From Trichosporon coremiiforme (taxonomy: Eukaryota > Basidiomycota > Tremellomycetes > Trichosporonales > Trichosporonaceae), in contig BCJJ01000011.1 of the NCBI GenBank assembly GCA_039545355.1, positions 808,642 through 872,641 of the forward strand: a stretch of 64,000 bases of DNA, written 5' to 3'. Under the pieces are notes generated by a model. That model did not search any database and was not told the origin of the DNA. It saw only the letters and a program-made list of their open reading frames with translations. Made by a program: the position numbers and the translations under genes. Each line of letters opens with the position of its first letter. Positions within the stretch are counted from its first letter, which is position 1. Positions 1 to 64,000 of this stretch are shown here, piece by piece.

Positions 1-805
1 TTCCAGCGCATGATCGGGATGGGCGGTGGCAACAACCAGCCAACTGCCAGCATGGACGATATCCTCAATCTCCTTAACAAGGTCTGGAAGTGTCTCAAGA
101 GCTACTACATGGAGGAGAGCGTCATGCAGCAGGTCGTTACTGAGCTTCTGAAGCTGATCGGCACAATCGCGTTCAACGACCTCATCATGCGCCGGAACTT
201 CTGCTCCTGGAAGAGAGGTGAGTACTTCGAATAGCCTTCTCACTAACGCTCAGCTATGCAAATCCAGTACAACATTACTCGCATTGAAGGTAAGGAGCCA
301 ACAGCAGTTCAGCGGCTGACGGCAGAATGGTGCAAGGCTCATGACATGCCTGAGGGTCTTCTTCAGCTTGAACACCTCATGCAGGCCACCAAGTTGCTCC
401 AGCTCAAGAAGGTACGCCCTGCATTTGAGCGAGACTAATGCGAACAGGCTTCAATGGGCGATATCGAGATCTTGTTCGACGTTTGTTGGATTCTCTCTCC
501 TTCTCAGATCCAGAAACTCATCTCGCAATATCACAATGCCGACTACGAAGCCCCTATCTCACCCGACATTCTCAAGGCCGTGGCCGCGCGCGTACGGCCA
601 GAGGATAAGAACGATCAGCTGCTCTTGCAGACGGAGCAGGACGAGGTTGGGCCGTACCAGATCCCTCCGCCGCGAGACATCGCCGGCCTTGAAACTTGTG
701 CGTTACGCGGCTGTCATCAAGAGCATTAGAAGCTGACAATCAACAGACGTTCCGGCCTGGCTTAACGTCCCTCTCATCAGGAGGCTCGCGACGTTCGTCG
801 CATAG
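1..805 (+). CDS. MYO2: Class V myosin heavy chain, C-terminal globular (DIL/cargo-binding) tail; 5' end outside window
   Basis: Actin-based motor that carries secretory vesicles and organelles to growth sites. Only the last 215 residues are present, joined from exons 1-217, 254-289, 326-411, 448-697 and 747-805. The four introns are 36 to 50 nt with GT-AG ends and CTGAC/CTAAC branch sites, and the exons sum to a whole number of codons. The translation reads as a dilute (DIL) domain: LNKVWKCLKSYY, NDLIMRRNFCSWKR, EWCKAHDMPEGLLQLEHLMQ, then the Q-motif region PSQIQKLISQYHNADYE and a C-terminus PAWLNVPLIRRLATFVA. The motor and IQ repeats must lie left of the window. MYO2 is a known member of the Cryptococcus MAT locus (established knowledge), which fits the other genes here. 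Confidence in family and splice model is high. Confidence 0.93.
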
Positions 806-1446
806 AGGGCCAGATGCGCCCATTCTCATAAGGTGTACCATGCTATGCAATATGCAATCGTATCGGATCCATATCTATGGTATCAACGTCGTCTGTTGCG
901 TTCACTATCAGCGCGATGGACTAAAGACTACCGCGTATATTCATGCGAGGTTGAAACTAATTCAATCGCTTCGTGGGAGCTATAATTAGTGCCAATAGCA
1001 GACCACGTCGCGGAAACGGAAGTGTCACGATCGTCATGAAGGCGAGCATAGTTGTAGTTGCGTGCTTCTGCAGTGTTTGGACGGGCTGTGCGAAGCGCTT
1101 CGCGGATATTCGCGCGGCGGATGTGTACCCCGAGACAGGTGGACAGAAAGCAATAAATGACGGCCGCTAGGCTGTAAAGTCAGCGGGTTCGGATTCGAGC
1201 TGGCCCACAAGAAGAACCCCGTAGCAACCGCGAAAAGTAGGAAACCCCCATCTGGAGTCATCATGGCAGGGTCATCGTTACGCTTTGGGTTGACGAAGAT
1301 GTGACAAAGACGAAGAGTTAAGGACTATACTGGTGGTGGTACAGATCGACGGCTCTGTCACGTGACGTCTAACCTCCACCCTCCAAAAAGTTGCTGATGA
1401 TGCTGAACTGCGGTGCTGCTTGCGTTCTGCCTCTTCGCATTCGACC
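806..1446. other. Intergenic region between MYO2 and TSR1
   Basis: About 640 bp without a supported gene. It holds the MYO2 3' UTR and the TSR1 promoter. Only short overlapping ORFs on both strands are seen, none with a recognisable domain. A GGTTCGGATTCGAG string near 1188 resembles a tRNA B box but no matching A box or foldable tRNA body is visible. Confidence 0.6.
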
Positions 1447-4276
1447 ATGGCACCTCAGGCGCATCATCACAGATCGACGCTCAAGCAGGTGTGTCTTTTC
1501 TAAGATTGCATGCGAGTTCTGACTCCAGAAAAACAAGTCTTTCAAATCCAAGCATGCTACGAAGGGGTCGTTGAAAGCAGCCGCCAAGGGTAAGTGGAGC
1601 AATCGAGGCTCGATCTGACAGCCTTAGGCAAAACAGCTTCTCTTGGTGTCTCTTCTCACTCTCGGAGCATAGAAGCTGGATCAAAGAGGGGCAGACTTCA
1701 TCAACAGGCTCAGAAACGTGACTCGAAGCAAAGGGCTGCTCGAGAGAGCGCCAAGTTCTTCTCTACGAGTTCTAGCGGAGGTGAGGTCTACAAACAGTCG
1801 CTTGGCTGACTTGCCAGGCAAGGTACCTCGCGTTATCTCCATCATTCCATTGCTTCCTTCCATTTCTACGGAGAAGTTCTACATCCAGTTACTCCATTCT
1901 CTGGATCTGTCCCCCCAGGAGATCGAGGAATTGTCGTCACGATACCAGCCGCATTGCTCCATCTTCGTGCCGGTCCCTAGATTCAAGACGAACCTCGTGG
2001 TAAATATTGTACCTGCACTGGATTTGTACGCCAGTCTGGATGTGGCTCTTGTCAGCGATGCTGTCCTGCTCCTGATGAGCAGCACAGACGAGGTCCAAGT
2101 AGAAGGCGAAGCGATTCTTCGTTCTCTGCAGGGACAGGCAGGAGGTGTCACCGTTCTGCCATGTGTTCAGGTGGGTGATTGAACATTCACAGCAGTCGCT
2201 CATGTCAGTTTCCTGAATCCCAAGGGCTGGACGCATCTGGACGGTCGTCCGTTCAGAAATCTCTGCTGTCCTTCACTCGGTACTTCTTCCCCAACGCTCA
2301 CAAGGTGTACTCAAATGACAACGCAAATGACGCTGCCTTACTTGCTCGTGCCATCTGCGAGGTGCAGCCTGCCAATATCGAACATTCGGAAGGCAGGTCT
2401 TGGCTTGTTGGGGAGGGCCGCGATTGTGTAGCCTGGGAGCCCAGTAGTTCCAACCCGAAATCGGGCGACGTGGGAACGCTGTATGTGACTGGGACGGTGC
2501 GCGGGGGAAAGATGAGCGCGGATCGTCTCGTCCACATCCCTGGCTATGGCGATTTTCAAGTCGAGAGCGTGAGTCCCCAAAAAGGCTAAACCTAACACCA
2601 GCTCATACACACCCCTCTTCAAGTCCGGGGACCTACCTCCTCAACTGGTGAAGCGCTGTCGACGCCCACGGAGTCGGCCGACGATCTTACAGCCAACAAT
2701 GTGCCTGATCTGCTTGCCAATGAGCAAACCTGGCCAACCGAGGAAGAGATGAACTCGGCGCCCGCTGCCCAAGGCGAGGCTATTGAAGCCCAGAAGCCCC
2801 GCGTCAAGCGTGTGCCTAAGGGAACCAGTGCTTACCAGGCAGCCTGGATCGTGGACGATGACGAGGGCGACGAAGTCGATGACGATGACGAATTTGACAG
2901 CGAGATGGGGTCAGACGACGGTGCGGATCAGGATTCGCCACACCACCGTGAGTCGTGTTGTCCCAATCTGTTCTGACAACAGTCTCCGAAGAGGAGGAAA
3001 TGGAGGAGATCGAGCTGGACTCTCGCGAGCAGGAGCATGACGATATGGCTCCCGAAGATGAAGAGGAGCAGTAAGTCTCGCGATGCTCACTGCGTGTGAT
3101 TGGTTTTAACGATCAGGTATGCAGCCTATCTGCGTGAGCGCGAGCGAGCTCAGAAGGAAGACATGGCTTTTCCGGACGAGATCGACACGCCCCGTCACAT
3201 CGCTGCTCGCACTCGCTTTCAGCGCTACCGCGGGCTGCGGAGCTTCAGAACCAGCCCATGGGATCCTTATGAGAACCTCCCATTAGAGTACGGCGAAATC
3301 TTCCAGTTCGAGAACTTCAAGGCGACGAAGCGCCGCGTCGAAGCCGAAGCGTCGGAGGATGGTGTGGAGGTGAGTCTCATTCACCTCTTATCTAACTTGC
3401 TCAGATTGGCACTCGCGTGACTCTGGTCATCCGAAATGTTCCGAAGACTATTCTCGCGCGTAATCCGTCCGCGCCCCTAATTGTGCACGGCCTCCTGCGG
3501 CACGAACATAAGCAGACCGTGTTGCACTTCGTTGTGCAACGTAACACCGAGTATTTGGAGCCTGTTCGAGCGAAGGTAGGTGTTCTCTCCGAGTTTATCA
3601 GGGATTATGTTGACCTTCAGGATCCGCTCGTGCTATGCGCCGGACCTCGGCGCTACCTCATCAACCCGCTTTTCTCGCAACACGTGCGAGGAGGCGGAAA
3701 GGGGGTAAACAATGTCCACAAGTCAGAGCGATTCCTTCGGCATGGCGCTGCCACAGTCGTGACCACGTTCGGACCGGTCTGCTTCGGCAAAGCTCCGTGT
3801 CTTCTCCTTCGTGAAGGTAACGGTGAGCACGTCAATTTTGGGGATGGTACGCTAACTGCAGCCTCTGTTCCGGACCTCGTTGCCACGGGCTCATTCATGT
3901 CCTCGGACCCTACGCGCATCATCGCTAAGCGCATCGTTCTCACCGGCCACCCGTACAAGGTACACAAGAAGACTGCGACCATCAGATACATGTTCTTCAA
4001 CCGTGACGACGTTGCGTACTTCCAATCTGTCGAACTCCATACTAAGTATGGTCGGACTGGGCATATCAAGGAAACCTTGGGAACGCACGGATACTTCAAG
4101 GCGCACTTCGATGGTCCCGTCCAACAGATGGACACCGTTTGCATGAACCTCTACAAGCGTCAATTCCCGAAGGTGAGTCTTGGTTTCGGTGGTGAGCTGA
4201 CAGCTAGCAATCAACTCCGCTCTTGCAGGAAGCGACGGGCAGTGTCCAAGGCGGCAGTGGAATGGACGTAGAGTGA
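1447..4276 (+). CDS. TSR1: 40S ribosome biogenesis protein TSR1 (BMS1/TSR1 family)
   Basis: Nucleolar/cytoplasmic factor that holds pre-40S particles during maturation; a GTPase-like fold without catalytic activity. Twelve exons (1447-1488, 1529-1589, 1628-1780, 1818-2170, 2209-2568, 2602-2947, 2983-3070, 3117-3369, 3405-3575, 3621-3816, 3862-4172, 4229-4276) give 793 residues, close to the family length. The start is fixed by the family N-terminus APQAHHHRSTLKQ followed by NKSFKSKHATKGSLK. The centre is acidic (DDDEGDEVDDDDEFD). The C-terminal domain has FQFENFKATKRR, DPLVLCAGPRRYLINPLFSQ, RGGGKG and GHPYKVHKKTATIRYMFF. Two introns (45 nt at 3576-3620, in frame; 45 nt at 3817-3861) would be read through by a naive ORF call. 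TSR1 rather than BMS1 because the length is under 800 and no P-loop is seen. It converges with STE11, 64 bp apart. Confidence 0.94.
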
Positions 4277-4340
4277 CCAGCAGTTCGCATGTACTATCTT
4301 AAAGTGATCGCATTCCTATCGTTACATGATATCATCAGTA

Positions 4341-7300
4341 CTAGACAACAGGTGGTAGGCCCGGCAAGGGATTCCTTCGAGCGGCAGCGACCGCATCCAT
4401 CGTGGCATTTGCCTGCTCGATGGACAAGGCTCCAGGGACTGCGGCAGCCTGCGCGGCGATGAAGGTATGTTCGAGCAGCGCCGAGGCCGTGGGTCGCAGG
4501 TCGTGATCGATCTCTAATGTGCGTTGCAGGAACTCTGCCGCGTCCGTGGAGATGTCACTGGGAGTGGCAGGTCGCGCCATTGAGCCGATCTGCCGTTAGG
4601 CGAGGAAGTCTAACAACAAGGACAAACTTACCCGGAAGAAGGCCTGCATTTGATCAAGCTCTGCCCAAGGATGGGTACCGGTCAACATTTCGACCACTAG
4701 GCAGCCGACGCTCCAAATGTCGGCTTTCGACGTGTAGATTGTCTGCTTCACCACTTCCGGTGCCATCCAGAAAACGGACCCCTGCAGTGAGGGGCGGTTA
4801 GCTCGCATTGCAATGCCAGCCATAAATTCTTCGGTAAGTTAGTGGTCGTTTACCAAAGGACTTACTATTCTCAGCTTTCTTCGAAATTCCGAAGTCAGAA
4901 ATCTTGATGCCCCCTTTGTTGTCGACGAGAATGTTTGCACCCTTAATGTCGCGATGAATAATGCCTCTCTCATGGAGATAGTTGAGACCAGTAAGGATTT
5001 GACGAACGAAGTTTCGGACGAGAGCCTCCTCGAACGCGCCATAATTGTTGAGCAGGGCGGCCACCGAGCCACCTGGGACATACTCCAGGAAAATGTACAA
5101 GTGATTCCCATCAGTTGCAGAGTCTAACCAGTTAGCAGCCTGCTGATTGTACGGTAAAACCCACCCAGGTATTGCACAATGTTCTCGTGCTGTAGCTCTT
5201 TGAGAAGCTCTATCTCTCTCTCAAGAGCTTGTACCATGTTTCTCTTCTTCTCTTCATTGCGAGCATCACCAGATGGGAGTTCCACCTGCTTGACTGCCAT
5301 CAGAAGACCTGATTGCGCGTCCATGCCCAAGAATACCGAGCCGAAGGAGCCCTGACCGATCAAAGCCCCTTTGATCCATTTGATCATTCGTCGAGCTGTA
5401 GTCAGTTTTAGCAGCTGGCGAGCTAGCGATCTACTTACAGCCAGTTGAAGTCAAGGCTCGCCCCTGATCCCTATCGTCGTCGTCACTTGTCGCAGAATCC
5501 TCCTCTTCGTCCTCAGAATCCTGGGAGGTGCTTGATTCATCATCACTGTCAGGAATGGAGATGACCGATGAAGACGCCGAAGCAAGAGAGGGGTCGGTGT
5601 CGAACATGTCTGCCGTGGCCATACTTGCTCGGCGGTTCTCAACCTCTGCTGTAATCTCATCCACGGTCAAGAGACTAGCCGTATCACTCTTATCTTTGTT
5701 CCGCTTCACAGACGAAATGACACTAATGCGGCTCAACGTGGACCCTGTGGAGCCTCTTCGACCCGGTCGCAAGGCCGGGCGCGCAGAAGCAGGCGCCGGT
5801 GAATACTCTTGCAGCGAATCGACCAGGCTCTCGCCTGTGGATTCGAATGGCGGAAGGAGTGGAGGATGACTGCCTACAGGAGCTCCGTTCTCGTCCTGTT
5901 CCGTAGAGGCTGGGCTTCGGGCAGTGCCATCTGGATGCGCGGTTTCAACTTCCTCGGGAATCACCGCCGGGGTGGTAGAAGACGACACCGTCCTCGTAGA
6001 TGGAGGGCGGGCTTTCCGATTGGGGCTGGCGACGTTCTCCAGGCTCGCCGATAGCGGGGATGCAGTTCCGAGCGCACCTCCCAAGGCAAGTCGATCTGCG
6101 GGCGCTTGAGAGAGGCGCATGCTCTGACGAACCGTTTTCTCCAAGTCTCGCTTACGCGCAGAAGGGAAGTACTCTGAGAGATGATTGGAGATGAGTTCAC
6201 TGGGAGGACGGTGGCCGAAGAAATTGTACATCCTCTTCGTCCGAGATGACACGTTGCCAGACGAAGACGTCCTCGACGTATTGACGGACGGAGATGTGTC
6301 AACGGCCCCAGGAACACCAAGTCCAGACATGATCGATACAGTACTGGCTCGGTTCATCTGCTTATTCGCTGTAGGTTTCGAAGCGCTGTCACGGCGGTCC
6401 TCTGCTTGCCTTCCTAGGCGAGGAACACCGTAATGGGACGGGGAATTGGGGGAACCCGGAGGCGGAGGAGCTTCGCCAAAGAAAATCTCCATGTTTTTGC
6501 GATTAGGCTGCTGGGTGACGCGTTTGATGAGAAGACCACGCTCCCTTACGATCGTGGAATCTATGCCACCGAGTTTGACGGAGCGCTGATCGTGACAAAT
6601 ATCAAGCAGAGCCGACTCAGATAACTGCTGATCTGCGGTACATTAGTGGATGATTGTCGCATTGCAGGCATAACAAGCTCTCACCTTCCTCCCCGCTTTC
6701 CTTCCGCGTAAATACACCCCAGCCGTCCCACTCCAGGCGGTCGCTGTCTCCCGAGTCCGAGTCAGGATTCCAGTTTGATCCTCCCTTGCCAAACTTCTTG
6801 AGAACCAGATCAAGGACGGCTAGACCACTTGTGCAATTAGATACGTTGACTGTTCTAGAGGTCCCATCCTCAGAGTTCACAAACTTGACCAAGTGACGCC
6901 ACAGGTCCTCCAACGGAATCGTGCGATGCTGACCACCCTCTCCCGGTAACGTTGTAGGCATGCCATTACGCGGTGGTGCGATTCGTAGCTTGTGAGGGTC
7001 AGAGTTGCCGGAGTCGTCCTTGCGGATGACATTGGCGAACGGATGCGGTTGGATGTTATCCCGGACAGGGGGATGAGTAGGGCTGACGGCCTTCCCACCG
7101 GCCAAGAAGTCCGCGCGAGCATCTCCGAATCGATGAACACCTTGCCTTTTGTCGGAATTCTTGGTCGCTAGGCCAATACTCGACCAAGGGTCGTCAGCCA
7201 CTGAAGCGGGGATGTCTCCCGATGTCGTCGCTCCATTCCTAATGTTGGCGTTGGGGTGAGCGTGAGCAGTCACGGGGCTTGGCGACCTTCTGATCTCACG

Positions 7301-8026
7301 AGTCGCGGGTGGACGTAAGGAAACGATTGGCTCCTGCGGGGGCAGGGGCGGCCGAGCACTCCCTGCCTCAGTCAGTGCCGAGACCGGCTTGGAAGGGGCC
7401 GACTTGGGGGTCACTGATCTCGAATTTGGTGACCCGCCAGACGTCGACCCCTCGACGGCAGATGACAGGGGATTTGGCCGTTGCAAATTCAGAGGCGGTG
7501 GTCGCGAGGATGCGAGTCTCTTGGAGAAAAGAGCAGTGGCGAGGCGCTTCTGAACCTGAGAGCTGCGAGCATCACTCGATTGAACGGGGCTACCGTCAAC
7601 GGCGGGGACGAGCGTTGGAAGCATCCGGGCGCCTAGGATGGCCGAGGTTGGTGTTCGCGCTGCGCGCTTGCGGAGGTCTCTCACACCTCCCAGTAGCTTC
7701 ACACGATCTCCAATTTTGCTGATACCGATTTCCTTGAGGCTGGACATATCGAGGTCCAAAAGGACCTTGCCATCGATGTCGTTCCGATTGAATAGCTCGA
7801 TGTATTGGTCGCACTTGTACATACTGAGGAATGACGCAATCTCAGCGTCTCCCCACAATCGCACATGCGCGCCAAATGTTTGGCCGGACGGCGCCTTCAG
7901 AAAGGGCGGAGTCGCGGGTCGATGCTGATTGTTTCGTGTCGACCCATCTACACTTGTCTTCGCGAACCCTTCGGAAGTGGGTGTTGTTGAGGATTCATCA
8001 TCGTGATGAGCAGTTGCAGACTGCAT
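4341..8026 (-). CDS. STE11: MAP kinase kinase kinase of the pheromone pathway (SAM-RA-kinase)
   Basis: Six exons on the minus strand (8026-6685, 6632-5439, 5395-5165, 5123-4866, 4828-4632, 4589-4341) total 3471 nt and encode 1156 residues. Domain order: SAM domain at about 55-120 ([20 protein letters not shown] through GDRVKLL), Ras-association-like region at about 370-500 split by the first intron, a long Ser/Pro-rich linker, then the kinase from about 850: glycine loop [16 protein letters not shown] lysine, HRDIKGAN catalytic loop, [19 protein letters not shown]. The SAM/RA/kinase order is diagnostic of Ste11, which phosphorylates the MAPKK Ste7 below the PAK kinase Ste20. STE11 is a MAT-resident gene in Cryptococcus. 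The start ATG at 8026 opens the SAM exon; 790 bp separate it from the 3' end of IKS1. Confidence is high for family; the exact RA borders are inferred. Confidence 0.95.
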
Positions 8027-8816
8027 GACGAGCAGCTCGGTCCACGGGAGGGAGGATAAAGGGTCCGCCCGTCAAGCTCAAGCCATCAGAAGACGGCTTC
8101 GCATCAGCACCTGCGCAAGATTGCAAACCGTGAAAGTCTTACCGCAGCCACCGACTTGGTGCCAGGATGTTGCGTCCGGTTGCGCCGACCCGAAATGGGA
8201 GTGCGAAGAGATTTGCGTGAGTGTTAGCCAGACGCGAGGGAAAGGTCGATTCGGAAGAAGGGGGTTGGGGGTTGAGGGGGAGGATCTGACAAAGAGAACG
8301 TGGATGAAATGATAAGAGAAGAAGCGTGATCGAGAGAAGGGCGAGACGTGATGGCGTGGGGTGGCATCGGTCACTACAGGGCTATCGTTGTAGAGGCATA
8401 TGGTGGCGACGGACAGCGGACTGGTCTCCAGCCAGGCACTACCGCGCAGAGGAGCGGATGCCGGACAGGGTCTTGGTTACGGATTGCCTAATGCCTAAAT
8501 GCCCAACCTGGATAGCGGCCTCGAGCCCTGACCCTGTGTGTCCCTCCACCCGTGCCACCCAGCGTTCAGTGGTGGGCGGCCATTGTACACTGATACAAGG
8601 AGGCAGCACACTGGCTCACTACCGGCCTGGAGCTCAGGGCCGATTCGGGTTCAAACGCTCACCGCACGCGCCGCGTCGGCACGCGCTCAGCCTTGCTTCC
8701 GCCGCCATCAGCTCATCGGGCCCTACAGGTCTCCGCCTCATGGATGCATCTCCCAACAAACACATAGATACAAAAGCGTTTTGTACATAGACATCATTCT
8801 GTTCGATACACTGCCA
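8027..8816. other. STE11 promoter / IKS1 3' flank
   Basis: Roughly 790 bp between the STE11 start and the IKS1 stop, both genes on the minus strand. It should contain the STE11 promoter and the IKS1 3' UTR. No conserved coding region is seen; the several 90-150 codon ORFs are low-information and lack matching introns or domains. Confidence 0.55.
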
Positions 8817-10961
8817 TCACGCGTTTAGCTTGGCCGAGACCAACGCGGACACATGTATTAAGAGCAGCCCGCCACTGAGCGCCATGGACGCCGAATGTGC
8901 GGGGATGTCGACGACCGCAACAATCACGAGACATAGGACGACGGCTGGTGGAAGCTGGACCCCAAGGACGTTCGGTTGCAGAGACATGATCTTAACAGTG
9001 AGCACCAATGCAGCCGATGGACGAACCTTTAGTGTGAACAGCGCCAACCACGCATATTTGCTCCATTCCACCCCTTCGATCTCCGAAGGAACAGATGGTG
9101 CAACTCTCACTTCCGGATAACCGGAAGGGGATGGTAGCGCAAGTAGAGATCGGACGGGAGAACGATCAGCGGCTCGTTTCTCTTCGTCAGCTCAGTCGCC
9201 TTGATTACTTACCTCTTGCCGCTTCTTGTTTTTGAACTTGTTCTTCCAGAGACTCCCGAGCTTGTCTCCGAAACTGTTACTCTGGAATCGAGAGAGTGCA
9301 AGCTTGACACGCTCTGCATTTGGTCGCTGCTCAGGCGATAGATCGAGAAGTCGTTCAAGCAGGAGAAGCAGTGCTCGAGGGATGTGTCTTCTCTCACAAA
9401 CTTCGATGACCTCTGGCGTGGGGTGGAATCCACTGTAGCGAATGATCTCATCGTGTAAAGCGGCCAGATCTTCGGAGGCTCGGTACGGCAGTTTCAAGAA
9501 GAGCATCTTGTGTAAGATCATGCCTGCAAAGTCAGTGATTGTGTCTCGCTTTGCCCTACCAAGTGACCACATGTCAGCATGGGAGTCAGATGGCCTCCAG
9601 TCTCCATTTGCGTCCATAACAATGGTTTCGGGAGCCTACAGAGTCAGTGAGTCGACCAACCGACAACACACCATGTACTCCAGGGTTCCAGTGTGTCCCG
9701 TTCGTTGACGGCGGCCACGGATCATCTCCTCGGACGTTCCAAAATCAGAAAGCATTGCTTTAGGGCTATCCGGTTAGTACTTAGCACAGCAATCACCCTG
9801 GTACTCACGTCACCTCTCCTTCCTCCCAGTGCAGCAAAACGTTGGAGCATTTGAGGTCAAGATGCAAAATCGAGTTCGAGTGCTGTTTCGTCAACGTAGC
9901 AGACCTAAACAACCCACAAGGAATGCTAGACCCTCTACGACGTCTCCAAATAGCTTCAGCACTTCTTCCAATCCAAGAAGAAGAACACCTCTGCTCTCCC
10001 CCCTCGCTCGTCCTACTCCACTCTGGCGACGTCGTTTGAACGCCTTGATCCTCTCGGCCTTTGGCAAGTGTTCGAAATCGTCGTTCAGCGCCAATCCACC
10101 TGCACTCTCCGTGTCTACCGAAGCAGCGTGACTCCGATTAATGAGGAAAGCATCGAGATTTCCCGCAGACGCATACATCATGAGCACGTGCAGTGCCAGG
10201 ATGGGAGGGCTGAACGCCGAAAACTGAGTCTCATCCACCCATGAATGATAATAGGGAATGATGTTCGGATGGCGGAGTGCTTCCAGTAGTCTAACCTCTC
10301 GGAGCATCCGCACCAGATACGTCTTTGACGTCCCCACGGCGATCTTCTTGACTGCGTAGGTCCCTTTACTGTTAGCGCCGACTCCCGTTATCACCCACCT
10401 AAAGCATTGCCTCCTATTACATGTGTAGCCAGATACACACTGCCTTCAGCCCCAATACCGAGGCGAGCCTCCTCTTTGAAAAACCTGCGATAATATCCCA
10501 TTGCGGGGAGGTCACTAACGTCAATCATGTCATCAGCATCCGAAGTGGATATTGGCTCAAGCGGGGTCGCAGCTTCTCCGTTGCTCTCAGCGTCGATTGG
10601 AGTTCCAGGCTGACTGAAGCCATGGGCACGCTCAAGAACGCGGAAGTAGCTGGAGTCACCGCGACCCAAAGTCCTGGAGGGGCGAGCTGTGGGAGTGATC
10701 ACGGGGGACCATGGCCGATGGCAAAGCGGACATTCTCTTGGTTTCCCTTCGTCGTGCTCTTCGGCATCGTCCGGTTCGATAGAGCCACTGGTGGTCGCTC
10801 CTTCACGGTCTGGGTGAGGTACAACTTGAATCGCATGCGAAGGAGGGTGATAGACAATGAGTTGGTGGGGGGTTTCGCTGTTGGTCAGGAGAGCTGAGAT
10901 AGAAATGCACATACCCAATCGGCGTCCACGTGTGATTATACCCCGTCGGCGGCGGTTCCAT
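8817..10961 (-). CDS. IKS1: IKS1-type serine/threonine protein kinase with C-terminal membrane segments
   Basis: Eight exons (10961-10915, 10877-10399, 10363-9918, 9882-9809, 9765-9672, 9635-9560, 9523-9213, 9179-8817) total 1890 nt, 629 residues. The N-terminus has a short beta-rich part (HQLIVYHPPSHAIQ) and a CPLCHRPW cysteine pair. The kinase starts at about 150: YYRRFFKEEARLGIGAEGSV, YAVKKIAVG, REVRLLEALRHPNIIPYYH, then LHLDLKCSNVLL, SDFGTSEE and EYMAPETI. The catalytic loop is HLD instead of HRD. The last exon carries hydrophobic stretches (PAVVLCLVIVAVV and MALSGGLLLIHVSALV) that look like membrane helices. FFKEE-GxGAEGSV is characteristic of Iks1, also a MAT-locus gene in Cryptococcus. 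Its cellular role is poorly known. Start chosen at MEPPPTGYN because the first intron then splices in phase. Divergent from VPS26 with 180 bp between. Confidence 0.9.
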
Positions 10962-11141
10962 TGCTTTGACAATGGTAGTCGTTGAGATGGGTTGTGATTG
11001 TTGCGGAATGTATCTGATATCTGGCCGGCCTTGCACATGACGTATCCACACGGACTCATTACGTAACCACTTGCTGCGCCAGATCCGCCACCTGGTCGTC
11101 ATCGTCCGTAGTTGTTGATACCATCCAGTTACACATCGACC

Positions 11142-12296
11142 ATGGCATCTTTCTTCGGCTTTGCTTCGGCTCCGGTGGACGTTGAAATTCGGTTGAACGG
11201 GGAGGATGACCGGAAGCAAGTAGAGGCAAAGGGAGATCAAGACAAGAAAGAGCTTTGCCCTGTGTTCTACGATGGGGAGAGTGTAGAAGGGAAGGTGCGT
11301 TACCGTTGGACAAAGGTCTTGACCGCCGTTCACACTGACTCAAGGTTATCGTCCGCGTAAAGGATGGGAAGAAGTTCCAGCACGATGGTATCCGTATTGA
11401 ACTCGTAGGCTCGATCGGTACGTCGCTTAATCAGAGAGTGGCCCTAGTGTAAGCTTCGCGGAGGAGCTTACACCGCAGAACTATTCTATGATCGAGGTAA
11501 CCGTTACGATTTCGTGTCCTTGAGCCAAGAACTTGCGGGGCCTGGAGAAATGAGACAAGCCCAGACGTTCGATTTCACCTTCAAGAACGTTGAGAAGCAA
11601 TACGAGAGCTACTCGGGAATAAACGTCAAGCTGAGGTACAAAACTCGGTTTGACCATGCTGACACACCAGGTATTTCATCCGGGTGACCCTTATGCGCCG
11701 CATCGGGGAGGTGACGAAGGAGCGAGACTTCTGGGTGCACTCGTACCACATGCCCCCGAAAACGAACACCAGTGAGAAGATGGAAGTCGGCATAGAAGAC
11801 TGTCTTCATATCGAATTCGAGTTCAACAAACCAAAGTCAGTCCGCTGCCTGTACCACAGCTGACCACCGTAGGTACCACTTGAAGGATGTCATCGTCGGC
11901 AAAGTTTACTTTCTCCTGGTTAGGATTAAGATCAAGCATATGGAACTCTCCATCATTCGCCGCGAAACGACCGGCGCCGCACCGAATCTGTATAACGAGT
12001 CCGAGACCATCACAAAGTTCGAGATCATGGACGGAGCTCCTGTTCGAGGGGAGACCATTCCTATCCGGCTGTTTTTGGGCGGCTTCGAACTCACACCGAC
12101 ATTCCGCGATGTCAACAAGAAGTTCTCCACACGATACTTCCTCAGTTTGGTTCTTATCGACGAAGAGAACAGGCGGTACTTCAAGCAGCAGGAGATCACG
12201 TTGTACCGTATCCCGTGAGTCGTCGAACGGAGCATCACTAACAGAAAGGGAGAACTGAGAGTGTTCCGGTCACTGGGCGTCAACCTAGGCAGGTAG
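11142..12296 (+). CDS. VPS26: Retromer subunit VPS26
   Basis: Arrestin-fold subunit of the retromer cargo-selective complex (Vps26-Vps29-Vps35), which retrieves receptors from endosomes to the Golgi. Six exons (11142-11294, 11345-11417, 11479-11635, 11671-11835, 11873-12214, 12245-12296) give 313 residues, the usual size. Family landmarks: MASFFGFA start, ELFYDRGNRYDFVSL, ELAGPGEM, YESYSGINVKLRYF, EVGIEDCLHIEFEFNK, YHLKDVIVGKVYF, IKHMELSIIRRE, DGAPVRGETIPIRLFL, YFLSLVLIDEENRRYFKQQEI. The last exon (52 nt) adds a short tail ending in VNLGR. The start is unambiguous. All junctions are GT-AG and in phase. Confidence 0.96.
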
Positions 12297-12654
12297 TTGC
12301 ATTCCCATGTTATCTATGGAGAACACAGACAAACCAAACGCGCGCAGCCGACATCGTACCCGCGGGTGGTTCGGAGAAGGGGGGGGAGGGGAAGGTTGCG
12401 TTAAATGTAGGCATCGGTTTATGTAAATAGATCCTAGGGCATGTGCTGGTTTCGTCTAGGGTCAGAGTGCGGGGTCCTCAGATTCGTGCAACCTACGCGG
12501 GGAAGACTACAGTCAGTTTCCCGAAAGATTACGTAATATAGCGTGGAACCGTCTGAGCCCATCCCGTGTCGTGTCCATCGTCATAACGAGCGCCGCTCCG
12601 TTGTTGACAAGACACTATCACTAGCTGCAAGAGAGTGCCTTCGTTGGTGTCAAG
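12297..12654. other. Intergenic region VPS26 to Munc13-like gene
   Basis: 358 bp with the VPS26 3' UTR and the promoter of the next gene. A run GGGGGGAGGGG occurs near 12381. No gene seen. Confidence 0.6.
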
Positions 12655-15600
12655 ATGACGACAGAGCTGGAGGAGTGTCATGAGTAAGCATACCCCGTCC
12701 TTATCCGTTCCCGCTGACTGTCACAGGTATGCTCTTCGAGTCGCGTGGGTTTATCACAACATAAAGGCGCATCATGCTGACGAACAGTCTGCTGCAAGAG
12801 GCCATTGACAAGCGGCTGGAACAGAGAGCACATCTGATGCAAGAGGCGGCCAATGCTGCTCAGAAGGCCCAAGAATCTCTCGCAAGCTTCTCATTGGACC
12901 TGGGATCGCTCATCGGCCGTGATGCTTCCAAGTCCCCGCGGTACCCGGAGAAGTACATCAAGACTTTGGATGGTATTCTCCAGAAGGTTGCCATGGGGCA
13001 GGACTCAAAGTGGGTGAAAACAAAGGCATCGCTGACGCTCAGATTTTCGGAGCAGCGTTTTCGAAGAGCTGTAGCCTTTTTCTGGTCGTCAAGCTGGGCG
13101 GACAAAACGTTTCAACGGCAACTGAAGGAATCACGCAAACTCGAGGACATTATCCTTGCCTTCGTCTCAGCAGCAACTAAGTCTCTACGGAAAGAACATG
13201 ACTTAGCAGATGGAGGCTGGAAGGCCGAACTCAATCCCCAGATTCTAATGTTCCTGGACCTGCTCCACGACAGCCTGAGCTCAGTCGGGTCTGGGGCGGC
13301 AGAGCTACGGGCACGCTTGTCCACGTATCGCTCTCGTCTCCAAAGCGACAACACCAGCAACTCATCTTCAACCCCGACCGTCGGTACGATGCCGGACGAC
13401 AATCGCCCCACCGCTCGTTCCGCTTTTGAACTTGACGTGGTGTTGAAGATCCTGCCAGTAGATTCCGTTAAACTGGCTGAGGCTGTGGAGATGCTCCGTG
13501 GCGGCTGCTCCGTGGAAGCTGCGCTTGAGGATCTGAAGGTTTGTTGAAGCGCCATGACATTTCTGACGACAGATTCTGACGCAGAGATTGGAGTCGGGGA
13601 ACGAGGTCCCCTACGACCGCGAAGAGTTCGCAGATGACCGGGCGTGGTCGGACTTTCAAGGCCGGGAACGGTCCGCACTCTTGGAGCTTTCGCGAGAGCT
13701 TCGGAACTTGGAGTTCACAAAGGATCGCAGTGGTGATCGTAGTGAAGTGAACGGGATCACCGCCGCGCTGGACAACACAGGACTCGACGCTCGTCACCTC
13801 TTTTATCTGCCACGCGATGCCCGCCAGACTTATCGACAGCTCTTGCGCGTTTGTTTGGACTATGACTTGCAGGTTCTCCGAACTCTGCCAGAGGATCAAG
13901 ATGTGTCGTTGAGCATCCTCTCTGCCGAGCACACAGAGTTCCTCAACGAATGCGCGAAACGTTGGCGACTGCCCCAATCATTCCGTTCTTGGGTGTTCCT
14001 GGAAGCGATCCAAGAGCATTACGAGCACGGAGAAGTTCCTCCAGACTGCGTGTTTGAGGCCGTGGGAGGCGTAGGTCGTGCCTCGCAAGAGCTTGCAGTA
14101 TCCGAATGGCCCGTATCGGATCAGAGCGGGCTTCAAGCAGTGTTGCTGCGACGGAATACCTTCTTCTTGAACGATGTCGAAGTGGCGTTGACTTCCCCCA
14201 AGGGGTACTTGTCGCCGGAATTCCGGCAAGCTGTGTCCCAGTGGCAACTGCTTGAGGCCAGCGATGAGGACCACGTAGTACTTCAGCGCATACAACGCGC
14301 AATCTGTGACCGCTTGCGGCAACAAGCATACACTAATTACATCGATGAAGCTAGCGAAATGTACGCAAGAGAGGGAGGGAAAAACAGGCAGTTTGCTCTT
14401 GCCCTGGCGTCATGGATCGAATCAGGTGCCAAGAGGTTGGATAAGTGGTTTCCTGATCCCATCTCCGCGTATGTGCTCTGTGCTTCAACGCTGACAACTA
14501 GGCAAGTTGACGTCGTTTCACTGGTCCTCCACCAACACTTGTCCCTATGGATCCGCGATTTCGAGGAGGCGATGCTGTCCGTTGGCAGCAATGACTCAGA
14601 AAACCATCTTGAAGAGGCGCTGGAGATATATCAGCGGGCTCAGAAGCTGCAAGACATGGGCACAGCGTTTGGAATGTAGGTGCATCCTGAGAGTCTGTTC
14701 TGACCTGGCAGGGAAAGCTCTCAGTTAGTTTTGTCCACGATATTCGGACCCATCGTATCAGCTTGGTTGGACAGCACCGAGGTCAAGATGCGACAGTGGG
14801 TTGATCAAGCACTGCAACTTGACGACGTACGTATCCTTCCAGGCTCGGCACTGATGCCAGTTCGCCCCAGTCAGTCCGAACAGTCATTCATCTTCCGTTA
14901 CGGACCTCTTCGATTCATTCCACAGCGCCATCTCGTTCCTCTTGGGCTTGCGGTGGGATGATCCAGAACAGATGGCCACATTTGCGACACGCTTAGCAAA
15001 GGTAAGACATGCCGATGACCAAGCTGATGTCAGATGATTAGCTTGTCGATCGACGATTACTGCACCAAGATGGAGCAGCTATTTGCCAGCGACATGCAGG
15101 AGTCTGAATCCCACGCTTCGTCTGCCAAGCAGCAGGCATGGATTGAGAAAGCTAAAAGCACTATCGCCCATCTGCAAGGCGACCGCAAGCTTCAAGCATT
15201 TTTCAACTTCACTCCAGAGGTTAGCTTCTGAGGCAGACCGATACTGACCACCTCAGTCTTGTGTGAAATTGAACAACATCGATGCAATGCGCCACCAACT
15301 TGATCGCTTGTACTTGGACATGCGCGTCGATGAATTTGCGTCTCTGGATGTCAATCAACCCGTGTCGGCTTCCACAGGGCAGAGTTCTCTGTTCACGATC
15401 AAAATCGTGTTAGGAGAAGGGCTACAAGTCGATGGGGGCGCCAAGGCTCCCGACAGCTTTGTGGTGCTGTCAGATGAGCACGGCAACCGCTACGCCAAGA
15501 CTCGCACTATTTACGATGACTTCGACCCACGCTGGGATGAGACCTTTGACATCGCTATCCGACAACCTTCCTGGTTCATGGTTACCGTTCGCCATCGAAA

Positions 15601-16828
15601 TCTTTCAGGTAAACACGACCTGGTCGGCCGGGCATACCTTCGCCTCGATCCCTCCCAGTACGTGGACTTCATCAGCAAGGACGTCCTGTTGCCCCTGAAC
15701 ACCAAGGGCCACGTTTTGCTGCGTGTGAGCATGGAAGGAGAACGTGACGACATCCAGTTCCACTTTGGCAGAGCCTTTCGATGGCTAAAGCGGACTGAAT
15801 CAGACATGGTCCGTCTCTTCGTCGACAAGGTAAGATTAGGGGATTATCAACGAAGCTGACCGGCAGATGACTCCTGTATTGCGCCACACTCTCTCGAGGA
15901 ACAACATCAAATCGGTGCTGAAGCCAAACACGGGCATCGACTATAACGACGCCTTGCGTATCTCCAATGACGCCATAGGTCGGATCTCGGCGGCGTATCG
16001 GAACGCTGTCAGTGCAGCACAGGGCGACTACAGCATCCCTTTGCCGCCATCTGAAGTGCAACCCGCAAAGCAGCAGGCAGCTGCCCTCAAGCGGGGGCCT
16101 ACTGAAGCGGAGATCGAAGCCGCAATCCACCCCTTGTTCGACTACCTGGATACCAACAACCACACCCTTGCGTCCACTCTTTCCCCTGACGCCATGCAAA
16201 TGGTCATGGCGAAACTTTGGAAGCAAATTCTGACGACCATCGAAGCTCTCATAGTGCCTCCGCTGAGCGATAAACCCAGCCAGATGCGCGCCCTGTCACA
16301 CAGCGAGCTCGACATAGCACTTCGATGGTTGAAGTTCTTGAGAGACTTCTTCTTTGCGGGGGGTGATGACAGTGGAGTACCACTTAATATCCTGCAGAAC
16401 GCCAAGTTCAACGAGATCATGAGCGTGAGCATGTACTACGACTGGAGTACCGACGAACTCATGGAGGTAGGAGATCAAACCTTGGCCCAAGCTGACGGTT
16501 GCAGGAGTGCATCCGCGGATTCCAAAACACGTTGAAGCATAAGGCGATGAAGCCTAGCAAGTCCATTATCGGGCAACGAAACCTGGGAACGATCCGAGCG
16601 AGGAAAACGGCGAAGAGGACGATGAATCAGAAATCTGGAGAGGACAGAACAGAGCTGATCATGAAGATCTTGAGAATGAGGTAAGACGATCGAGCTGTAG
16701 CGTGCCGCTGACAGAACAGGGACGGCACTCAAGAATTCCTGGCGCAACAGATCCAGACATTGAATGCTGTTAAACTCGAGAGCACTGGGAAGCAGAGCCG
16801 CCGGAAAGGGCAAGGTAAACACATGTAG
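12655..16828 (+). CDS. UNC-13/Munc13-like C2-domain protein (DUF810 / MUN family; Ync13-type)
   Basis: Eleven exons (12655-12683, 12727-12744, 12788-13538, 13573-14675, 14712-14826, 14861-15001, 15034-15219, 15257-15829, 15867-16466, 16505-16680, 16720-16828) total 3801 nt, 1266 residues. Exon 2 is a micro-exon of 18 nt that joins CHEYALRVA to LLQEAIDKRLEQ, matching the family's YALRVA motif. A C2 domain lies at about 800-920 (SLFTIKIVLGEGLQ, YAKTRTIYDDFDPRWDETFDI, HDLVGRAYLRLDP), embedded in a helical MUN-like protein. The C-terminus reads MKILRMRDGTQEFLAQQIQ. The fission yeast relative Ync13 tunes exo- and endocytosis during cytokinesis; a similar vesicle-priming role here is inference. The last 330 bp are the least certain: another frame across 16590-16680 is open and acidic, but only the chosen frame splices in phase. 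Confidence 0.85.
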
Positions 16829-18061
16829 CATACTGTAGTTGTCATTTATGTGCATCAGATCTAACGACCGTAGCTTCCATCGGCCGCTGAGTATAGGTAC
16901 GGGGATGCCGTGCAACGGGCGCGAAGCGACGGATGCTTGTGGTTTGTGTCTGGAGTGTGGGCGGTGGATGTCATGTGGACAGCATAAGAGCAAGCCTTGT
17001 TGCTGCTAGGGACTGAGTACGGCGATTTGATTTTGACAGTTGGTGACGATTCTTCAGTCGTATGAATTCGACAATGCCGCACATCAACGCAGCTTTCGGG
17101 GATCCAGGGCTGAGAGCTTGGTCTCCTCCCAAGGACAAAGTTATTCGTGAATGTGCCATTGAACGAGACGGCATAGTCTGGGCATGTGTTGGTGGGTCGA
17201 CTGCACATTGCGTGCATTGCGGGGGTGCTAGCCCAGACGCATGGTAGCATGGTAGGAGTAGTTAGGCCAGTCAGGAGGCCAGAGGGTGGCCTGGGGGTAT
17301 AGAAGTAGAGCGAGCAGAGCTAGCAACCAGCGCGTTCGCGCAACGACCCTGCGAGGCCTACGACTTACCGACCTGCCCTGCACGTCCTGTACGGACTGAC
17401 CCTGCAGAGCCCTATGCTCTCGTGCCCGTCCCTGACACATGGCGCACTTTCCCCGAGTCCCCGTCCACGTCTTCTCCCTTCTGCCATGCATTGGGTTTTA
17501 CAATGATCATACATTCGCGCATAGAAGTTGCTGCTTGTTTGCTTTGTGCTAACCTGGCGTCTGCTACGTCGCCCGCATAGATATGACCATGTATTAGCTG
17601 ACGGCCGTACTGTTGCAAAACCTGGTCTTGTTCGTCGCGTCGACCTCAGATGTAGGACCGCGCGCGGAATGGCTCTATGAATCCATCGCCTGTGGTCGGT
17701 ACACCGTGCCGCCCTACCAAGCCGCAGCTGCTCCGTGACGCCCTAAGGCGATAGAGTTGCCGGGCCGCCATTCCACCACCCTCCCTACACACGCAACTCC
17801 TACACCCCACTAACCCTGGCCGCTCACCTTGTCACTCGTCACTTCATCCGTCGCACAACTCATCTTGCACTTCGCATCCTCCTTGCCATCCATTCAACCT
17901 TCGTCTCTGCGAGGTGCATCCCGTCGCGGCACGGATCACACACCACCGGTACGACGCGTTCCCCAGCTCAACCCTCTCCCCATCCGACCCGTCGCGGTCG
18001 CCACCGACTGACCCTTTTCTTGTTAATCCCGCCAACGACCGGCATCATCGCCTAGAAAATC
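16829..18061. other. Intergenic region, STE20 promoter
   Basis: 1.23 kb with no supported gene. The first part is the 3' flank of the Munc13-like gene. The part after about 17760 is C-rich and purine-poor (for example CCACCACCCTCCCTACAC), typical of a fungal promoter and 5' UTR, leading to the STE20 start. No TATA-like element, tRNA or repeat was recognised. Confidence 0.5.
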
Positions 18062-20408
18062 ATGTCCCAGTGGTCGCAAGCCTCTCTCACGCCGTCGCGG
18101 CCAGCTCCTGCACCACCGGGTGCACGAGGCTCCCCCTCTAGCTTACCGCCTTCGCGATCCAACGGCCGTTTGCCGACCGTAGCCCCGACGCCGGTGTACA
18201 CCTCAAAGTCTTACGCCAACTCCTTCCCAACCATGCAGACGGGTAACAAGGGGTCCAGTGATGTCTCAAGTGCCATAATCCGTATGGGAGCTGCCAACAT
18301 GAAAGAAGAGGGTCTGCGTAGCTTCCTGTGGAGTAAGCGATGGCTTGTGCTCACTGTGTCTGAGTTGCAGATATTCAAGAACGAAGTGAGTAGGCGGCCT
18401 GCGTGATAAGAGCCGTTGAGCTAACATCAAGCAATCCTCATCACCCTCCGTGGTTTGCCAGCTGGCTGAGGTCGTAGATGTGCAGCGCGTGGATCTTAAA
18501 CCCTTCTGTGTCGAGGTGGAGATGAAGGACAAGAAGCTGCTGTATTTCGCTTTCCGGTCGGACGAAGAAGTCTATGGGTGGATGGACGACATCAACTCGC
18601 GTTCACCACTTATGGGTGTGAGCCAGCCGATCAACTTTGTGCACCAAGTTCATGTCGGTTTCGATCCGGTTTCTGGGGGATTCATAGTGAGTAACAAGAA
18701 CACGCTTGAACTGACGAGCAGGGTCTTCCCCCGCAGTGGACAAAGCTCCTCACGTCCTCTGCAATTACCCAGGAGGATGCAGCTCGCGACCCCGAAGCTG
18801 TCGTAGACGTTCTGCAGTTTTATATCAACCAGCAACTCGGCCAGTCCTCGCAACAGTTCTATGGGGCTGGCCCAGGCTATCCTCAAGAGTCTTCCACTGC
18901 GAAAGGGCGATTCAATGGATTGGGGCTTGGTGGACAGCCAGCTCCCAGCTCAACCCCGAATCCGTTACAAAACACCTCAACTCTTTCTCAGCGCGACGCG
19001 TCTTCCCACCCCCATGCCACTTCTGTTCGAAACCCCGACGTCAATCGCGAAGATGTGAGTGCAGCTTTAACACACTAAAGACTGATGTTCAGAAGACGAA
19101 GGCACAGCCCGCTCAGAGAACCCAGCTGGTCGCAGAGCGCAAAGCCCCTCCGCCCCCACGCCCGGTACAACCCACGCCTCCAGCCGCTGAAGCCAAAGCG
19201 CCTACTGTGGCGGAACCGGTCGCGACCCCGGCACCGCGGACCAAACCATCAGAGCCCCCCGCACCTGCAGCTGCGCCGAGTCCGGCGGCTCCGTCACGTC
19301 AGGTTGAGAAGCGGATCAGTACCATGAACGAAGCGCAGATCATGGACAAACTGCGGTCCGTTGTGAGCGCCGATGATCCCTCGACAATGTATGCCAAGAT
19401 CAAGAAAGTCGGTCAAGGGTATGTGAAAGCAGACGACTTTGTGCGCTGACTGGAAGCGCGTCTGGAATGGTTTTTGTCGCGAAGACCATCAACACCGGGA
19501 AAAAGGTGGCTATCAAGCAGATGGACTTGGCTCAACAACCTCGCAAGGAACTTATTGTGAACGAGATTATCGTCATGAAGGAGTCGCGCCACCCCAATGT
19601 CGTCAATTTCTTGGAGGCGTTCCTGGTGAAGAGTACTGAGCTTTGGGTCGTCATGGAGTACATGGAAGGCGGTGCCCTCACGGATGTCATCGAGAACAAC
19701 AAGCTCTCGGAAGAGCAGATTGCTTCTATTTGTCTTGAGGTAGGGTCAGCTTGAAATTGGCATACTGACAGTAAAGACTTGCAGAGGCTTGCAACATCTT
19801 CACTCCCGTTCCATCATTCACCGTGATATCAAGTCCGACAATCTTCTGATGAATGCGTTCGGAGAAGTTAAAATCAGTGGGTCAACTCGCCTAAACCGAC
19901 GTTAACAGTGCAGCGGACTTCGGCTTCTGTGCGAAGCTCACTGACCAGAAATCGAAGCGAGCAACCATGGTTGGAACACCGTATTGGATGGCACCGGAAG
20001 TGGTGAAACAGAAGGAGTATGGAGCAAAGGTCGATATATGGTCCCTGGGTATCATGGCTATCGAAATGATCGAGAATGAGCCGCCTTACCTGGACGAGGA
20101 ACCGCTGAAAGCTCTGTATCTCATCGCTACCAATGGCACTCCGACTCTCAAGCAACCCGACAAACTGAGCCAAGACCTCAAGCAATTCCTGAGCGTTTGC
20201 CTTTGCGTGGACGTGAACTTCCGCGCTACGTCGACGGAGCTGTTGAAGGTACGTCGGGGCGGTATTGTTGGGTGGAACATTCAAGGCTAATTGATCCTCA
20301 GCATCCCTTCTTGCGCTTGGCTTGTCCGGTCAAAGAACTAGCACCTCTCCTCAGATTCCGACAAACTCTGGTGGGTGTACGCTGCGGATCGACTAACAAC
20401 AGGGATAA
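18062..20408 (+). CDS. STE20: PAK-family kinase (PH-CRIB-kinase), Ste20/Cla4 type
   Basis: Nine exons (18062-18385, 18432-18686, 18722-19054, 19093-19418, 19457-19739, 19777-19876, 19914-20248, 20302-20370, 20403-20408) total 2031 nt, 676 residues. A PH domain lies at about 75-165 ([20 protein letters not shown] to EVYGWMDDI). The CRIB motif [16 protein letters not shown] at about 171-186 binds Cdc42/Rac-GTP. A proline-rich linker follows. The kinase runs from about 404: [57 protein letters not shown]. The C-terminal exon is only 6 nt (GGA TAA), set by an intron with CTAACAACAG. In Cryptococcus the MAT-linked STE20 is the PH-containing PAK, so the symbol follows that usage; by domain order it is Cla4-like. 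It should pass the receptor signal to Ste11. Convergent with STE3, 230 bp apart. Confidence 0.93.
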
Positions 20409-20638
20409 CCGCTGTCATGTATCACCCCCACCTTATCTAATAGGGTTGCCTTTGCGCGATGGGAATGCCATAAAACTATGTTGCTATCTGAGATTGGCAT
20501 GTGTGAGGTATCGAGTAATTATGACGCCACGGCTACTGTCAGGCTGGGATACGGGATGGTGCAAGGACATAGTTGAAGATCATGCACTGCTGAGCAGACG
20601 GTTGCCGGAGACTAGCTACAAAATATGTCGGGGTGCAG

Positions 20639-21826
20639 TTACGCTACTTCCTTTCTAACCTGGATGCCTACAGCTACACCATCATCGCAGCTGGACGAGC
20701 TCTTGAGGGTTTGGATGAACGCCTGGCCCCCGATATCGCCGACTTTCAATTTGGTCAGCTCCGTAGCATGCAGAACAGTCGAACCAAGCTCAACTCGAGC
20801 TGGGGGTGGTGCCGTCTCACAAAGCGTCTGCGAACCGTGTACGGAAGGCGGTCGTGGTATTAGCTGTAACCAGGAACGATACTGCCTGATCGCGTCGTGG
20901 CCAGTCCCGATCAGGAGAAAAGCACATAGGCTTAGCATACACAAGCCCCATCGCGGAAGGAAAAGCTCCATAGTTCGGTGATTGGAGGGCAGAACTTGGT
21001 TGTCCGTGAAAGCAACGATGCGTGACCACTGAGCGTGGACATTAGCCCAGGAGTCCCACACAACGCGGTTCTGCAGTCCGTCCACGAGCCCATATAGCCC
21101 CATCGGCAAGCAGAGGATGATGTCAATCGTAGACAAGAGGATGAGGCGGACACAATGAGCAAGTTCGAGGCCAGACTGTCCTGATTTTAGAAGTTCCTTG
21201 ATTTGAGAACGGCGAACAACGAAGAAGTAGGCCGCGTACACTGAGGTAAGCTGGGCCATCCATCTGCACTCACGACCGTAACATGCGGAGACAATGCTGA
21301 GGAGAACCGGCAGAAGATAGATGGTCAAGATTGCCTGGAGGCATTTCCATACGGTCGGCACTGGCCCGATGCCCTCCATGATGTCAAAACGGTGAGGTTG
21401 GAACACGTATGACAAGACCATGGTGATCACGGGTAGGCCGACGCAAAGGACGAGATCGACTACGATTGGGGCGCGGCGTCTCCCTCGGATGTCGACGGAT
21501 CGGGCAGAGGTGATGCCAGCCAAACGACGGTTGATGCAGAGACCAGAAGCCGTCAACCCGACGGCAAAACTGCTTAGGATCTTTACGCCTGAAAAGTAAG
21601 CGCGAGTTGCCGATGAGTACGTACTGATGTCACACCAGACCTTCGCAATCTTATCACTACTGCCCCACCACAGAATGGAGTTCATGAAGTGAACAAAGCA
21701 TGTGACGAAGCACCAGAGTAGAAGGAAGACTGTCCCTACGTTTCCGACACGCCAGTGTAGAGACAACGGGAGGAGGACCAGAAGGAGGGAGATGCCAGCG
21801 AATATAGTGAAGGCCAAGTCGTTCAT
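20639..21826 (-). CDS. STE3: Pheromone receptor, seven-helix GPCR of the STE3 family
   Basis: Receptor for the farnesylated peptide pheromone of the opposite mating type, coupled to a heterotrimeric G protein at the plasma membrane. Three exons (21826-21625, 21588-21274, 21240-20639) total 1119 nt, 372 residues. Start MNDLAFTIFAGISLLLVLLP is the first of seven hydrophobic segments. Conserved family signatures: NVGTVFLLLWCFVTC, FVHFMNSILWW, KVWCDIS joined to VKILSSFAVGLTASGLCINRRL, QPHRFDIMEGIGP, YAAYFFVVRRSQIKELL, HCVRLILLSTIDIILCLPMGLY, WANVHAQWSRI. The first intron (36 nt) is needed to restore the WCDIS/CINRRL region. The second is 33 nt, a multiple of three, so an unspliced reading stays open but interrupts helix 5-loop 3. 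The cytoplasmic tail is short. Mating type (a or alpha) cannot be told from the sequence alone. Confidence 0.95.
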   Translation of the reverse strand: MNDLAFTIFAGISLLLVLLPLSLHWRVGNVGTVFLLLWCFVTCFVHFMNSILWWGSSDKIAKVWCDISTYSSATRAYFSGVKILSSFAVGLTASGLCINRRLAGITSARSVDIRGRRRAPIVVDLVLCVGLPVITMVLSYVFQPHRFDIMEGIGPVPTVWKCLQAILTIYLLPVLLSIVSACYGRECRWMAQLTSVYAAYFFVVRRSQIKELLKSGQSGLELAHCVRLILLSTIDIILCLPMGLYGLVDGLQNRVVWDSWANVHAQWSRIVAFTDNQVLPSNHRTMELFLPRWGLCMLSLCAFLLIGTGHDAIRQYRSWLQLIPRPPSVHGSQTLCETAPPPARVELGSTVLHATELTKLKVGDIGGQAFIQTLKSSSSCDDGVAVGIQVRKEVA

Positions 21827-22094
21827 GTTGTGGTGTTGTACAAAGCGGGGAGCAGTATCGGACACATGTGCTATATAAGTAGCCAGTCCTGCCGTTATTC
21901 CATTGTGAGTCGGATGTGTCTGAATGGTTCGAGCCAACTACCGCAGCTGCGCGAGGAAGACGAGACAAGTAAGTGAAAAGGAAAGCTCTGCTCTTTGTCC
22001 CAGCAGGCGTAACCCTGACATGCCTATTCTTTTGTTCTCTGGTTCATTACACATACGAGGGAATTGCATCTGATCGAGAACATACAGCCGGAAA

Positions 22095-23452
22095 TCATTG
22101 CACTGTTTCGTCAGTATGGTAGTTATGCGGGACTTACGCAGAGGGTCTCTGAAATCTACGACGTTAGCGATTGCTGGCGTGTAGAACTTACGCTTCTGGT
22201 TGTTGTTCCGGAACCCAACCTTGGTCTTGAAAGCTTCTCGAGCACGCTGGTCCTTAAACGACCGGCCTTGTTTCTTCGCCCAGGCCGCCTCGCCAGCGTT
22301 ACGCGCTTTGACCACTTCCAGACCTCGTCCAAACGCGCCATGGCCTCCAGCCACTGGGACAAGCGCAGAGCTTGGGTCTGCGAGGCGCTGTCTCACCAAG
22401 GCCACCTTCGACGCGACTGGATCTTCGGTTCCACTGGACGGGCGGATCCGCTGGTCGTAGTACACCTTGAGTGCGCGGTGGCCGAGGACCCTTCCAGACG
22501 GAAGAACAAGTGAGAGACCATCACTTGAGAGAGTCGGCACCCCCTACGGGCAAGTCAGCCATTATCTGATAGACGACTCACCTCGTTCCAAGACTCATCG
22601 TCGTCAACGTCCTCCCACTCCGACGCGTCTTCCTCCTCGATAGGGCCCTCGAAGGCATAGAAGTCCGCGAGTTCAGCCCGATCTTCATGCGTGTCGTATG
22701 CAATCTTGCAATGTGATTTGTCGATCATGTGCTTACGGACAGCTTCAGTGCTGCCGAATTCTTTGCCGCCGTTCGGGCAGTAGAGACAGAGGTTGCCACC
22801 GGCGATCTTCTCGCCCAGGTAGCCAATGAGCCCAGGAAGGTCGATCAAGAGGTCTTGATCAGGTATAAAGAAGCTGTGCTCCTTAGACATGTGAACTAGA
22901 TTGTTCTCAAGGTTGCTCGAGCGATGGTTGCAGAAGAGACAGACACCGGCAGGCAGGCGCCTACGGGATGCCGCGATCGCGCTCTCGATGCCCTCGTCGT
23001 CATCGTCGTCGTCGTCTGAGGACTGGTCCATGCCAACTGTTGTTTCCTCTGTGCTCTTCGTGGCAACATGCTCGTTTTCGGGTACGGCGGAACTAGAACC
23101 CTTCGTGGTCGAAACGTCCGCGCCCCGGGCAATCGCAGCCTCCCTTTCCCGGTGCTTCTTGGACTGAACGTGCGACCGGTAAGAGTTTTCCGTTGAAAAT
23201 GACTTGCTGATCGTCAGCCTCCAACAACCCCAACACTTACTTGCAGGCAGAGCAGGCCATATCCCTCGGGTCTGGACGGACAGCATTCTGCTCTCTGCGC
23301 TCGATAACCTTCTCATTGAAGGCGGCAGCGGAGACTGGGGGAAGATTCGCCACTCGACGCTTCATGTTATAACGATGCCAATCTGTCCCAAAGTGGGAGC
23401 GCTGCTCCTCCGCAGTGTCGAATGCAATGCGACAAGAGATACAGGTGAACAT
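22095..23452 (-). CDS. REI1: 60S ribosome biogenesis C2H2 zinc-finger protein REI1/REH1 (ZNF622)
   Basis: Cytoplasmic pre-60S factor that helps release and recycle Arx1 and probes the exit tunnel with its C-terminus. Five exons (23452-23241, 23206-22582, 22543-22192, 22155-22138, 22102-22095) total 1215 nt, 404 residues. Zinc fingers: MFTCISCRIAFDTAEEQRSH, then CSACNKSFSTENSYRSHVQSKKH, then CLFCNHRSSNLENNLVHMSKEH and CLYCPNGGKEFGSTEAVRKHM. An acidic run (DDDDDDEG) and EWEDVDDDESW follow. The C-terminus GFRNNNQK-HFRDPLLQ is the universal REI1 ending and is only obtained if the last two exons are 18 and 8 nt. Without those splices the ORF ends in an unrelated 40-residue tail. The stop lies 268 bp from the STE3 start. 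Confidence 0.93.
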
Positions 23453-23652
23453 GGCGGCGAAGATGTCGAGGCAATAATGATAGAGATGTGATTGATAACT
23501 TGCTCTCTGACCGGCAGGGAAAGCACTGCTACAGACGAAGTTTTCAAGGACGTCATGCTTTGGTCACGTGATATTATGACTGTTTTGGCTCGCTCGAGGA
23601 AATTTGGCAACGCTTTACACATCGACAACACTCGACCCAACAGCAGCACATT

Positions 23653-26078
23653 ATGTCGGCTGAGGTTTTCCAGGCCGACTGGATCGTGGGGAGTGAAGGT
23701 GCTTCGTCTGTGGCGCCTTCTAAAGCCAAAGCGAAGTCGAAGTCATCGCAGTCGTCATGGCAAGCCCTTGGTAAGTTCACCCATGCTCGGCGTCATTGAC
23801 GGTTTCCCAGGCGTTGCGCCGTCGCTCGTTCGAGCATTGCAGTTGAGAGGCTTCAAGACGCCGACTCCTATCCAACGTGCTTCGATTCCCTTGACGATCT
23901 CAAATCCGCCGAGAGATGTTCTTGGCATGGCGCGCACCGGTTCCGGCAAGACATTGGCCTACCTCATCCCCCTCCTGCACCGCCTCGGATTCCGCCGCGA
24001 AGGTGGTGGTATCAGAGCTCTCATCATGTGTCCTAGCAGAGAGCTAGCTGTTCAGATTCTGAAAGCCGGAAAGGACTTGTCCAGGAACTTAGCAAGTGGG
24101 GTTCCCGACGCTCAGCCCCTCCGTTGGAGTCTGGTAATGGGTGGCGAATCTCTCGATGCTCAATTCGAGTCCATTGTAAGCCGACCGGACATGTGAGTAC
24201 AGCCGGCCGTACCATTCTGACATCAGTGTTATTGCGACCCCAGGACGGTTCCTTCACCTCGCTGTTGAGATGGATCTCGACCTGCGAAGCGTAGAAATGG
24301 TAGTCTATGACGAGGCCGACCGGTAAGAGTCCGTTTCTTCATTGTGCTAACCGCAGTCTCTTCGAGATGGGATTTGAGCAGCAGCTCCACGAGATCCTTC
24401 ACCGCCTACCAGTGAACAGACACAGCCTGCTCTTTTCGGCGACCCTTCCGACGTCCCTGGCTGAATTCGCTAAAGCTGGGCTGAACAATCCAGAGTTTGT
24501 TCGCCTGGACTCAGACATGCGGATTAACCCCGACTTGGATCTTGGGTTTTTCTATGTCAAGCCTGACGAGAAAGACGCCGGTCTTCTCTTGCTCTTGAGA
24601 GACGTGTTGAGAGTACCAACAGGAACGTCGTCGTCTGACGCTGATCGATCGAAGGCTATCATTTTCGCTTCCACCAAGCACCACGTCGAGTACCTGTCGG
24701 TGCTTCTGCAAGCTGCTGGGTACCGCGTCTCGTACATCTACGGCTCTCTCGATCAAGTCGCCCGTCAACAGCAATTGAAGCGATTCCGTGCTGCCGAGAC
24801 GGACCTCCTGGTCGTCACCGACGTTGCCGCTCGAGGTATTGATATTCCCTCGATCCCGCACGTCATCAATTACGACTTTCCAACAGGTGTAAGGGTCTTC
24901 GTACACAGAGTAGGACGTACTGCCCGAGCTGGACAGCACGGTCATGCGTGGACGCTAGTGACCCGGGATGATCTGCCGTACATGCGTGATTTGGAGATCT
25001 TCCTTGAGCGCGATTTCTTGAAGGACAAGGAATGCTACGGTGGCCTCCCTCGCGATTCTCTCGAGACCATGCTTGAGTACGTTCAGCAGACGTTGGACAT
25101 AGAAGAGTCTCAGCTTCCCTCCCTCCGCGAAGTCATGAAACGAGGCCAAACCATGTTTGAAAGATCGAGGGCAAAGGCCAACAGAGACGCCTACAAGTAC
25201 GTGAAGGACATATCTGCCTCTGGTGGCCCTCCACTTGTCCATCCTGCGTTCAGTGTCGATGCGACCGCTCATGATTCGCAAGTGGAGGGACGCAGCAAGC
25301 TGCTTGCCTCGATCGAGGCTTACCAGCCGCATGAGACGATATTCGAGATCGGTGCTCGCGGGAAGCAGGCAGCGGCTCAGTTGATGAAGCAACGCCGTGA
25401 CACCATCGCTCGCCGGAAGACTCGTCCAGTGAGCACACAAAATGACATCGCCATGGATACCGACGAGTCGGATGTCGAGACCGCAAAGCCTGTGAGTCCC
25501 AGCTGAAATACATCGAACCGAAGCTGATGTCAAAGGTGAAGGCGACCGCTTCCAAGAGCTATCGCGATCCTAACTTCTATCTGCCTCAAGAGCGGGTCGA
25601 GACTAACAGGGAGAGAGGGTGAGACGAGCATCTGTCCAGTGACTGACGATCAGTTATTCATTGAAGGAAGGGAGCACTTTCGCAGAGCAGGCGCGGTCCG
25701 CAACCCTGGACCTCAATGCCGATGAGGGCGATGCGGCCCGCGCCCAAAAGGCGAGCCAACTGAAGTGGGACCGGAAGAGGAAGAGGTTTGTCAAGGATGT
25801 GCCTGGCGGCGACAACAAGAAGATGATCCGGAGTGAAAGTGGGGCTTTGCTCCCTGCAACATTCAAGAGTGGAAAGTTTGCAGAGTGGAAGAAGAGTCGT
25901 CGTCGTCGCGTGGACGCCGGCTCCGCGAACGACGCTCAACCTGGAGGATTGGCGTCTGCCCAAGCTATCGTGAAGGAGCGGAGGATCAAAGAGAAGGTGA
26001 GTCAACGGCGCAACTCTGGCTGATGCACGCTTTCAGCGTCAACAGAAAAATGCTCGTCCTTCGCGTAAGAGGAAGTAG
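23653..26078 (+). CDS. DBP10: DEAD-box ATP-dependent RNA helicase DBP10
   Basis: Nucleolar helicase for 60S subunit assembly. Seven exons (23653-23770, 23811-24192, 24227-24322, 24357-25491, 25536-25618, 25654-25996, 26037-26078) total 2199 nt, 732 residues. Motifs in order: Q motif [18 protein letters not shown], Ia PSRELA, Ib ATPGRF, II DEADR (split by an intron at 24323-24356), III SATLP, IV-like [35 protein letters not shown]. The DBP10 C-terminal domain follows ([27 protein letters not shown]) and a basic tail ends in ARPSRKRK. It is somewhat shorter than yeast Dbp10. Start at 23653 ([13 protein letters not shown]) gives an N-terminus leading directly into the Q motif through the first intron. 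Divergent from REI1 with 200 bp between. Confidence 0.95.
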
Positions 26079-26399
26079 ATAGAAGTTGCATTGCGCGTGT
26101 CTCCATGCAAATGTTCTCTTCTTGTTTGCACCGTGGGCTACTGCCTCAGTTTGACATCGATACTGATAAACATTAAACCCCTGGGGAGCATGCCGTATCG
26201 CAGTGTAGACTCGATAGCCACTTTGCGCTATACATTCGTACTGGCAGCCGAGCCTCGATTATAATGTGGCTTTAGTTACATGAGGTCTGATGCTCAAGAG
26301 GGCGCTTTAAACACTATATATATGCATAAGCATCATCCTATTGAATGAGTTGGAAATCTTGAAAGCTAGTCAGATCAGGCATCGGGCAGGGCACCTACT
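26079..26399. other. Convergent 3' flanks of DBP10 and the pheromone gene
   Basis: 321 bp, AT-richer than the neighbourhood (TATATATGCATAAG near 26318-26331). It holds the 3' UTRs of DBP10 (+) and the pheromone precursor (-). No gene seen. Confidence 0.55.
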
Positions 26400-26480
26400 T
26401 TAAGCGATGACGCAGCCGGTGTAACCGTCAGTACGGACGGAACCGTTCTCCTGGTTGACGGGCTCGTTGGTGTAGGCCAT
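26400..26480 (-). CDS. Lipopeptide mating pheromone precursor (CAAX, CVIA)
   Basis: A 26-codon ORF reading MAYTNEPVNQE at the N-terminus and VRTDGYTGCVIA before TAA. The terminal CVIA is a CAAX farnesylation box; the Cryptococcus MF-alpha precursors also end in CVIA (established knowledge). Basidiomycete pheromone precursors are usually 25 to 45 residues, intron-less, with a short N-terminal propeptide cut before a mature peptide of about 10 to 15 residues; here cleavage near NQ/EN would leave a peptide of 13 or 14 residues ending in the modified cysteine (inference). It is preceded by a TATA box and an A/C-rich leader, and lies 4.6 kb from STE3. Too small for standard gene finders. No other gene family is compatible with this ORF. 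The peptide would be exported by a Ste6-type ABC transporter and act on the opposite-type receptor. Confidence 0.86.
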   Translation of the reverse strand: MAYTNEPVNQENGSVRTDGYTGCVIA

Positions 26481-26600
26481 TGTTGCTGTTGGTTTGGTTG
26501 GTTGGGGAGAGGATTGAAGAGAGAGGAGTTGTTGTTATTGATGTTGGACAGAGAGCGCCAGACCCCCTTCTTATATACCTGTTCCAGGCTCCTCGACAGC
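26481..26600 (-). promoter_or_regulatory. Core promoter and leader of the pheromone gene
   Basis: Read on the minus strand, a TATATAAG box sits at about 26571-26578, roughly 90 bp before the start codon. The leader between is purine-poor and A/C-rich (CAACAACAACTCC, then ACCAACCAACCAAACC) and leads into ACAACAATGGCC, a good fungal start context. A strong TATA promoter with a short unstructured leader is what is expected for an abundantly expressed pheromone gene. No certain pheromone-response element was identified. Confidence 0.6.
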
Positions 26601-28361
26601 CAGACTTGCTCGTTCGTCCGGATCTTGATTCCCCATAGTCTGCGGTGCACCGGGAGGCATCAGGCCTGCGGCCTGCTACGAACTCTAGTCTCGCTTGCGT
26701 GCAAACGTACTGGCAACCGCGGTGCGGCGACTCGACACGAACGAGAAAAACCCATTGTCCGTCGCAAACGCTGAGTCAACGACTCGGCAGACTCCATTGT
26801 GCCCATCAGACACCATCACCCGCCACCTTGAGGATTTGCCTTGGCATCAGTCGTTTTTCTTTGTTCATCAGGAGCGGTGGGGACGAAGACGGATCGCGGA
26901 ATGCGGCCGGGTGAAAAGGAGAGGGCCACAACAATGGTCGCTGGGGGTCGTCGCCAGCGGCCCCAAATACGAAGGAACCATCGGAGAGGGGGGGCATGCC
27001 GTTGGCATTTTCGGGATGGTCAGTTGCATGCGACTCATGCGAGATCGTTCTATTCTTTTCGACGGGGAATGGAAATCACGGGGAAATCACGAACACTCTC
27101 AGACATCCTCGGAGCGTTGCCCGATGTGCGGATAGCGGCGGTCCGGCGAGTGCACGACGAAGGTAACATGTGTGTGCCTCTCGTGCATGTGCTCTGATTG
27201 CCGTGCTGGTTTCGGACAGGCCCGCATGCATTGTCCACTTCGGCGTCTGGACTCTTCTGGTGGGTGTAGACCGATAGAAAATCCTCTTTGTCTGCGATGG
27301 ACGATGGGGGTTGCGATGCGGTGCCATCGGTGACTGCCCAGCGCCACACTCTCTCACTGCGTCAGTCAGGTGCGCATTGCACAGACACCAACCCCCACAC
27401 CTAATGCCGGATAGTCTATTCCCGTGCTATTCTTCTGAAGAGAATGGTTGAGCGTCGGTCGATGCGGCGGGAACAACATCGTGAGAGTGGGTCCACTCTG
27501 CCCGAATTGGCACCTGCCACATGAATAGGTGGCCACCAGTCCGGTGCGATCGGGCAACGCTCTCAGCCATGCTGACGGACAATAACCACCTCGCTGTCAG
27601 TTTCCGAATTGGCGGAAGATCTATCCCTACGAGCCCAGCAGCCTGCTCGTCCAGCATGCCAGCAGCCTCTCACCCACCACTGGCACATGTCTAGCACGAC
27701 AAAGGCTCTTCGCCGCAGCACAGTGACGGCGCCGCACCGCCACCTTCGACAGCCGTCTGACACAAGCTCGCTGCTTCTCTTAGATAAGACGAGGCTGAAC
27801 TCTCTTTCTTCCGTCCTCGATTGGCGTCTCCTCGGACAGCGCGGCAGCGTGCACGCTGCTCGAACGCAATGCGGCCAAAGTTTGCGCGCTTGCGCGCTTG
27901 CGGACTCGGAATCGACCGACTCCGCCAGCCGCGCATAGAAGCGCGCATGTCTCACCTAGACGTGCGCTCTGGCCCTCTGCCGTCGTCGTTAGCCGCGGAA
28001 CTGCGAAAACAGCTGAAACAGGGTGAGGCAGGTCAAACAGTGCGAAACAAAGAGTTCACCAAGCGGGGCTGAAACCGGATCTGTCCTCCGCCCCTAGAAC
28101 TCCGTGCTTCGTCCTCTTTCCAGTTCCTACGCTCGAGGTGATGGTCCCTGGCACTCCTTCAGTCATGGAGACAGGTGGTATGCGGATTCCACGACGTTCT
28201 TATAGCAAGTCATGCGACGTGCGATGCGGCCACAGTAGTCTGATGCATTCTATTGTTTACCGTCGACTCTGGTCTAGCCTTCTCCGCTCTCCAAACTGCA
28301 TGCTCGTCTCGCTGAATATCACATTCTCGCCGGCCACTTGCGTCCTCGCGCCTCGCCTGGC
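26601..28361. other. Intergenic region upstream of the pheromone gene
   Basis: About 1.76 kb between the pheromone core promoter and the UBP6 stop codon. I scanned both strands for further short ORFs ending in a CAAX box and stop and found none. Overlapping ORFs of 60-150 codons at 26690-27950 are of low information and mutually overlapping on both strands. A TGAAACA 7-mer occurs at 28014-28020. Confidence 0.5.
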
Positions 28362-30228
28362 TTAGATGTTCACGGCGCTGGGGAATCAGTTCAAGAAGCG
28401 AATGAGTGCACTCACCGGTAGAGGAGGATGTAAGCGACCGAGTCCTCGCCACCGCCGTCCATAGACTGGATCTTGGACGCAGGCACGATCGAGACCTTGT
28501 CGTCTGATTGTCAGCTATCACCCAAGTGCTCGAGCTCACCGTCAAACTTGTACCAGTTCTCCTCGCCCGAAGCGGCCGGCTCGCCGTCGTCCTTGCGCGT
28601 CCAGCCGATGTAGTGGCCCGAGTCGGCCGAGGCGCCCTTGTGCGTCACAAGCGCTGGATGTCAGTTTGTCCGATTGCGTGCGAGTAAACTCACCACAAAG
28701 CTCGTACATGGCGGTCGGATTTGAGCCGATGTCGGCCTCGACACCGCTCTCCTTGACGAGCTTCTCAACCTCGTCGTGCTCCTCAGCGCGGATCTGGTCC
28801 TCAGTCTTCTCATCCTCGTCCACGGCCTTCTTCTTGCCGAGGCTACGCTTGGCGATCTTCGCGCGGTCGTCCCGCACCTTCAGAATGTTCTTCACCGCCG
28901 TGTTGATCGGGAGCACCTTCTCCCGCAGCTCCTCCGTCATAATGTCCGTCACGTCAAGCTGCAGAGGGTACTTGACCTTGCGCATGATCTTGGCTTTCTT
29001 CTGAATGTCGCGGCGCCAGTAGAACCGCACCATGTGGATGGCCAGGTACTGGGGTAGACGGGACATCCGCGACTCGACGTTGTACGGCACAGTTCGGTTC
29101 AGCGTCGGGCTGTTCTTCTCCACCTGCTGATCCAGACTGTCGCGGATACCCGACATGAGGAAGTTCGTGTTGATTGTGATGTTGCATTCCAGCTTGAGCA
29201 CCTTCTCGGTCGAGAATGACGCAGGCTCCTCGGGAGCCTCGGGGCACGACATCTTCTTCGTGAGCTGGATCGCCATCCACTCGTCGATGAACGAGCCGTT
29301 GGGCGTGGAGCCGGGGAGGCAAGCACGCAGGGCGGAGATAAGCGCAGTCCATGCTTCGTCCGCGTCTGAAACAAGTCAGTTCCGTCCGGATTTGCCTGAA
29401 CTCACCCTGCTGGGCGTAATGTCCGTGGTCCTGCTCGGCAAACTGCGGCGCGAGGGTTCGGAGGGCAGTGATGAGGCCGGCGGGAGGGACAGCGTCAGTC
29501 GTGCTGTTCATGCCGTTGAAGAGATTCTTCATCGAGAGGGTCAGCCGTCCCTCGGGGCCAGAAACGGGGGTGGCGGTCTCGAGCGTCGTCTGGAGCTGGG
29601 GAATGGTCTTGAGGGCTTGGAGGGTCGAGTTGAGATAACACGTGTTGCCGAGGTTGATAAGACCGGGCGGGCTTCGGGTCGCCATGGCAAGTTCCGACTC
29701 GTCCATGTCCTCGACGAAAACAATCTGCTCCTTCGGCGCTTCCGGCAGCGGTCCAGCGTTGCCAATGACCTGACGTTAGAGGAGCGAGCCAAGCGGTCTA
29801 TGAGCTCACGGTAATGACTTGTCCCTGTCGTCAGCATTGGTATATACGGTCGCAACTCACGGGCTTCAGTCCCATCTTCGAGAGATCGGCATCGTCCTTA
29901 TTTGTCAGCTCGCCGCCGCCGCACGTCACCGCACCTTGAGGATACCCTTCAGCATGACCTTCATGCGATCTTCCGTCAGTCACTTGCACTGTTCGCTTCA
30001 CTCACCAGCCGGCACGCCGGTCACCTTGTAGATCGAGTCCTTGAACACCGGCACCGGGGCCGTCACGTCCACATCAACGGAGTGTGTTTTGCCGCCGTGC
30101 TTGATTGTCACTGCACGTTAGCGCCATTTCTGTAGAGCCGATGCAGCGCAGACAGTGCGCGCCAGTCGCACAGTGCCGACCGCCTCGTACTCACCATTCA
30201 TCGTGTCGGGGGTGCGAGTAGGAGGCAT
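28362..30228 (-). CDS. UBP6: Proteasome-associated deubiquitinase UBP6/USP14
   Basis: Ubiquitin-specific protease that docks on the 19S proteasome through an N-terminal ubiquitin-like domain and trims ubiquitin from substrates. Exons from 30228: 30228-30195, 30110-30006, 29969-29935, 29896-29861, 29824-29810 (15 nt micro-exon), 29769-29406, 29365 onward to the final splice before 28362. UBL: VTIKHGGKTHSVDVDV to KGILKDDADLSKMGLKPGQ. Catalytic core: LINLGNTCYLNSTLQAL with the active-site Cys, GSFIDEWMAIQLTKKM, LPQYLAIHMVRFYWRRD, and the His box DSGHYIGWTRK; end DSVAYILLYRAVNI. Family calls and motifs are certain; about nine introns, several under 40 nt, cut the UBL part into very small exons. 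It ends 1.9 kb from the pheromone gene, same strand. Confidence 0.94.
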
Positions 30229-30541
30229 GTGGTGAAGGGGAGGACAGTGTCATTCCGAGCTTAGGTACACCGAATCTTTGCTTCTATGACGCGTCGTTGC
30301 ATGACGATATCTGCTTCCGTTATGAGCGGCAAGTATGCTGGATCACATAATCAAGCTGCGCCAACGACGATAAAACAACGCTTCATGCATACATTACAGA
30401 TGCTAGGTGCTATGCAGTAATTGCGAGTAAGGTATATGCTTGAGACGAGGTATCACTAGAGATGCGTCTCAAGGAATTGATGATAATCTGTAAGGACATG
30501 CGTGCTACAATCATGTTTGGTGATTGTGTGTGGGGATTTGT
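30229..30541. other. UBP6 promoter / MFS gene 3' flank
   Basis: 313 bp, AT-rich in its middle, between two minus-strand genes. No gene or element recognised. Confidence 0.55.
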
Positions 30542-32727
30542 TTACAACTTTCGCCAGGCGGTGATGATGAACTCGATCCACACGAAGGCGATGAATCCCA
30601 AGCTGGTGCTGAAAGCCACCTTCCCGCGATGTCTTTCGGCATCCGTCCTCGCCAGTCCGCTCTGAGGGTCATCGATCGTGATAGGCAAAGGGTCGGGCAA
30701 GTTCGTGTGGCGTGCCAGAGCGAGAGGCTCGTCCTCGAGGAAGACGTCTTGAATCGTCGTCGTATCGTCACTGTCGTACTCTTCGCTCGAGTCATCGGGC
30801 TCTTCTTCGTTGGGGGACAGAGGAAGTCGTTCATACCGTCGAGCTTCGAACAATCTTGCCCTCTTGCGGTTGATCTGACCTCTTCGGACAGCCTCAAACT
30901 TCCACAGACCGAGGAGCTGGCCGATCTGCACAACGTTCAGAGCAGCAAAGATGATGAGAAGGCTGTGAACAGCCCACTTCTTGCCGCGGTTCTCCTGTTC
31001 GTAGTCGAGCCAGAGCCCTGCAGTCGTCTGTGTGGCGGTGGAAGCAGCGACTTCAACGGCCTTGTGAATGCCAAGCCCGAGAGGAACCAGAGATGACGGC
31101 AGGATTCGAGGGACGAGGATGACTAGTAAGAGCGGGGACGCGCCGTGGCCGAATGCCCAAGAAACGAGGGCAGGGGTGGGTGACGAGACCCAAGACACCG
31201 GCAGCGAGAGAGCGATATAGCACACCAACGTCAAGATGCAAGAGATGAGGAGCAGCTTGAAGGTCGTTCGGGGCGTCTCGGGGCTGAAGTGGTCTGTAAC
31301 CCAGCCGATGATGGGGTACAGCACGATAGCCCCAGCCAACAGAATCGAGGCGTTGAGGGCAGCCTTGCCATCAGTGAGGTGGTAGCGAATCTTGATGATC
31401 TGAAGCAATGTCAGTTCCAGGGCTGCAAGTCTCAACTCACGTTGGCGCTAAGATGGAGGAACGGCTGCCAGATCATGCCGCAGGTAACGTTGAAGAGGAT
31501 AAACACCCAGAACACGTCTCCGAGACGGCTGAGACCATCCCACTTGACGATTCTGGCTGCTCGCTCGGGCATGTTCGGGTTCTCACCCCAGTGGAACGTC
31601 AGTCGTAAGATGTTGAAGAACCAAGACAGCGTGCAGAGGATCAGGCCGACGGCGAACGGGGCACCATCTCCTCCCCAGCTGGCGAGTGGCAGGGACGTCA
31701 GAGCCGCGATAAAGCTCGACGACTTGCCGCTGACAAGACCGAGCGCAAGGGACAGACCAAGGTGACCGCCAGGTGACAGCCTCGCCAGCAAAGTCTCCTG
31801 AACAACCATGAGGGGTGTCATGCCGAGTCCAAACACCCACAGACCCAGGGTCATGGCCCAGATCTGGTGCTTCAGCGTACCCAGGTAGAGGATGATCTGG
31901 CCGATGAGCACGAACGTCGTGCACACCACCGAAGATAGCCGGGTGCCGAATCGTGCCACGAGAATGCCGCCGACCAGTGGCGTCCACGTCGCGTTCAGAC
32001 TAGGACGTCAGTAAACAACCTTCGCGTGACAAGCTAGCAAAACAATTGGGGATAGTCCAGGAAGATAAGCAGTAACGTAAGACAGCCATATCCGTCTGCA
32101 CGAAACTCACTTCAGTGCGGAGATCATGAGCGAGAACTGGCTGTTCGTGCTGCCGAGCTCGCGGTGAAGTCGCGATTTGAGCGGTCCGAGCGAATATTGG
32201 GTACTGATGTCAGCCAAAATCCAAAATAGCGATACGATAAGATCGGGTGGAGTCGCTGGGAAATGGTGGCCGATCAGTGTGCGGACTCACTAGTGCGACC
32301 CGATGGACAGCGTGCAGACCGCGAGGAGTGCCCAGAAGCGGCCCTTCGTCATGTCGCCGTGGGCGGCATCGAGGTCCAGCGCTCTACTCCTCAGCACGCT
32401 CGCCGAGCTCAGCCTCCGGGGCCGCTTTCCCTGAGGCGGGGCAAGGAAGGACCGACTCGGCGAGCTGTTCCCGGGCGTGCGATCTGGGATCGGTCCTCCG
32501 AAGGGTGCGTCGCGGCGGGGCCAGGTGCCGAAGCGAGACTTCGGGCTTCTCGGCGGCGTCGCTGGAGCAATGCGCTCCGCCGCTGCGGCGAGGTTGGTGG
32601 CAACAGTGGTCGGGCTGGTCGGGCTGCCGGAGCGGGGCGTCGATGCCCCTGACTCGTAGTTGTGCGTGGGTTGGCGATGCCGCGATGAGGGGAGTAAGGC
32701 GGAAGCCTCGCCGCTATCTCGAGGCAT
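30542..32727 (-). CDS. Major facilitator superfamily transporter, MFSD1-like
   Basis: Four exons (32727-32291, 32203-32111, 31999-31441, 31399-30542) total 1947 nt, 648 residues. A Ser/Pro-rich cytosolic N-terminus of about 130 residues precedes membrane segments starting at GRFWALLAVCTLSIGSHY. Loop 2-3 region reads GGILVARFGTRLSS, and GLWVFGLGMTPLMVVQE, WFFNILRLTFHWGENP, GWVTDHFSPETPRTTFKLLL and FIAFVWIEFIITAWRKL are further helices or loops. A long acidic cytosolic loop (NEEEPDDSSEEYDSDD) interrupts the last two helices. The pattern resembles the MFSD1/SPCC-type fungal family of unknown substrate. The third intron is 111 nt, longer than most here. Start at MPRDSGEASALL is the first ATG; the substrate cannot be inferred. 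Confidence 0.82.
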
Positions 32728-35700
32728 TGTTACTCCATCTGCTTGGTGCGTGTGTCGATGGAGAAAAGAGAAGGTCCGGTTCAATGGCGTAGGCGTAACT
32801 TGTGTTCAACCGAAACGACTAGTGAGACCTGGCCTGCGCATCTTCGGACAATGGCAGGCACCCGGTCGCACCGTCTGGACGTGTGGTTGGTTGCTCCGCA
32901 ATGGTGTCACGTGCCACCCGGCAGTGGCGTCGCTGTGACTGCTCCTGGACTTGTTATTGCCTGGAATGCATAACGCATAGCTTTCCTTTGCAGCATGGCG
33001 TCTAGCCAAGACCTCGGCAAGAACGTGCATCAGCTAATTGTGGTAACGATGTTACTCCAACACTCAGATGGCCATTGATAAGCATGCTGCGTGTGACCGC
33101 ATCAAAGTGGTGGTGACCAGAAGGCACACGAGACGTCGGCGTCTTGGACCGATCTCATGCACCAGACGCACGCGACCATCGGTTCAATCGATTGTAGCCC
33201 CTAGTACGTTACACGCCGCGTCCCCTATTCTGGGTCTGGGACGATGAGAGAGATTGAGGGCATTCAACCTAGTTTACGCCGGCCCAATCGTGCTCATGCA
33301 CTTCCTACTGCCAGCCTTGGCTGATCCTCGGATGTCGAGTTCTCCCACGAATGCTCCAACAAAGACAGACGCTGCTCGACCACTTCGTCACATCGGGAAG
33401 ATGCCGATGCGGCGATATCTCCCGTATGACGTCTAGCCATGCCCACCTCAACAACAACTGTGCAACAACGCGTCATAGAGGCAGCGCCGATCGTCGGGTG
33501 TGCATGGGGAGGGTGGAGTCCATGAGCATGAGCGGGCAGTGGGCAGGGTGCACAGGCGTACGACATCTTGCATGGCCATTGCTGGTTTTGCCGTATTCAG
33601 CAGTTTCCAACGCAAAGATGTCAGGTTGTACGGATGGGCTCAATGTCAAATGGAAGGCGCCGCCACTCGCGTCGCACTCAGAGTGCAGAGTGAACGCCGT
33701 GCGCAACCTTACGCGCCTTGTGTGCGCTGTCGGTGGGCACCGTGACGTGAAAATCAGTCACGGCGCGGCTCAGTGGAGTGCGAGCCACTGCGTGGCAGTC
33801 TTAGGATCACCCGTGGTGCGGCTGTGTGTCGCACTCGAGGAAGCACTGGCAGCCGGGATCTCTGGAATGGAACAGCAAGGAGCTGTCAATAATGTTATAG
33901 TGTGAGTGTACGGCGCATACGGCGAAGGGAACCAGAAACCTTGCGGAACCGAACGTGAAGATCAAACGCGGCTGTCGAGCGTTGGTCTTAGATTTCTTCC
34001 TAGTGTTCCCCCTTGATCATAGTAATCCGAACAGTCCGCTTCAATCGCCAGCTCCGAAGCGGAGCGCACCAATGGAGGGCTGAGATCTCTGGCCAAAGGA
34101 GCGGGCAATGAGTAAAAGCGCTACGGGAAGTGAACCGGGCTGTTAGTAATGGGACGGGGACTGCAAGCTGAAACGGCCTCTGCAGGCCGGAGAACTTGAC
34201 AGGCTCGCCGTTTTGCTGGGGTAATGGCTTCCGAATCTAAGGACATGCCGAGGCCGCCGGGTCTCGCGATGGTGTCACGGGGCGCGGCGTGCGGAGAGGG
34301 CAACGGGCGCCGGGCTTGCCGTTGCGGGCGAACCTCGCCCTGCCGAAGGTCTTGCCGATGTGAACTGACCTGTAGTATGTCGGGATTCCCGTGAACCGTG
34401 GGCATCGTTGGCGGAGGCGCGTTGGCGGCCCTCAGCTCAGGACACATCTTGCAGACGCCAAGGCTGGGGCGGCGACGAACCCTGGAACCTGAGGTGAGCT
34501 CGAGAGGGTCGAGGGGCCGTCGCATCCGAACCAAATGAAGGCAATTCAAACACTCGTTATCTGCGAAACTTGATGGTTGTTAATTCGACGTAAGGGGTTA
34601 GACCCAGTCCAATTATGATATATGAACTTGAACTCATTTTCGACGGTATTATGATGGGCCCTGATCCACTATCCGCTTCGTCTAAGCGACCGCCGCCGTG
34701 CACGTCGTGTGCTCCTGCTCTGGTCCGAGGGCCAGCATTCATCTAGCCACTGCATGCGGATGTGGCTGACCTGCCGATGAGGTCGCAGTGCATCGGAGCG
34801 GACACCCCCCTCGGCCACGATTCCGGCATCGCGGTCCAGGCTGAGGCGGCCGACTCTGCTAGCGAGTTGGTCAGCACCGTGATCAATCCGTGACCTGCGG
34901 GCATTCAACAGAGGCCGAGGGACAACCCGCTCCCGACGCGCCAACATGTGCGGCCGTCTGTCGCTAAACAAACCGACGTTGACGTCCGGATCCGTGATGA
35001 CAAGATCATCACGAGCTCGTCCAAGCCTCTGAACGGATCAACGATCTCCTCGCCCTGTTCCCCATCGATAACGGACCCTAAGAAGAGTGTCAGCCGGTAT
35101 AGCGGCTCTACGGTCCGTGTGCGATGTGCAAGACCATCTGACAACAGCCGTCGTGAGAAATGGTGCAGAGCTATTCATAGCTTGCGCACAGAGTCCAAGT
35201 CGTGCGGGGTGGATTTGCAAAGGCCGAGGGTCGGGATAATGGAAGCCTAGCGGGCAGCGACCGCGACCACGGGTCGTCCCACGGCGAGGCATATGGGACT
35301 GTCTTGGTCGCGTCAAAAGTCGCGAAAAGGAAGTGCACCCGTCCCTGAACGGCACGAATGGTCTAAGGTTGTGATGCGAGGTGACCATGAGACGTACGAG
35401 ACAGATACCGAGATGGGAGCGAAATCGGCCCAGACGGCTCACTGTGCGTGGTCCCACATGCATCATGCATCGGCACACGCTCCATGAGAGTCTAGTGGTA
35501 GTTCAGTCCGTAGGGGACGGGGTACGCGGAACGGATATCGCTGTGGCCGCGAATGGTTGTGTCGGAGGAAAACAAACAATTAAGAGAAGAGCAGGCAGCC
35601 GTGCCTTTGATGCTTTGATGTAGTGACATCAGGCGTGTGCAGGTCGGAAGAGCAGGCATGAGGCGTACGGACGTACGAGGCGTGTAAAAGGGCGTCAGAG

Positions 35701-37081
35701 TTTGCAGAGTGTGCAGAGTGCATGGGCAGAGGGGGAAGGGGGAAGGGCTACAGCGTGATGACCTCCGATCTCGTGCCCCTGATGGGCTTCTGTATTCTGC
35801 GCCCTCCAGAGCTAAGGGCAACCCTCTATGAACCTCCAGGCCCGGCACCTGCCCTGGGTCCTGAATCCCTGAGGCGCTCTGGGTTCACCCTCTGGCCCCG
35901 CCCCCGCCCGCCGAGGGCGGTCTCAGCCGTCACCGTACACCCGGTCTCCCATCATCGTCGCATCGTCAGACCCGCCGGCCATCCTTGCTCGTACGGTACG
36001 GTAGGTCCTGGGTCATCCTGCGTCCACCGTCTTCCTGACCACTGACCCGCTGCCCGCCGCCTCATGCTACAGATCTGCTCATCAGCACCACCTCCTTCCC
36101 GCTCGACAACACGGCTCGTCCCACCACCTCCTTCTTCTCTTCATCTCTGCACACCTCGGCACCACTCTTGCGCACACGCTTCCATCACCTCTACCCGCAG
36201 CGCAGCCTCGCCCCCGTTCGTCTGGCCGTTTCGTGTAAGCACCCCCCCACATCCAGGGCCGGCGCCCTGGCACGACCTGCGGCATGTGTTGTGCATCATC
36301 CCACAACCGCCCACGCCCAGCCCAGCCAGGACACCACAGCCATGAGCCACTACGTCGGGAACGAAAAGCTGACTCTGTATTCTTTAGTTCGACACCGCCT
36401 TACCGTGCTTAAATTAGCTAGCCGCACTCACGACGCGTCAGTGCAAGGTGGTGCGGAGCAACCAGAGTCAAGCACGCCGCTGCATCGTCGGAAAACCCCC
36501 CGTCTATAAACAACAGACAAAAGTCGAGTCTGCCCCGTTATCAAAGGTCTGAGCGACTCTTGGCACGGTTTCAGCAGCTCCCCTTTAAGACCACCACCAC
36601 CGAAAGCAGCTCGCTCGACCGTGACTGGGCCGCCAGACGTACCGACGTTCGACTGCGTCCGCCTTCCTCGTGTCCAGCATTCCGGCCACTGTCTCAAGCA
36701 GTCCGTCGCATTCGCTGTTCCCCGATCCCTGCGCACCTGGAAATTACCCTCCGTCCGGCGTTGAGGTGACTACGCGGTAGCGACGTCGGTTCCAACCCGT
36801 CATCCCTGCTCCCCGGCTGTCTGCAGTTCGCCGTGCTGTCAACTTCACCAGAGATCGCACTGCACTCCTTATCTGAGACACGAGCCCCCGACTTGACCTT
36901 ACGAGACACATCATACGTGCATTCGTGGAGCACGGTCGCATGCTGTTCCAGACCAAGCTGGGTGTAGCTGCTAGCCGACGGCTTCCGTCTCAACGTTGAA
37001 CGAAGCATCGTCCCACTCGCCGTCCATCAGCGAGCGACGCCCCTCGTCCCGCTACTACCTCGTTCCGCCTTCCTTTTCAAC
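32728..37081. other. Gene-poor block of 4.35 kb
   Basis: By far the largest stretch without a supported gene. The left part (32.7-35.7 kb) shows only short overlapping ORFs on both strands without domains, introns or codon bias. The right part (about 35.9-37.08 kb) is pyrimidine-rich on the plus strand (CACCACCTCCTTCTTCTCTTC near 36120) and looks like a long promoter and 5' leader of the gene starting at 37082, possibly with leader introns (GTAAGC at 36234). No terminal repeats, transposase fragment, tRNA or CAAX-ending short ORF was found. Confidence 0.55.
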
Positions 37082-39493
37082 ATGCCCAACATCCTCAGCA
37101 ATATCCCGGGGCTCTCGGCTCTGCCCAGCATCCCAAATCCGATCAACCTGTTCACCGATGACGCAAGGCCGTTGAGCTCCATCCTCCGGCCAAACAACAC
37201 ACCCAACGGCACGCCGAAAGCTGGTGCAGAAGAGGACCCCGATACTCCTGGCCGCGATCCCAATCGCCTGGCACCTCCGGACCCCACGACGCCGACGCCC
37301 GGATCGCCGACACAAAAGCGCTTGCAGATTGCCGACCCTCGGGGCTCGAATATAACTACCGCCACTGACGCCGGCGGGGAGTCTGACACTGGCGGCCCTC
37401 GGACATTGCAACGCTCTGATACCGGAAGGAGACGTGGGCTCAGTGTGTCGTCCAAAACTTCCGGAATGACCGGCGTCTCCGGTGTCGCGGCGGCCGACCG
37501 TCGGCGACGACGTGTGGAGACCTTCGTGCTCGTCAAGCCTCCTCCTACGTCGGGGAAGAACCCGTTGAACCTCCAGGTGCAGCTCGTCGTTCCGGCTCGC
37601 AACCCGCCTGGACGCCCTAGGAAAGGCTCCAATGCGGAGTCGACTCGAATCCCGTCCGGTTCCAGTGCCTCGACGTCCGCAACTGCCGCGACGGCCGCCG
37701 TGACGGGAGAAACGTCATCAGCAGCGTCCACGCCTGCTCGGGGGTCACTCGAGGAGAGCTCTCCGTCGGCGTCGCCCGAGTCTGATGTCGAGACTCCTCT
37801 CGCCCAGCAGTCATCAAGTGGAGGCGGCCTGAAGCGGTCAGGATCACTTAGCTCGACGAAGAGTAACATTTCTGGATCGAGCTCGACGGGCAGCGGCCCT
37901 GCCAGTGGCAAGCGGATCATCCCTCTGTACAACCTGGCGGTGCACAATGTCATGCAGCCGACACTCGTCACAGACGCCGGAACCGACAGCAAGGTCGCCA
38001 AGTACATGAAGAAGTACCTGGACATCACCGGCGTGGGAATACTGGAGCCGACAGAGGTCTGGTTCTCGCCGCTCGGTGCCGGCCCCCCCGGCTCATCACC
38101 ACGCCCCTCGTTCAACTTACAGCATCGGCCGAACCGCCCCGCCTCCATGATGTCCAACATGTCCAACTTAACGCCGGCCAGCAGCCGGGTCGACGTGGAT
38201 TCGCAGCGGGCGAGCACGGAGACGAAGGGCAGCGCGCGCGAGGCGCCGGTACGCGAGGACGGCGCGAAGAAGTTCTTCGGCAAGATCTTCCGAAAGCGCA
38301 CCTCTGCGGAGCCGCTGATGGCCGATCACCTAACGAAGATCAAGTCTACATCTGCGACGTTCCTTGCTGTTGACGCGCCCGCGGTCAAGTCGCCCACGAT
38401 GCCTGGATCCCCGTCATTGACGGCCGTCACAGCCGAGGCGGTGCCCGTCGGTCAATCGAGTAGTGCGACCTTCTCCCTGGCTCCTTCGGTTATGAGCCGC
38501 GTGACGTCGGAGATTTCCCTCGACGAGTCTGGCGCCATCGTCGGCCTGACAAAGGACGAGATCCTCGCCGGTCAAGACACCATCGCGCTCTCGCGCTCTC
38601 GCCGTCCGATCGGATACTCGTGGACCGTCCGCAAGTGGGCGAAGAAGAACACGGAAGGATGGGCCGCGCACCTCGTTGCTGCGGCCGCCGCCGGTCTTGA
38701 GCTCGTTGCAGGCGCACTCCCTGCCGATGGCGAGGACGAGGTCATCTTCGAGTGGGTCAAGATGCGAGTCTCACCCATCGATGCGTCTGGCGCTGCCGCG
38801 CTCCGACGGCACCCGGCTGCAGACGCACTCGACCCCTCCCGCCTTCGCCGCCCGCGACGCACGACGACGCTTGGACTCCCCTCTCCCGCCGGCTCGCGCC
38901 ACGGCTCCCGCACCTCTCTCGTGGACGCGAAAGAAGGCGTGCTCCCGTCCCCGCTGAAACCAACGCTTAGTAGGCGTTCGTCGACGCTTCCGCCGCCGGA
39001 CACGACCCAGCGGCGCCCGAGTGGGCAGAACAGCGCCAGCGCTTCTGACGCCGAGAGCGAGCTTGGCCCGCGGCTCACTCGTGACTCGCGTCCGAGCACG
39101 CCGCTTGTGCACGTCGAAGACGACGATGACGAGTACGACTCGGACCCGGAGGACAGCGAGACGCCGTGGGCGTGCAGCGTCTACGTCAAGCACACGGGGC
39201 AGCGGCAGCTGCTCGCCACGCTGACGCCCGCCCCGCACCACCCCAAAGTCATTGGCGTGCTCAAAATCCCGCAGGGGCTGCGTTCCGTCTCCCTCGCCAA
39301 CGTGGGCACGCTGGCTAGCGCTAGCGCACAGAGGGGACAGGGACAGAACGGCCACGAACTCGCGCAGCGCGTAGGAGAGGAGGTATGCCTCACGGAGGAG
39401 AACCTCAAGGACGTCGTGAGCGTGACGGCCATGTGGCTCGTTGCGCGCGAGGAGTTTGGCGGTCTCGGAAGGCAGAAGAAGTCGAAGAAGTGA
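37082..39493 (+). CDS. Orphan Ser/Thr/Pro-rich protein, 803 residues
   Basis: A single open frame of 803 codons without introns. I do not recognise the family. The N-terminus is MPNILSNIPGLSALPSIPNP; low-complexity Ser/Gly/Thr runs alternate with four ordered-looking blocks: RRRRVETFVLVKPPPTSGKN-LNLQVQLVVPAR (about 135-180), RIIPLYNLAVHNVMQPTLVTDAGTD to YLDITGVGILEPTEVWF (about 280-330), RPIGYSWTVRKWAKKN to DEVIFEWVKMRVSP (about 505-565), and a C-terminal WACSVYVKHTGQRQLLATL to IGVLKIPQGLRSVSLANVG. The complementary strand is also open over much of it, an effect of its high GC. It may be one of the basidiomycete-specific proteins of unknown function, several of which sit in the Cryptococcus MAT locus, but I cannot assign it. 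A CAG-rich trinucleotide tract follows near 39660-39690. Confidence 0.8.
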   Translation: MPNILSNIPGLSALPSIPNPINLFTDDARPLSSILRPNNTPNGTPKAGAEEDPDTPGRDPNRLAPPDPTTPTPGSPTQKRLQIADPRGSNITTATDAGGESDTGGPRTLQRSDTGRRRGLSVSSKTSGMTGVSGVAAADRRRRRVETFVLVKPPPTSGKNPLNLQVQLVVPARNPPGRPRKGSNAESTRIPSGSSASTSATAATAAVTGETSSAASTPARGSLEESSPSASPESDVETPLAQQSSSGGGLKRSGSLSSTKSNISGSSSTGSGPASGKRIIPLYNLAVHNVMQPTLVTDAGTDSKVAKYMKKYLDITGVGILEPTEVWFSPLGAGPPGSSPRPSFNLQHRPNRPASMMSNMSNLTPASSRVDVDSQRASTETKGSAREAPVREDGAKKFFGKIFRKRTSAEPLMADHLTKIKSTSATFLAVDAPAVKSPTMPGSPSLTAVTAEAVPVGQSSSATFSLAPSVMSRVTSEISLDESGAIVGLTKDEILAGQDTIALSRSRRPIGYSWTVRKWAKKNTEGWAAHLVAAAAAGLELVAGALPADGEDEVIFEWVKMRVSPIDASGAAALRRHPAADALDPSRLRRPRRTTTLGLPSPAGSRHGSRTSLVDAKEGVLPSPLKPTLSRRSSTLPPPDTTQRRPSGQNSASASDAESELGPRLTRDSRPSTPLVHVEDDDDEYDSDPEDSETPWACSVYVKHTGQRQLLATLTPAPHHPKVIGVLKIPQGLRSVSLANVGTLASASAQRGQGQNGHELAQRVGEEVCLTEENLKDVVSVTAMWLVAREEFGGLGRQKKSKK

Positions 39494-40029
39494 TCTACGA
39501 CTCTCGTCTTCTTCAGCTTCCTAGTGACTACGCCGGCGCACGTCTCTTCCTCATTCCTCATCCACATCATCATCTCACGTTTTTCTTCCACTTCTTTCCA
39601 TTGAACATTCCACTTTCACGACTTGCACTCTCCGCCGTCTCGGGCAGCAGACAGTAGACAGCAGACACAGGTAGCAGCAGCAGCAGCAATCACAGGCAAC
39701 ACAGCACAATCACCCAGACTTGTATATTAATTACATTTTATGTGCATGTACACATGACCATTGGTGCTGTCTCGATCTCGAGTGGATGCGAGTGAATTAT
39801 GGCGGCGTACGCCGGCTGTAGATAGATGTACAACAGTTGACTTGCGTGGGGGTTGAGAGTGGGGAGGTCGCCGACCACATCGTGGGGTAGTTGGCTTGGA
39901 CGCAGACGTGTTTGAGTTCGTGGAGAGTCATGATAGGCAACTGATGTTGAGATCGGTGCACTGTCCGAGAATTATTAGTGGTTGGTTGGGAGGTGTTGCA
40001 CAGGGCGAGTGGGAGCGATAAACCGTGCG
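39494..40029. other. Convergent 3' flanks of two orphan genes
   Basis: 536 bp with the 3' UTRs of the 37082 gene (+) and the 40030 gene (-). Contains a short (AGC)n tract near 39672-39690 and an AT-rich segment TATATTAATTACATTTTATG at 39722-39741. No gene seen. Confidence 0.55.
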
Positions 40030-41757
40030 CTAGGGCAGACCGATGCGCTTCGCTACATTCTGCCCGCACGCACAGCGCACCTTTGTCTCCTCGATGCGGC
40101 CGAAGACCCACCCGCGGCGCTTGGCGCGCATAGCGTGCTTGACGGGGTTCGAGCCGTTGGGGCCGGGGAGTGTGCGCCGGCCGATGTGGGGTACGACGAT
40201 GTTGACACTGAGGGCGTCGACGAGGTTGAGCGCGCCGAAGAACCTGTCCCATACATTGGTTCTCAGGCCAAGGTTGCTCGACTCGCGGTCCCGGAGCATA
40301 TCCTTCTCGGATTGAAACTCGTCCTCACCAAAGTCGAGCGTGTACACCACTTTGTTCTGCTCGAACATGCTCGCGAGCTGGGACCTGTACTCGCCCGGCG
40401 TGGCGAAGTTGCGGTTGTGGAGAGCGTTCAGGAGGCGCGAGCCCTGAAGCGCGCCCGCGTTGTGGATCGTGAGTTCCTTAAGCTCGCTCCAGAAGGGGAG
40501 GACGGAGAGGGCGAAGCTGAGCGCAGAAGGGCCGTCGATGGTGCGTGCGTCGAGGCATACCTGCTCTGGACTGGCCAGGAGCGCGACGGTGCGCTGCATC
40601 AGCGGTCCAGGGAGGGGGCAGCGAATGACCAGCCGCTGGGCACCCGTCAGCACGTCCTCGAGCAGTGCGGCCGGCCACGGCGTAAACTCGGGCACACTGT
40701 GCAGGACGATGCACTTTGCTCCTGACACTCGACGGGGAGCCTTCTTCTTGGGCCGCTTGCGCGGGTCGATGGACTTGACCTCGACGAATGTGCGCAAGAA
40801 GAGCCCCAGGTTCGTGCGCGTCAGGTGCACGGTGCGGTGCAGCAGCGGCCGTAGCTGCGGGACCGCCGACCGACACGCGAGCATGAGCGTCGCGAGCTGC
40901 GCAAAGTGCTCGCTCCGTGCCAGGTGCTGCCCCACCAGGAGCAGTAGTGTCTGCGTGCGCCGGCCCTCGAACCGCAAGTTCAGGCTGAAGCGTTTGCTGA
41001 ACGGTGTCCCCGGCGGTGCCTCTTTCGCCGCTGGGGCTGACAACGACCGCGAACGCAACCGATGTGGCTTAGACTTTGTCGTTTTCGTCTTCTTCAGCTT
41101 GACCGTGTCCTTGGCCGCGTTGTTCGGATCGGCATTCACCGGGACAGTGTTCACCGATAAGGATCGAGGTCCCAGCGGGCGCCGCAACCCTTGGCGCGGG
41201 GGCGAGGCGGGGAACGTGAGGCGACGCTTTGGGGAGGGCGGGTGGGGGGCATTGGGCGCGCGGGGCGGAGGAGCCTTGGCATTGCATGCAGATGCTGATG
41301 CTGATGACGTTGACGTTAACGTTGGCGAGGGCTCGGGCAAAGGCTTGGCTCGCGGGATGGGCGGTGGAGGCATTGCTGCCGCTTTGCGGTCAGACACCTG
41401 GCATAATTCGAAAGCAGGTTCAGATGCGGCGGGCGTCGGTGCTTCGTCGACGTCCATCGGCTCATCGCCGCTGTCGTCCACAAGGGAGGGGAGCAGGCGG
41501 GGTACGGGGGAGTCTGCGAGGTCTTCCTCAGAGTCAGATGGCGTGAACGGCGGCGTAATGACCGGCGGCCTGTACAGGTACTGCCGGAGTGCTGTGATGG
41601 CGTTGTCTTCGTCTTCCTCGTCTTTCATTACGACGTCTGGTGGAGGTGCTGAGCAACGGCGAAATCGGTCCAAGTCGACTTTGTGTGAATCCTTCGAGAT
41701 GCCTTCTCGTATCATGGTGCGGTGAAAGCCTCGACGGGTCGGAGGTCGTTCGAGCAT
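40030..41757 (-). CDS. Orphan protein of 575 residues, F-box/LRR-like C-terminal half
   Basis: Single open frame without introns. The first ATG is at 41757 (MLERPPTRRGF); a second at 41715 (MIREGISKD) is equally possible. The N-terminal half is disordered, with an acidic start (MKDEEDEDN) and Pro/Ala-rich linker. From about 290 it becomes ordered: RTQTLLLLVGQHLARSEHFA, ATLMLACRSAVPQLRPLLH, RTVHLTRTNLGLFLRTFVEV, then alternating strand-helix blocks (RLVIRCPLPG, LPFWSELKELTIHNAGAL). This resembles the F-box-like plus leucine-rich-repeat-like fold common in basidiomycete proteins, but there is no clear F-box motif. The C-terminus has RCACGQNVAKRIGLP. Function unknown. Neither it nor the 37082 gene contains the WFxNxR signature of a homeodomain. 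Confidence 0.72.
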   Translation of the reverse strand: MLERPPTRRGFHRTMIREGISKDSHKVDLDRFRRCSAPPPDVVMKDEEDEDNAITALRQYLYRPPVITPPFTPSDSEEDLADSPVPRLLPSLVDDSGDEPMDVDEAPTPAASEPAFELCQVSDRKAAAMPPPPIPRAKPLPEPSPTLTSTSSASASACNAKAPPPRAPNAPHPPSPKRRLTFPASPPRQGLRRPLGPRSLSVNTVPVNADPNNAAKDTVKLKKTKTTKSKPHRLRSRSLSAPAAKEAPPGTPFSKRFSLNLRFEGRRTQTLLLLVGQHLARSEHFAQLATLMLACRSAVPQLRPLLHRTVHLTRTNLGLFLRTFVEVKSIDPRKRPKKKAPRRVSGAKCIVLHSVPEFTPWPAALLEDVLTGAQRLVIRCPLPGPLMQRTVALLASPEQVCLDARTIDGPSALSFALSVLPFWSELKELTIHNAGALQGSRLLNALHNRNFATPGEYRSQLASMFEQNKVVYTLDFGEDEFQSEKDMLRDRESSNLGLRTNVWDRFFGALNLVDALSVNIVVPHIGRRTLPGPNGSNPVKHAMRAKRRGWVFGRIEETKVRCACGQNVAKRIGLP

Positions 41758-42169
41758 ATGAAGAGCAACAGAGACGGTGCAATAACAAGTGAGTGGCAAG
41801 ATGGCTGGTGACAAAATCGAGTGAGTGGACTGTGGGTGTCAGGTGTCAGGATGTCAGGAGCGTGTCAGTCCATCCAATCGGTCCTTTGATCGATCAGCGA
41901 AACACACCGTGCACATTAAAGAGATTCTATCAAATCTAGTGATACAATACATCGAGGCAATGCGCGCACCATGCAGCGAATGTGTGCATCGCGGGACGCT
42001 CGGTGCCGGGTGTGTGGAGGGCGGCGTCCAGCATCAGCCCGCGCCCTGCGGCTTGCAACTTCAGCCCTGATCCTTTTTAGTGATAATTTCTAGTGATAGC
42101 CACTCTCCTGCAGGATGCCGATGGCCTGGCGCACGCAGTCTCACCAGGTGACTCAGCCTCTTTCGCCAC
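41758..42169. other. Intergenic, promoter of the 40030 gene and PRP4 3' flank
   Basis: 412 bp between two minus-strand genes. Nothing beyond UTR/promoter sequence recognised. Confidence 0.5.
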
Positions 42170-43805
42170 TTACTCCAGCGAGTGCTCTCCTCCAAAGAGG
42201 TGGAACGACCGGCTGTAGCTAGCACTCGCGATAAACTTGCCGTCCCGGCTAACATCCGCGGACATGACCTTGCCGGCGTCCGTCGCCAAGTCCCGGACAA
42301 GGCGCCACTCGTCCGCGCTCCACGCTCGGACGTGGCCATCGAAGCCAGCAGACACCAAGAACAGCCCTGACCTAGACAGCTCGGTTGACGAAGCCGTTGC
42401 GGATGAGCCATTTGCGGCGTTGTCCACGTCCATCTTGCTGTCGTCCTGCTCAGGCTTGTCGCCACTAACATCGTCGGACGTGGCTCCGTTCGCCTTCGCA
42501 CCAGCATCGGGCATGGGCATCGTGTCGATTGGGGCGTTGAGCGGGATGAAGGGGTTCTCGTTCGACGCACGGAAGAAGCGCAGGTCTGCGACACTGCTGT
42601 TGTGGGCCGGGATCGTGTCTTGCGTCTTGAGAGCGCGTAAATCCCAGATACGGATCGTGTTGTCTCCCGAACCCGTCGCGAGCTGGAAACCGTTCGGCGC
42701 GAAGTCCATCGACAGAATCTCCTTCGCGTGACCATCGAGAACCATAGCTGTCCTTCCTGTGCGCAGGTCCCAGACACGGCCGATGCCGTCGAAACCAGCC
42801 GATGAGACCAGAGCACCGTCATCCTGGAAAGCAAGTGCGATCACCTCCTTGCTGTGTCCTTCTTGAATGAGAAGCTCCTTCTGCGTCGCGACATCCCACA
42901 GCCTCCAAGTTCCGTCGAAGCCAGCTGAACCGACGAAAGCTCCTGAAGGATGGAAAGCAACGCGACCCACGCGCGCCAAGTGACCCTCGAGTGATGTCAG
43001 CGGCTTCTCGCTGTTGAGAGACCAGAGCTTGACGGTCCCCTCTCCTCCTCCGGTGGCGAAGTTGACTGCATCTGGGGACAGCCCGATCGTCGCATCCGGG
43101 TGCCAATCTCCACCGCTGATCTTCTCCTCGTGACCCTTGTGCACTGAGACCTGGTTCAGATTCGGGAGATCCCAAATCTTGGTCGCCCCGGTCCAGCTCG
43201 TAGTCAGGACAAGCTTGGAGTTCGGAGAAAAGCGGATGGTGGAGAGTGGTCGGTCGTCACCGAACTGCGAGCCGAGAACGTTGAATGTTCGCAGGTCGGA
43301 GTAAACTTCTTTGCGGACGCTCACGATCTTGCTGAGGGGCATGTTGACTTCGATGCGCTGCTTCGCTAGTCTTCGGCGAGCTCTTGACAGGGAATAACGA
43401 GCAATGGATCGCCTCGCTTTCAGAAGATCCTCCGATCCCTCCGTGTAGAACTCATCGTCGTCGTCATCCGAGCTGTCGCTTGAGTCTACCTCGAGAGGCG
43501 CACCCTTTTCCCTCTCATAGGTCTCCTGAATGATCTTGAGTCGGTCTCGCCTGTCTCCGGGACCTTCACCGAAAAGGGTGATAGGTTCTCCGAATGCACG
43601 CAAACGCTCCCGCACCTTGCGATCATCCGTCGGGACTGCCATCCGGCGCATGCGCTTCTTGCGCTCGAGTTGCTCATGAAGGGCCGCATTCTGGGCGCGC
43701 TCCCGCTCGTCATCCGAGCCTCCGAGCTTGTACTGGTTGTCGACGGCTATCGTTAGTGTAAACTCAATCAACCAACTTACTGAGGTCGTCGAGGTCGACT
43801 TCCAT
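42170..43805 (-). CDS. PRP4: U4/U6 snRNP WD40 protein PRP4
   Basis: Spliceosomal component of the U4/U6 di-snRNP (human PRPF4), partner of Prp3. Two exons (43805-43781 and 43746-42170) total 1602 nt, 533 residues. N-terminal SFM (splicing factor motif) region: RRMAVPTDDRKVRERLRAFG and EPITLFGEGPGDRRDRLK. Then seven WD40 repeats, each with a GH...WD pair: WTGATKIWDL, GHEEKISGGDWHP, GGGEGTVKLWSL, GHLARVGRVAFHPSG, GHSKEVIALAFQDDG, GHAKEILSMDFAPNG, and the last VSAGFDGHVRAWSADEW. An Asp/Ala/Ser-rich insert of about 60 residues sits between repeats 6 and 7. The 25 nt first exon codes MEVDLDDL. The open frame continues upstream of the intron by chance; the spliced start is preferred. Divergent from the PPR-like gene with 222 bp between. 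Confidence 0.94.
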
Positions 43806-44027
43806 GACGGGCGATGTTGTTGCACGAGATGATGCTCGAGGTAGCTCGTGATCAGCGAAATCAACAGTGAAGTCAGTGGCGATTGCCAGGAACGGCTGGG
43901 TTAGACGCTTATCACTGGCCACGCCACCTCATTGTTTCGGCAGTCTCAAGGTCCATCCGTCACCCAAAAGTTCGGCTGTTGGCCGAGAAACACTACTACA
44001 CCGACTCACCACCACCAACGCTACTCG

Positions 44028-45923
44028 ATGCTTCGCCGGTTCGTCGTCGCCGGCCCGTCGCGAGCGCTGCTGGCCAGGCAACTGTCGACTGCCACTCAGG
44101 GGGCGGAATCATCTTCTCAGTCCACTTCGACGACCACCACAGCACCTGCTGCCGACCAAAATGGCGTTCCTCCGGCGACCCTTCAGCGTCTAATCGACAT
44201 CGCCTCTCGACCTGCGGGCACGCAGTCCCCTCACGATCGATTCGAGGCATGGAGGATCTATTCCAATTTGGCTCCAGTCGATCGCTCTCACCTGTCCTCC
44301 AACGAGCTCCGCGCGATTCTCCGCGTCATGGCGCCTCGATATGACGAGGCTTGGGGCATGGCCACGAGAGGAAGTGACATCCCGAAGCAGCGCATCAAGC
44401 AGCATACGGCGAGGATGCGCCAGGGCCACAAGATCGAGAACTCGCTCCAGGCTGTCATGGAGGAACTCATGGTCCGCAACGAGCACAACCTGAACGACTG
44501 GCTTTTCGTTCTGAACGCTCTTGGTCGTCTGGGCCGTGTTTCCACTATCGAGGCGATTCTGTCCAAGGCACCGGAGGAGATTCGCAACAACCGACGTGTG
44601 CTGGAGGCTCGTCTCGGAGCTATCACAAACTGGTCTCGAAGCCTTACGTCCGCATTCCGGAAGCCGCGCGTTGAAGCCATCCAGATCGCCCACGACACTT
44701 TCTGGGACGTTTTCCAGAGGATATCCAGCCACAACCAGGACCTCAACGGCTTCACCCTTCGTCTGCTTCTTACTTCCATCTCGAGCGTGTCGAAGTTGAT
44801 GGCCACGTCGGGTCAGCAGGAGGAGGGCATGGAGCGCTTGGACGGACTGTTCCGCTACATCCTGACGCAAGCCTACGGTCTCGACTTGGACAACCTGGCC
44901 GTTTCGGTTCAAGCTCGTGATGCTGGCGATGCCAGCCGGGAAGGACTCGCCAAGCTGTCGGCGAAGGGTCTGACCGCTGTCATGACGCATCTTGCTGCCG
45001 TCAAGACGGACCCGTACCGCATGATCGCCACGTACGAGCTGCTTACGAAGATGCCGCGAGCAGCCTACACGCAGGAGGAGATCTACGAGCAGGAGGATGA
45101 GGACGACGATTACTACGTCACTCCCGACGTTCCTGAAGGAGAGCCCATTACGGAGTCTGAAGCCTCACTGGCTTCGGAGGCTGGCAGCTCTTATCAGGGC
45201 TTCCGTGCTATGGATCAGTTCTTCCCTCCTTCCACGAAGCCAGCGGCCGTATCGGCTCTTCCGGCGAAGGAGGCGGCCCGTCTCTCGGTATGCAAGCCGA
45301 TCTTCAGCCATGAGACGATCACCGTCATGTTGGCCGACTTCCTCGAGCGCGGTGTCGACCGTGCCCTCTTCCGACATGTGCTCCGCTCTGCCATCGCCGA
45401 TGCCCAAGACGCTCGCGCCCGATGGCTCGCCGTCTACCTCGGATGCCCTGAGAGCCGACGCCCTCGCCTGCGCAAATCTGTCCGTCTGTCACCAGAGTGG
45501 TTCAAGCAGGCGATCAAGAGAGATGACCTTGAGCTCAACAAGGGAGCTGGACAGACCGCTCTTTTGATTCAGCGAGTACTGGACTGGAACACCGAGGAAC
45601 TCGGCGTCATCTTCAACAAGGAAAAGGAGCTCCGTGGCCGCGACGACCTCGAGTCTCTCCTTGAGTACCCTCAGTGGGCGAAGGACCCGCGCATCCGTCG
45701 TAACAAGCGCAACCTCGAGGTCTGCATTATTCCCGAGGAGCTCAAGACGATCGCCAGCGACACACGGACATTGAAGGGTTTGCTGGAGCGGGCGCAGGCA
45801 ATGGCCAGCCAGCGAAGCGAGAGCCGAGCGCGCCAGGCGAGGAACAAGAGCCTTCGCGATGCGGAGGCTGAGGCGGAGCGATTGAGGGAGGAGGCGGAGC
45901 AGCAGCAGGGGTCGCAGCCGTAG
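44028..45923 (+). CDS. Predicted mitochondrial helical-repeat (PPR-like) protein
   Basis: One exon, 631 residues from the ATG at 44028. The N-terminus MLRRFVVAGPSRALLARQLST is a good mitochondrial targeting peptide (Arg-rich, no acids), which is why I prefer this Met over an upstream in-frame one at 43932. The body is all-helical with repeated patterns such as NDWLFVLNALGRLGRVSTIEAIL and RYDEAWGMATRGSDIPKQRI, suggestive of pentatricopeptide-type repeats. An acidic insert (YEQEDEDDDYYV) is followed by more helices; the C-terminus is a charged coiled coil (RDAEAEAERLREEAEQQQ). A role in mitochondrial RNA metabolism or translation is an inference from signal and fold only. Confidence 0.75.
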   Translation: MLRRFVVAGPSRALLARQLSTATQGAESSSQSTSTTTTAPAADQNGVPPATLQRLIDIASRPAGTQSPHDRFEAWRIYSNLAPVDRSHLSSNELRAILRVMAPRYDEAWGMATRGSDIPKQRIKQHTARMRQGHKIENSLQAVMEELMVRNEHNLNDWLFVLNALGRLGRVSTIEAILSKAPEEIRNNRRVLEARLGAITNWSRSLTSAFRKPRVEAIQIAHDTFWDVFQRISSHNQDLNGFTLRLLLTSISSVSKLMATSGQQEEGMERLDGLFRYILTQAYGLDLDNLAVSVQARDAGDASREGLAKLSAKGLTAVMTHLAAVKTDPYRMIATYELLTKMPRAAYTQEEIYEQEDEDDDYYVTPDVPEGEPITESEASLASEAGSSYQGFRAMDQFFPPSTKPAAVSALPAKEAARLSVCKPIFSHETITVMLADFLERGVDRALFRHVLRSAIADAQDARARWLAVYLGCPESRRPRLRKSVRLSPEWFKQAIKRDDLELNKGAGQTALLIQRVLDWNTEELGVIFNKEKELRGRDDLESLLEYPQWAKDPRIRRNKRNLEVCIIPEELKTIASDTRTLKGLLERAQAMASQRSESRARQARNKSLRDAEAEAERLREEAEQQQGSQP

Positions 45924-46209
45924 GACCACTCATCATAGCATAGCATTGTACCATGCATTAGGCATTGCAAGTCGAGTCAGCAGTAATGCACCACTTAGCC
46001 TCGGTCTCGACTCGTTTCAGCTGCGCGTCAATGTCGCGGATGCGCGACTCAAGCACTAAACGCAAAGTTCAGGACACGTCCCTCCAGGCACAAAATGAGG
46101 GGCTCGGTTAAGGCCGGATTTCAACACTCGTTGACAAGACATGTTCAAGCTGCCAAAGAAGTCAAAGCGACGGCGCAGAGCTTGATAACCCTCTCATCTC
46201 TTAAAAACA

Positions 46210-47967
46210 ATGATCGATCTTGCCTACTGTAAGTATGCACGGCAGTGAGATGCTTGGGAGCAATTCCATTCTGTCGATCGAATATTTTTGAGCTAACACA
46301 TCGCAGTCCAGACGGACAAGGGCGGCAACCCCGAGATCGTGCGCGAGTCGCAGCGCAAGCGTGGAGCCAAGGTCGAGCTCGTCGACGAGGTCCTTGACCT
46401 TTACAACCAGGCCAGGGCTGGTGAGTGTGCAATGGCTGGCACGTTGCTGCAGTTGCTGACATGGGATCTCTCGTTCACTGCCGATGTCAACATTCGTCCA
46501 TCGTCAATTATTTTGCCACACCCTCAACCTTGCCATCTGCGATGCGCTTCTGCCATTGTATGGACTGCAATGGGGATTGTGATTGCGATACTGTGGAACA
46601 TCCCCATCTGGTGTAACCAACGGCTTGTGCTCTCACCGCATTCGTTGAACGATTCTCCCGCAATTTAGCTCAGTACGAGGTCGAGACCGAGCGTCGCGCG
46701 GTTAACGCCGTCCAGAAGGAGATCGGCGCCATCAAGAAGGCCAAGGGCGATGCCTCCGAGCTCCTTGCCAAGAAGAGCCAGCACGACAAGAAGATTGCTG
46801 AGCTTCAGGCTAAGGCTAACGAGCTCAACAACGCCCGTGACCGCACCGCTGCCAGGATAGGAAACATCGTTGACCCCGCATGCCACGTCTCCCTGACTGA
46901 GGTGAGTTTGCGAACGTGTAGCTCAAACTGACGCTCAGGATGACAACCCTGTCAAGGCCTTCTGGCACCCCGAGCCCAACCACAAGGGCAACGCTGCTCC
47001 CCTCACCGTTGAGGACAAGCAGACCGACATCCTTCCCCACCACGAGGTCATGTACCGCCTCGAGGCCTTTGATGGCGAGCGCGGCTCCAAGATCAACGGC
47101 CACCGTGGCTACTTCCTGACCAACGACGGTGTCGACCTCAACCAGGCCCTCATCAACTACGGTCTCGACTTCCTCCGCAAGAAGCAGTACAAGAAGATTC
47201 AGGCTCCCTTCATGATGCGCAAGGAGATCATGGCCAAGACTGCCCAGCTTGAGGAGTTCGACGAGGCCCTCTACAAGGTCACTGGCGGTGACGGCGTGGA
47301 GGAGAACGACCGATACCTCATTGCCACCTCTGAGCAGCCCCTGTCCGGCATGCACTCCGACGAGAACATTGAGCCCAAGTCTCTCCCCATCAAGTACGCC
47401 GGTTACTCTACCTGTTTCCGTAAGGAGGCCGGTAGCCACGGTCGCGACACCTGGGGTATCTTCCGTGTCCACCAGTTCGAGAAGGTCGAGCAGTTCATCA
47501 TCTGCGACCCCGAGGAGTCCCCTGCAATGCTCGACTCGATGGTCGAGACCGCTCGCGAGTTCTACGAGTCGCTTGAGATCCCCTACCGTGTTGTCAACAT
47601 TGTCTCTGGTGGCCTCAACAACGCCGCCTCGATCAAGTACGACCTTGAGGCCTGGTTCCCCTTCCAGGGAGAGTACAAGGAGCTCGTCTCGTGCTCCAAC
47701 TGCACGGACTACCAGTCCCGCTCGCTCAACGTCCGTCTGGGCTACAAGCGTGCTGCCAACGAGAAGGCCGGCTTCGTCCACATGCTCAACGGTACCCTCT
47801 GTGCCACCGAGCGTGCCCTCTGCTGTCTCGTTGAGAACTACCAGACCCCCGAGGGTATCCGCATCCCCAAGGCCCTCCAGCCTTACATGCAGGGCCGTGA
47901 CTTCCTCCCCTTCACCCAGGAGCTCCCGAAGAAGGACGCCAAGAAGGAGAAGAAGGAGAAGAAGTAA
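46210..47967 (+). CDS. SES1: Seryl-tRNA synthetase, cytosolic
   Basis: Class II aminoacyl-tRNA synthetase charging tRNA-Ser. Four exons (46210-46228, 46307-46420, 46669-46901, 46939-47967) total 1395 nt, 464 residues. Exon 1 codes MIDLAY; the N-terminal tRNA-binding coiled coil follows (RRAVNAVQKEIGAIKKAKGD, KKSQHDKKIAELQAKANEL). Catalytic core: RGYFLTNDGVDLNQALINYG, PFMMRKEIMAKTAQL, ATSEQPLSGMHSDE (motif 1-2 serine pocket), CFRKEAGSHGRDTWGIFRVHQ region (motif 2), and LNGTLCATERALCCLVENY then PEGIRIPKALQPYM (motif 3). The tail ends in alternating KKEKKEKK, typical of eukaryotic SerRS. The second intron is 248 nt, six times the local norm. Codon use is strongly biased (C-ending), indicating high expression. 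Confidence 0.97.
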
Positions 47968-48557
47968 TAGACTCTTGCTTCATCTATAGACTGGATTTTA
48001 TGCATGCAGGGGACCATCTCTAGACTCTTGGTTGGGATGACTGCAGAACGGCGGCAATAATGAGTGCAGAGAGTCATATCAGAGTCAATCTAGGCACGAC
48101 TTTCGACTCGTCGAGGTAGGCCGGTCGGCCGGTCAATAGTTACATAAGCCCTTTGCCGAGATGGAAGAGATGCGGCATTTAAGCCAATTAGGACTGGCTT
48201 ATTGGGAGGATTAGAAAAACGCGGGGAACCTGACGTTGCCAATTGGGGGGCTATAGCCGGCCCAAGCGAGCGTGCAAAACACGTGACTTGGCAAGGCTCG
48301 AGTAATCACCTTCCGGAGCTGCAGCCGCTGCAGACGGCCTCGGCGAACTCGCTCGGCCTCGAGCACAACTTTCTCTCCTCCCTCCGTCTTAGGTCCTCAA
48401 CCTTTCCCTCTTAATCCCCCCCTCCAAAACCCCCCAACTCGTACACAAGAAGCGTACCCCTCAACCGTAGACGGCAGTAGGACCACCGCAATCTCCCCGA
48501 CCTTCTCTCTTCTTGTGTCCACTTCTTTTCCGACCCGCAAACCCTAGAAAACTTAAC
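47968..48557. other. SES1 3' flank and NFS1 promoter
   Basis: 590 bp. The right half is the NFS1 promoter and leader, with CCAAT boxes and an E-box (listed separately) and a C/T-rich leader (CCTCCCTCCGTC-like) before the start codon. No gene seen. Confidence 0.6.
48184..48285 (+). promoter_or_regulatory. Cluster of CCAAT/ATTGG boxes and a CACGTG E-box upstream of NFS1
   Basis: CCAAT at 48184-48188 and 48239-48243, the reverse form ATTGG at 48201-48205 and 48242-48246, and a palindromic CACGTG at 48280-48285. They lie 270 to 375 bp before the NFS1 start codon. The fungal HAP complex, with the iron regulator HapX, binds CCAAT and controls iron-related genes; because NFS1 makes Fe-S clusters, such control is plausible but inferred. 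Confidence 0.45.
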
Positions 48558-50339
48558 ATGCACGCCGTTCGTGCCGCCCGCCAGCCTATCCGCTCGGCTC
48601 TCGCCACCCCCCTTCGCGCGAGCGTCGCCCGTGCCGCCTCAATCCCCGCCGTCCGTGGCCTTGCCACTCCGACGTCTAAGGTCGGCGCCAATGTCTCCGA
48701 CGCTCCCGTCGCTGAGGCTGAGCAGGGTGAGTGTGACTTTTCCCCGGTGGCGATGGAGAACGGTTTCGCGGATCTCCGATCTCTAAAGTTCGGCATGCTT
48801 CTCGCATCAAGGCCAGAAGTCCGGATATGCTCCCCAGAGGTATAAGAGCATTTCCGAGCAGGCTTACAGAGATTTGCGATCGACTTCTGCCTGGTGGCGC
48901 ATCGGGCGCCCACTGGAGAGACCAGAGGTAGTCACCTCAACCATCGTCACCGCGGCGCGTAGATTGCATCATTTAAGGACCCGAACTGACTTTCTCACAG
49001 CCGAGCTCCCGGGCTTCAAGCTCGCTCCCGCCAAGAGCACGGCCCAGACCGGCCGCCCCATCTACCTCGACATGCAGGCCACGACGCCCATGGACCCCCG
49101 CGTGCTTGACAAGATGATGCCGCTGTTCACGGAGATGTACGGCAACCCGCACTCGCGCACGCACGCGTACGGATGGGAGGCCGAGGGTCTCGTTGAGGAG
49201 GCGCGTGAGCACGTCGCGAACCTGATCGGTGCTGGCGCCAAGGATGTCGTGTTCACCTCCGGTGCGACCGAGAGCAACAACATGATCGTCAAGGGTATCG
49301 CCAACTTCCACAAGGGCAAGAAGAAGCACATCATCACGACGCAGACCGAGCACAAGTGTGTCCTCGACTCGTGCCGTTTCCTCCAGACCCAGGGCTTCGA
49401 GGTCACCTACCTCCCCGTCGGACCAACGGGTCTCATCTCGCTCGAGGATCTGAAGGCCGCCCTCCGCCCCGACACTTCGCTCGTCTCGATCATGGCGGTC
49501 AACAACGAGATCGGTGTCATCCAGCCGCTCGCCGAGATCTCGCAGGTGCTCAAGGACTACGCCAAGGAGAACAAGGTGACCAAGGCGCTTCTCCACACCG
49601 ACGCCGCGCAGGCTGTCGGTAAGATCCCCATCGACGTCGAGGCTATGGGCATCGACGCCATGTCCATCTCCGGCCACAAGATCTACGGCCCCAAGGGTGT
49701 CGGTGCCGCCTACGTCCGTCGCCGCCCGCGTGTCCGTCTTGAGCCGCTCATCCATGGCGGTGGTCAGGAGCGCGGTCTCCGCTCGGGAACTGTTCCGGCG
49801 CCGATCGTCGTCGGTCTCGGCGAGGCCGCGCGCCTGTGTTCGCAGGAGATGAGCGCCGACCACGCGCACATCTCTAAGCTCTCACAGCGCCTCATCGACG
49901 GCATCAGCAAGGACGTCGAGCACGTCGTCCGCAACGGCGACCCGAAGCACGGCTACCCCGGCTGCGTCAACCTCTCCTTCGCCTACGTCGAGGGCGAGTC
50001 CCTCCTCATGGCGCTCAAGGACGTCGCGCTCTCGTCCGGATCCGCGTGCACCTCTGCCTCCCTTGAGCCCTCGTACGTCCTCCGTGCCCTCGGAGCCAGC
50101 GACGACATGGCCCACTCCTCCCTCCGCTTCGGTATCGGACGGTTCACGACCGAGGCCGAGATCGACATGGTCGTTAACCGTATTGTCCAGGTCGTCACCA
50201 AGCTTAGGGACATGAGCCCCCTCTGGGAGATGGTCCAGGAGGGCATCGACCTCAACAGCGTCAAGTGGTCCGAGTAAGTACAACCAACCGCAGCAGCTCT
50301 GCTTTCACATGGCCGTTAGCTGACATCCACAGCCACTAA
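48558..50339 (+). CDS. NFS1: Mitochondrial cysteine desulfurase NFS1
   Basis: PLP enzyme that takes sulfur from cysteine for Fe-S cluster assembly on Isu, with Isd11 and frataxin, in the mitochondrial matrix. Exons 48558-48726, 49001-50273 and 50333-50339 total 1449 nt, 482 residues. N-terminal presequence [15 protein letters not shown] is Arg-rich. Core: [75 protein letters not shown] lysine in [26 protein letters not shown], and the active-site Cys in [18 protein letters not shown]. The last exon is 7 nt and produces the conserved ending KWSDH. Intron 1 is taken as 274 nt (48727-49000), splicing AEQ to AELPGFK in phase; an alternative in which part of it is coding stays open and cannot be excluded. 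Confidence 0.93.
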
Positions 50340-50627
50340 GCGCACCGCGTTAGGCGACAGGTAATTTGGTAGTATCAGGTATTGAGAGTGGTCTCTCGCA
50401 AGAGCATGTAGTACAACGATAAACAGATCAATAAGCTGGGACGACAGCCTCGTCCCGGCGTCTCCGGCATCAGGCTGATGTATTCTATCAGAGCAGGAAC
50501 AGGCCGCACTAGTTGCACGCGTACTGAGACTTTGGGCCCACTTGCTCTCTGTCAGGATCCACGGCTGCCTTCAAGAAGGTGGGTATGATGCCAGCAGCAG
50601 GATACACGTAATGCATGGATACAACAG

Positions 50628-51597
50628 CTACACCTTCTCGACCTCGCGCTCAAGCACAGCCTCAATCTCGCGGATAACAGCCTCGCGCACCTGGGCCGAG
50701 ACGAGGGCTGCTTGTCAGTTTTCTGCCTCCGCTACGGGCAAACTCACAGTTCGCGCTCGGCGAGACCTCGGCCACAAGCTTGGCCAGGGAGGGTGTTCCC
50801 TGCGCGCGGGCTTTTTCTGGATGTCAGCTTGACTGCGCGCTAGTTATAGTTGGATGGAGATCATGGGTGGAAGGAAGCGTGTGGTACCGTTCGCTTTGAG
50901 TAATGTCACTGCAGAGTATGATGGTGAGTATGATGGTGGATGTGATGAGAAGAGGGAATGGGGGTTGAGGGGGAGCAAAGGAGACACTTTAAGCAGCACC
51001 TGCACCCTTCCCGTGACAATATATGCCTTCGAAAGCAAAGAAGAAGAGGAAGAGATGTGAGGGGCGCAAGAAGACGCAACAAACGCCCTCAGAAAGCGAT
51101 CAGCGCACGAAAGGACTCACCCTTCGCGAGGTCCTTGATGTCGTCGTCAAAGCCGGACTCCTCCAGTTGCGCGCGGAGGAGCTTCGATATTCTGCACGTT
51201 AGCTCCGTGGTCCGTCAACGAAAAGCCGTGAAGGTAGAGAAGCGGGGAAAGGGCTTGGAAGCGTTGTCACCCGTGTTACGCGGTGTGGGGAGTCATTGAA
51301 GCAGGCTCTCATAGGTTGCATCCGAGGCTCTGAGCACCTTGCTCTGCCCAACAGCAGCAGTCGTGGTTCCGCGTGGAAAGACGACGCCTGCAACAGGTGA
51401 CACTGTAGTGGAATGCGCTCTCGCCCGCAACGTCCCCTTTACGAGCGGCGAAGGTAGCAGGGAGGACCTGCAACCACGCATCGGATGCAGCCCACGCAGA
51501 GCTCGCGAACACTATGTGAAGTCAGTACTCACCTCTCCCAGTCCCCGGTCTCTAGGAGACGTTTTCGGATCGCGTCGAGCACGGCGTCGTCGCTCAT
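50628..51597 (-). CDS. SUS1: SAGA/TREX-2 subunit SUS1 (ENY2)
   Basis: Small helical protein linking the SAGA deubiquitinase module with the TREX-2 mRNA-export complex at nuclear pores. Four exons (51597-51533, 51191-51121, 50816-50748, 50710-50628) total 288 nt and give 95 residues, the family size. Sequence: MSDDAVLDAIRKRLLETGDW, ISKLLRAQLEESGFDDDIKD, LAKLVAEVSPSANSALVS, VREAVIREIEAVLERE. The pattern of five amphipathic helices and the RLLETGDWERI / LLRAQLEESGF block match ENY2. Introns 1 and 2 are 341 and 304 nt, far longer than their neighbours; intron 3 is 37 nt. Too short and too fragmented for naive ORF detection. Yeast SUS1 is also known for regulated introns. Confidence 0.88.
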
Positions 51598-51949
51598 GGT
51601 GGGTGATAGACGATGAGGAAGAAGCTAGAGAGATGTTTCACCTCCACTTGCCTGCCTCCACCGGTCCCGCGTACCTCGTTTCGGATCTAGATCGCTGGTG
51701 GTGAGCCATTCATAAAGATTAATACCTCTCGTCCATCTGCAAGACGCTTCACTTCGCTATGCCGCAACACCTTGCTAGAGCTGACAGATGGGGTTTTGCA
51801 TGTGAAAATTGCTATCTATATATCAAGTGCACATTGGGTCATAACAAAGTCCGTTTGTTTTCGTGTGAGGGTTTAGGTTTGGTTGGGGTAGAGAGTTCAG
51901 GTGGGATGGTATGATGGGAGACTAGAATCGTATAGTTCGTGAGTCTGGC
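51598..51949. other. Intergenic, SUS1 promoter and chitin synthase 3' flank
   Basis: 352 bp between two minus-strand genes. AT-rich TATCTATATATCAAG at 51811-51825. No gene seen. Confidence 0.5.
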
Positions 51950-54900
51950 TTACTCGGCAAGAACGTCTTCAATAATCTTATTAATGGTGTCCTTGCGAGA
52001 CGCCAAGTTGCGGCCGTACTCGGTCTCGAGCTGCTTGCGCACGCCCTTCTTGGTGAGCGTGTCGAGGTCGGCACCCTGGCAGATGCGGCGAATGCTGGCC
52101 TCGAGCTGCATCTCCGTGGGGCCGTCGTCCTGCGGCAGGCCGTAATTCGAGTTGACGGGTTGCAGAGGCGGCTGCCCGTAGAAGGAGCTCGCGTACATGC
52201 TGTTGTTGTCGCCGGGGTGGAAGCTGCCGGTGTCGCCCTCACGGTCGTAGAACGTACCGCGCGGGGCACGCTCGTAGTAGGACTCGTTGCGGGACCCGGC
52301 GCGCAAGTTCTCCTGCGAGGCGGTAGGACCGTGGCTGTAGAAAGAAGACGGCGGGTAGACGCTTCCACGGCCGGCCTGCGACTGTCCGTACTGGGACTGT
52401 CCGCCGTACTGCGACTGTCCGCCGGACTGGGACTGGTTGTACATGCTGGGAGCGCCGTAGATGGATCCGCCGTCGCCCATGTAGTCGCTCTTCTGCGGGG
52501 CGGCCCAGGTGTCGAGCGAGTGGTTTGACTCCTGGTCCCACAGCTCGTTCTCGTAGTCGTTCCACGACTTGAGCGGGATCTGCTTCGGGTCGAACTTGCC
52601 CTCGTCGTGAATGACGACCTTCTTACCCTTCTCTCCGACCACAAGACGAGTGGAACCCCAAGAGAAGTCGTCCATGCGCCAAAAGGAGTAGAGGGGCAGG
52701 TAGAGCGAGAAGAAGGGAATGGCGAGGATGTAGAAGACCATCCAGGCCACCATGTCCCAGCGCATACGGAAGATGAAGACGAGGGCCTGAAGACCGTAGA
52801 CCGCCGCCAACATTGCGATGGACAGGATCGGGATATTACTGCCACTCTTCACGATGATGTAGATGAGGTAGACAATGTAACCGACGGTGACGGGAGCGAT
52901 AATGGTCGAGATAAGGTCGATCAGGACGACGAAGCGCATCGAGAAACAACAGAAACCGCACATGTTCTCCTGGAAGATGAGCTCGGCCATGTTGTGAACG
53001 GTCGAGTTGATCCAACGACGACGCTGGGACATGAGAACCTTGCCGTCATCGGGAACGACAGTCTGCGCGCGAGCGTCACGGACGAACTTCGTCTTATATG
53101 TCGGGAAGTGCTTGAGGATCAGGGTCGTGAGGTAACGGTCTTCACCAAGGTGGAGAAGGTTCTTCAAGTGCAAAGTGTCGACACGGTTCTCAGAGTAGTC
53201 ATGGATGATCTGGTTCGATATAAAGAGCGGCTTGCGGGTGTCCGGGGTACGAAGGCGGTACATGGTGAAACAACCGGGCAAACAGGTGATGGAACCGAAC
53301 AGGTTCTCGAAAGCCTTGGCCAAGTGGTGAGAGATGAAGTACTCGTAGACCTGGGACATGGTAACGACGGACTGTTTGGCGTTGGTGATGGACGTCTCAC
53401 CACAGATACCGACGATCTTCTTGTCGTGCATGCAGGCCGAGACCAGGCGATTGAGCGATAACTCATCAACAGTTGTATCGGCATCGACCATGAACAGATA
53501 TTCGTAGAAGCTCGGGTTGACACCAATGACGTTCTTGATTTGGTGGTAGATCTCCAGTTCAAGGGGATTCATGGGTGAGTTGAAGTGAACCTTGATGTTA
53601 GCTCCGCCCACGCACAAATCGTCAACTCACCTTGTTCAGGAAGTGCATCAGGAGCATCTGCGAGTCACGCTTACCACGGTTACCTGGCTTGGGGCGCTCA
53701 GAGGGCTTGCCAACCTTGACGACGATGAGGTAGGGACAAACGTGACCAGCGCACTCGTAAAGACCAGAGTACACCTTGCCCATGTTGTGCTGCTTGCTTC
53801 CCTCGCCAAGCGACAGGAAGGAGAGCGGCTCCGGGTCAAGGTTGGGATCGACACCGAGAATGTCGCACACGATGGCCGGGGTAGGCTTCTCATTTCCGAA
53901 ACCCTTGATGTTACCGTCGCAGATGACGAAGATGAGCTTGCGCTTGTCGTCGTAACGGAGCTTGACGAGCGAGTCGATGGTCCTGCGGAGCGATTCCTCG
54001 CCCTCAGTGTAACAGGGGACCTGGCAAATGACGAACTTGTCGTGGTTTTCGGGCGCACGGGAGGGGCCGAAGTGAATAGCAGCCAAGAACTTGAAAGCGA
54101 TAATGGCGACCATGACACAAGAGAGCGCAAGAAGGATGTAGGTCGAGAACAGACACTGAGGCGAGTCACGGGTGTCGAGCTTGCCAACGATGAAGAGCCA
54201 GCGAAGACAGTCGGACTGCATGTTCCAAACCTCGTCTCCAAGAGCCTTGCGGACGTTGTCGTGCCAGAGCTTGGAAACGTCCTTTCCAGAGTTCTGCAGG
54301 AACATCTGCTGAACCTGGTCGGCCATGAAAGCACGCTGGGCGTACGCCGACGTAGCAGCCTCACTGTTCTCATCGAGGTCCTTCGGGAACTGGACACCAC
54401 CACCACCCTGGTTGTAGTAGGTAGTCAGGTCGTAGACGTAACCATCGATGATACCGACCACCTCCTTGTTGTCGGCTTTGTGCTTCAGGTCCTTCTTCGT
54501 GAAGCCCATCCAGCCCTTGCGGTAGCCTCCACCAAGGGTCATCATCTGCTCACGGTACCAGTCGGGACGGAAGTCGGTCGAGGTGTGCGAGGCACGGAAG
54601 TCGTGGTACTGCGAGAACGGGTTGGTCTGGTTTGTGGCGTCCAGAGTGATGTAGGGCGAGATACCATTAGGATTGGTGCCACTACAAACGGCGGACACCT
54701 GGACGGGGAAAAGGCTGCTTGCGTCGACACCCGAGTAAGGCTGCATGGTCTTGGAGTCGACGATCGGGACGATACGCTGGTGCGTACCAAGGAAAGACGT
54801 AAAGTCGAAGACTTCTCCGCGGATAGCCGTGTAAGCACTCTTGGGGTTCTCCTTGTAGTTATGTCCATTCAGCTCGGCCTGTGTGAAGACATGCTGGGTA

Positions 54901-57900
54901 GGGCAGATGACAGGAGCGAGACCGGCGATGACGAAAATCGTGCAGCCACAGATGAACCAGATGATGAGGTTGATCGCGAGCTTCTCGCGCCAGGCCTGTC
55001 GAATGTCCTGGCGCTTCATGCGGCCAAGTCGACTGAGAAGGAAGTCTGGAATCCACCAGGTGAGTAGGCGACACAGAAGCACCCAGCGGCGACGCGCCGG
55101 CGACTCCTTGTACTCCTCTTGCACCTCGTTATCCTCAGGAAGCTCGTCGAGAACATCCTTCTCGCCGCGCGTTTTCTCCATGTCGTGGAACATGTTGCGC
55201 GAAGGGGCGTACGCGTCGGTTCCGGCGACAGATTGCGAGTCTCCGAAGGCGCTCGTGGCCTGGCTAGGGGCGAAACCACGCGATTCGTCATCGGGCTCTG
55301 AAGACGGATAGTGAGGTGCAGGTGCCGCGTTAGCCACCAGAGGAAGTGCAGCGGTAGAATCGTTACGAGCAAAATTGCGCTCTTGGTGGAAGTCGAACAT
55401 GGGCTCGGGCTCGGGTGTGTGCGAACGGTGACCGGGCGCGAAATGGTCGTCCTTGTCGGCCGGTCCAGCCGCGAGGTGCTCGGGCATCTCGAGTCCGTCA
55501 GACTCACGTAACCTGTCCTCGAAACGATGGAAGGTGGCGTGAGACAGGAACACGCGGCTGGATCCAACGAGCATGTGGTGGTCGTCGAGCTGAAGAACAC
55601 GCTTCAGGTCGCGGATACGATCAGCAGTGGTGCCCTGGTTGCCGATAGCACGCTCAGCAAACTCGTCGTAATACCTGTCCGCAAACTCCTGGTGCGTCAT
55701 GCGAACCTCAAAGTCTGATGAACGCAAGCGCTGGCTGATCTCCGTGAGACCCAGACTGCGGATCTGCGCCTTCACCGAGCGAGTCTCGACTTGAGCTGGA
55801 AGTTGGGAGTCGTTTGGTCGCAAACAGAACACGAACCAGGGCTGGATCTGATCGAACGAGGCAAAGAGTCCCGAGAGCGCCTGCCACAACTGTCCAGCCA
55901 CACAGTGCAGCTGGGTGCCAGCGTTGCCCTCGTCGTTGCCTCCTCCTACCTCCGCGTCTTCGCCCTCGGTTTCCTGGACGGCACGCAGTCGAGATCCAGC
56001 ACGCTTCCGACGAGTCGAAGGAGCACGCATGGGCTTAACGGGCTGTTGGGCTGCGACAATGGTGTCCTCGTTGCGAGGGTGCATCTGCGTGGCAATCGAT
56101 CGCGAGGAAAAGAGAGTTCGGATGAAAGGGTTGTTAGATCCTTGAGCGTCCGGTACGTGAGTAGGACCGGTCGCGGACCCGCGGAGGAGACGGAGGATGT
56201 CGGCGCTGGTTTCATTGGCGTTGCGGTCAGTGAATCCCTCGACACTGTAGGTCACGGGGCCGCCGTAGTGGTTGACGGTGAAGGAAGCTGAGCCCGTGCG
56301 ATCCATGTTACCGACCGCGAAGGACGAATGCCCAGTGTAGCGCTTCGCCATGGCGTCGAGCATCTGGTTGTCCGTCCTCTTCTTCTTGCTCTGCTCGTCC
56401 GCAATGGCGATGAGACCCGTCTTGGAGTCCGTAAGCATCTTAAGGCACTCCGTGTTGTCGAAGTAGGGAATACGGTCGAGAGGCATTTTGTCCGCAGCCG
56501 CTTCCGCCAGTGGAGCCTCGTGGATGCGTTGCAGGATCCAGTTGTGCTGCTTCTCAGCTGCAAAGTTGAAGCAGAACTGGTCGATCGAGTTGATACCAAG
56601 AGTCGGGCCAGCATTGTTTTGCTGCCCGGGAAGATCAAGAATCGCGATGAAGGAGCCGAAGGAGTCCTTGCAGAGCTTCTGGTTAAGGTGCTCATTGAGC
56701 CACGAGAAGAGGAGCGAGTACAGAGTACGCGCAAGCTCATCTCGGACAGACTCAGCGCCCTCGACATCGAGGAACGTTGTACACACCTCCTTACGAACGA
56801 GAAGCGTCTTGAACGAGAAGATCTCGGCGAGGGCGTTCTCATGGACACCGAGAAACTCAGCAACCGTGGAGAGAACGTCCTCATTCAAAACAAGAGCACC
56901 CTCGTGCAAGGCATCATCTCCAGAGAACTGCAGGTTACCGATATGCAGGATACACGCGAGAAGCTGGCAGACCTGAGCGACAAGTCGGTTCGACATTCCA
57001 ACGGCGCGGAAAGCCTGCTTCAGCTGGCGGAAGCGTTCGCGGTCGGTTGCACCAGTCCTGCGGGCGCGGCACTGGAGGTAGTGGTAGTCGCCCTCGTTTC
57101 CTAGCCTCAAGTGCTGGCGCTCCTCACCATCGATGCCGGCACAGAGGTAGTAAAAGACATGGAAATTGCGCTCGCCGCTAGCCGGAACCTGGCTCACTCG
57201 GGATCGCTCAAGGTAGTATTCAATCGTCTTTACACCCTCGAGACGTCCGCGGTCCGTGAACTGCAGCTCGGTGTAGTTTCCGTATCGCGAGGCGTTGTCA
57301 TTGTGAACGGTGTGGGCGTTTCCGAAAGACTCGAGGATGAACTGAGCTCGTCAGCCGAATTGTTATGCTCATGCTTACCTCTGCATTCGCGATCTGGTTT
57401 CCGACCTTGTAGCCCTTCTTCCCATGGGGCGCGACGGAGACCTCGGAAACGGCTTTGATAGCCAATCGACGCATTTCCGACTTGCCAGAACCAGTGGCAC
57501 CGCTGAGGAGGGTTAGCCAGGTCCAGACCCTGTTCACGTCCAGCGAAACGACAACCGGGGCGGCGGCTCTCAGGCCACAACGGCGGCGTTCACACCAGAC
57601 CACTCGCAAACTCACCTCATGAGCATGATCTGGTCTTGGCCTGTCCTTCGCATGTTGTAGTACGCATTGAGCGTCGTTCGGAAAATGTGTGGTCCAAGGG
57701 ACTCTTTGCCGCCGGGCTGACCGACGATATCGTCACCTGCTGACTGGAAATACTCCTTGACATAGTCATGAAGCGATGCGTCGCTGTTAACGGGCAGCGC
57801 GGTGAGAGGATTCATGGAGACAAGCGCCGAGTCGGACACGGCAGTGTAGGGTTGAGAGGTCACATAGCGCTCGCGAAGTGAGGCGATGATCGTGTCCTCG

Positions 57901-58071
57901 GCGATAGAGGGGAGTGCACTAAGCAAAGTTAGCAGTGATCGGGGCATGCCGTAGACGTGTCGCGACTGAAAACAAGGCGACGGGATAGACTCACCAGAGG
58001 TCGCTGATGCCCTCGAAGCGAGTCGAGAAGCGCTTGTTCTGGCCTCCGCCCGTAGGCCGTAAGGACGACAT
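51950..58071 (-). CDS. Class V chitin synthase with N-terminal myosin motor-like domain
   Basis: Plasma-membrane glycosyltransferase that makes chitin; its myosin-like head helps target or retain the vesicles at growth sites. Five exons (58071-57995, 57918-57616, 57502-57379, 57341-53631, 53590-51950) total 5856 nt, 1951 residues. Order: motor-like domain with P-loop [24 protein letters not shown] and YYLERSRVS regions, about 1-780; disordered linker; membrane segments ([25 protein letters not shown]); cytochrome b5-like part ([18 protein letters not shown]); chitin synthase core with [48 protein letters not shown] and the catalytic QRRRW; terminal membrane helices ([20 protein letters not shown]); Tyr/Gly/Gln-rich repeats; DEK-C domain at the very end ([14 protein letters not shown]). 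The P-loop differs from the usual myosin GESGSGKS. The DEK-C end and intact P-loop place it in class V, not VII. Confidence 0.95.
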
Positions 58072-59121
58072 GTTGGTGGTGGTGAGTCTTAGTTGTTTTG
58101 CTGTTCGTGAATCGCTCGACTTTGCGTAACAGGGTTTGTTTGGTTTGGTGAATAAGCAGTCGGAAAGTCGAGCCTGCTCTGCGAGCGTCTAGCCGTCAAA
58201 GGTTGGCGTTGACCAGTCAGGCCCGAAGACGTGAAGAAAGAGGGAGAAAGGAGAAAGAAAGAAAGGGTTAAGGAGAGAAGACGAAAGAGCAAATAAGCAG
58301 TGGTGAGTTGGAAGAGCAACAGGAGTGACATGAACCCATACCTATCGATATTCGCACCCCGAGGGCTGTGCTGTGCGCCATGCGACAGAGCCGACGAACC
58401 AACACCTTAGCGACCACCCTATGTACTAATTCAGACTCATAAGCCACGTCCAAATTGAACCAAACATTGCATGGCATTGCTTGGTACAGAGAATGCAAGA
58501 AAGTGGCATGCATGCAATGTACTGGAGGACGCTTTGCTCTGGGAGAGAAGGAAGACATGCACGGAGAAAAAAACAAAGATGGCTTTGCTTTGCTTTGGCT
58601 TGTCACGACGACACGGGCGTCAGGAACGGCTGCTTGCATGTGAGGATCCCCAGGTTTCAACTTGTGTACCAGCAGAGCTAGCAGAACAACGCATCGCAGT
58701 GAAATCGACGAACCCTGGACAATTGATGGACGACGCCGCTGACAGGCAACTATTGTCCTATGGTGGGTGGCCATGGGCGGTGGGTTGTATGCGGTTCCCA
58801 CCATCCCACAATGGCCAGGCGACTGCGCGCACCCCGAGCCCCCAGACCGAGAATTCCGAGAACGAGAACGCGAAGAATCCGCACTACTACTGGCGAGGAA
58901 CGACACCCAGTAACCCTAGCCTGCCTGGCACCTTCAGTGATCAGACCGACACGTGGCAAGACTATGCGGTCCTCCCCCTAACGTTACTAGAGAATTGGAG
59001 CCAAGTCTAGCCCCGCAGTCCTCAAGCCTCTCCTCCGTTGTTGTTGCCTTCTTCTCACTTGCGACTTCTCACTTTCTCTCGTTCATCTGTCTGCTCCTGC
59101 GTTAAACTTCTGTGTTCAAAA
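58072..59121. other. Divergent promoter region between chitin synthase and SR-protein genes
   Basis: 1.05 kb with two promoters back to back. A purine-rich stretch on the plus strand (GAAAGGAGAAAGAAAGAAAG near 58247-58266) belongs to the leader of the chitin synthase gene; a C/T-rich leader (CTTCTCACTTGCGACTTC near 59050) precedes the SR gene. Several ORFs at 58268-59010 overlap on both strands and lack domains; I do not support them as genes. Confidence 0.5.
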
Positions 59122-60575
59122 ATGGTGAGTGCATCGGATAGGATACGTTCAGTGATTTCGAGACTGACCATTCCAGCAAAACCGCACGTGAGTGAGAGTT
59201 GCGCACGCGGCGCGTTTTATGGTTCCCCGAACGAACATTGCGTTCGGGCAATGAAGGAAGGGTCGACGACTAACCACCCGCAGTGTCCTCTACGTGACTG
59301 GCTTTAGCCCCAACCTCCGCGCCCGGGATTTGGCTTGGGAGTTCAAGCGCTTTGGCCGTCTCGTCCGCTGTGACATCCCCGCTCTCAAGAGCGCTTCCTC
59401 ATCTCGTAAGTATCCGTGTTCCCACCTGCATCGCCGACACACTCTTCGGTTGTTGTCGTCTCCCGTTGCATCTATCCACTTTCTATCTTTTTTTCAAAGC
59501 CCCCTTGACTAGACCCCTCATGCCCGTCTTGCTCAGCGTGAGCTAGGTCCGTTATTCTTCCTTCAACGATACGGTCCTGCGATCAAAAGCGTGGAGCGAG
59601 TTTGCCTCGGGCAGGAACGGACACAAGGTCTCAAGACAGGCACACTGGCGCAAACGTCATCCGGCCTCCGTCCCAAGAGTCTCGAGCCAAGTGGCGAGTC
59701 GGCCGCCGGATCCGCGCGAGCGCCGGCGGTCCGCGGCAAGGGCGCGACGGCGAGCGAACGAGCGCACCTCGCGAGAATGCTTTTCCTTAAGACCACCCTT
59801 CCCCGCGCGTGCACCGAGCATCGAGCGAAAGCGGCGACAAGCGTGCGAAAGCGACAGCGAATCGTTTGCTTCTCCTCGAGGAGAGTCCGCTAGCATCCAC
59901 CACCACACCACCCACCCGAGTTCGAGCGAGCGAGGACCCATTGCCAGCGAGCTAGCGTGGACGACGACGACCCGACTGGAAACAGTAAGAATACCGCAGC
60001 TCACCCCACGCAGCCTTTGCCTTCGTCGAGTTCCGCCGTGAGGACGACGCCGAGGACGCCTACTACGACATGCACGGTCGCACCATCGACGGCCGCCGCA
60101 TCACCGTCCAGTGGGCCAAGCGTCCGCCCTCGGCTGCCTGGCGCCATGAGGAGTGAGTTTGCTGCGTCTTGCGGCGTCTTTCGGTGCCCAGGACGATCAG
60201 CTAGCGTTTGTGATGTTTGGAGCTGACGTCAGCTACCGCCGTGACCGTGGCCAGGACCGCGCGCGCTCTCCCCCTCGTCGCCGTTCGCCGAGCCCTCGCC
60301 GCCGTTCCCCCAGCCCGCGCCGTGACGAGCGCGCTGACCGGGAGTACGAGCGCGAGCGCGACAGCGGACGTGACAGCCGCGACGAGCGTGACGAGCCGCG
60401 CGGCGACGAGCCCCGCGACGAGCGCCGCCGCTCCACGACCCCGCCCCGCAAGGACGGTCGTGACGACCGCGACGACGAGCGCCGTGACGGCCGTGACGAC
60501 CGCGACGAGCGCGACGACCGCCACGACGACGAGCGCGAGCGCGACCAGGGCGAGAACGAGCGCCGTGACGACTAA
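59122..60575 (+). CDS. SR-family splicing factor (one RRM plus Arg-Ser/Arg-Asp-rich tail)
   Basis: Exons 59122-59124, 59177-59187, 59284-59405, 60014-60152 and 60233-60575 total 618 nt, 205 residues. Exon 1 codes only the start Met, exon 2 eleven nt. RRM: RTVLYVTGFSPNLRARDLAW with RNP2-like VLYVTGF, then FAFVEFRREDDAEDAYYDMH with RNP1-like FAFVEF, and GRRITVQWAKRPP. The tail begins YRRDRGQDRARSPPRRRSPS and turns into long Arg-Asp/Arg-Glu repeats ending in ENERRDD. This is the layout of small SR proteins that choose splice sites. Intron 3 is 608 nt, the largest in the window. In SR genes such introns often carry cassette exons with stops that adjust the protein's own level; that is inference here. 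The domain call is certain, the exact ortholog is not. Confidence 0.9.
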
Positions 60576-61011
60576 GCGGCCTTCCTCTCCGCACTCAAGG
60601 TGCGCAGGTGCGTCCCATATGTCTTCTGGCCGCAGCAGCGGCGTCAGCTGCACAGCTGCTTGAAAGTGCCCGTACGTAATAAAATATCTCGCAGTATGCA
60701 AAGTGTGGCTTGCTACGTTTTCTTTGTGACTCTGGACGTGCACACGAAGGAGGCAACTTACGTTGGTCCGCACTCGTTCCCCGCTTGCGTTGACCCCGCG
60801 CGGCTCCTGCCAGCCTTCGCTCGATCGACGATCGGACCCGAGCGTAAGCTTGCGACGTTGGTATCTATCTGCGACATCTCTCCCTGTTCTAGCATCCCTT
60901 CACGTTGGCCCAGATCTGGAGTTGTGAGTTTCTGCCGTTCCATTGCCGCATCGAAGGTGTGCGTCATGATCAGCACCAGCTCCGGGGTCAGTCACGGCTG
61001 TGTCGCTCATT

Positions 61012-61056
61012 GTGTTCAGTATGCTCAGTGCGCTCAGCATGATCAGTGTGCCGGGT
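61012..61056. repeat. 9-bp minisatellite, five imperfect units
   Basis: Successive units GTGTTCAGT, ATGCTCAGT, GCGCTCAGC, ATGATCAGT, then a degenerate GTGCCGGGT. Consensus is roughly RTGNTCAGT. Non-coding, between convergent genes. Confidence 0.7.
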
Positions 61057-61267
61057 GTACTCTACCAGTGCGACCAGTGAGCTCGAGCATAGTGCAGTGT
61101 ACAAATGTCCATTCACGTTTTACGTTGCTACTGCTGCATTTCGCGTGTCGGTGGAAACAAGGTGGTGAGAGCATGGTTGGGGGAGGGGATCGGGGTATAC
61201 AAAAACGCTGTTACTACTTGTACGTGTTGGCTTGGGGCTCGTTGCCTCTCTGCCTCTTTCCTTCCGA

Positions 61268-61360
61268 TCCTCTCTCCTCTCTCCTCTTTCGAGCCTCTCC
61301 TCTGTGTTGTGGGAGTTCGTGGAGAGAAGAGGAAAGGAAGAGAGAAGGGAGAGAGGAGGA
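61268..61360. repeat. Pyrimidine tract facing a purine tract (imperfect inverted repeat)
   Basis: A C/T-only run from about 61268 (CCTCTCTCCTCTCTCCTC) is followed after about 20 bp by a G/A run from 61320 (GGAGAGAAGAGGAAAGGAAG). The arms can pair in a long imperfect hairpin in RNA of either strand. It lies 3' of both STE12 and the SR gene. Confidence 0.6.
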
Positions 61361-61737
61361 CTGGTATCCTGTCTGCAAAAAAGGTGGGACGAAGAATTGG
61401 TCGACGTGTTGCCGGAGCGCACCGAGGACGCTGGGGTACCACGCCACTTTCAATCGCGGTATCAGGTGTGGGCGTTGGTCTGGCGACGAAGAACACGATG
61501 GGCGGTGGAACGACTAAGGTGGCGGGTGGGGTTGTTGGTATCGAATCATTAAACTGGGGAATCTGGTTTACACAGAAAGACGAAAGAAGATAAGCAAGTC
61601 AAGGTTCGTTTAAACAACCCAAGATTTGTCGCCGGTGGCCGGTGGGGCTGGCGTCAAGATGAAGACCGTGATTTGGGCCGAGTCGCTAAACGAGTCGGCA
61701 AGAGTTGGGTGAGGAGGATGTGTGCCAGCGAGGAACC

Positions 61738-64000
61738 TCACATGGGAGGAGGCTGCTGTTGCCAGCTGTTGTTCGGGTCAACGGCTTGGTCGCCGTGGTA
61801 CTCGTCCTCGGCCTTGGCGACCATGGGAGCGCCGTTGACGTCGACACCGCTATTCCACTGTGCCTGCTGTGGCGGGTAGTACTCACCGCCCTGCTGGCCG
61901 TCCACCGCCGCAGGCTCAGAGTAGACGTAGCCCTGCGTGCCCGACACGTTTGGCATCGAGTTGACCATGCCGCTCGGGGCCGGGGCAGGAGGGGGACCCA
62001 TCGAGCCGTAGTTGTATGAGCCACCGCCACCGTGTGGTGTCAGAGAGCGGTAGCGCATTGGCTGCTGGGGCGGTGTGAACGACGGTCCGACGGAGGAGAC
62101 GCTCGGCGCGTTCCACGCATTGGGCGGGGGCATCGACAGCCAGTCGGGCGGCACTGTCGTGGAGCGCTGCGGCGCCTGCATGCCGCCGTAGTACATGTTG
62201 TACTGTGCGTTCGGGCTTACAAATGTCAGCGCATTGCCACAAGGTGTTTCATGTTTCAACACGGGGATTTTTCACCGCCCTGTCGTAGTATCTCAACTCA
62301 CTCAACGGGGACATGTGACATCATGCCATCAGTCGGCGCTGGTGATTGCGTCGGCCAGCGGCGGCCAAGATAAGGCGGTGCGCTAAGCCGCGAGTCCTCG
62401 ACCGTCTCGCTGCTCGAACGTGGTGGCTCGTCCTTGCGGTGCAGGCGTAAGTGTTGCAGCAGGTTGTCCTGGCGACTGAAGGCGCGCGAACAAAGCTTGC
62501 AAGCGAACGGACGCTCCTGCGTGTGCGTCCGGATGTGGCGCTTCAGGTGCTCCAAGCGCTTGAACGGTCTGCGGCAGAACTCGAAGACGCAGACGAACGA
62601 CTTCTCCTCGGTGGCGCCGACGTGCGCGGCTTGGGGGGCAGCTGTCGAGGCGGTGCTGCTGTTGGCAGCATCGGCTCCTGGTGCCGGTGAGTCACGAACA
62701 GAGTCCGTCTTGCGCTTCTTCTCGTCACCGCCGACCGTGGAGACCGCCGTTCCGTCGCGCTTGGCCCTCTCCTCATCATCCTCAGGGGCCACCGACTTTG
62801 AAGGGGATGAACGCTTCGAGCGCGTACGCTTGCGCTTATACGCTGAACTTCCCTCAAACATCGTCACGGTGAACTGGGGTAATCCCCCTGGCCCCGTCTG
62901 GTACTGGTCGGCGGTCGGCTGAAAAAAATCAGGAACCGGTCTGCCTGTGTTGGGATCGATGGCGCCGACACGGCCAGTCCACATGCTCTGCTCGACCGAG
63001 CCGTCCATGGGACGTCCGTCGTAGGTCATGCTGGGGTCCATGCTCGACTGCCTCGATCCCTCCGGACCCATACCTCCCGCCATCATGTGAGCAGCATTGG
63101 GAGCAATGCGTGCCTGCAGAGGGTAGACCTGGTCCTGAGATAGCGTCAGCGTCTGTGCAAACAGGATATCGTTATCGCGAGGCACTAACTAGAATAGCCG
63201 CCTCCATTCCACGATTGGTGCCCATAAACTGCTCGTAGAGACCACGGCGCGGGTCATACTTGAAGCTGCGGGCGGGCTCGCCAACGACGACCGATGTCGG
63301 CTCCTGACCAGCCTTCTCGCGCTTCAAGTCGCGCTCAAGAGCATCAAGGAAGAGACGGTCATGCGGGACAGAGAACCAGTAGAAGACCTTCTGCTTCTTC
63401 TGGGTACGGATGCACCCGTTGCGGAACAGGAAGTCAAGGAAAGCAGACCTGTAGTGTCAGCTAAAGTGTCCCAACTGTGTCTTGTAATCAGAATCTGAAA
63501 CTCACTTTGGCTCCTCGAGACAAGCATCAACACCAGGCTTAAGGTTGCGGAGGTCGGAGAAGACACCCTCCTCCCACTTTTTGGTGTGCTTCACGGGGCG
63601 ACCGAACGCCTCGAAACGGAAAAGAAGTGCGCGGACTGGATTTGGTGAGCTAACGTTCCTCAGCCAGCCAAACTCAAAACTCACCGATGTCAGTGCCCGT
63701 GATATGATAAAGGCCGTTCCAGAGCACACATGCAACGTCCTCGCCGTTCGGGAGTCGGAACTTGGAGAGATCAGGAAGATGCTGCATGTCAGTCCCATTT
63801 CCGTGAGCAGCAACTCACGCTCTGAGGAAGCGTAGACCACTTCGTGGGAGCGGTAGCAAGGAACTGTGATGTCAGCAACCCTGATGATGAGCGTCACTTA
63901 CGAAAAGCAATCTGCAAAGCAACTCGACGCGAGCCGTCTCCGAGTCAGTCAGACGCCGTGGAACGACGTCCGCGGGGGGCGGAAGCGGGTAGAGAATGGC
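61738..64000 (-). CDS. STE12: Pheromone-response transcription factor STE12 (STE homeodomain-like + C2H2 fingers); 5' end outside window
   Basis: Seven exons in the window (64000-63902, 63863-63819, 63781-63685, 63635-63506, 63448-63190, 63152-62302, 62215-61738) total 1959 nt, 652 residues, and stay in phase throughout. The STE DNA-binding region comes first: [124 protein letters not shown] linker with a basic [11 protein letters not shown] stretch leads to two C2H2 fingers, [23 protein letters not shown] and the next [21 protein letters not shown] (each shown in part). The STE-plus-fingers form is normal for basidiomycete Ste12. It is a MAT-resident gene in Cryptococcus and the end point of the Ste20-Ste11 cascade, though it is partly dispensable there. 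Confidence 0.95.

Follow-up and report, generated by a model that had tools for sequence, protein, structure and literature searches.

In basidiomycete mating, each allele of the mating-type (MAT) locus encodes a single farnesylated pheromone and a single receptor that responds to the pheromone of the opposite allele; once cells have fused, an HD1 (SXI1) protein joins an HD2 (SXI2) protein to start the sexual programme. The closest described systems are those of the Trichosporonales, where the homeodomain (HD) and pheromone/receptor (P/R) genes are fused into one locus, on one contig and about 50-55 kb apart, and where two inversions between the A1 and A2 alleles were described by Sun et al. 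2019 (PMC6730849). The same study lists T. coremiiforme JCM2938 as a hybrid carrying both A1 and A2. The locus examined here, in a window of 64,000 nucleotides (the whole stretch of DNA analysed), resembles these alleles in its one HD and one pheromone gene per allele, low GC content and large inversion, in having STE11, STE20 and MYO2 inside and STE12 close by but outside (unlike Cutaneotrichosporon), and, as in JCM2938, in the presence of both alleles in one genome. It differs in that we see one inversion where two were described, and in that divergence above a homeolog baseline was measured across MAT, whereas Sun et al. compared V. humicola strains and found moderate elevation only.

The MAT locus of pathogenic Cryptococcus shares STE3, MF, STE20, STE11, STE12 and MYO2, the fusion of HD with P/R and the single HD gene. 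However, as described in PMC6730849 and PMC12510652, its pairing is the opposite one (SXI1 with STE3-alpha), several pheromone copies are present per mating type and the locus is more rearranged. According to PMC12510652, the Kwoniella P/R locus contains STE3, MF, STE20, REI1, DBP10, UBP6 and a C2-domain protein together, as here. Unlike here, Kwoniella is mostly tetrapolar, with P/R separate from HD, and its P/R locus includes STE12 and UBP6, both of which lie outside the diverged block in our window.

The Window and the Fused MAT Locus

The window very probably represents the P/R half of the A1 allele (STE3-alpha and SXI2) of a fused Trichosporonales MAT locus, in a genome that is apparently an interspecies hybrid and carries the A2 allele on contig C23. 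The locus is a fused HD and P/R locus of the Trichosporonales type, a kind already known, and it fits the published A1/A2 pair of hybrid T. coremiiforme. On the contig containing the window (C11), MAT forms a 54-kb block that starts near -27.4 kb and ends near +26.5 kb (window coordinates), of which only ~1-26.5 kb falls in the window. The missing HD half with SXI2 lies on the same contig, ~26 kb to the left, where an HD2 homeodomain is found at window position -26720 (PF00046, E 5.7e-5), SXI2 covering -26720 to -25967 with a putative splice in helix III. Contig C23 carries HD1 (SXI1), recognized by PF05920, together with a STE3 of the a type and a pheromone unlike that of C11; the gap from HD to receptor is about 47 kb on both contigs. 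By profile search and reading frames, HD2 was seen only on C11 and HD1 only on C23. A PF00046 search of the whole genome hit neither of the MAT HD genes, the intron-split HD2 of C11 being missed too, and the call of a single HD gene per allele rests on the reading frames as well as on the profile search. Each of the regions examined has one pheromone precursor, a single PVNQE-type CAAX frame near STE3.

The features of the window are collected in Table 1. The shift to flank levels of dS and GC3 falls between the pheromone gene at 26.4 kb and UBP6 at 28.5 kb, and the GC content is 0.55 in MAT against 0.58-0.61 in the flank blocks. The right 37 kb of the window, STE12 included, is ordinary flank.

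Table 1. Features of the window (positions in window coordinates).
Feature	Position	Strand	Basis
MYO2 (class V myosin), 3' end	1..705	+	DIL piece 442-705, E 2.5e-4, 21.6 bits, below curated cut-off 24
44-kb block inverted relative to the C23 allele	-23959..20372 (1..20372 in window)	.	blastn minus-strand pieces, C23rel 48488 down to 4441
TSR1 (TSR1/BMS1 family, ribosome biogenesis), inside MAT	1673..4268	+	PF04950 E 1.5e-85; exons from homeolog comparison
STE11 MAPKKK	4344..8071	-	SAM, sub-threshold Ras-binding match, kinase
Protein kinase, IKS1 by the earlier note and published gene content	8820..10445	-	Pkinase pieces (kinase 9195-10445)
VPS26	11112..12215	+	PF03643 in 3/3 exons tested
C2-domain protein	12765..16681	+	PF00168 E 1.2e-10, 1/3 frames tested
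STE20 (PAK kinase)	18062..20287	+	PBD E 2.4e-9, Pkinase
Receptor segment, inversion edge to REI1-like gene	20372..22180	.	DNA-level aligned fraction with other allele 0.00
STE3 receptor, intact open frame, non-a type	20642..21937	-	PF02076 E 7.2e-66, 20.9-21.8 kb
REI1-like zinc-finger protein	21941..23361	-	zf-C2H2_2 E 3.1e-34
DEAD-box helicase, DBP10 by the earlier note	23653..25999	+	DEAD, Helicase_C
Pheromone precursor, 26 aa, ends CVIA	26400..26480	-	CAAX frame
Putative right MAT border	26500..28545	.	dS 0.88 (22-26 kb) to 0.30 (26-30 kb), GC3 0.63 to 0.78
UBP6-like deubiquitinase, flank	28545..29775	-	UCH protease domain; dS 0.27-0.38
PRP4 splicing factor, flank	42173..43900	-	PF08799, WD40
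Seryl-tRNA synthetase (synthetase-type core), flank	46906..47964	+	main-exon dS 0.23
NFS1-like cysteine desulfurase (aminotransferase), flank	48787..50274	+	main-exon dS 0.28
Chitin synthase with myosin motor	51953..57350	-	Myosin_head, Cyt-b5, Chitin_synth_2
STE12, outside MAT	61741..64000	-	PF02200 STE in 2/2 exons tested, C2H2; exon dS 0.08-0.46

An earlier note, made from the letters of the window, had described a Tremellomycete P/R region, and its STE3, CAAX pheromone precursor, STE20, STE11 and STE12 are all borne out by domains or reading frames, although the window is only the P/R half of a fused HD and P/R locus. Domain matches likewise agree with its TSR1 (at the level of the TSR1/BMS1 family), VPS26 and PRP4, and its SES1 and NFS1 correspond to the synthetase-type core and the NFS1-like aminotransferase. 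At the places named REI1, DBP10 and UBP6 there are indeed a C2H2 protein, a DEAD-box helicase and a UCH protease, the gene names themselves being those of the note; its IKS1 holds as a protein kinase but not beyond that level. The 3' end of MYO2 is present at the start of the window, its remainder lying to the left, to about -4.8 kb, in frames that, by eye, resemble class V myosin. The large myosin-head gene at 51.9-57.3 kb, considered as MYO2, was rejected on its domains, which are those of a chitin synthase. A truncated STE3 tail was also considered and rejected, the tail being intact. The joined STE11 exons match STE11-like kinases of Cutaneotrichosporon and Kwoniella. The 5' end of STE12 lies beyond the window, with an exon pair extending to 64066.

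Two further proposals of the note did not stand. A MAT region filling the whole window (1-64000) is ruled out by the flank-like divergence and GC3 past ~26.5-28.5 kb, and the locus instead continues leftward to the HD gene. Nor do the interleaved housekeeping genes speak for an expanded locus: Kwoniella has STE20, DBP10, REI1, a C2-domain protein and UBP6 in its P/R locus as well (PMC12510652), and UBP6, PRP4, SES1, NFS1 and STE12 are here outside the diverged block.

Two Alleles in One Genome

By blastn of C11 against C23, the two alleles differ by a single 44-kb inversion between HD and STE3, with collinear flanks; no second A1/A2 inversion was seen in this comparison. The two STE3 proteins are 30% identical and belong to separate deep clades. 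The C23 receptor falls in a 20-row clade (support 100/97) that includes the receptors of the C. gattii-complex strains CBS10090 and CA1873, which are MATa strains (PMC4556806), and those of Kwoniella mangrovensis CBS10435, K. pini and K. shivajii (P/R a2). Another member of this clade, Cryptococcus sp. DSM 104549, was considered as the alpha-type Cryptococcus sp. 3, an identification rejected because the sole strain of the latter is CMW60451. A search with the C11 STE3 gave six matches, all of them unnamed and so none a named STE3-alpha, and by exclusion, in a tree that holds no named alpha receptor, we infer that the C11 receptor is STE3-alpha. C11 has SXI2, and C23 has STE3a with SXI1, the A2 combination. 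The pheromone at the matching place on C23 ends in CIII and differs from that of C11 past a shared NQE. Each pheromone would act on the receptor of the other allele, and the SXI1 and SXI2 proteins of the two contigs would be able to pair.

The receptor types could also be swapped, the alleles then being recombined A1*/A2* forms (STE3-alpha with SXI1, STE3a with SXI2), an arrangement known from Cutaneotrichosporon mucoides. A PxPWH proline is present in the C23 STE3 and absent from the C11 STE3, and the S3 Fig legend of Sun et al. describes a conserved N-terminal proline in alpha-group but not a-type receptors. However, PxPWH is also present in all five of the MATa and P/R a2 receptors (two and three, respectively) with which the C23 STE3 groups, and the proline of the figure may be another one. 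What is more, STE12 and STE3 are 40 kb apart here, against 400-750 kb or another scaffold in Cutaneotrichosporon. We regard the swapped arrangement as improbable.

The genome itself looks like that of an interspecies hybrid, most likely T. coremiiforme or something near it. The assembly is 42.04 Mb, the T. coremiiforme genome having been given as about 42 Mb (PMC12204505), and gene pairs sit on different contigs. Of three RNA polymerase large-subunit genes, two are present as pairs. Elsewhere in the genome, four kinesin pairs and one polymerase pair were aligned; four of these five homeolog pairs show a dS of 0.24-0.54 and a DNA difference of 5-12%, and the fifth is identical. For one polymerase gene and several of the kinesin matches, no partner was evident. 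Collinear contigs with opposite mating types could come from a plain heterozygous diploid, as its two alleles, or from two co-assembled strains, and a mixture is compatible with the assembly alone. That either accounts for the two loci is nevertheless highly improbable, since the copies are a species-level distance apart: exons outside MAT differ by 5.5% in amino acids with a dS of 0.45, alongside the 5-12% in the other pairs. The 5.5% is near the ~7% of amino acids reported for T. coremiiforme subgenomes (PMC6642101). The hybrid would have arisen by mating of opposite types.

Divergence of MAT and Its Flanks

Within this one genome, the MAT copies differ more than the flanks, a result that is new here: the pooled dS is 0.921 over 53 exons in MAT and 0.450 over 45 exons in the flanks, a contrast reached by none of 97 circular shifts. 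We used Nei-Gojobori counts with Jukes-Cantor correction on exon frames picked by low pN/pS rather than from RNA, after excluding exons that were shorter than 50 codons, had pN/pS >= 0.25 or contained stops; this filter would be expected to raise the outside dS and hence to work against the MAT excess. At fourfold sites the values are 0.66 and 0.39. The REI1-like gene is collinear with the other allele yet strongly diverged (dS 0.60-1.19), and the DBP10-like helicase is strongly diverged too (0.53-1.05). Certain far-right flank exons reach a dS of 0.85-0.97.

MAT divergence could also be raised by weaker codon bias or a higher mutation rate where GC is low, with A1 and A2 no older than the species split. 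GC3 is indeed lower in the MAT core (0.62-0.64) than over most of the flank (0.73-0.78), and in a weighted regression pS declines with GC3 (slope -0.50 +/- 0.21). However, the MAT effect on pS survives this fit (0.126 +/- 0.035), and the contrast persists in both GC3 bins, 0.62-0.70 and 0.70-0.76; in the lower bin dS is 0.53 outside and 0.88 inside MAT, with only 8 of the 45 outside exons having a GC3 below 0.70. Non-coding Jukes-Cantor distance is 0.27 in the inversion and 0.13-0.18 in five of six flank blocks, while the block adjacent to the border, at 0.23, shows no sharp contrast. That this explains the excess as a whole appears unlikely, though the lower GC3 of MAT could account for part of the raised dS. 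The greater divergence of MAT, kept after allowing for GC3 and seen in most non-coding blocks, suggests that A1 and A2 probably ceased to recombine before the parental species separated. The recombination suppression that the note had proposed, as in Trichosporonales, is in this way supported by comparing two MAT haplotypes in one genome and not by gene order.

The inversion, 44 kb long and lying between HD and STE3, would impede crossing-over, and the whole 54-kb block may in consequence have diverged largely as one unit, ahead of the split of the parental species. We lean slightly towards the view that the entire A1/A2 block, beyond STE3 alone, is a trans-specific supergene within Trichosporon in which recombination stopped before the hybrid's parents separated, and that its edge at the inversion breakpoint is older, a ferric-reductase-like gene there being almost as mating-type-specific as STE3.

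The gene-tree check for trans-specific polymorphism suggested in the note gave a deep split for STE3, which clusters by mating type across genera, and nothing of the kind for STE11 at the depth of Cutaneotrichosporon. At the 67 columns where the two alleles differ, the STE11 of C. oleaginosum (A2) matches C11 in 9 and C23 in 8. Across nine Tremellomycete kinases taken from the matches of a STE11 search, agreement is at 5-10 columns with C11 and 8-22 with C23; seven lean to C23 and two, by one column, to C11. Because outgroups from other genera lean alike, column agreement in STE11 is uninformative on mating type. Among the best 120 of 265 matches of the STE11 search there was no named Trichosporon and no close sequence, the top match being 65% over 72% of the query. 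In these comparisons STE11 shows no sign of an allele split reaching back to Cutaneotrichosporon.

Implications for Trichosporonales MAT

Among the genes they tested, Sun et al. 2019 (PMC6730849) saw an ancient split of alleles in STE3 alone, and the extra divergence, in one species, was no more than moderate; this left open the age of the recombination block. A hybrid with both alleles carries a built-in yardstick, against which MAT shows about twice the flank divergence at synonymous sites. If the supergene reading is true, the hybrid keeps a pair of haplotypes that would allow each stratum to be dated. Should same-type comparisons across species agree, the Trichosporonales MAT would be a supergene of intermediate age, and hybrids found in nature would then offer a general means of dating such regions.

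Results

Gene Content and Extent of the Locus

The source genome comprises 42.04 Mb in 134 contigs, and the window corresponds to positions 808642-872641 of contig C11. Each of STE3, STE11, STE20 and STE12 is supported by Pfam in the window, as are VPS26, PRP4 and, at family level, TSR1, and the CAAX pheromone precursor (MF) encodes 26 residues ending in CVIA. Where an earlier note, made from the sequence alone, had named SES1 and NFS1, Pfam supports a seryl-tRNA-synthetase-type enzyme and an NFS1-like enzyme; for its REI1, DBP10 and UBP6, Pfam supports a C2H2 protein, a DEAD-box helicase and a UCH protease, the gene names remaining those of the note. IKS1 is likewise its name, domain testing there having covered kinase domains only. 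A C2-domain protein is also present. The 3' end of MYO2 lies in the window (a DIL piece, with upstream frames) and the rest lies outside; the large myosin-head gene was ruled out as MYO2, being a chitin synthase.

Coordinates of features at and near the mating-type locus (MAT). Negative positions lie left of the window on the same contig (C11, BCJJ01000011.1); C23rel, position within the compared region of C23, the contig with the opposite allele.
Feature	Location	Strand	Evidence
SXI2, HD2 homeodomain gene	C11:781921-782674 (window -26720 to -25967), left of window		PF00046, E 5.7e-5
Ferric-reductase-like gene	C11 window -25.2 to -23.4 kb; C23rel 47.6-49.7 kb		PF08030, PF08022
Pheromone precursor	26400-26480	-	
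Chitin synthase with myosin motor and Cyt-b5 domain	51953-57350	-	two long frames

The Opposite Allele

A second group of STE3 genomic matches lies on C23, 47 kb from the sole Homeobox_KN match in the genome, also on C23. When 164 kb of C11 was compared with 160 kb of C23, the MAT-adjacent flanks were collinear and one block was inverted (window -23959..20372 versus C23rel 48488..4441). The pheromone precursors occupy corresponding positions; both carry MAY.NEPVNQE and diverge after it, with C-terminal CVIA on C11 versus CIII on C23.

The C23 STE3 search gave 62 protein matches. In a tree of 31 rows, with a midpoint root for drawing only, C23 STE3 falls in a 20-row clade (support 100/97) with receptors of the C. 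gattii-complex strains CBS10090 and CA1873, Kwoniella and Cutaneotrichosporon, while C11 STE3 groups apart, alongside six unnamed fragments of which one has a very long branch. P/R a2 is carried by K. mangrovensis CBS10435, K. pini and K. shivajii. CBS10090 and CA1873 are described as MATa (PMC4556806). Because its STE3 clades with these MATa and P/R a2 receptors, C23 is typed from sequence as A2 (STE3a and SXI1); C11, with SXI2 and the other receptor type, would by exclusion be A1. A Vanrija albida STE3 sequence is labelled pre-60S factor rei1 in the public record, probably through a mix-up of adjacent gene models.

In helix III of SXI2 we found a single plausible intron, whose splicing joins GLSSRQ to FQNKRNR, which would leave the WFxNxR motif without its Trp. 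No TGG was found ahead of TTT across all splices tried or on reading by eye. The missing Trp may reflect an assembly error, odd splicing or a real loss.

The ferric-reductase-like gene, located at the edge of the inversion, adjoins SXI2 on C11 and STE3 on C23. Its two copies share 40-79% identity by exon, mostly increasing with distance from the breakpoint. Searched against the genome, the tested piece finds its best match other than itself in the C23 copy (43%, with 34% for the next). For these reasons the copies look like very old alleles.

Divergence of MAT and Its Flanks

We estimated dS from C11/C23 exon pairs between window -48 and 104 kb, taking -27.4..26.5 kb as inside MAT. Pooled dS was 0.921 inside (53 exons, 7232 codons) and 0.450 outside (45 exons, 11234 codons), a difference reached by 0 of 97 circular shifts. 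GC3 accounts for part of this difference, not all; at fourfold sites the values were 0.66 inside versus 0.39 outside. Non-coding distance was 0.27 in the inversion and, from left to right, 0.17, 0.23, 0.15, 0.17, 0.13 and 0.18 in the flank blocks, where the alignable fraction was 0.82-0.97 versus 0.67 in the inversion. Both dS and GC3 place the right MAT border between MF and UBP6; the mating-type region thus does not span the whole 64 kb, as the earlier note had proposed. Along the inversion dS has its minimum near the middle (0.79) and reaches 1.02-1.17 at the right edge; at the left edge a single exon (71 codons) passed the filter, with saturated dS. This profile resembles the suspension-bridge pattern reported by Sun et al. 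(PMC6730849).

Homeologous pairs were also compared elsewhere. Among the RNA polymerase large-subunit genes, two are paired with a copy on a different contig and the third (C3:1210651-1211532) has no partner among the matches obtained; kinesin matches form several apparent pairs, with several others lacking an evident partner. Four of the five pairs compared (four kinesins, one polymerase) differ, with DNA identity of 88-95% and dS of 0.24-0.54. Unlike these, the kinesin pair C8:825000-826900 / C22:791500-793400, near the C22 end, is identical across 1896 bp, which may reflect loss of heterozygosity, gene conversion or an assembly duplicate. Amino-acid identity of C11 and C23 exons outside MAT is 94.5%.

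Discussion

Flank divergence dates the separation of the parental species; against it, these sequence distances make an earlier divergence of A1 and A2 most likely. Of the genes for which the earlier note suggested trees, STE3 and STE11 were compared. STE3 forms separate C11 and C23 groups; STE11 carries no mating-type signal at greater depth, C. oleaginosum (A2) matching C11 at 9 and C23 at 8 of 67 differing columns. The latter is consistent with the report of Sun et al. that, among the genes tested, deep splits occur in STE3 only (PMC6730849).

The subgenome difference is given as 7% for T. coremiiforme and 17% for T. ovoides (PMC6642101), and both genomes as 42 Mb (PMC12204505). In Sun et al. 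(PMC6730849) the alleles given are A1 and A2 for T. coremiiforme but A1 and A1 for T. ovoides, and every strain except four is said to have a canonical combination. In contrast to Cutaneotrichosporon, STE12 here lies 40 kb from STE3, which makes an origin in that genus unlikely. The genome thus looks like that of a hybrid, by inference T. coremiiforme or a species near it.

The MAT locus itself was already known, and the MAT system and the hybrids are in print. A search of titles and abstract starts, with the supplements of Sun et al. falling outside it, found no paper on MAT-versus-flank homeolog divergence in a Trichosporon hybrid, nor the reductase as a mating-type-specific gene. What the present work adds is the measurement of divergence in MAT against that of its flanks.
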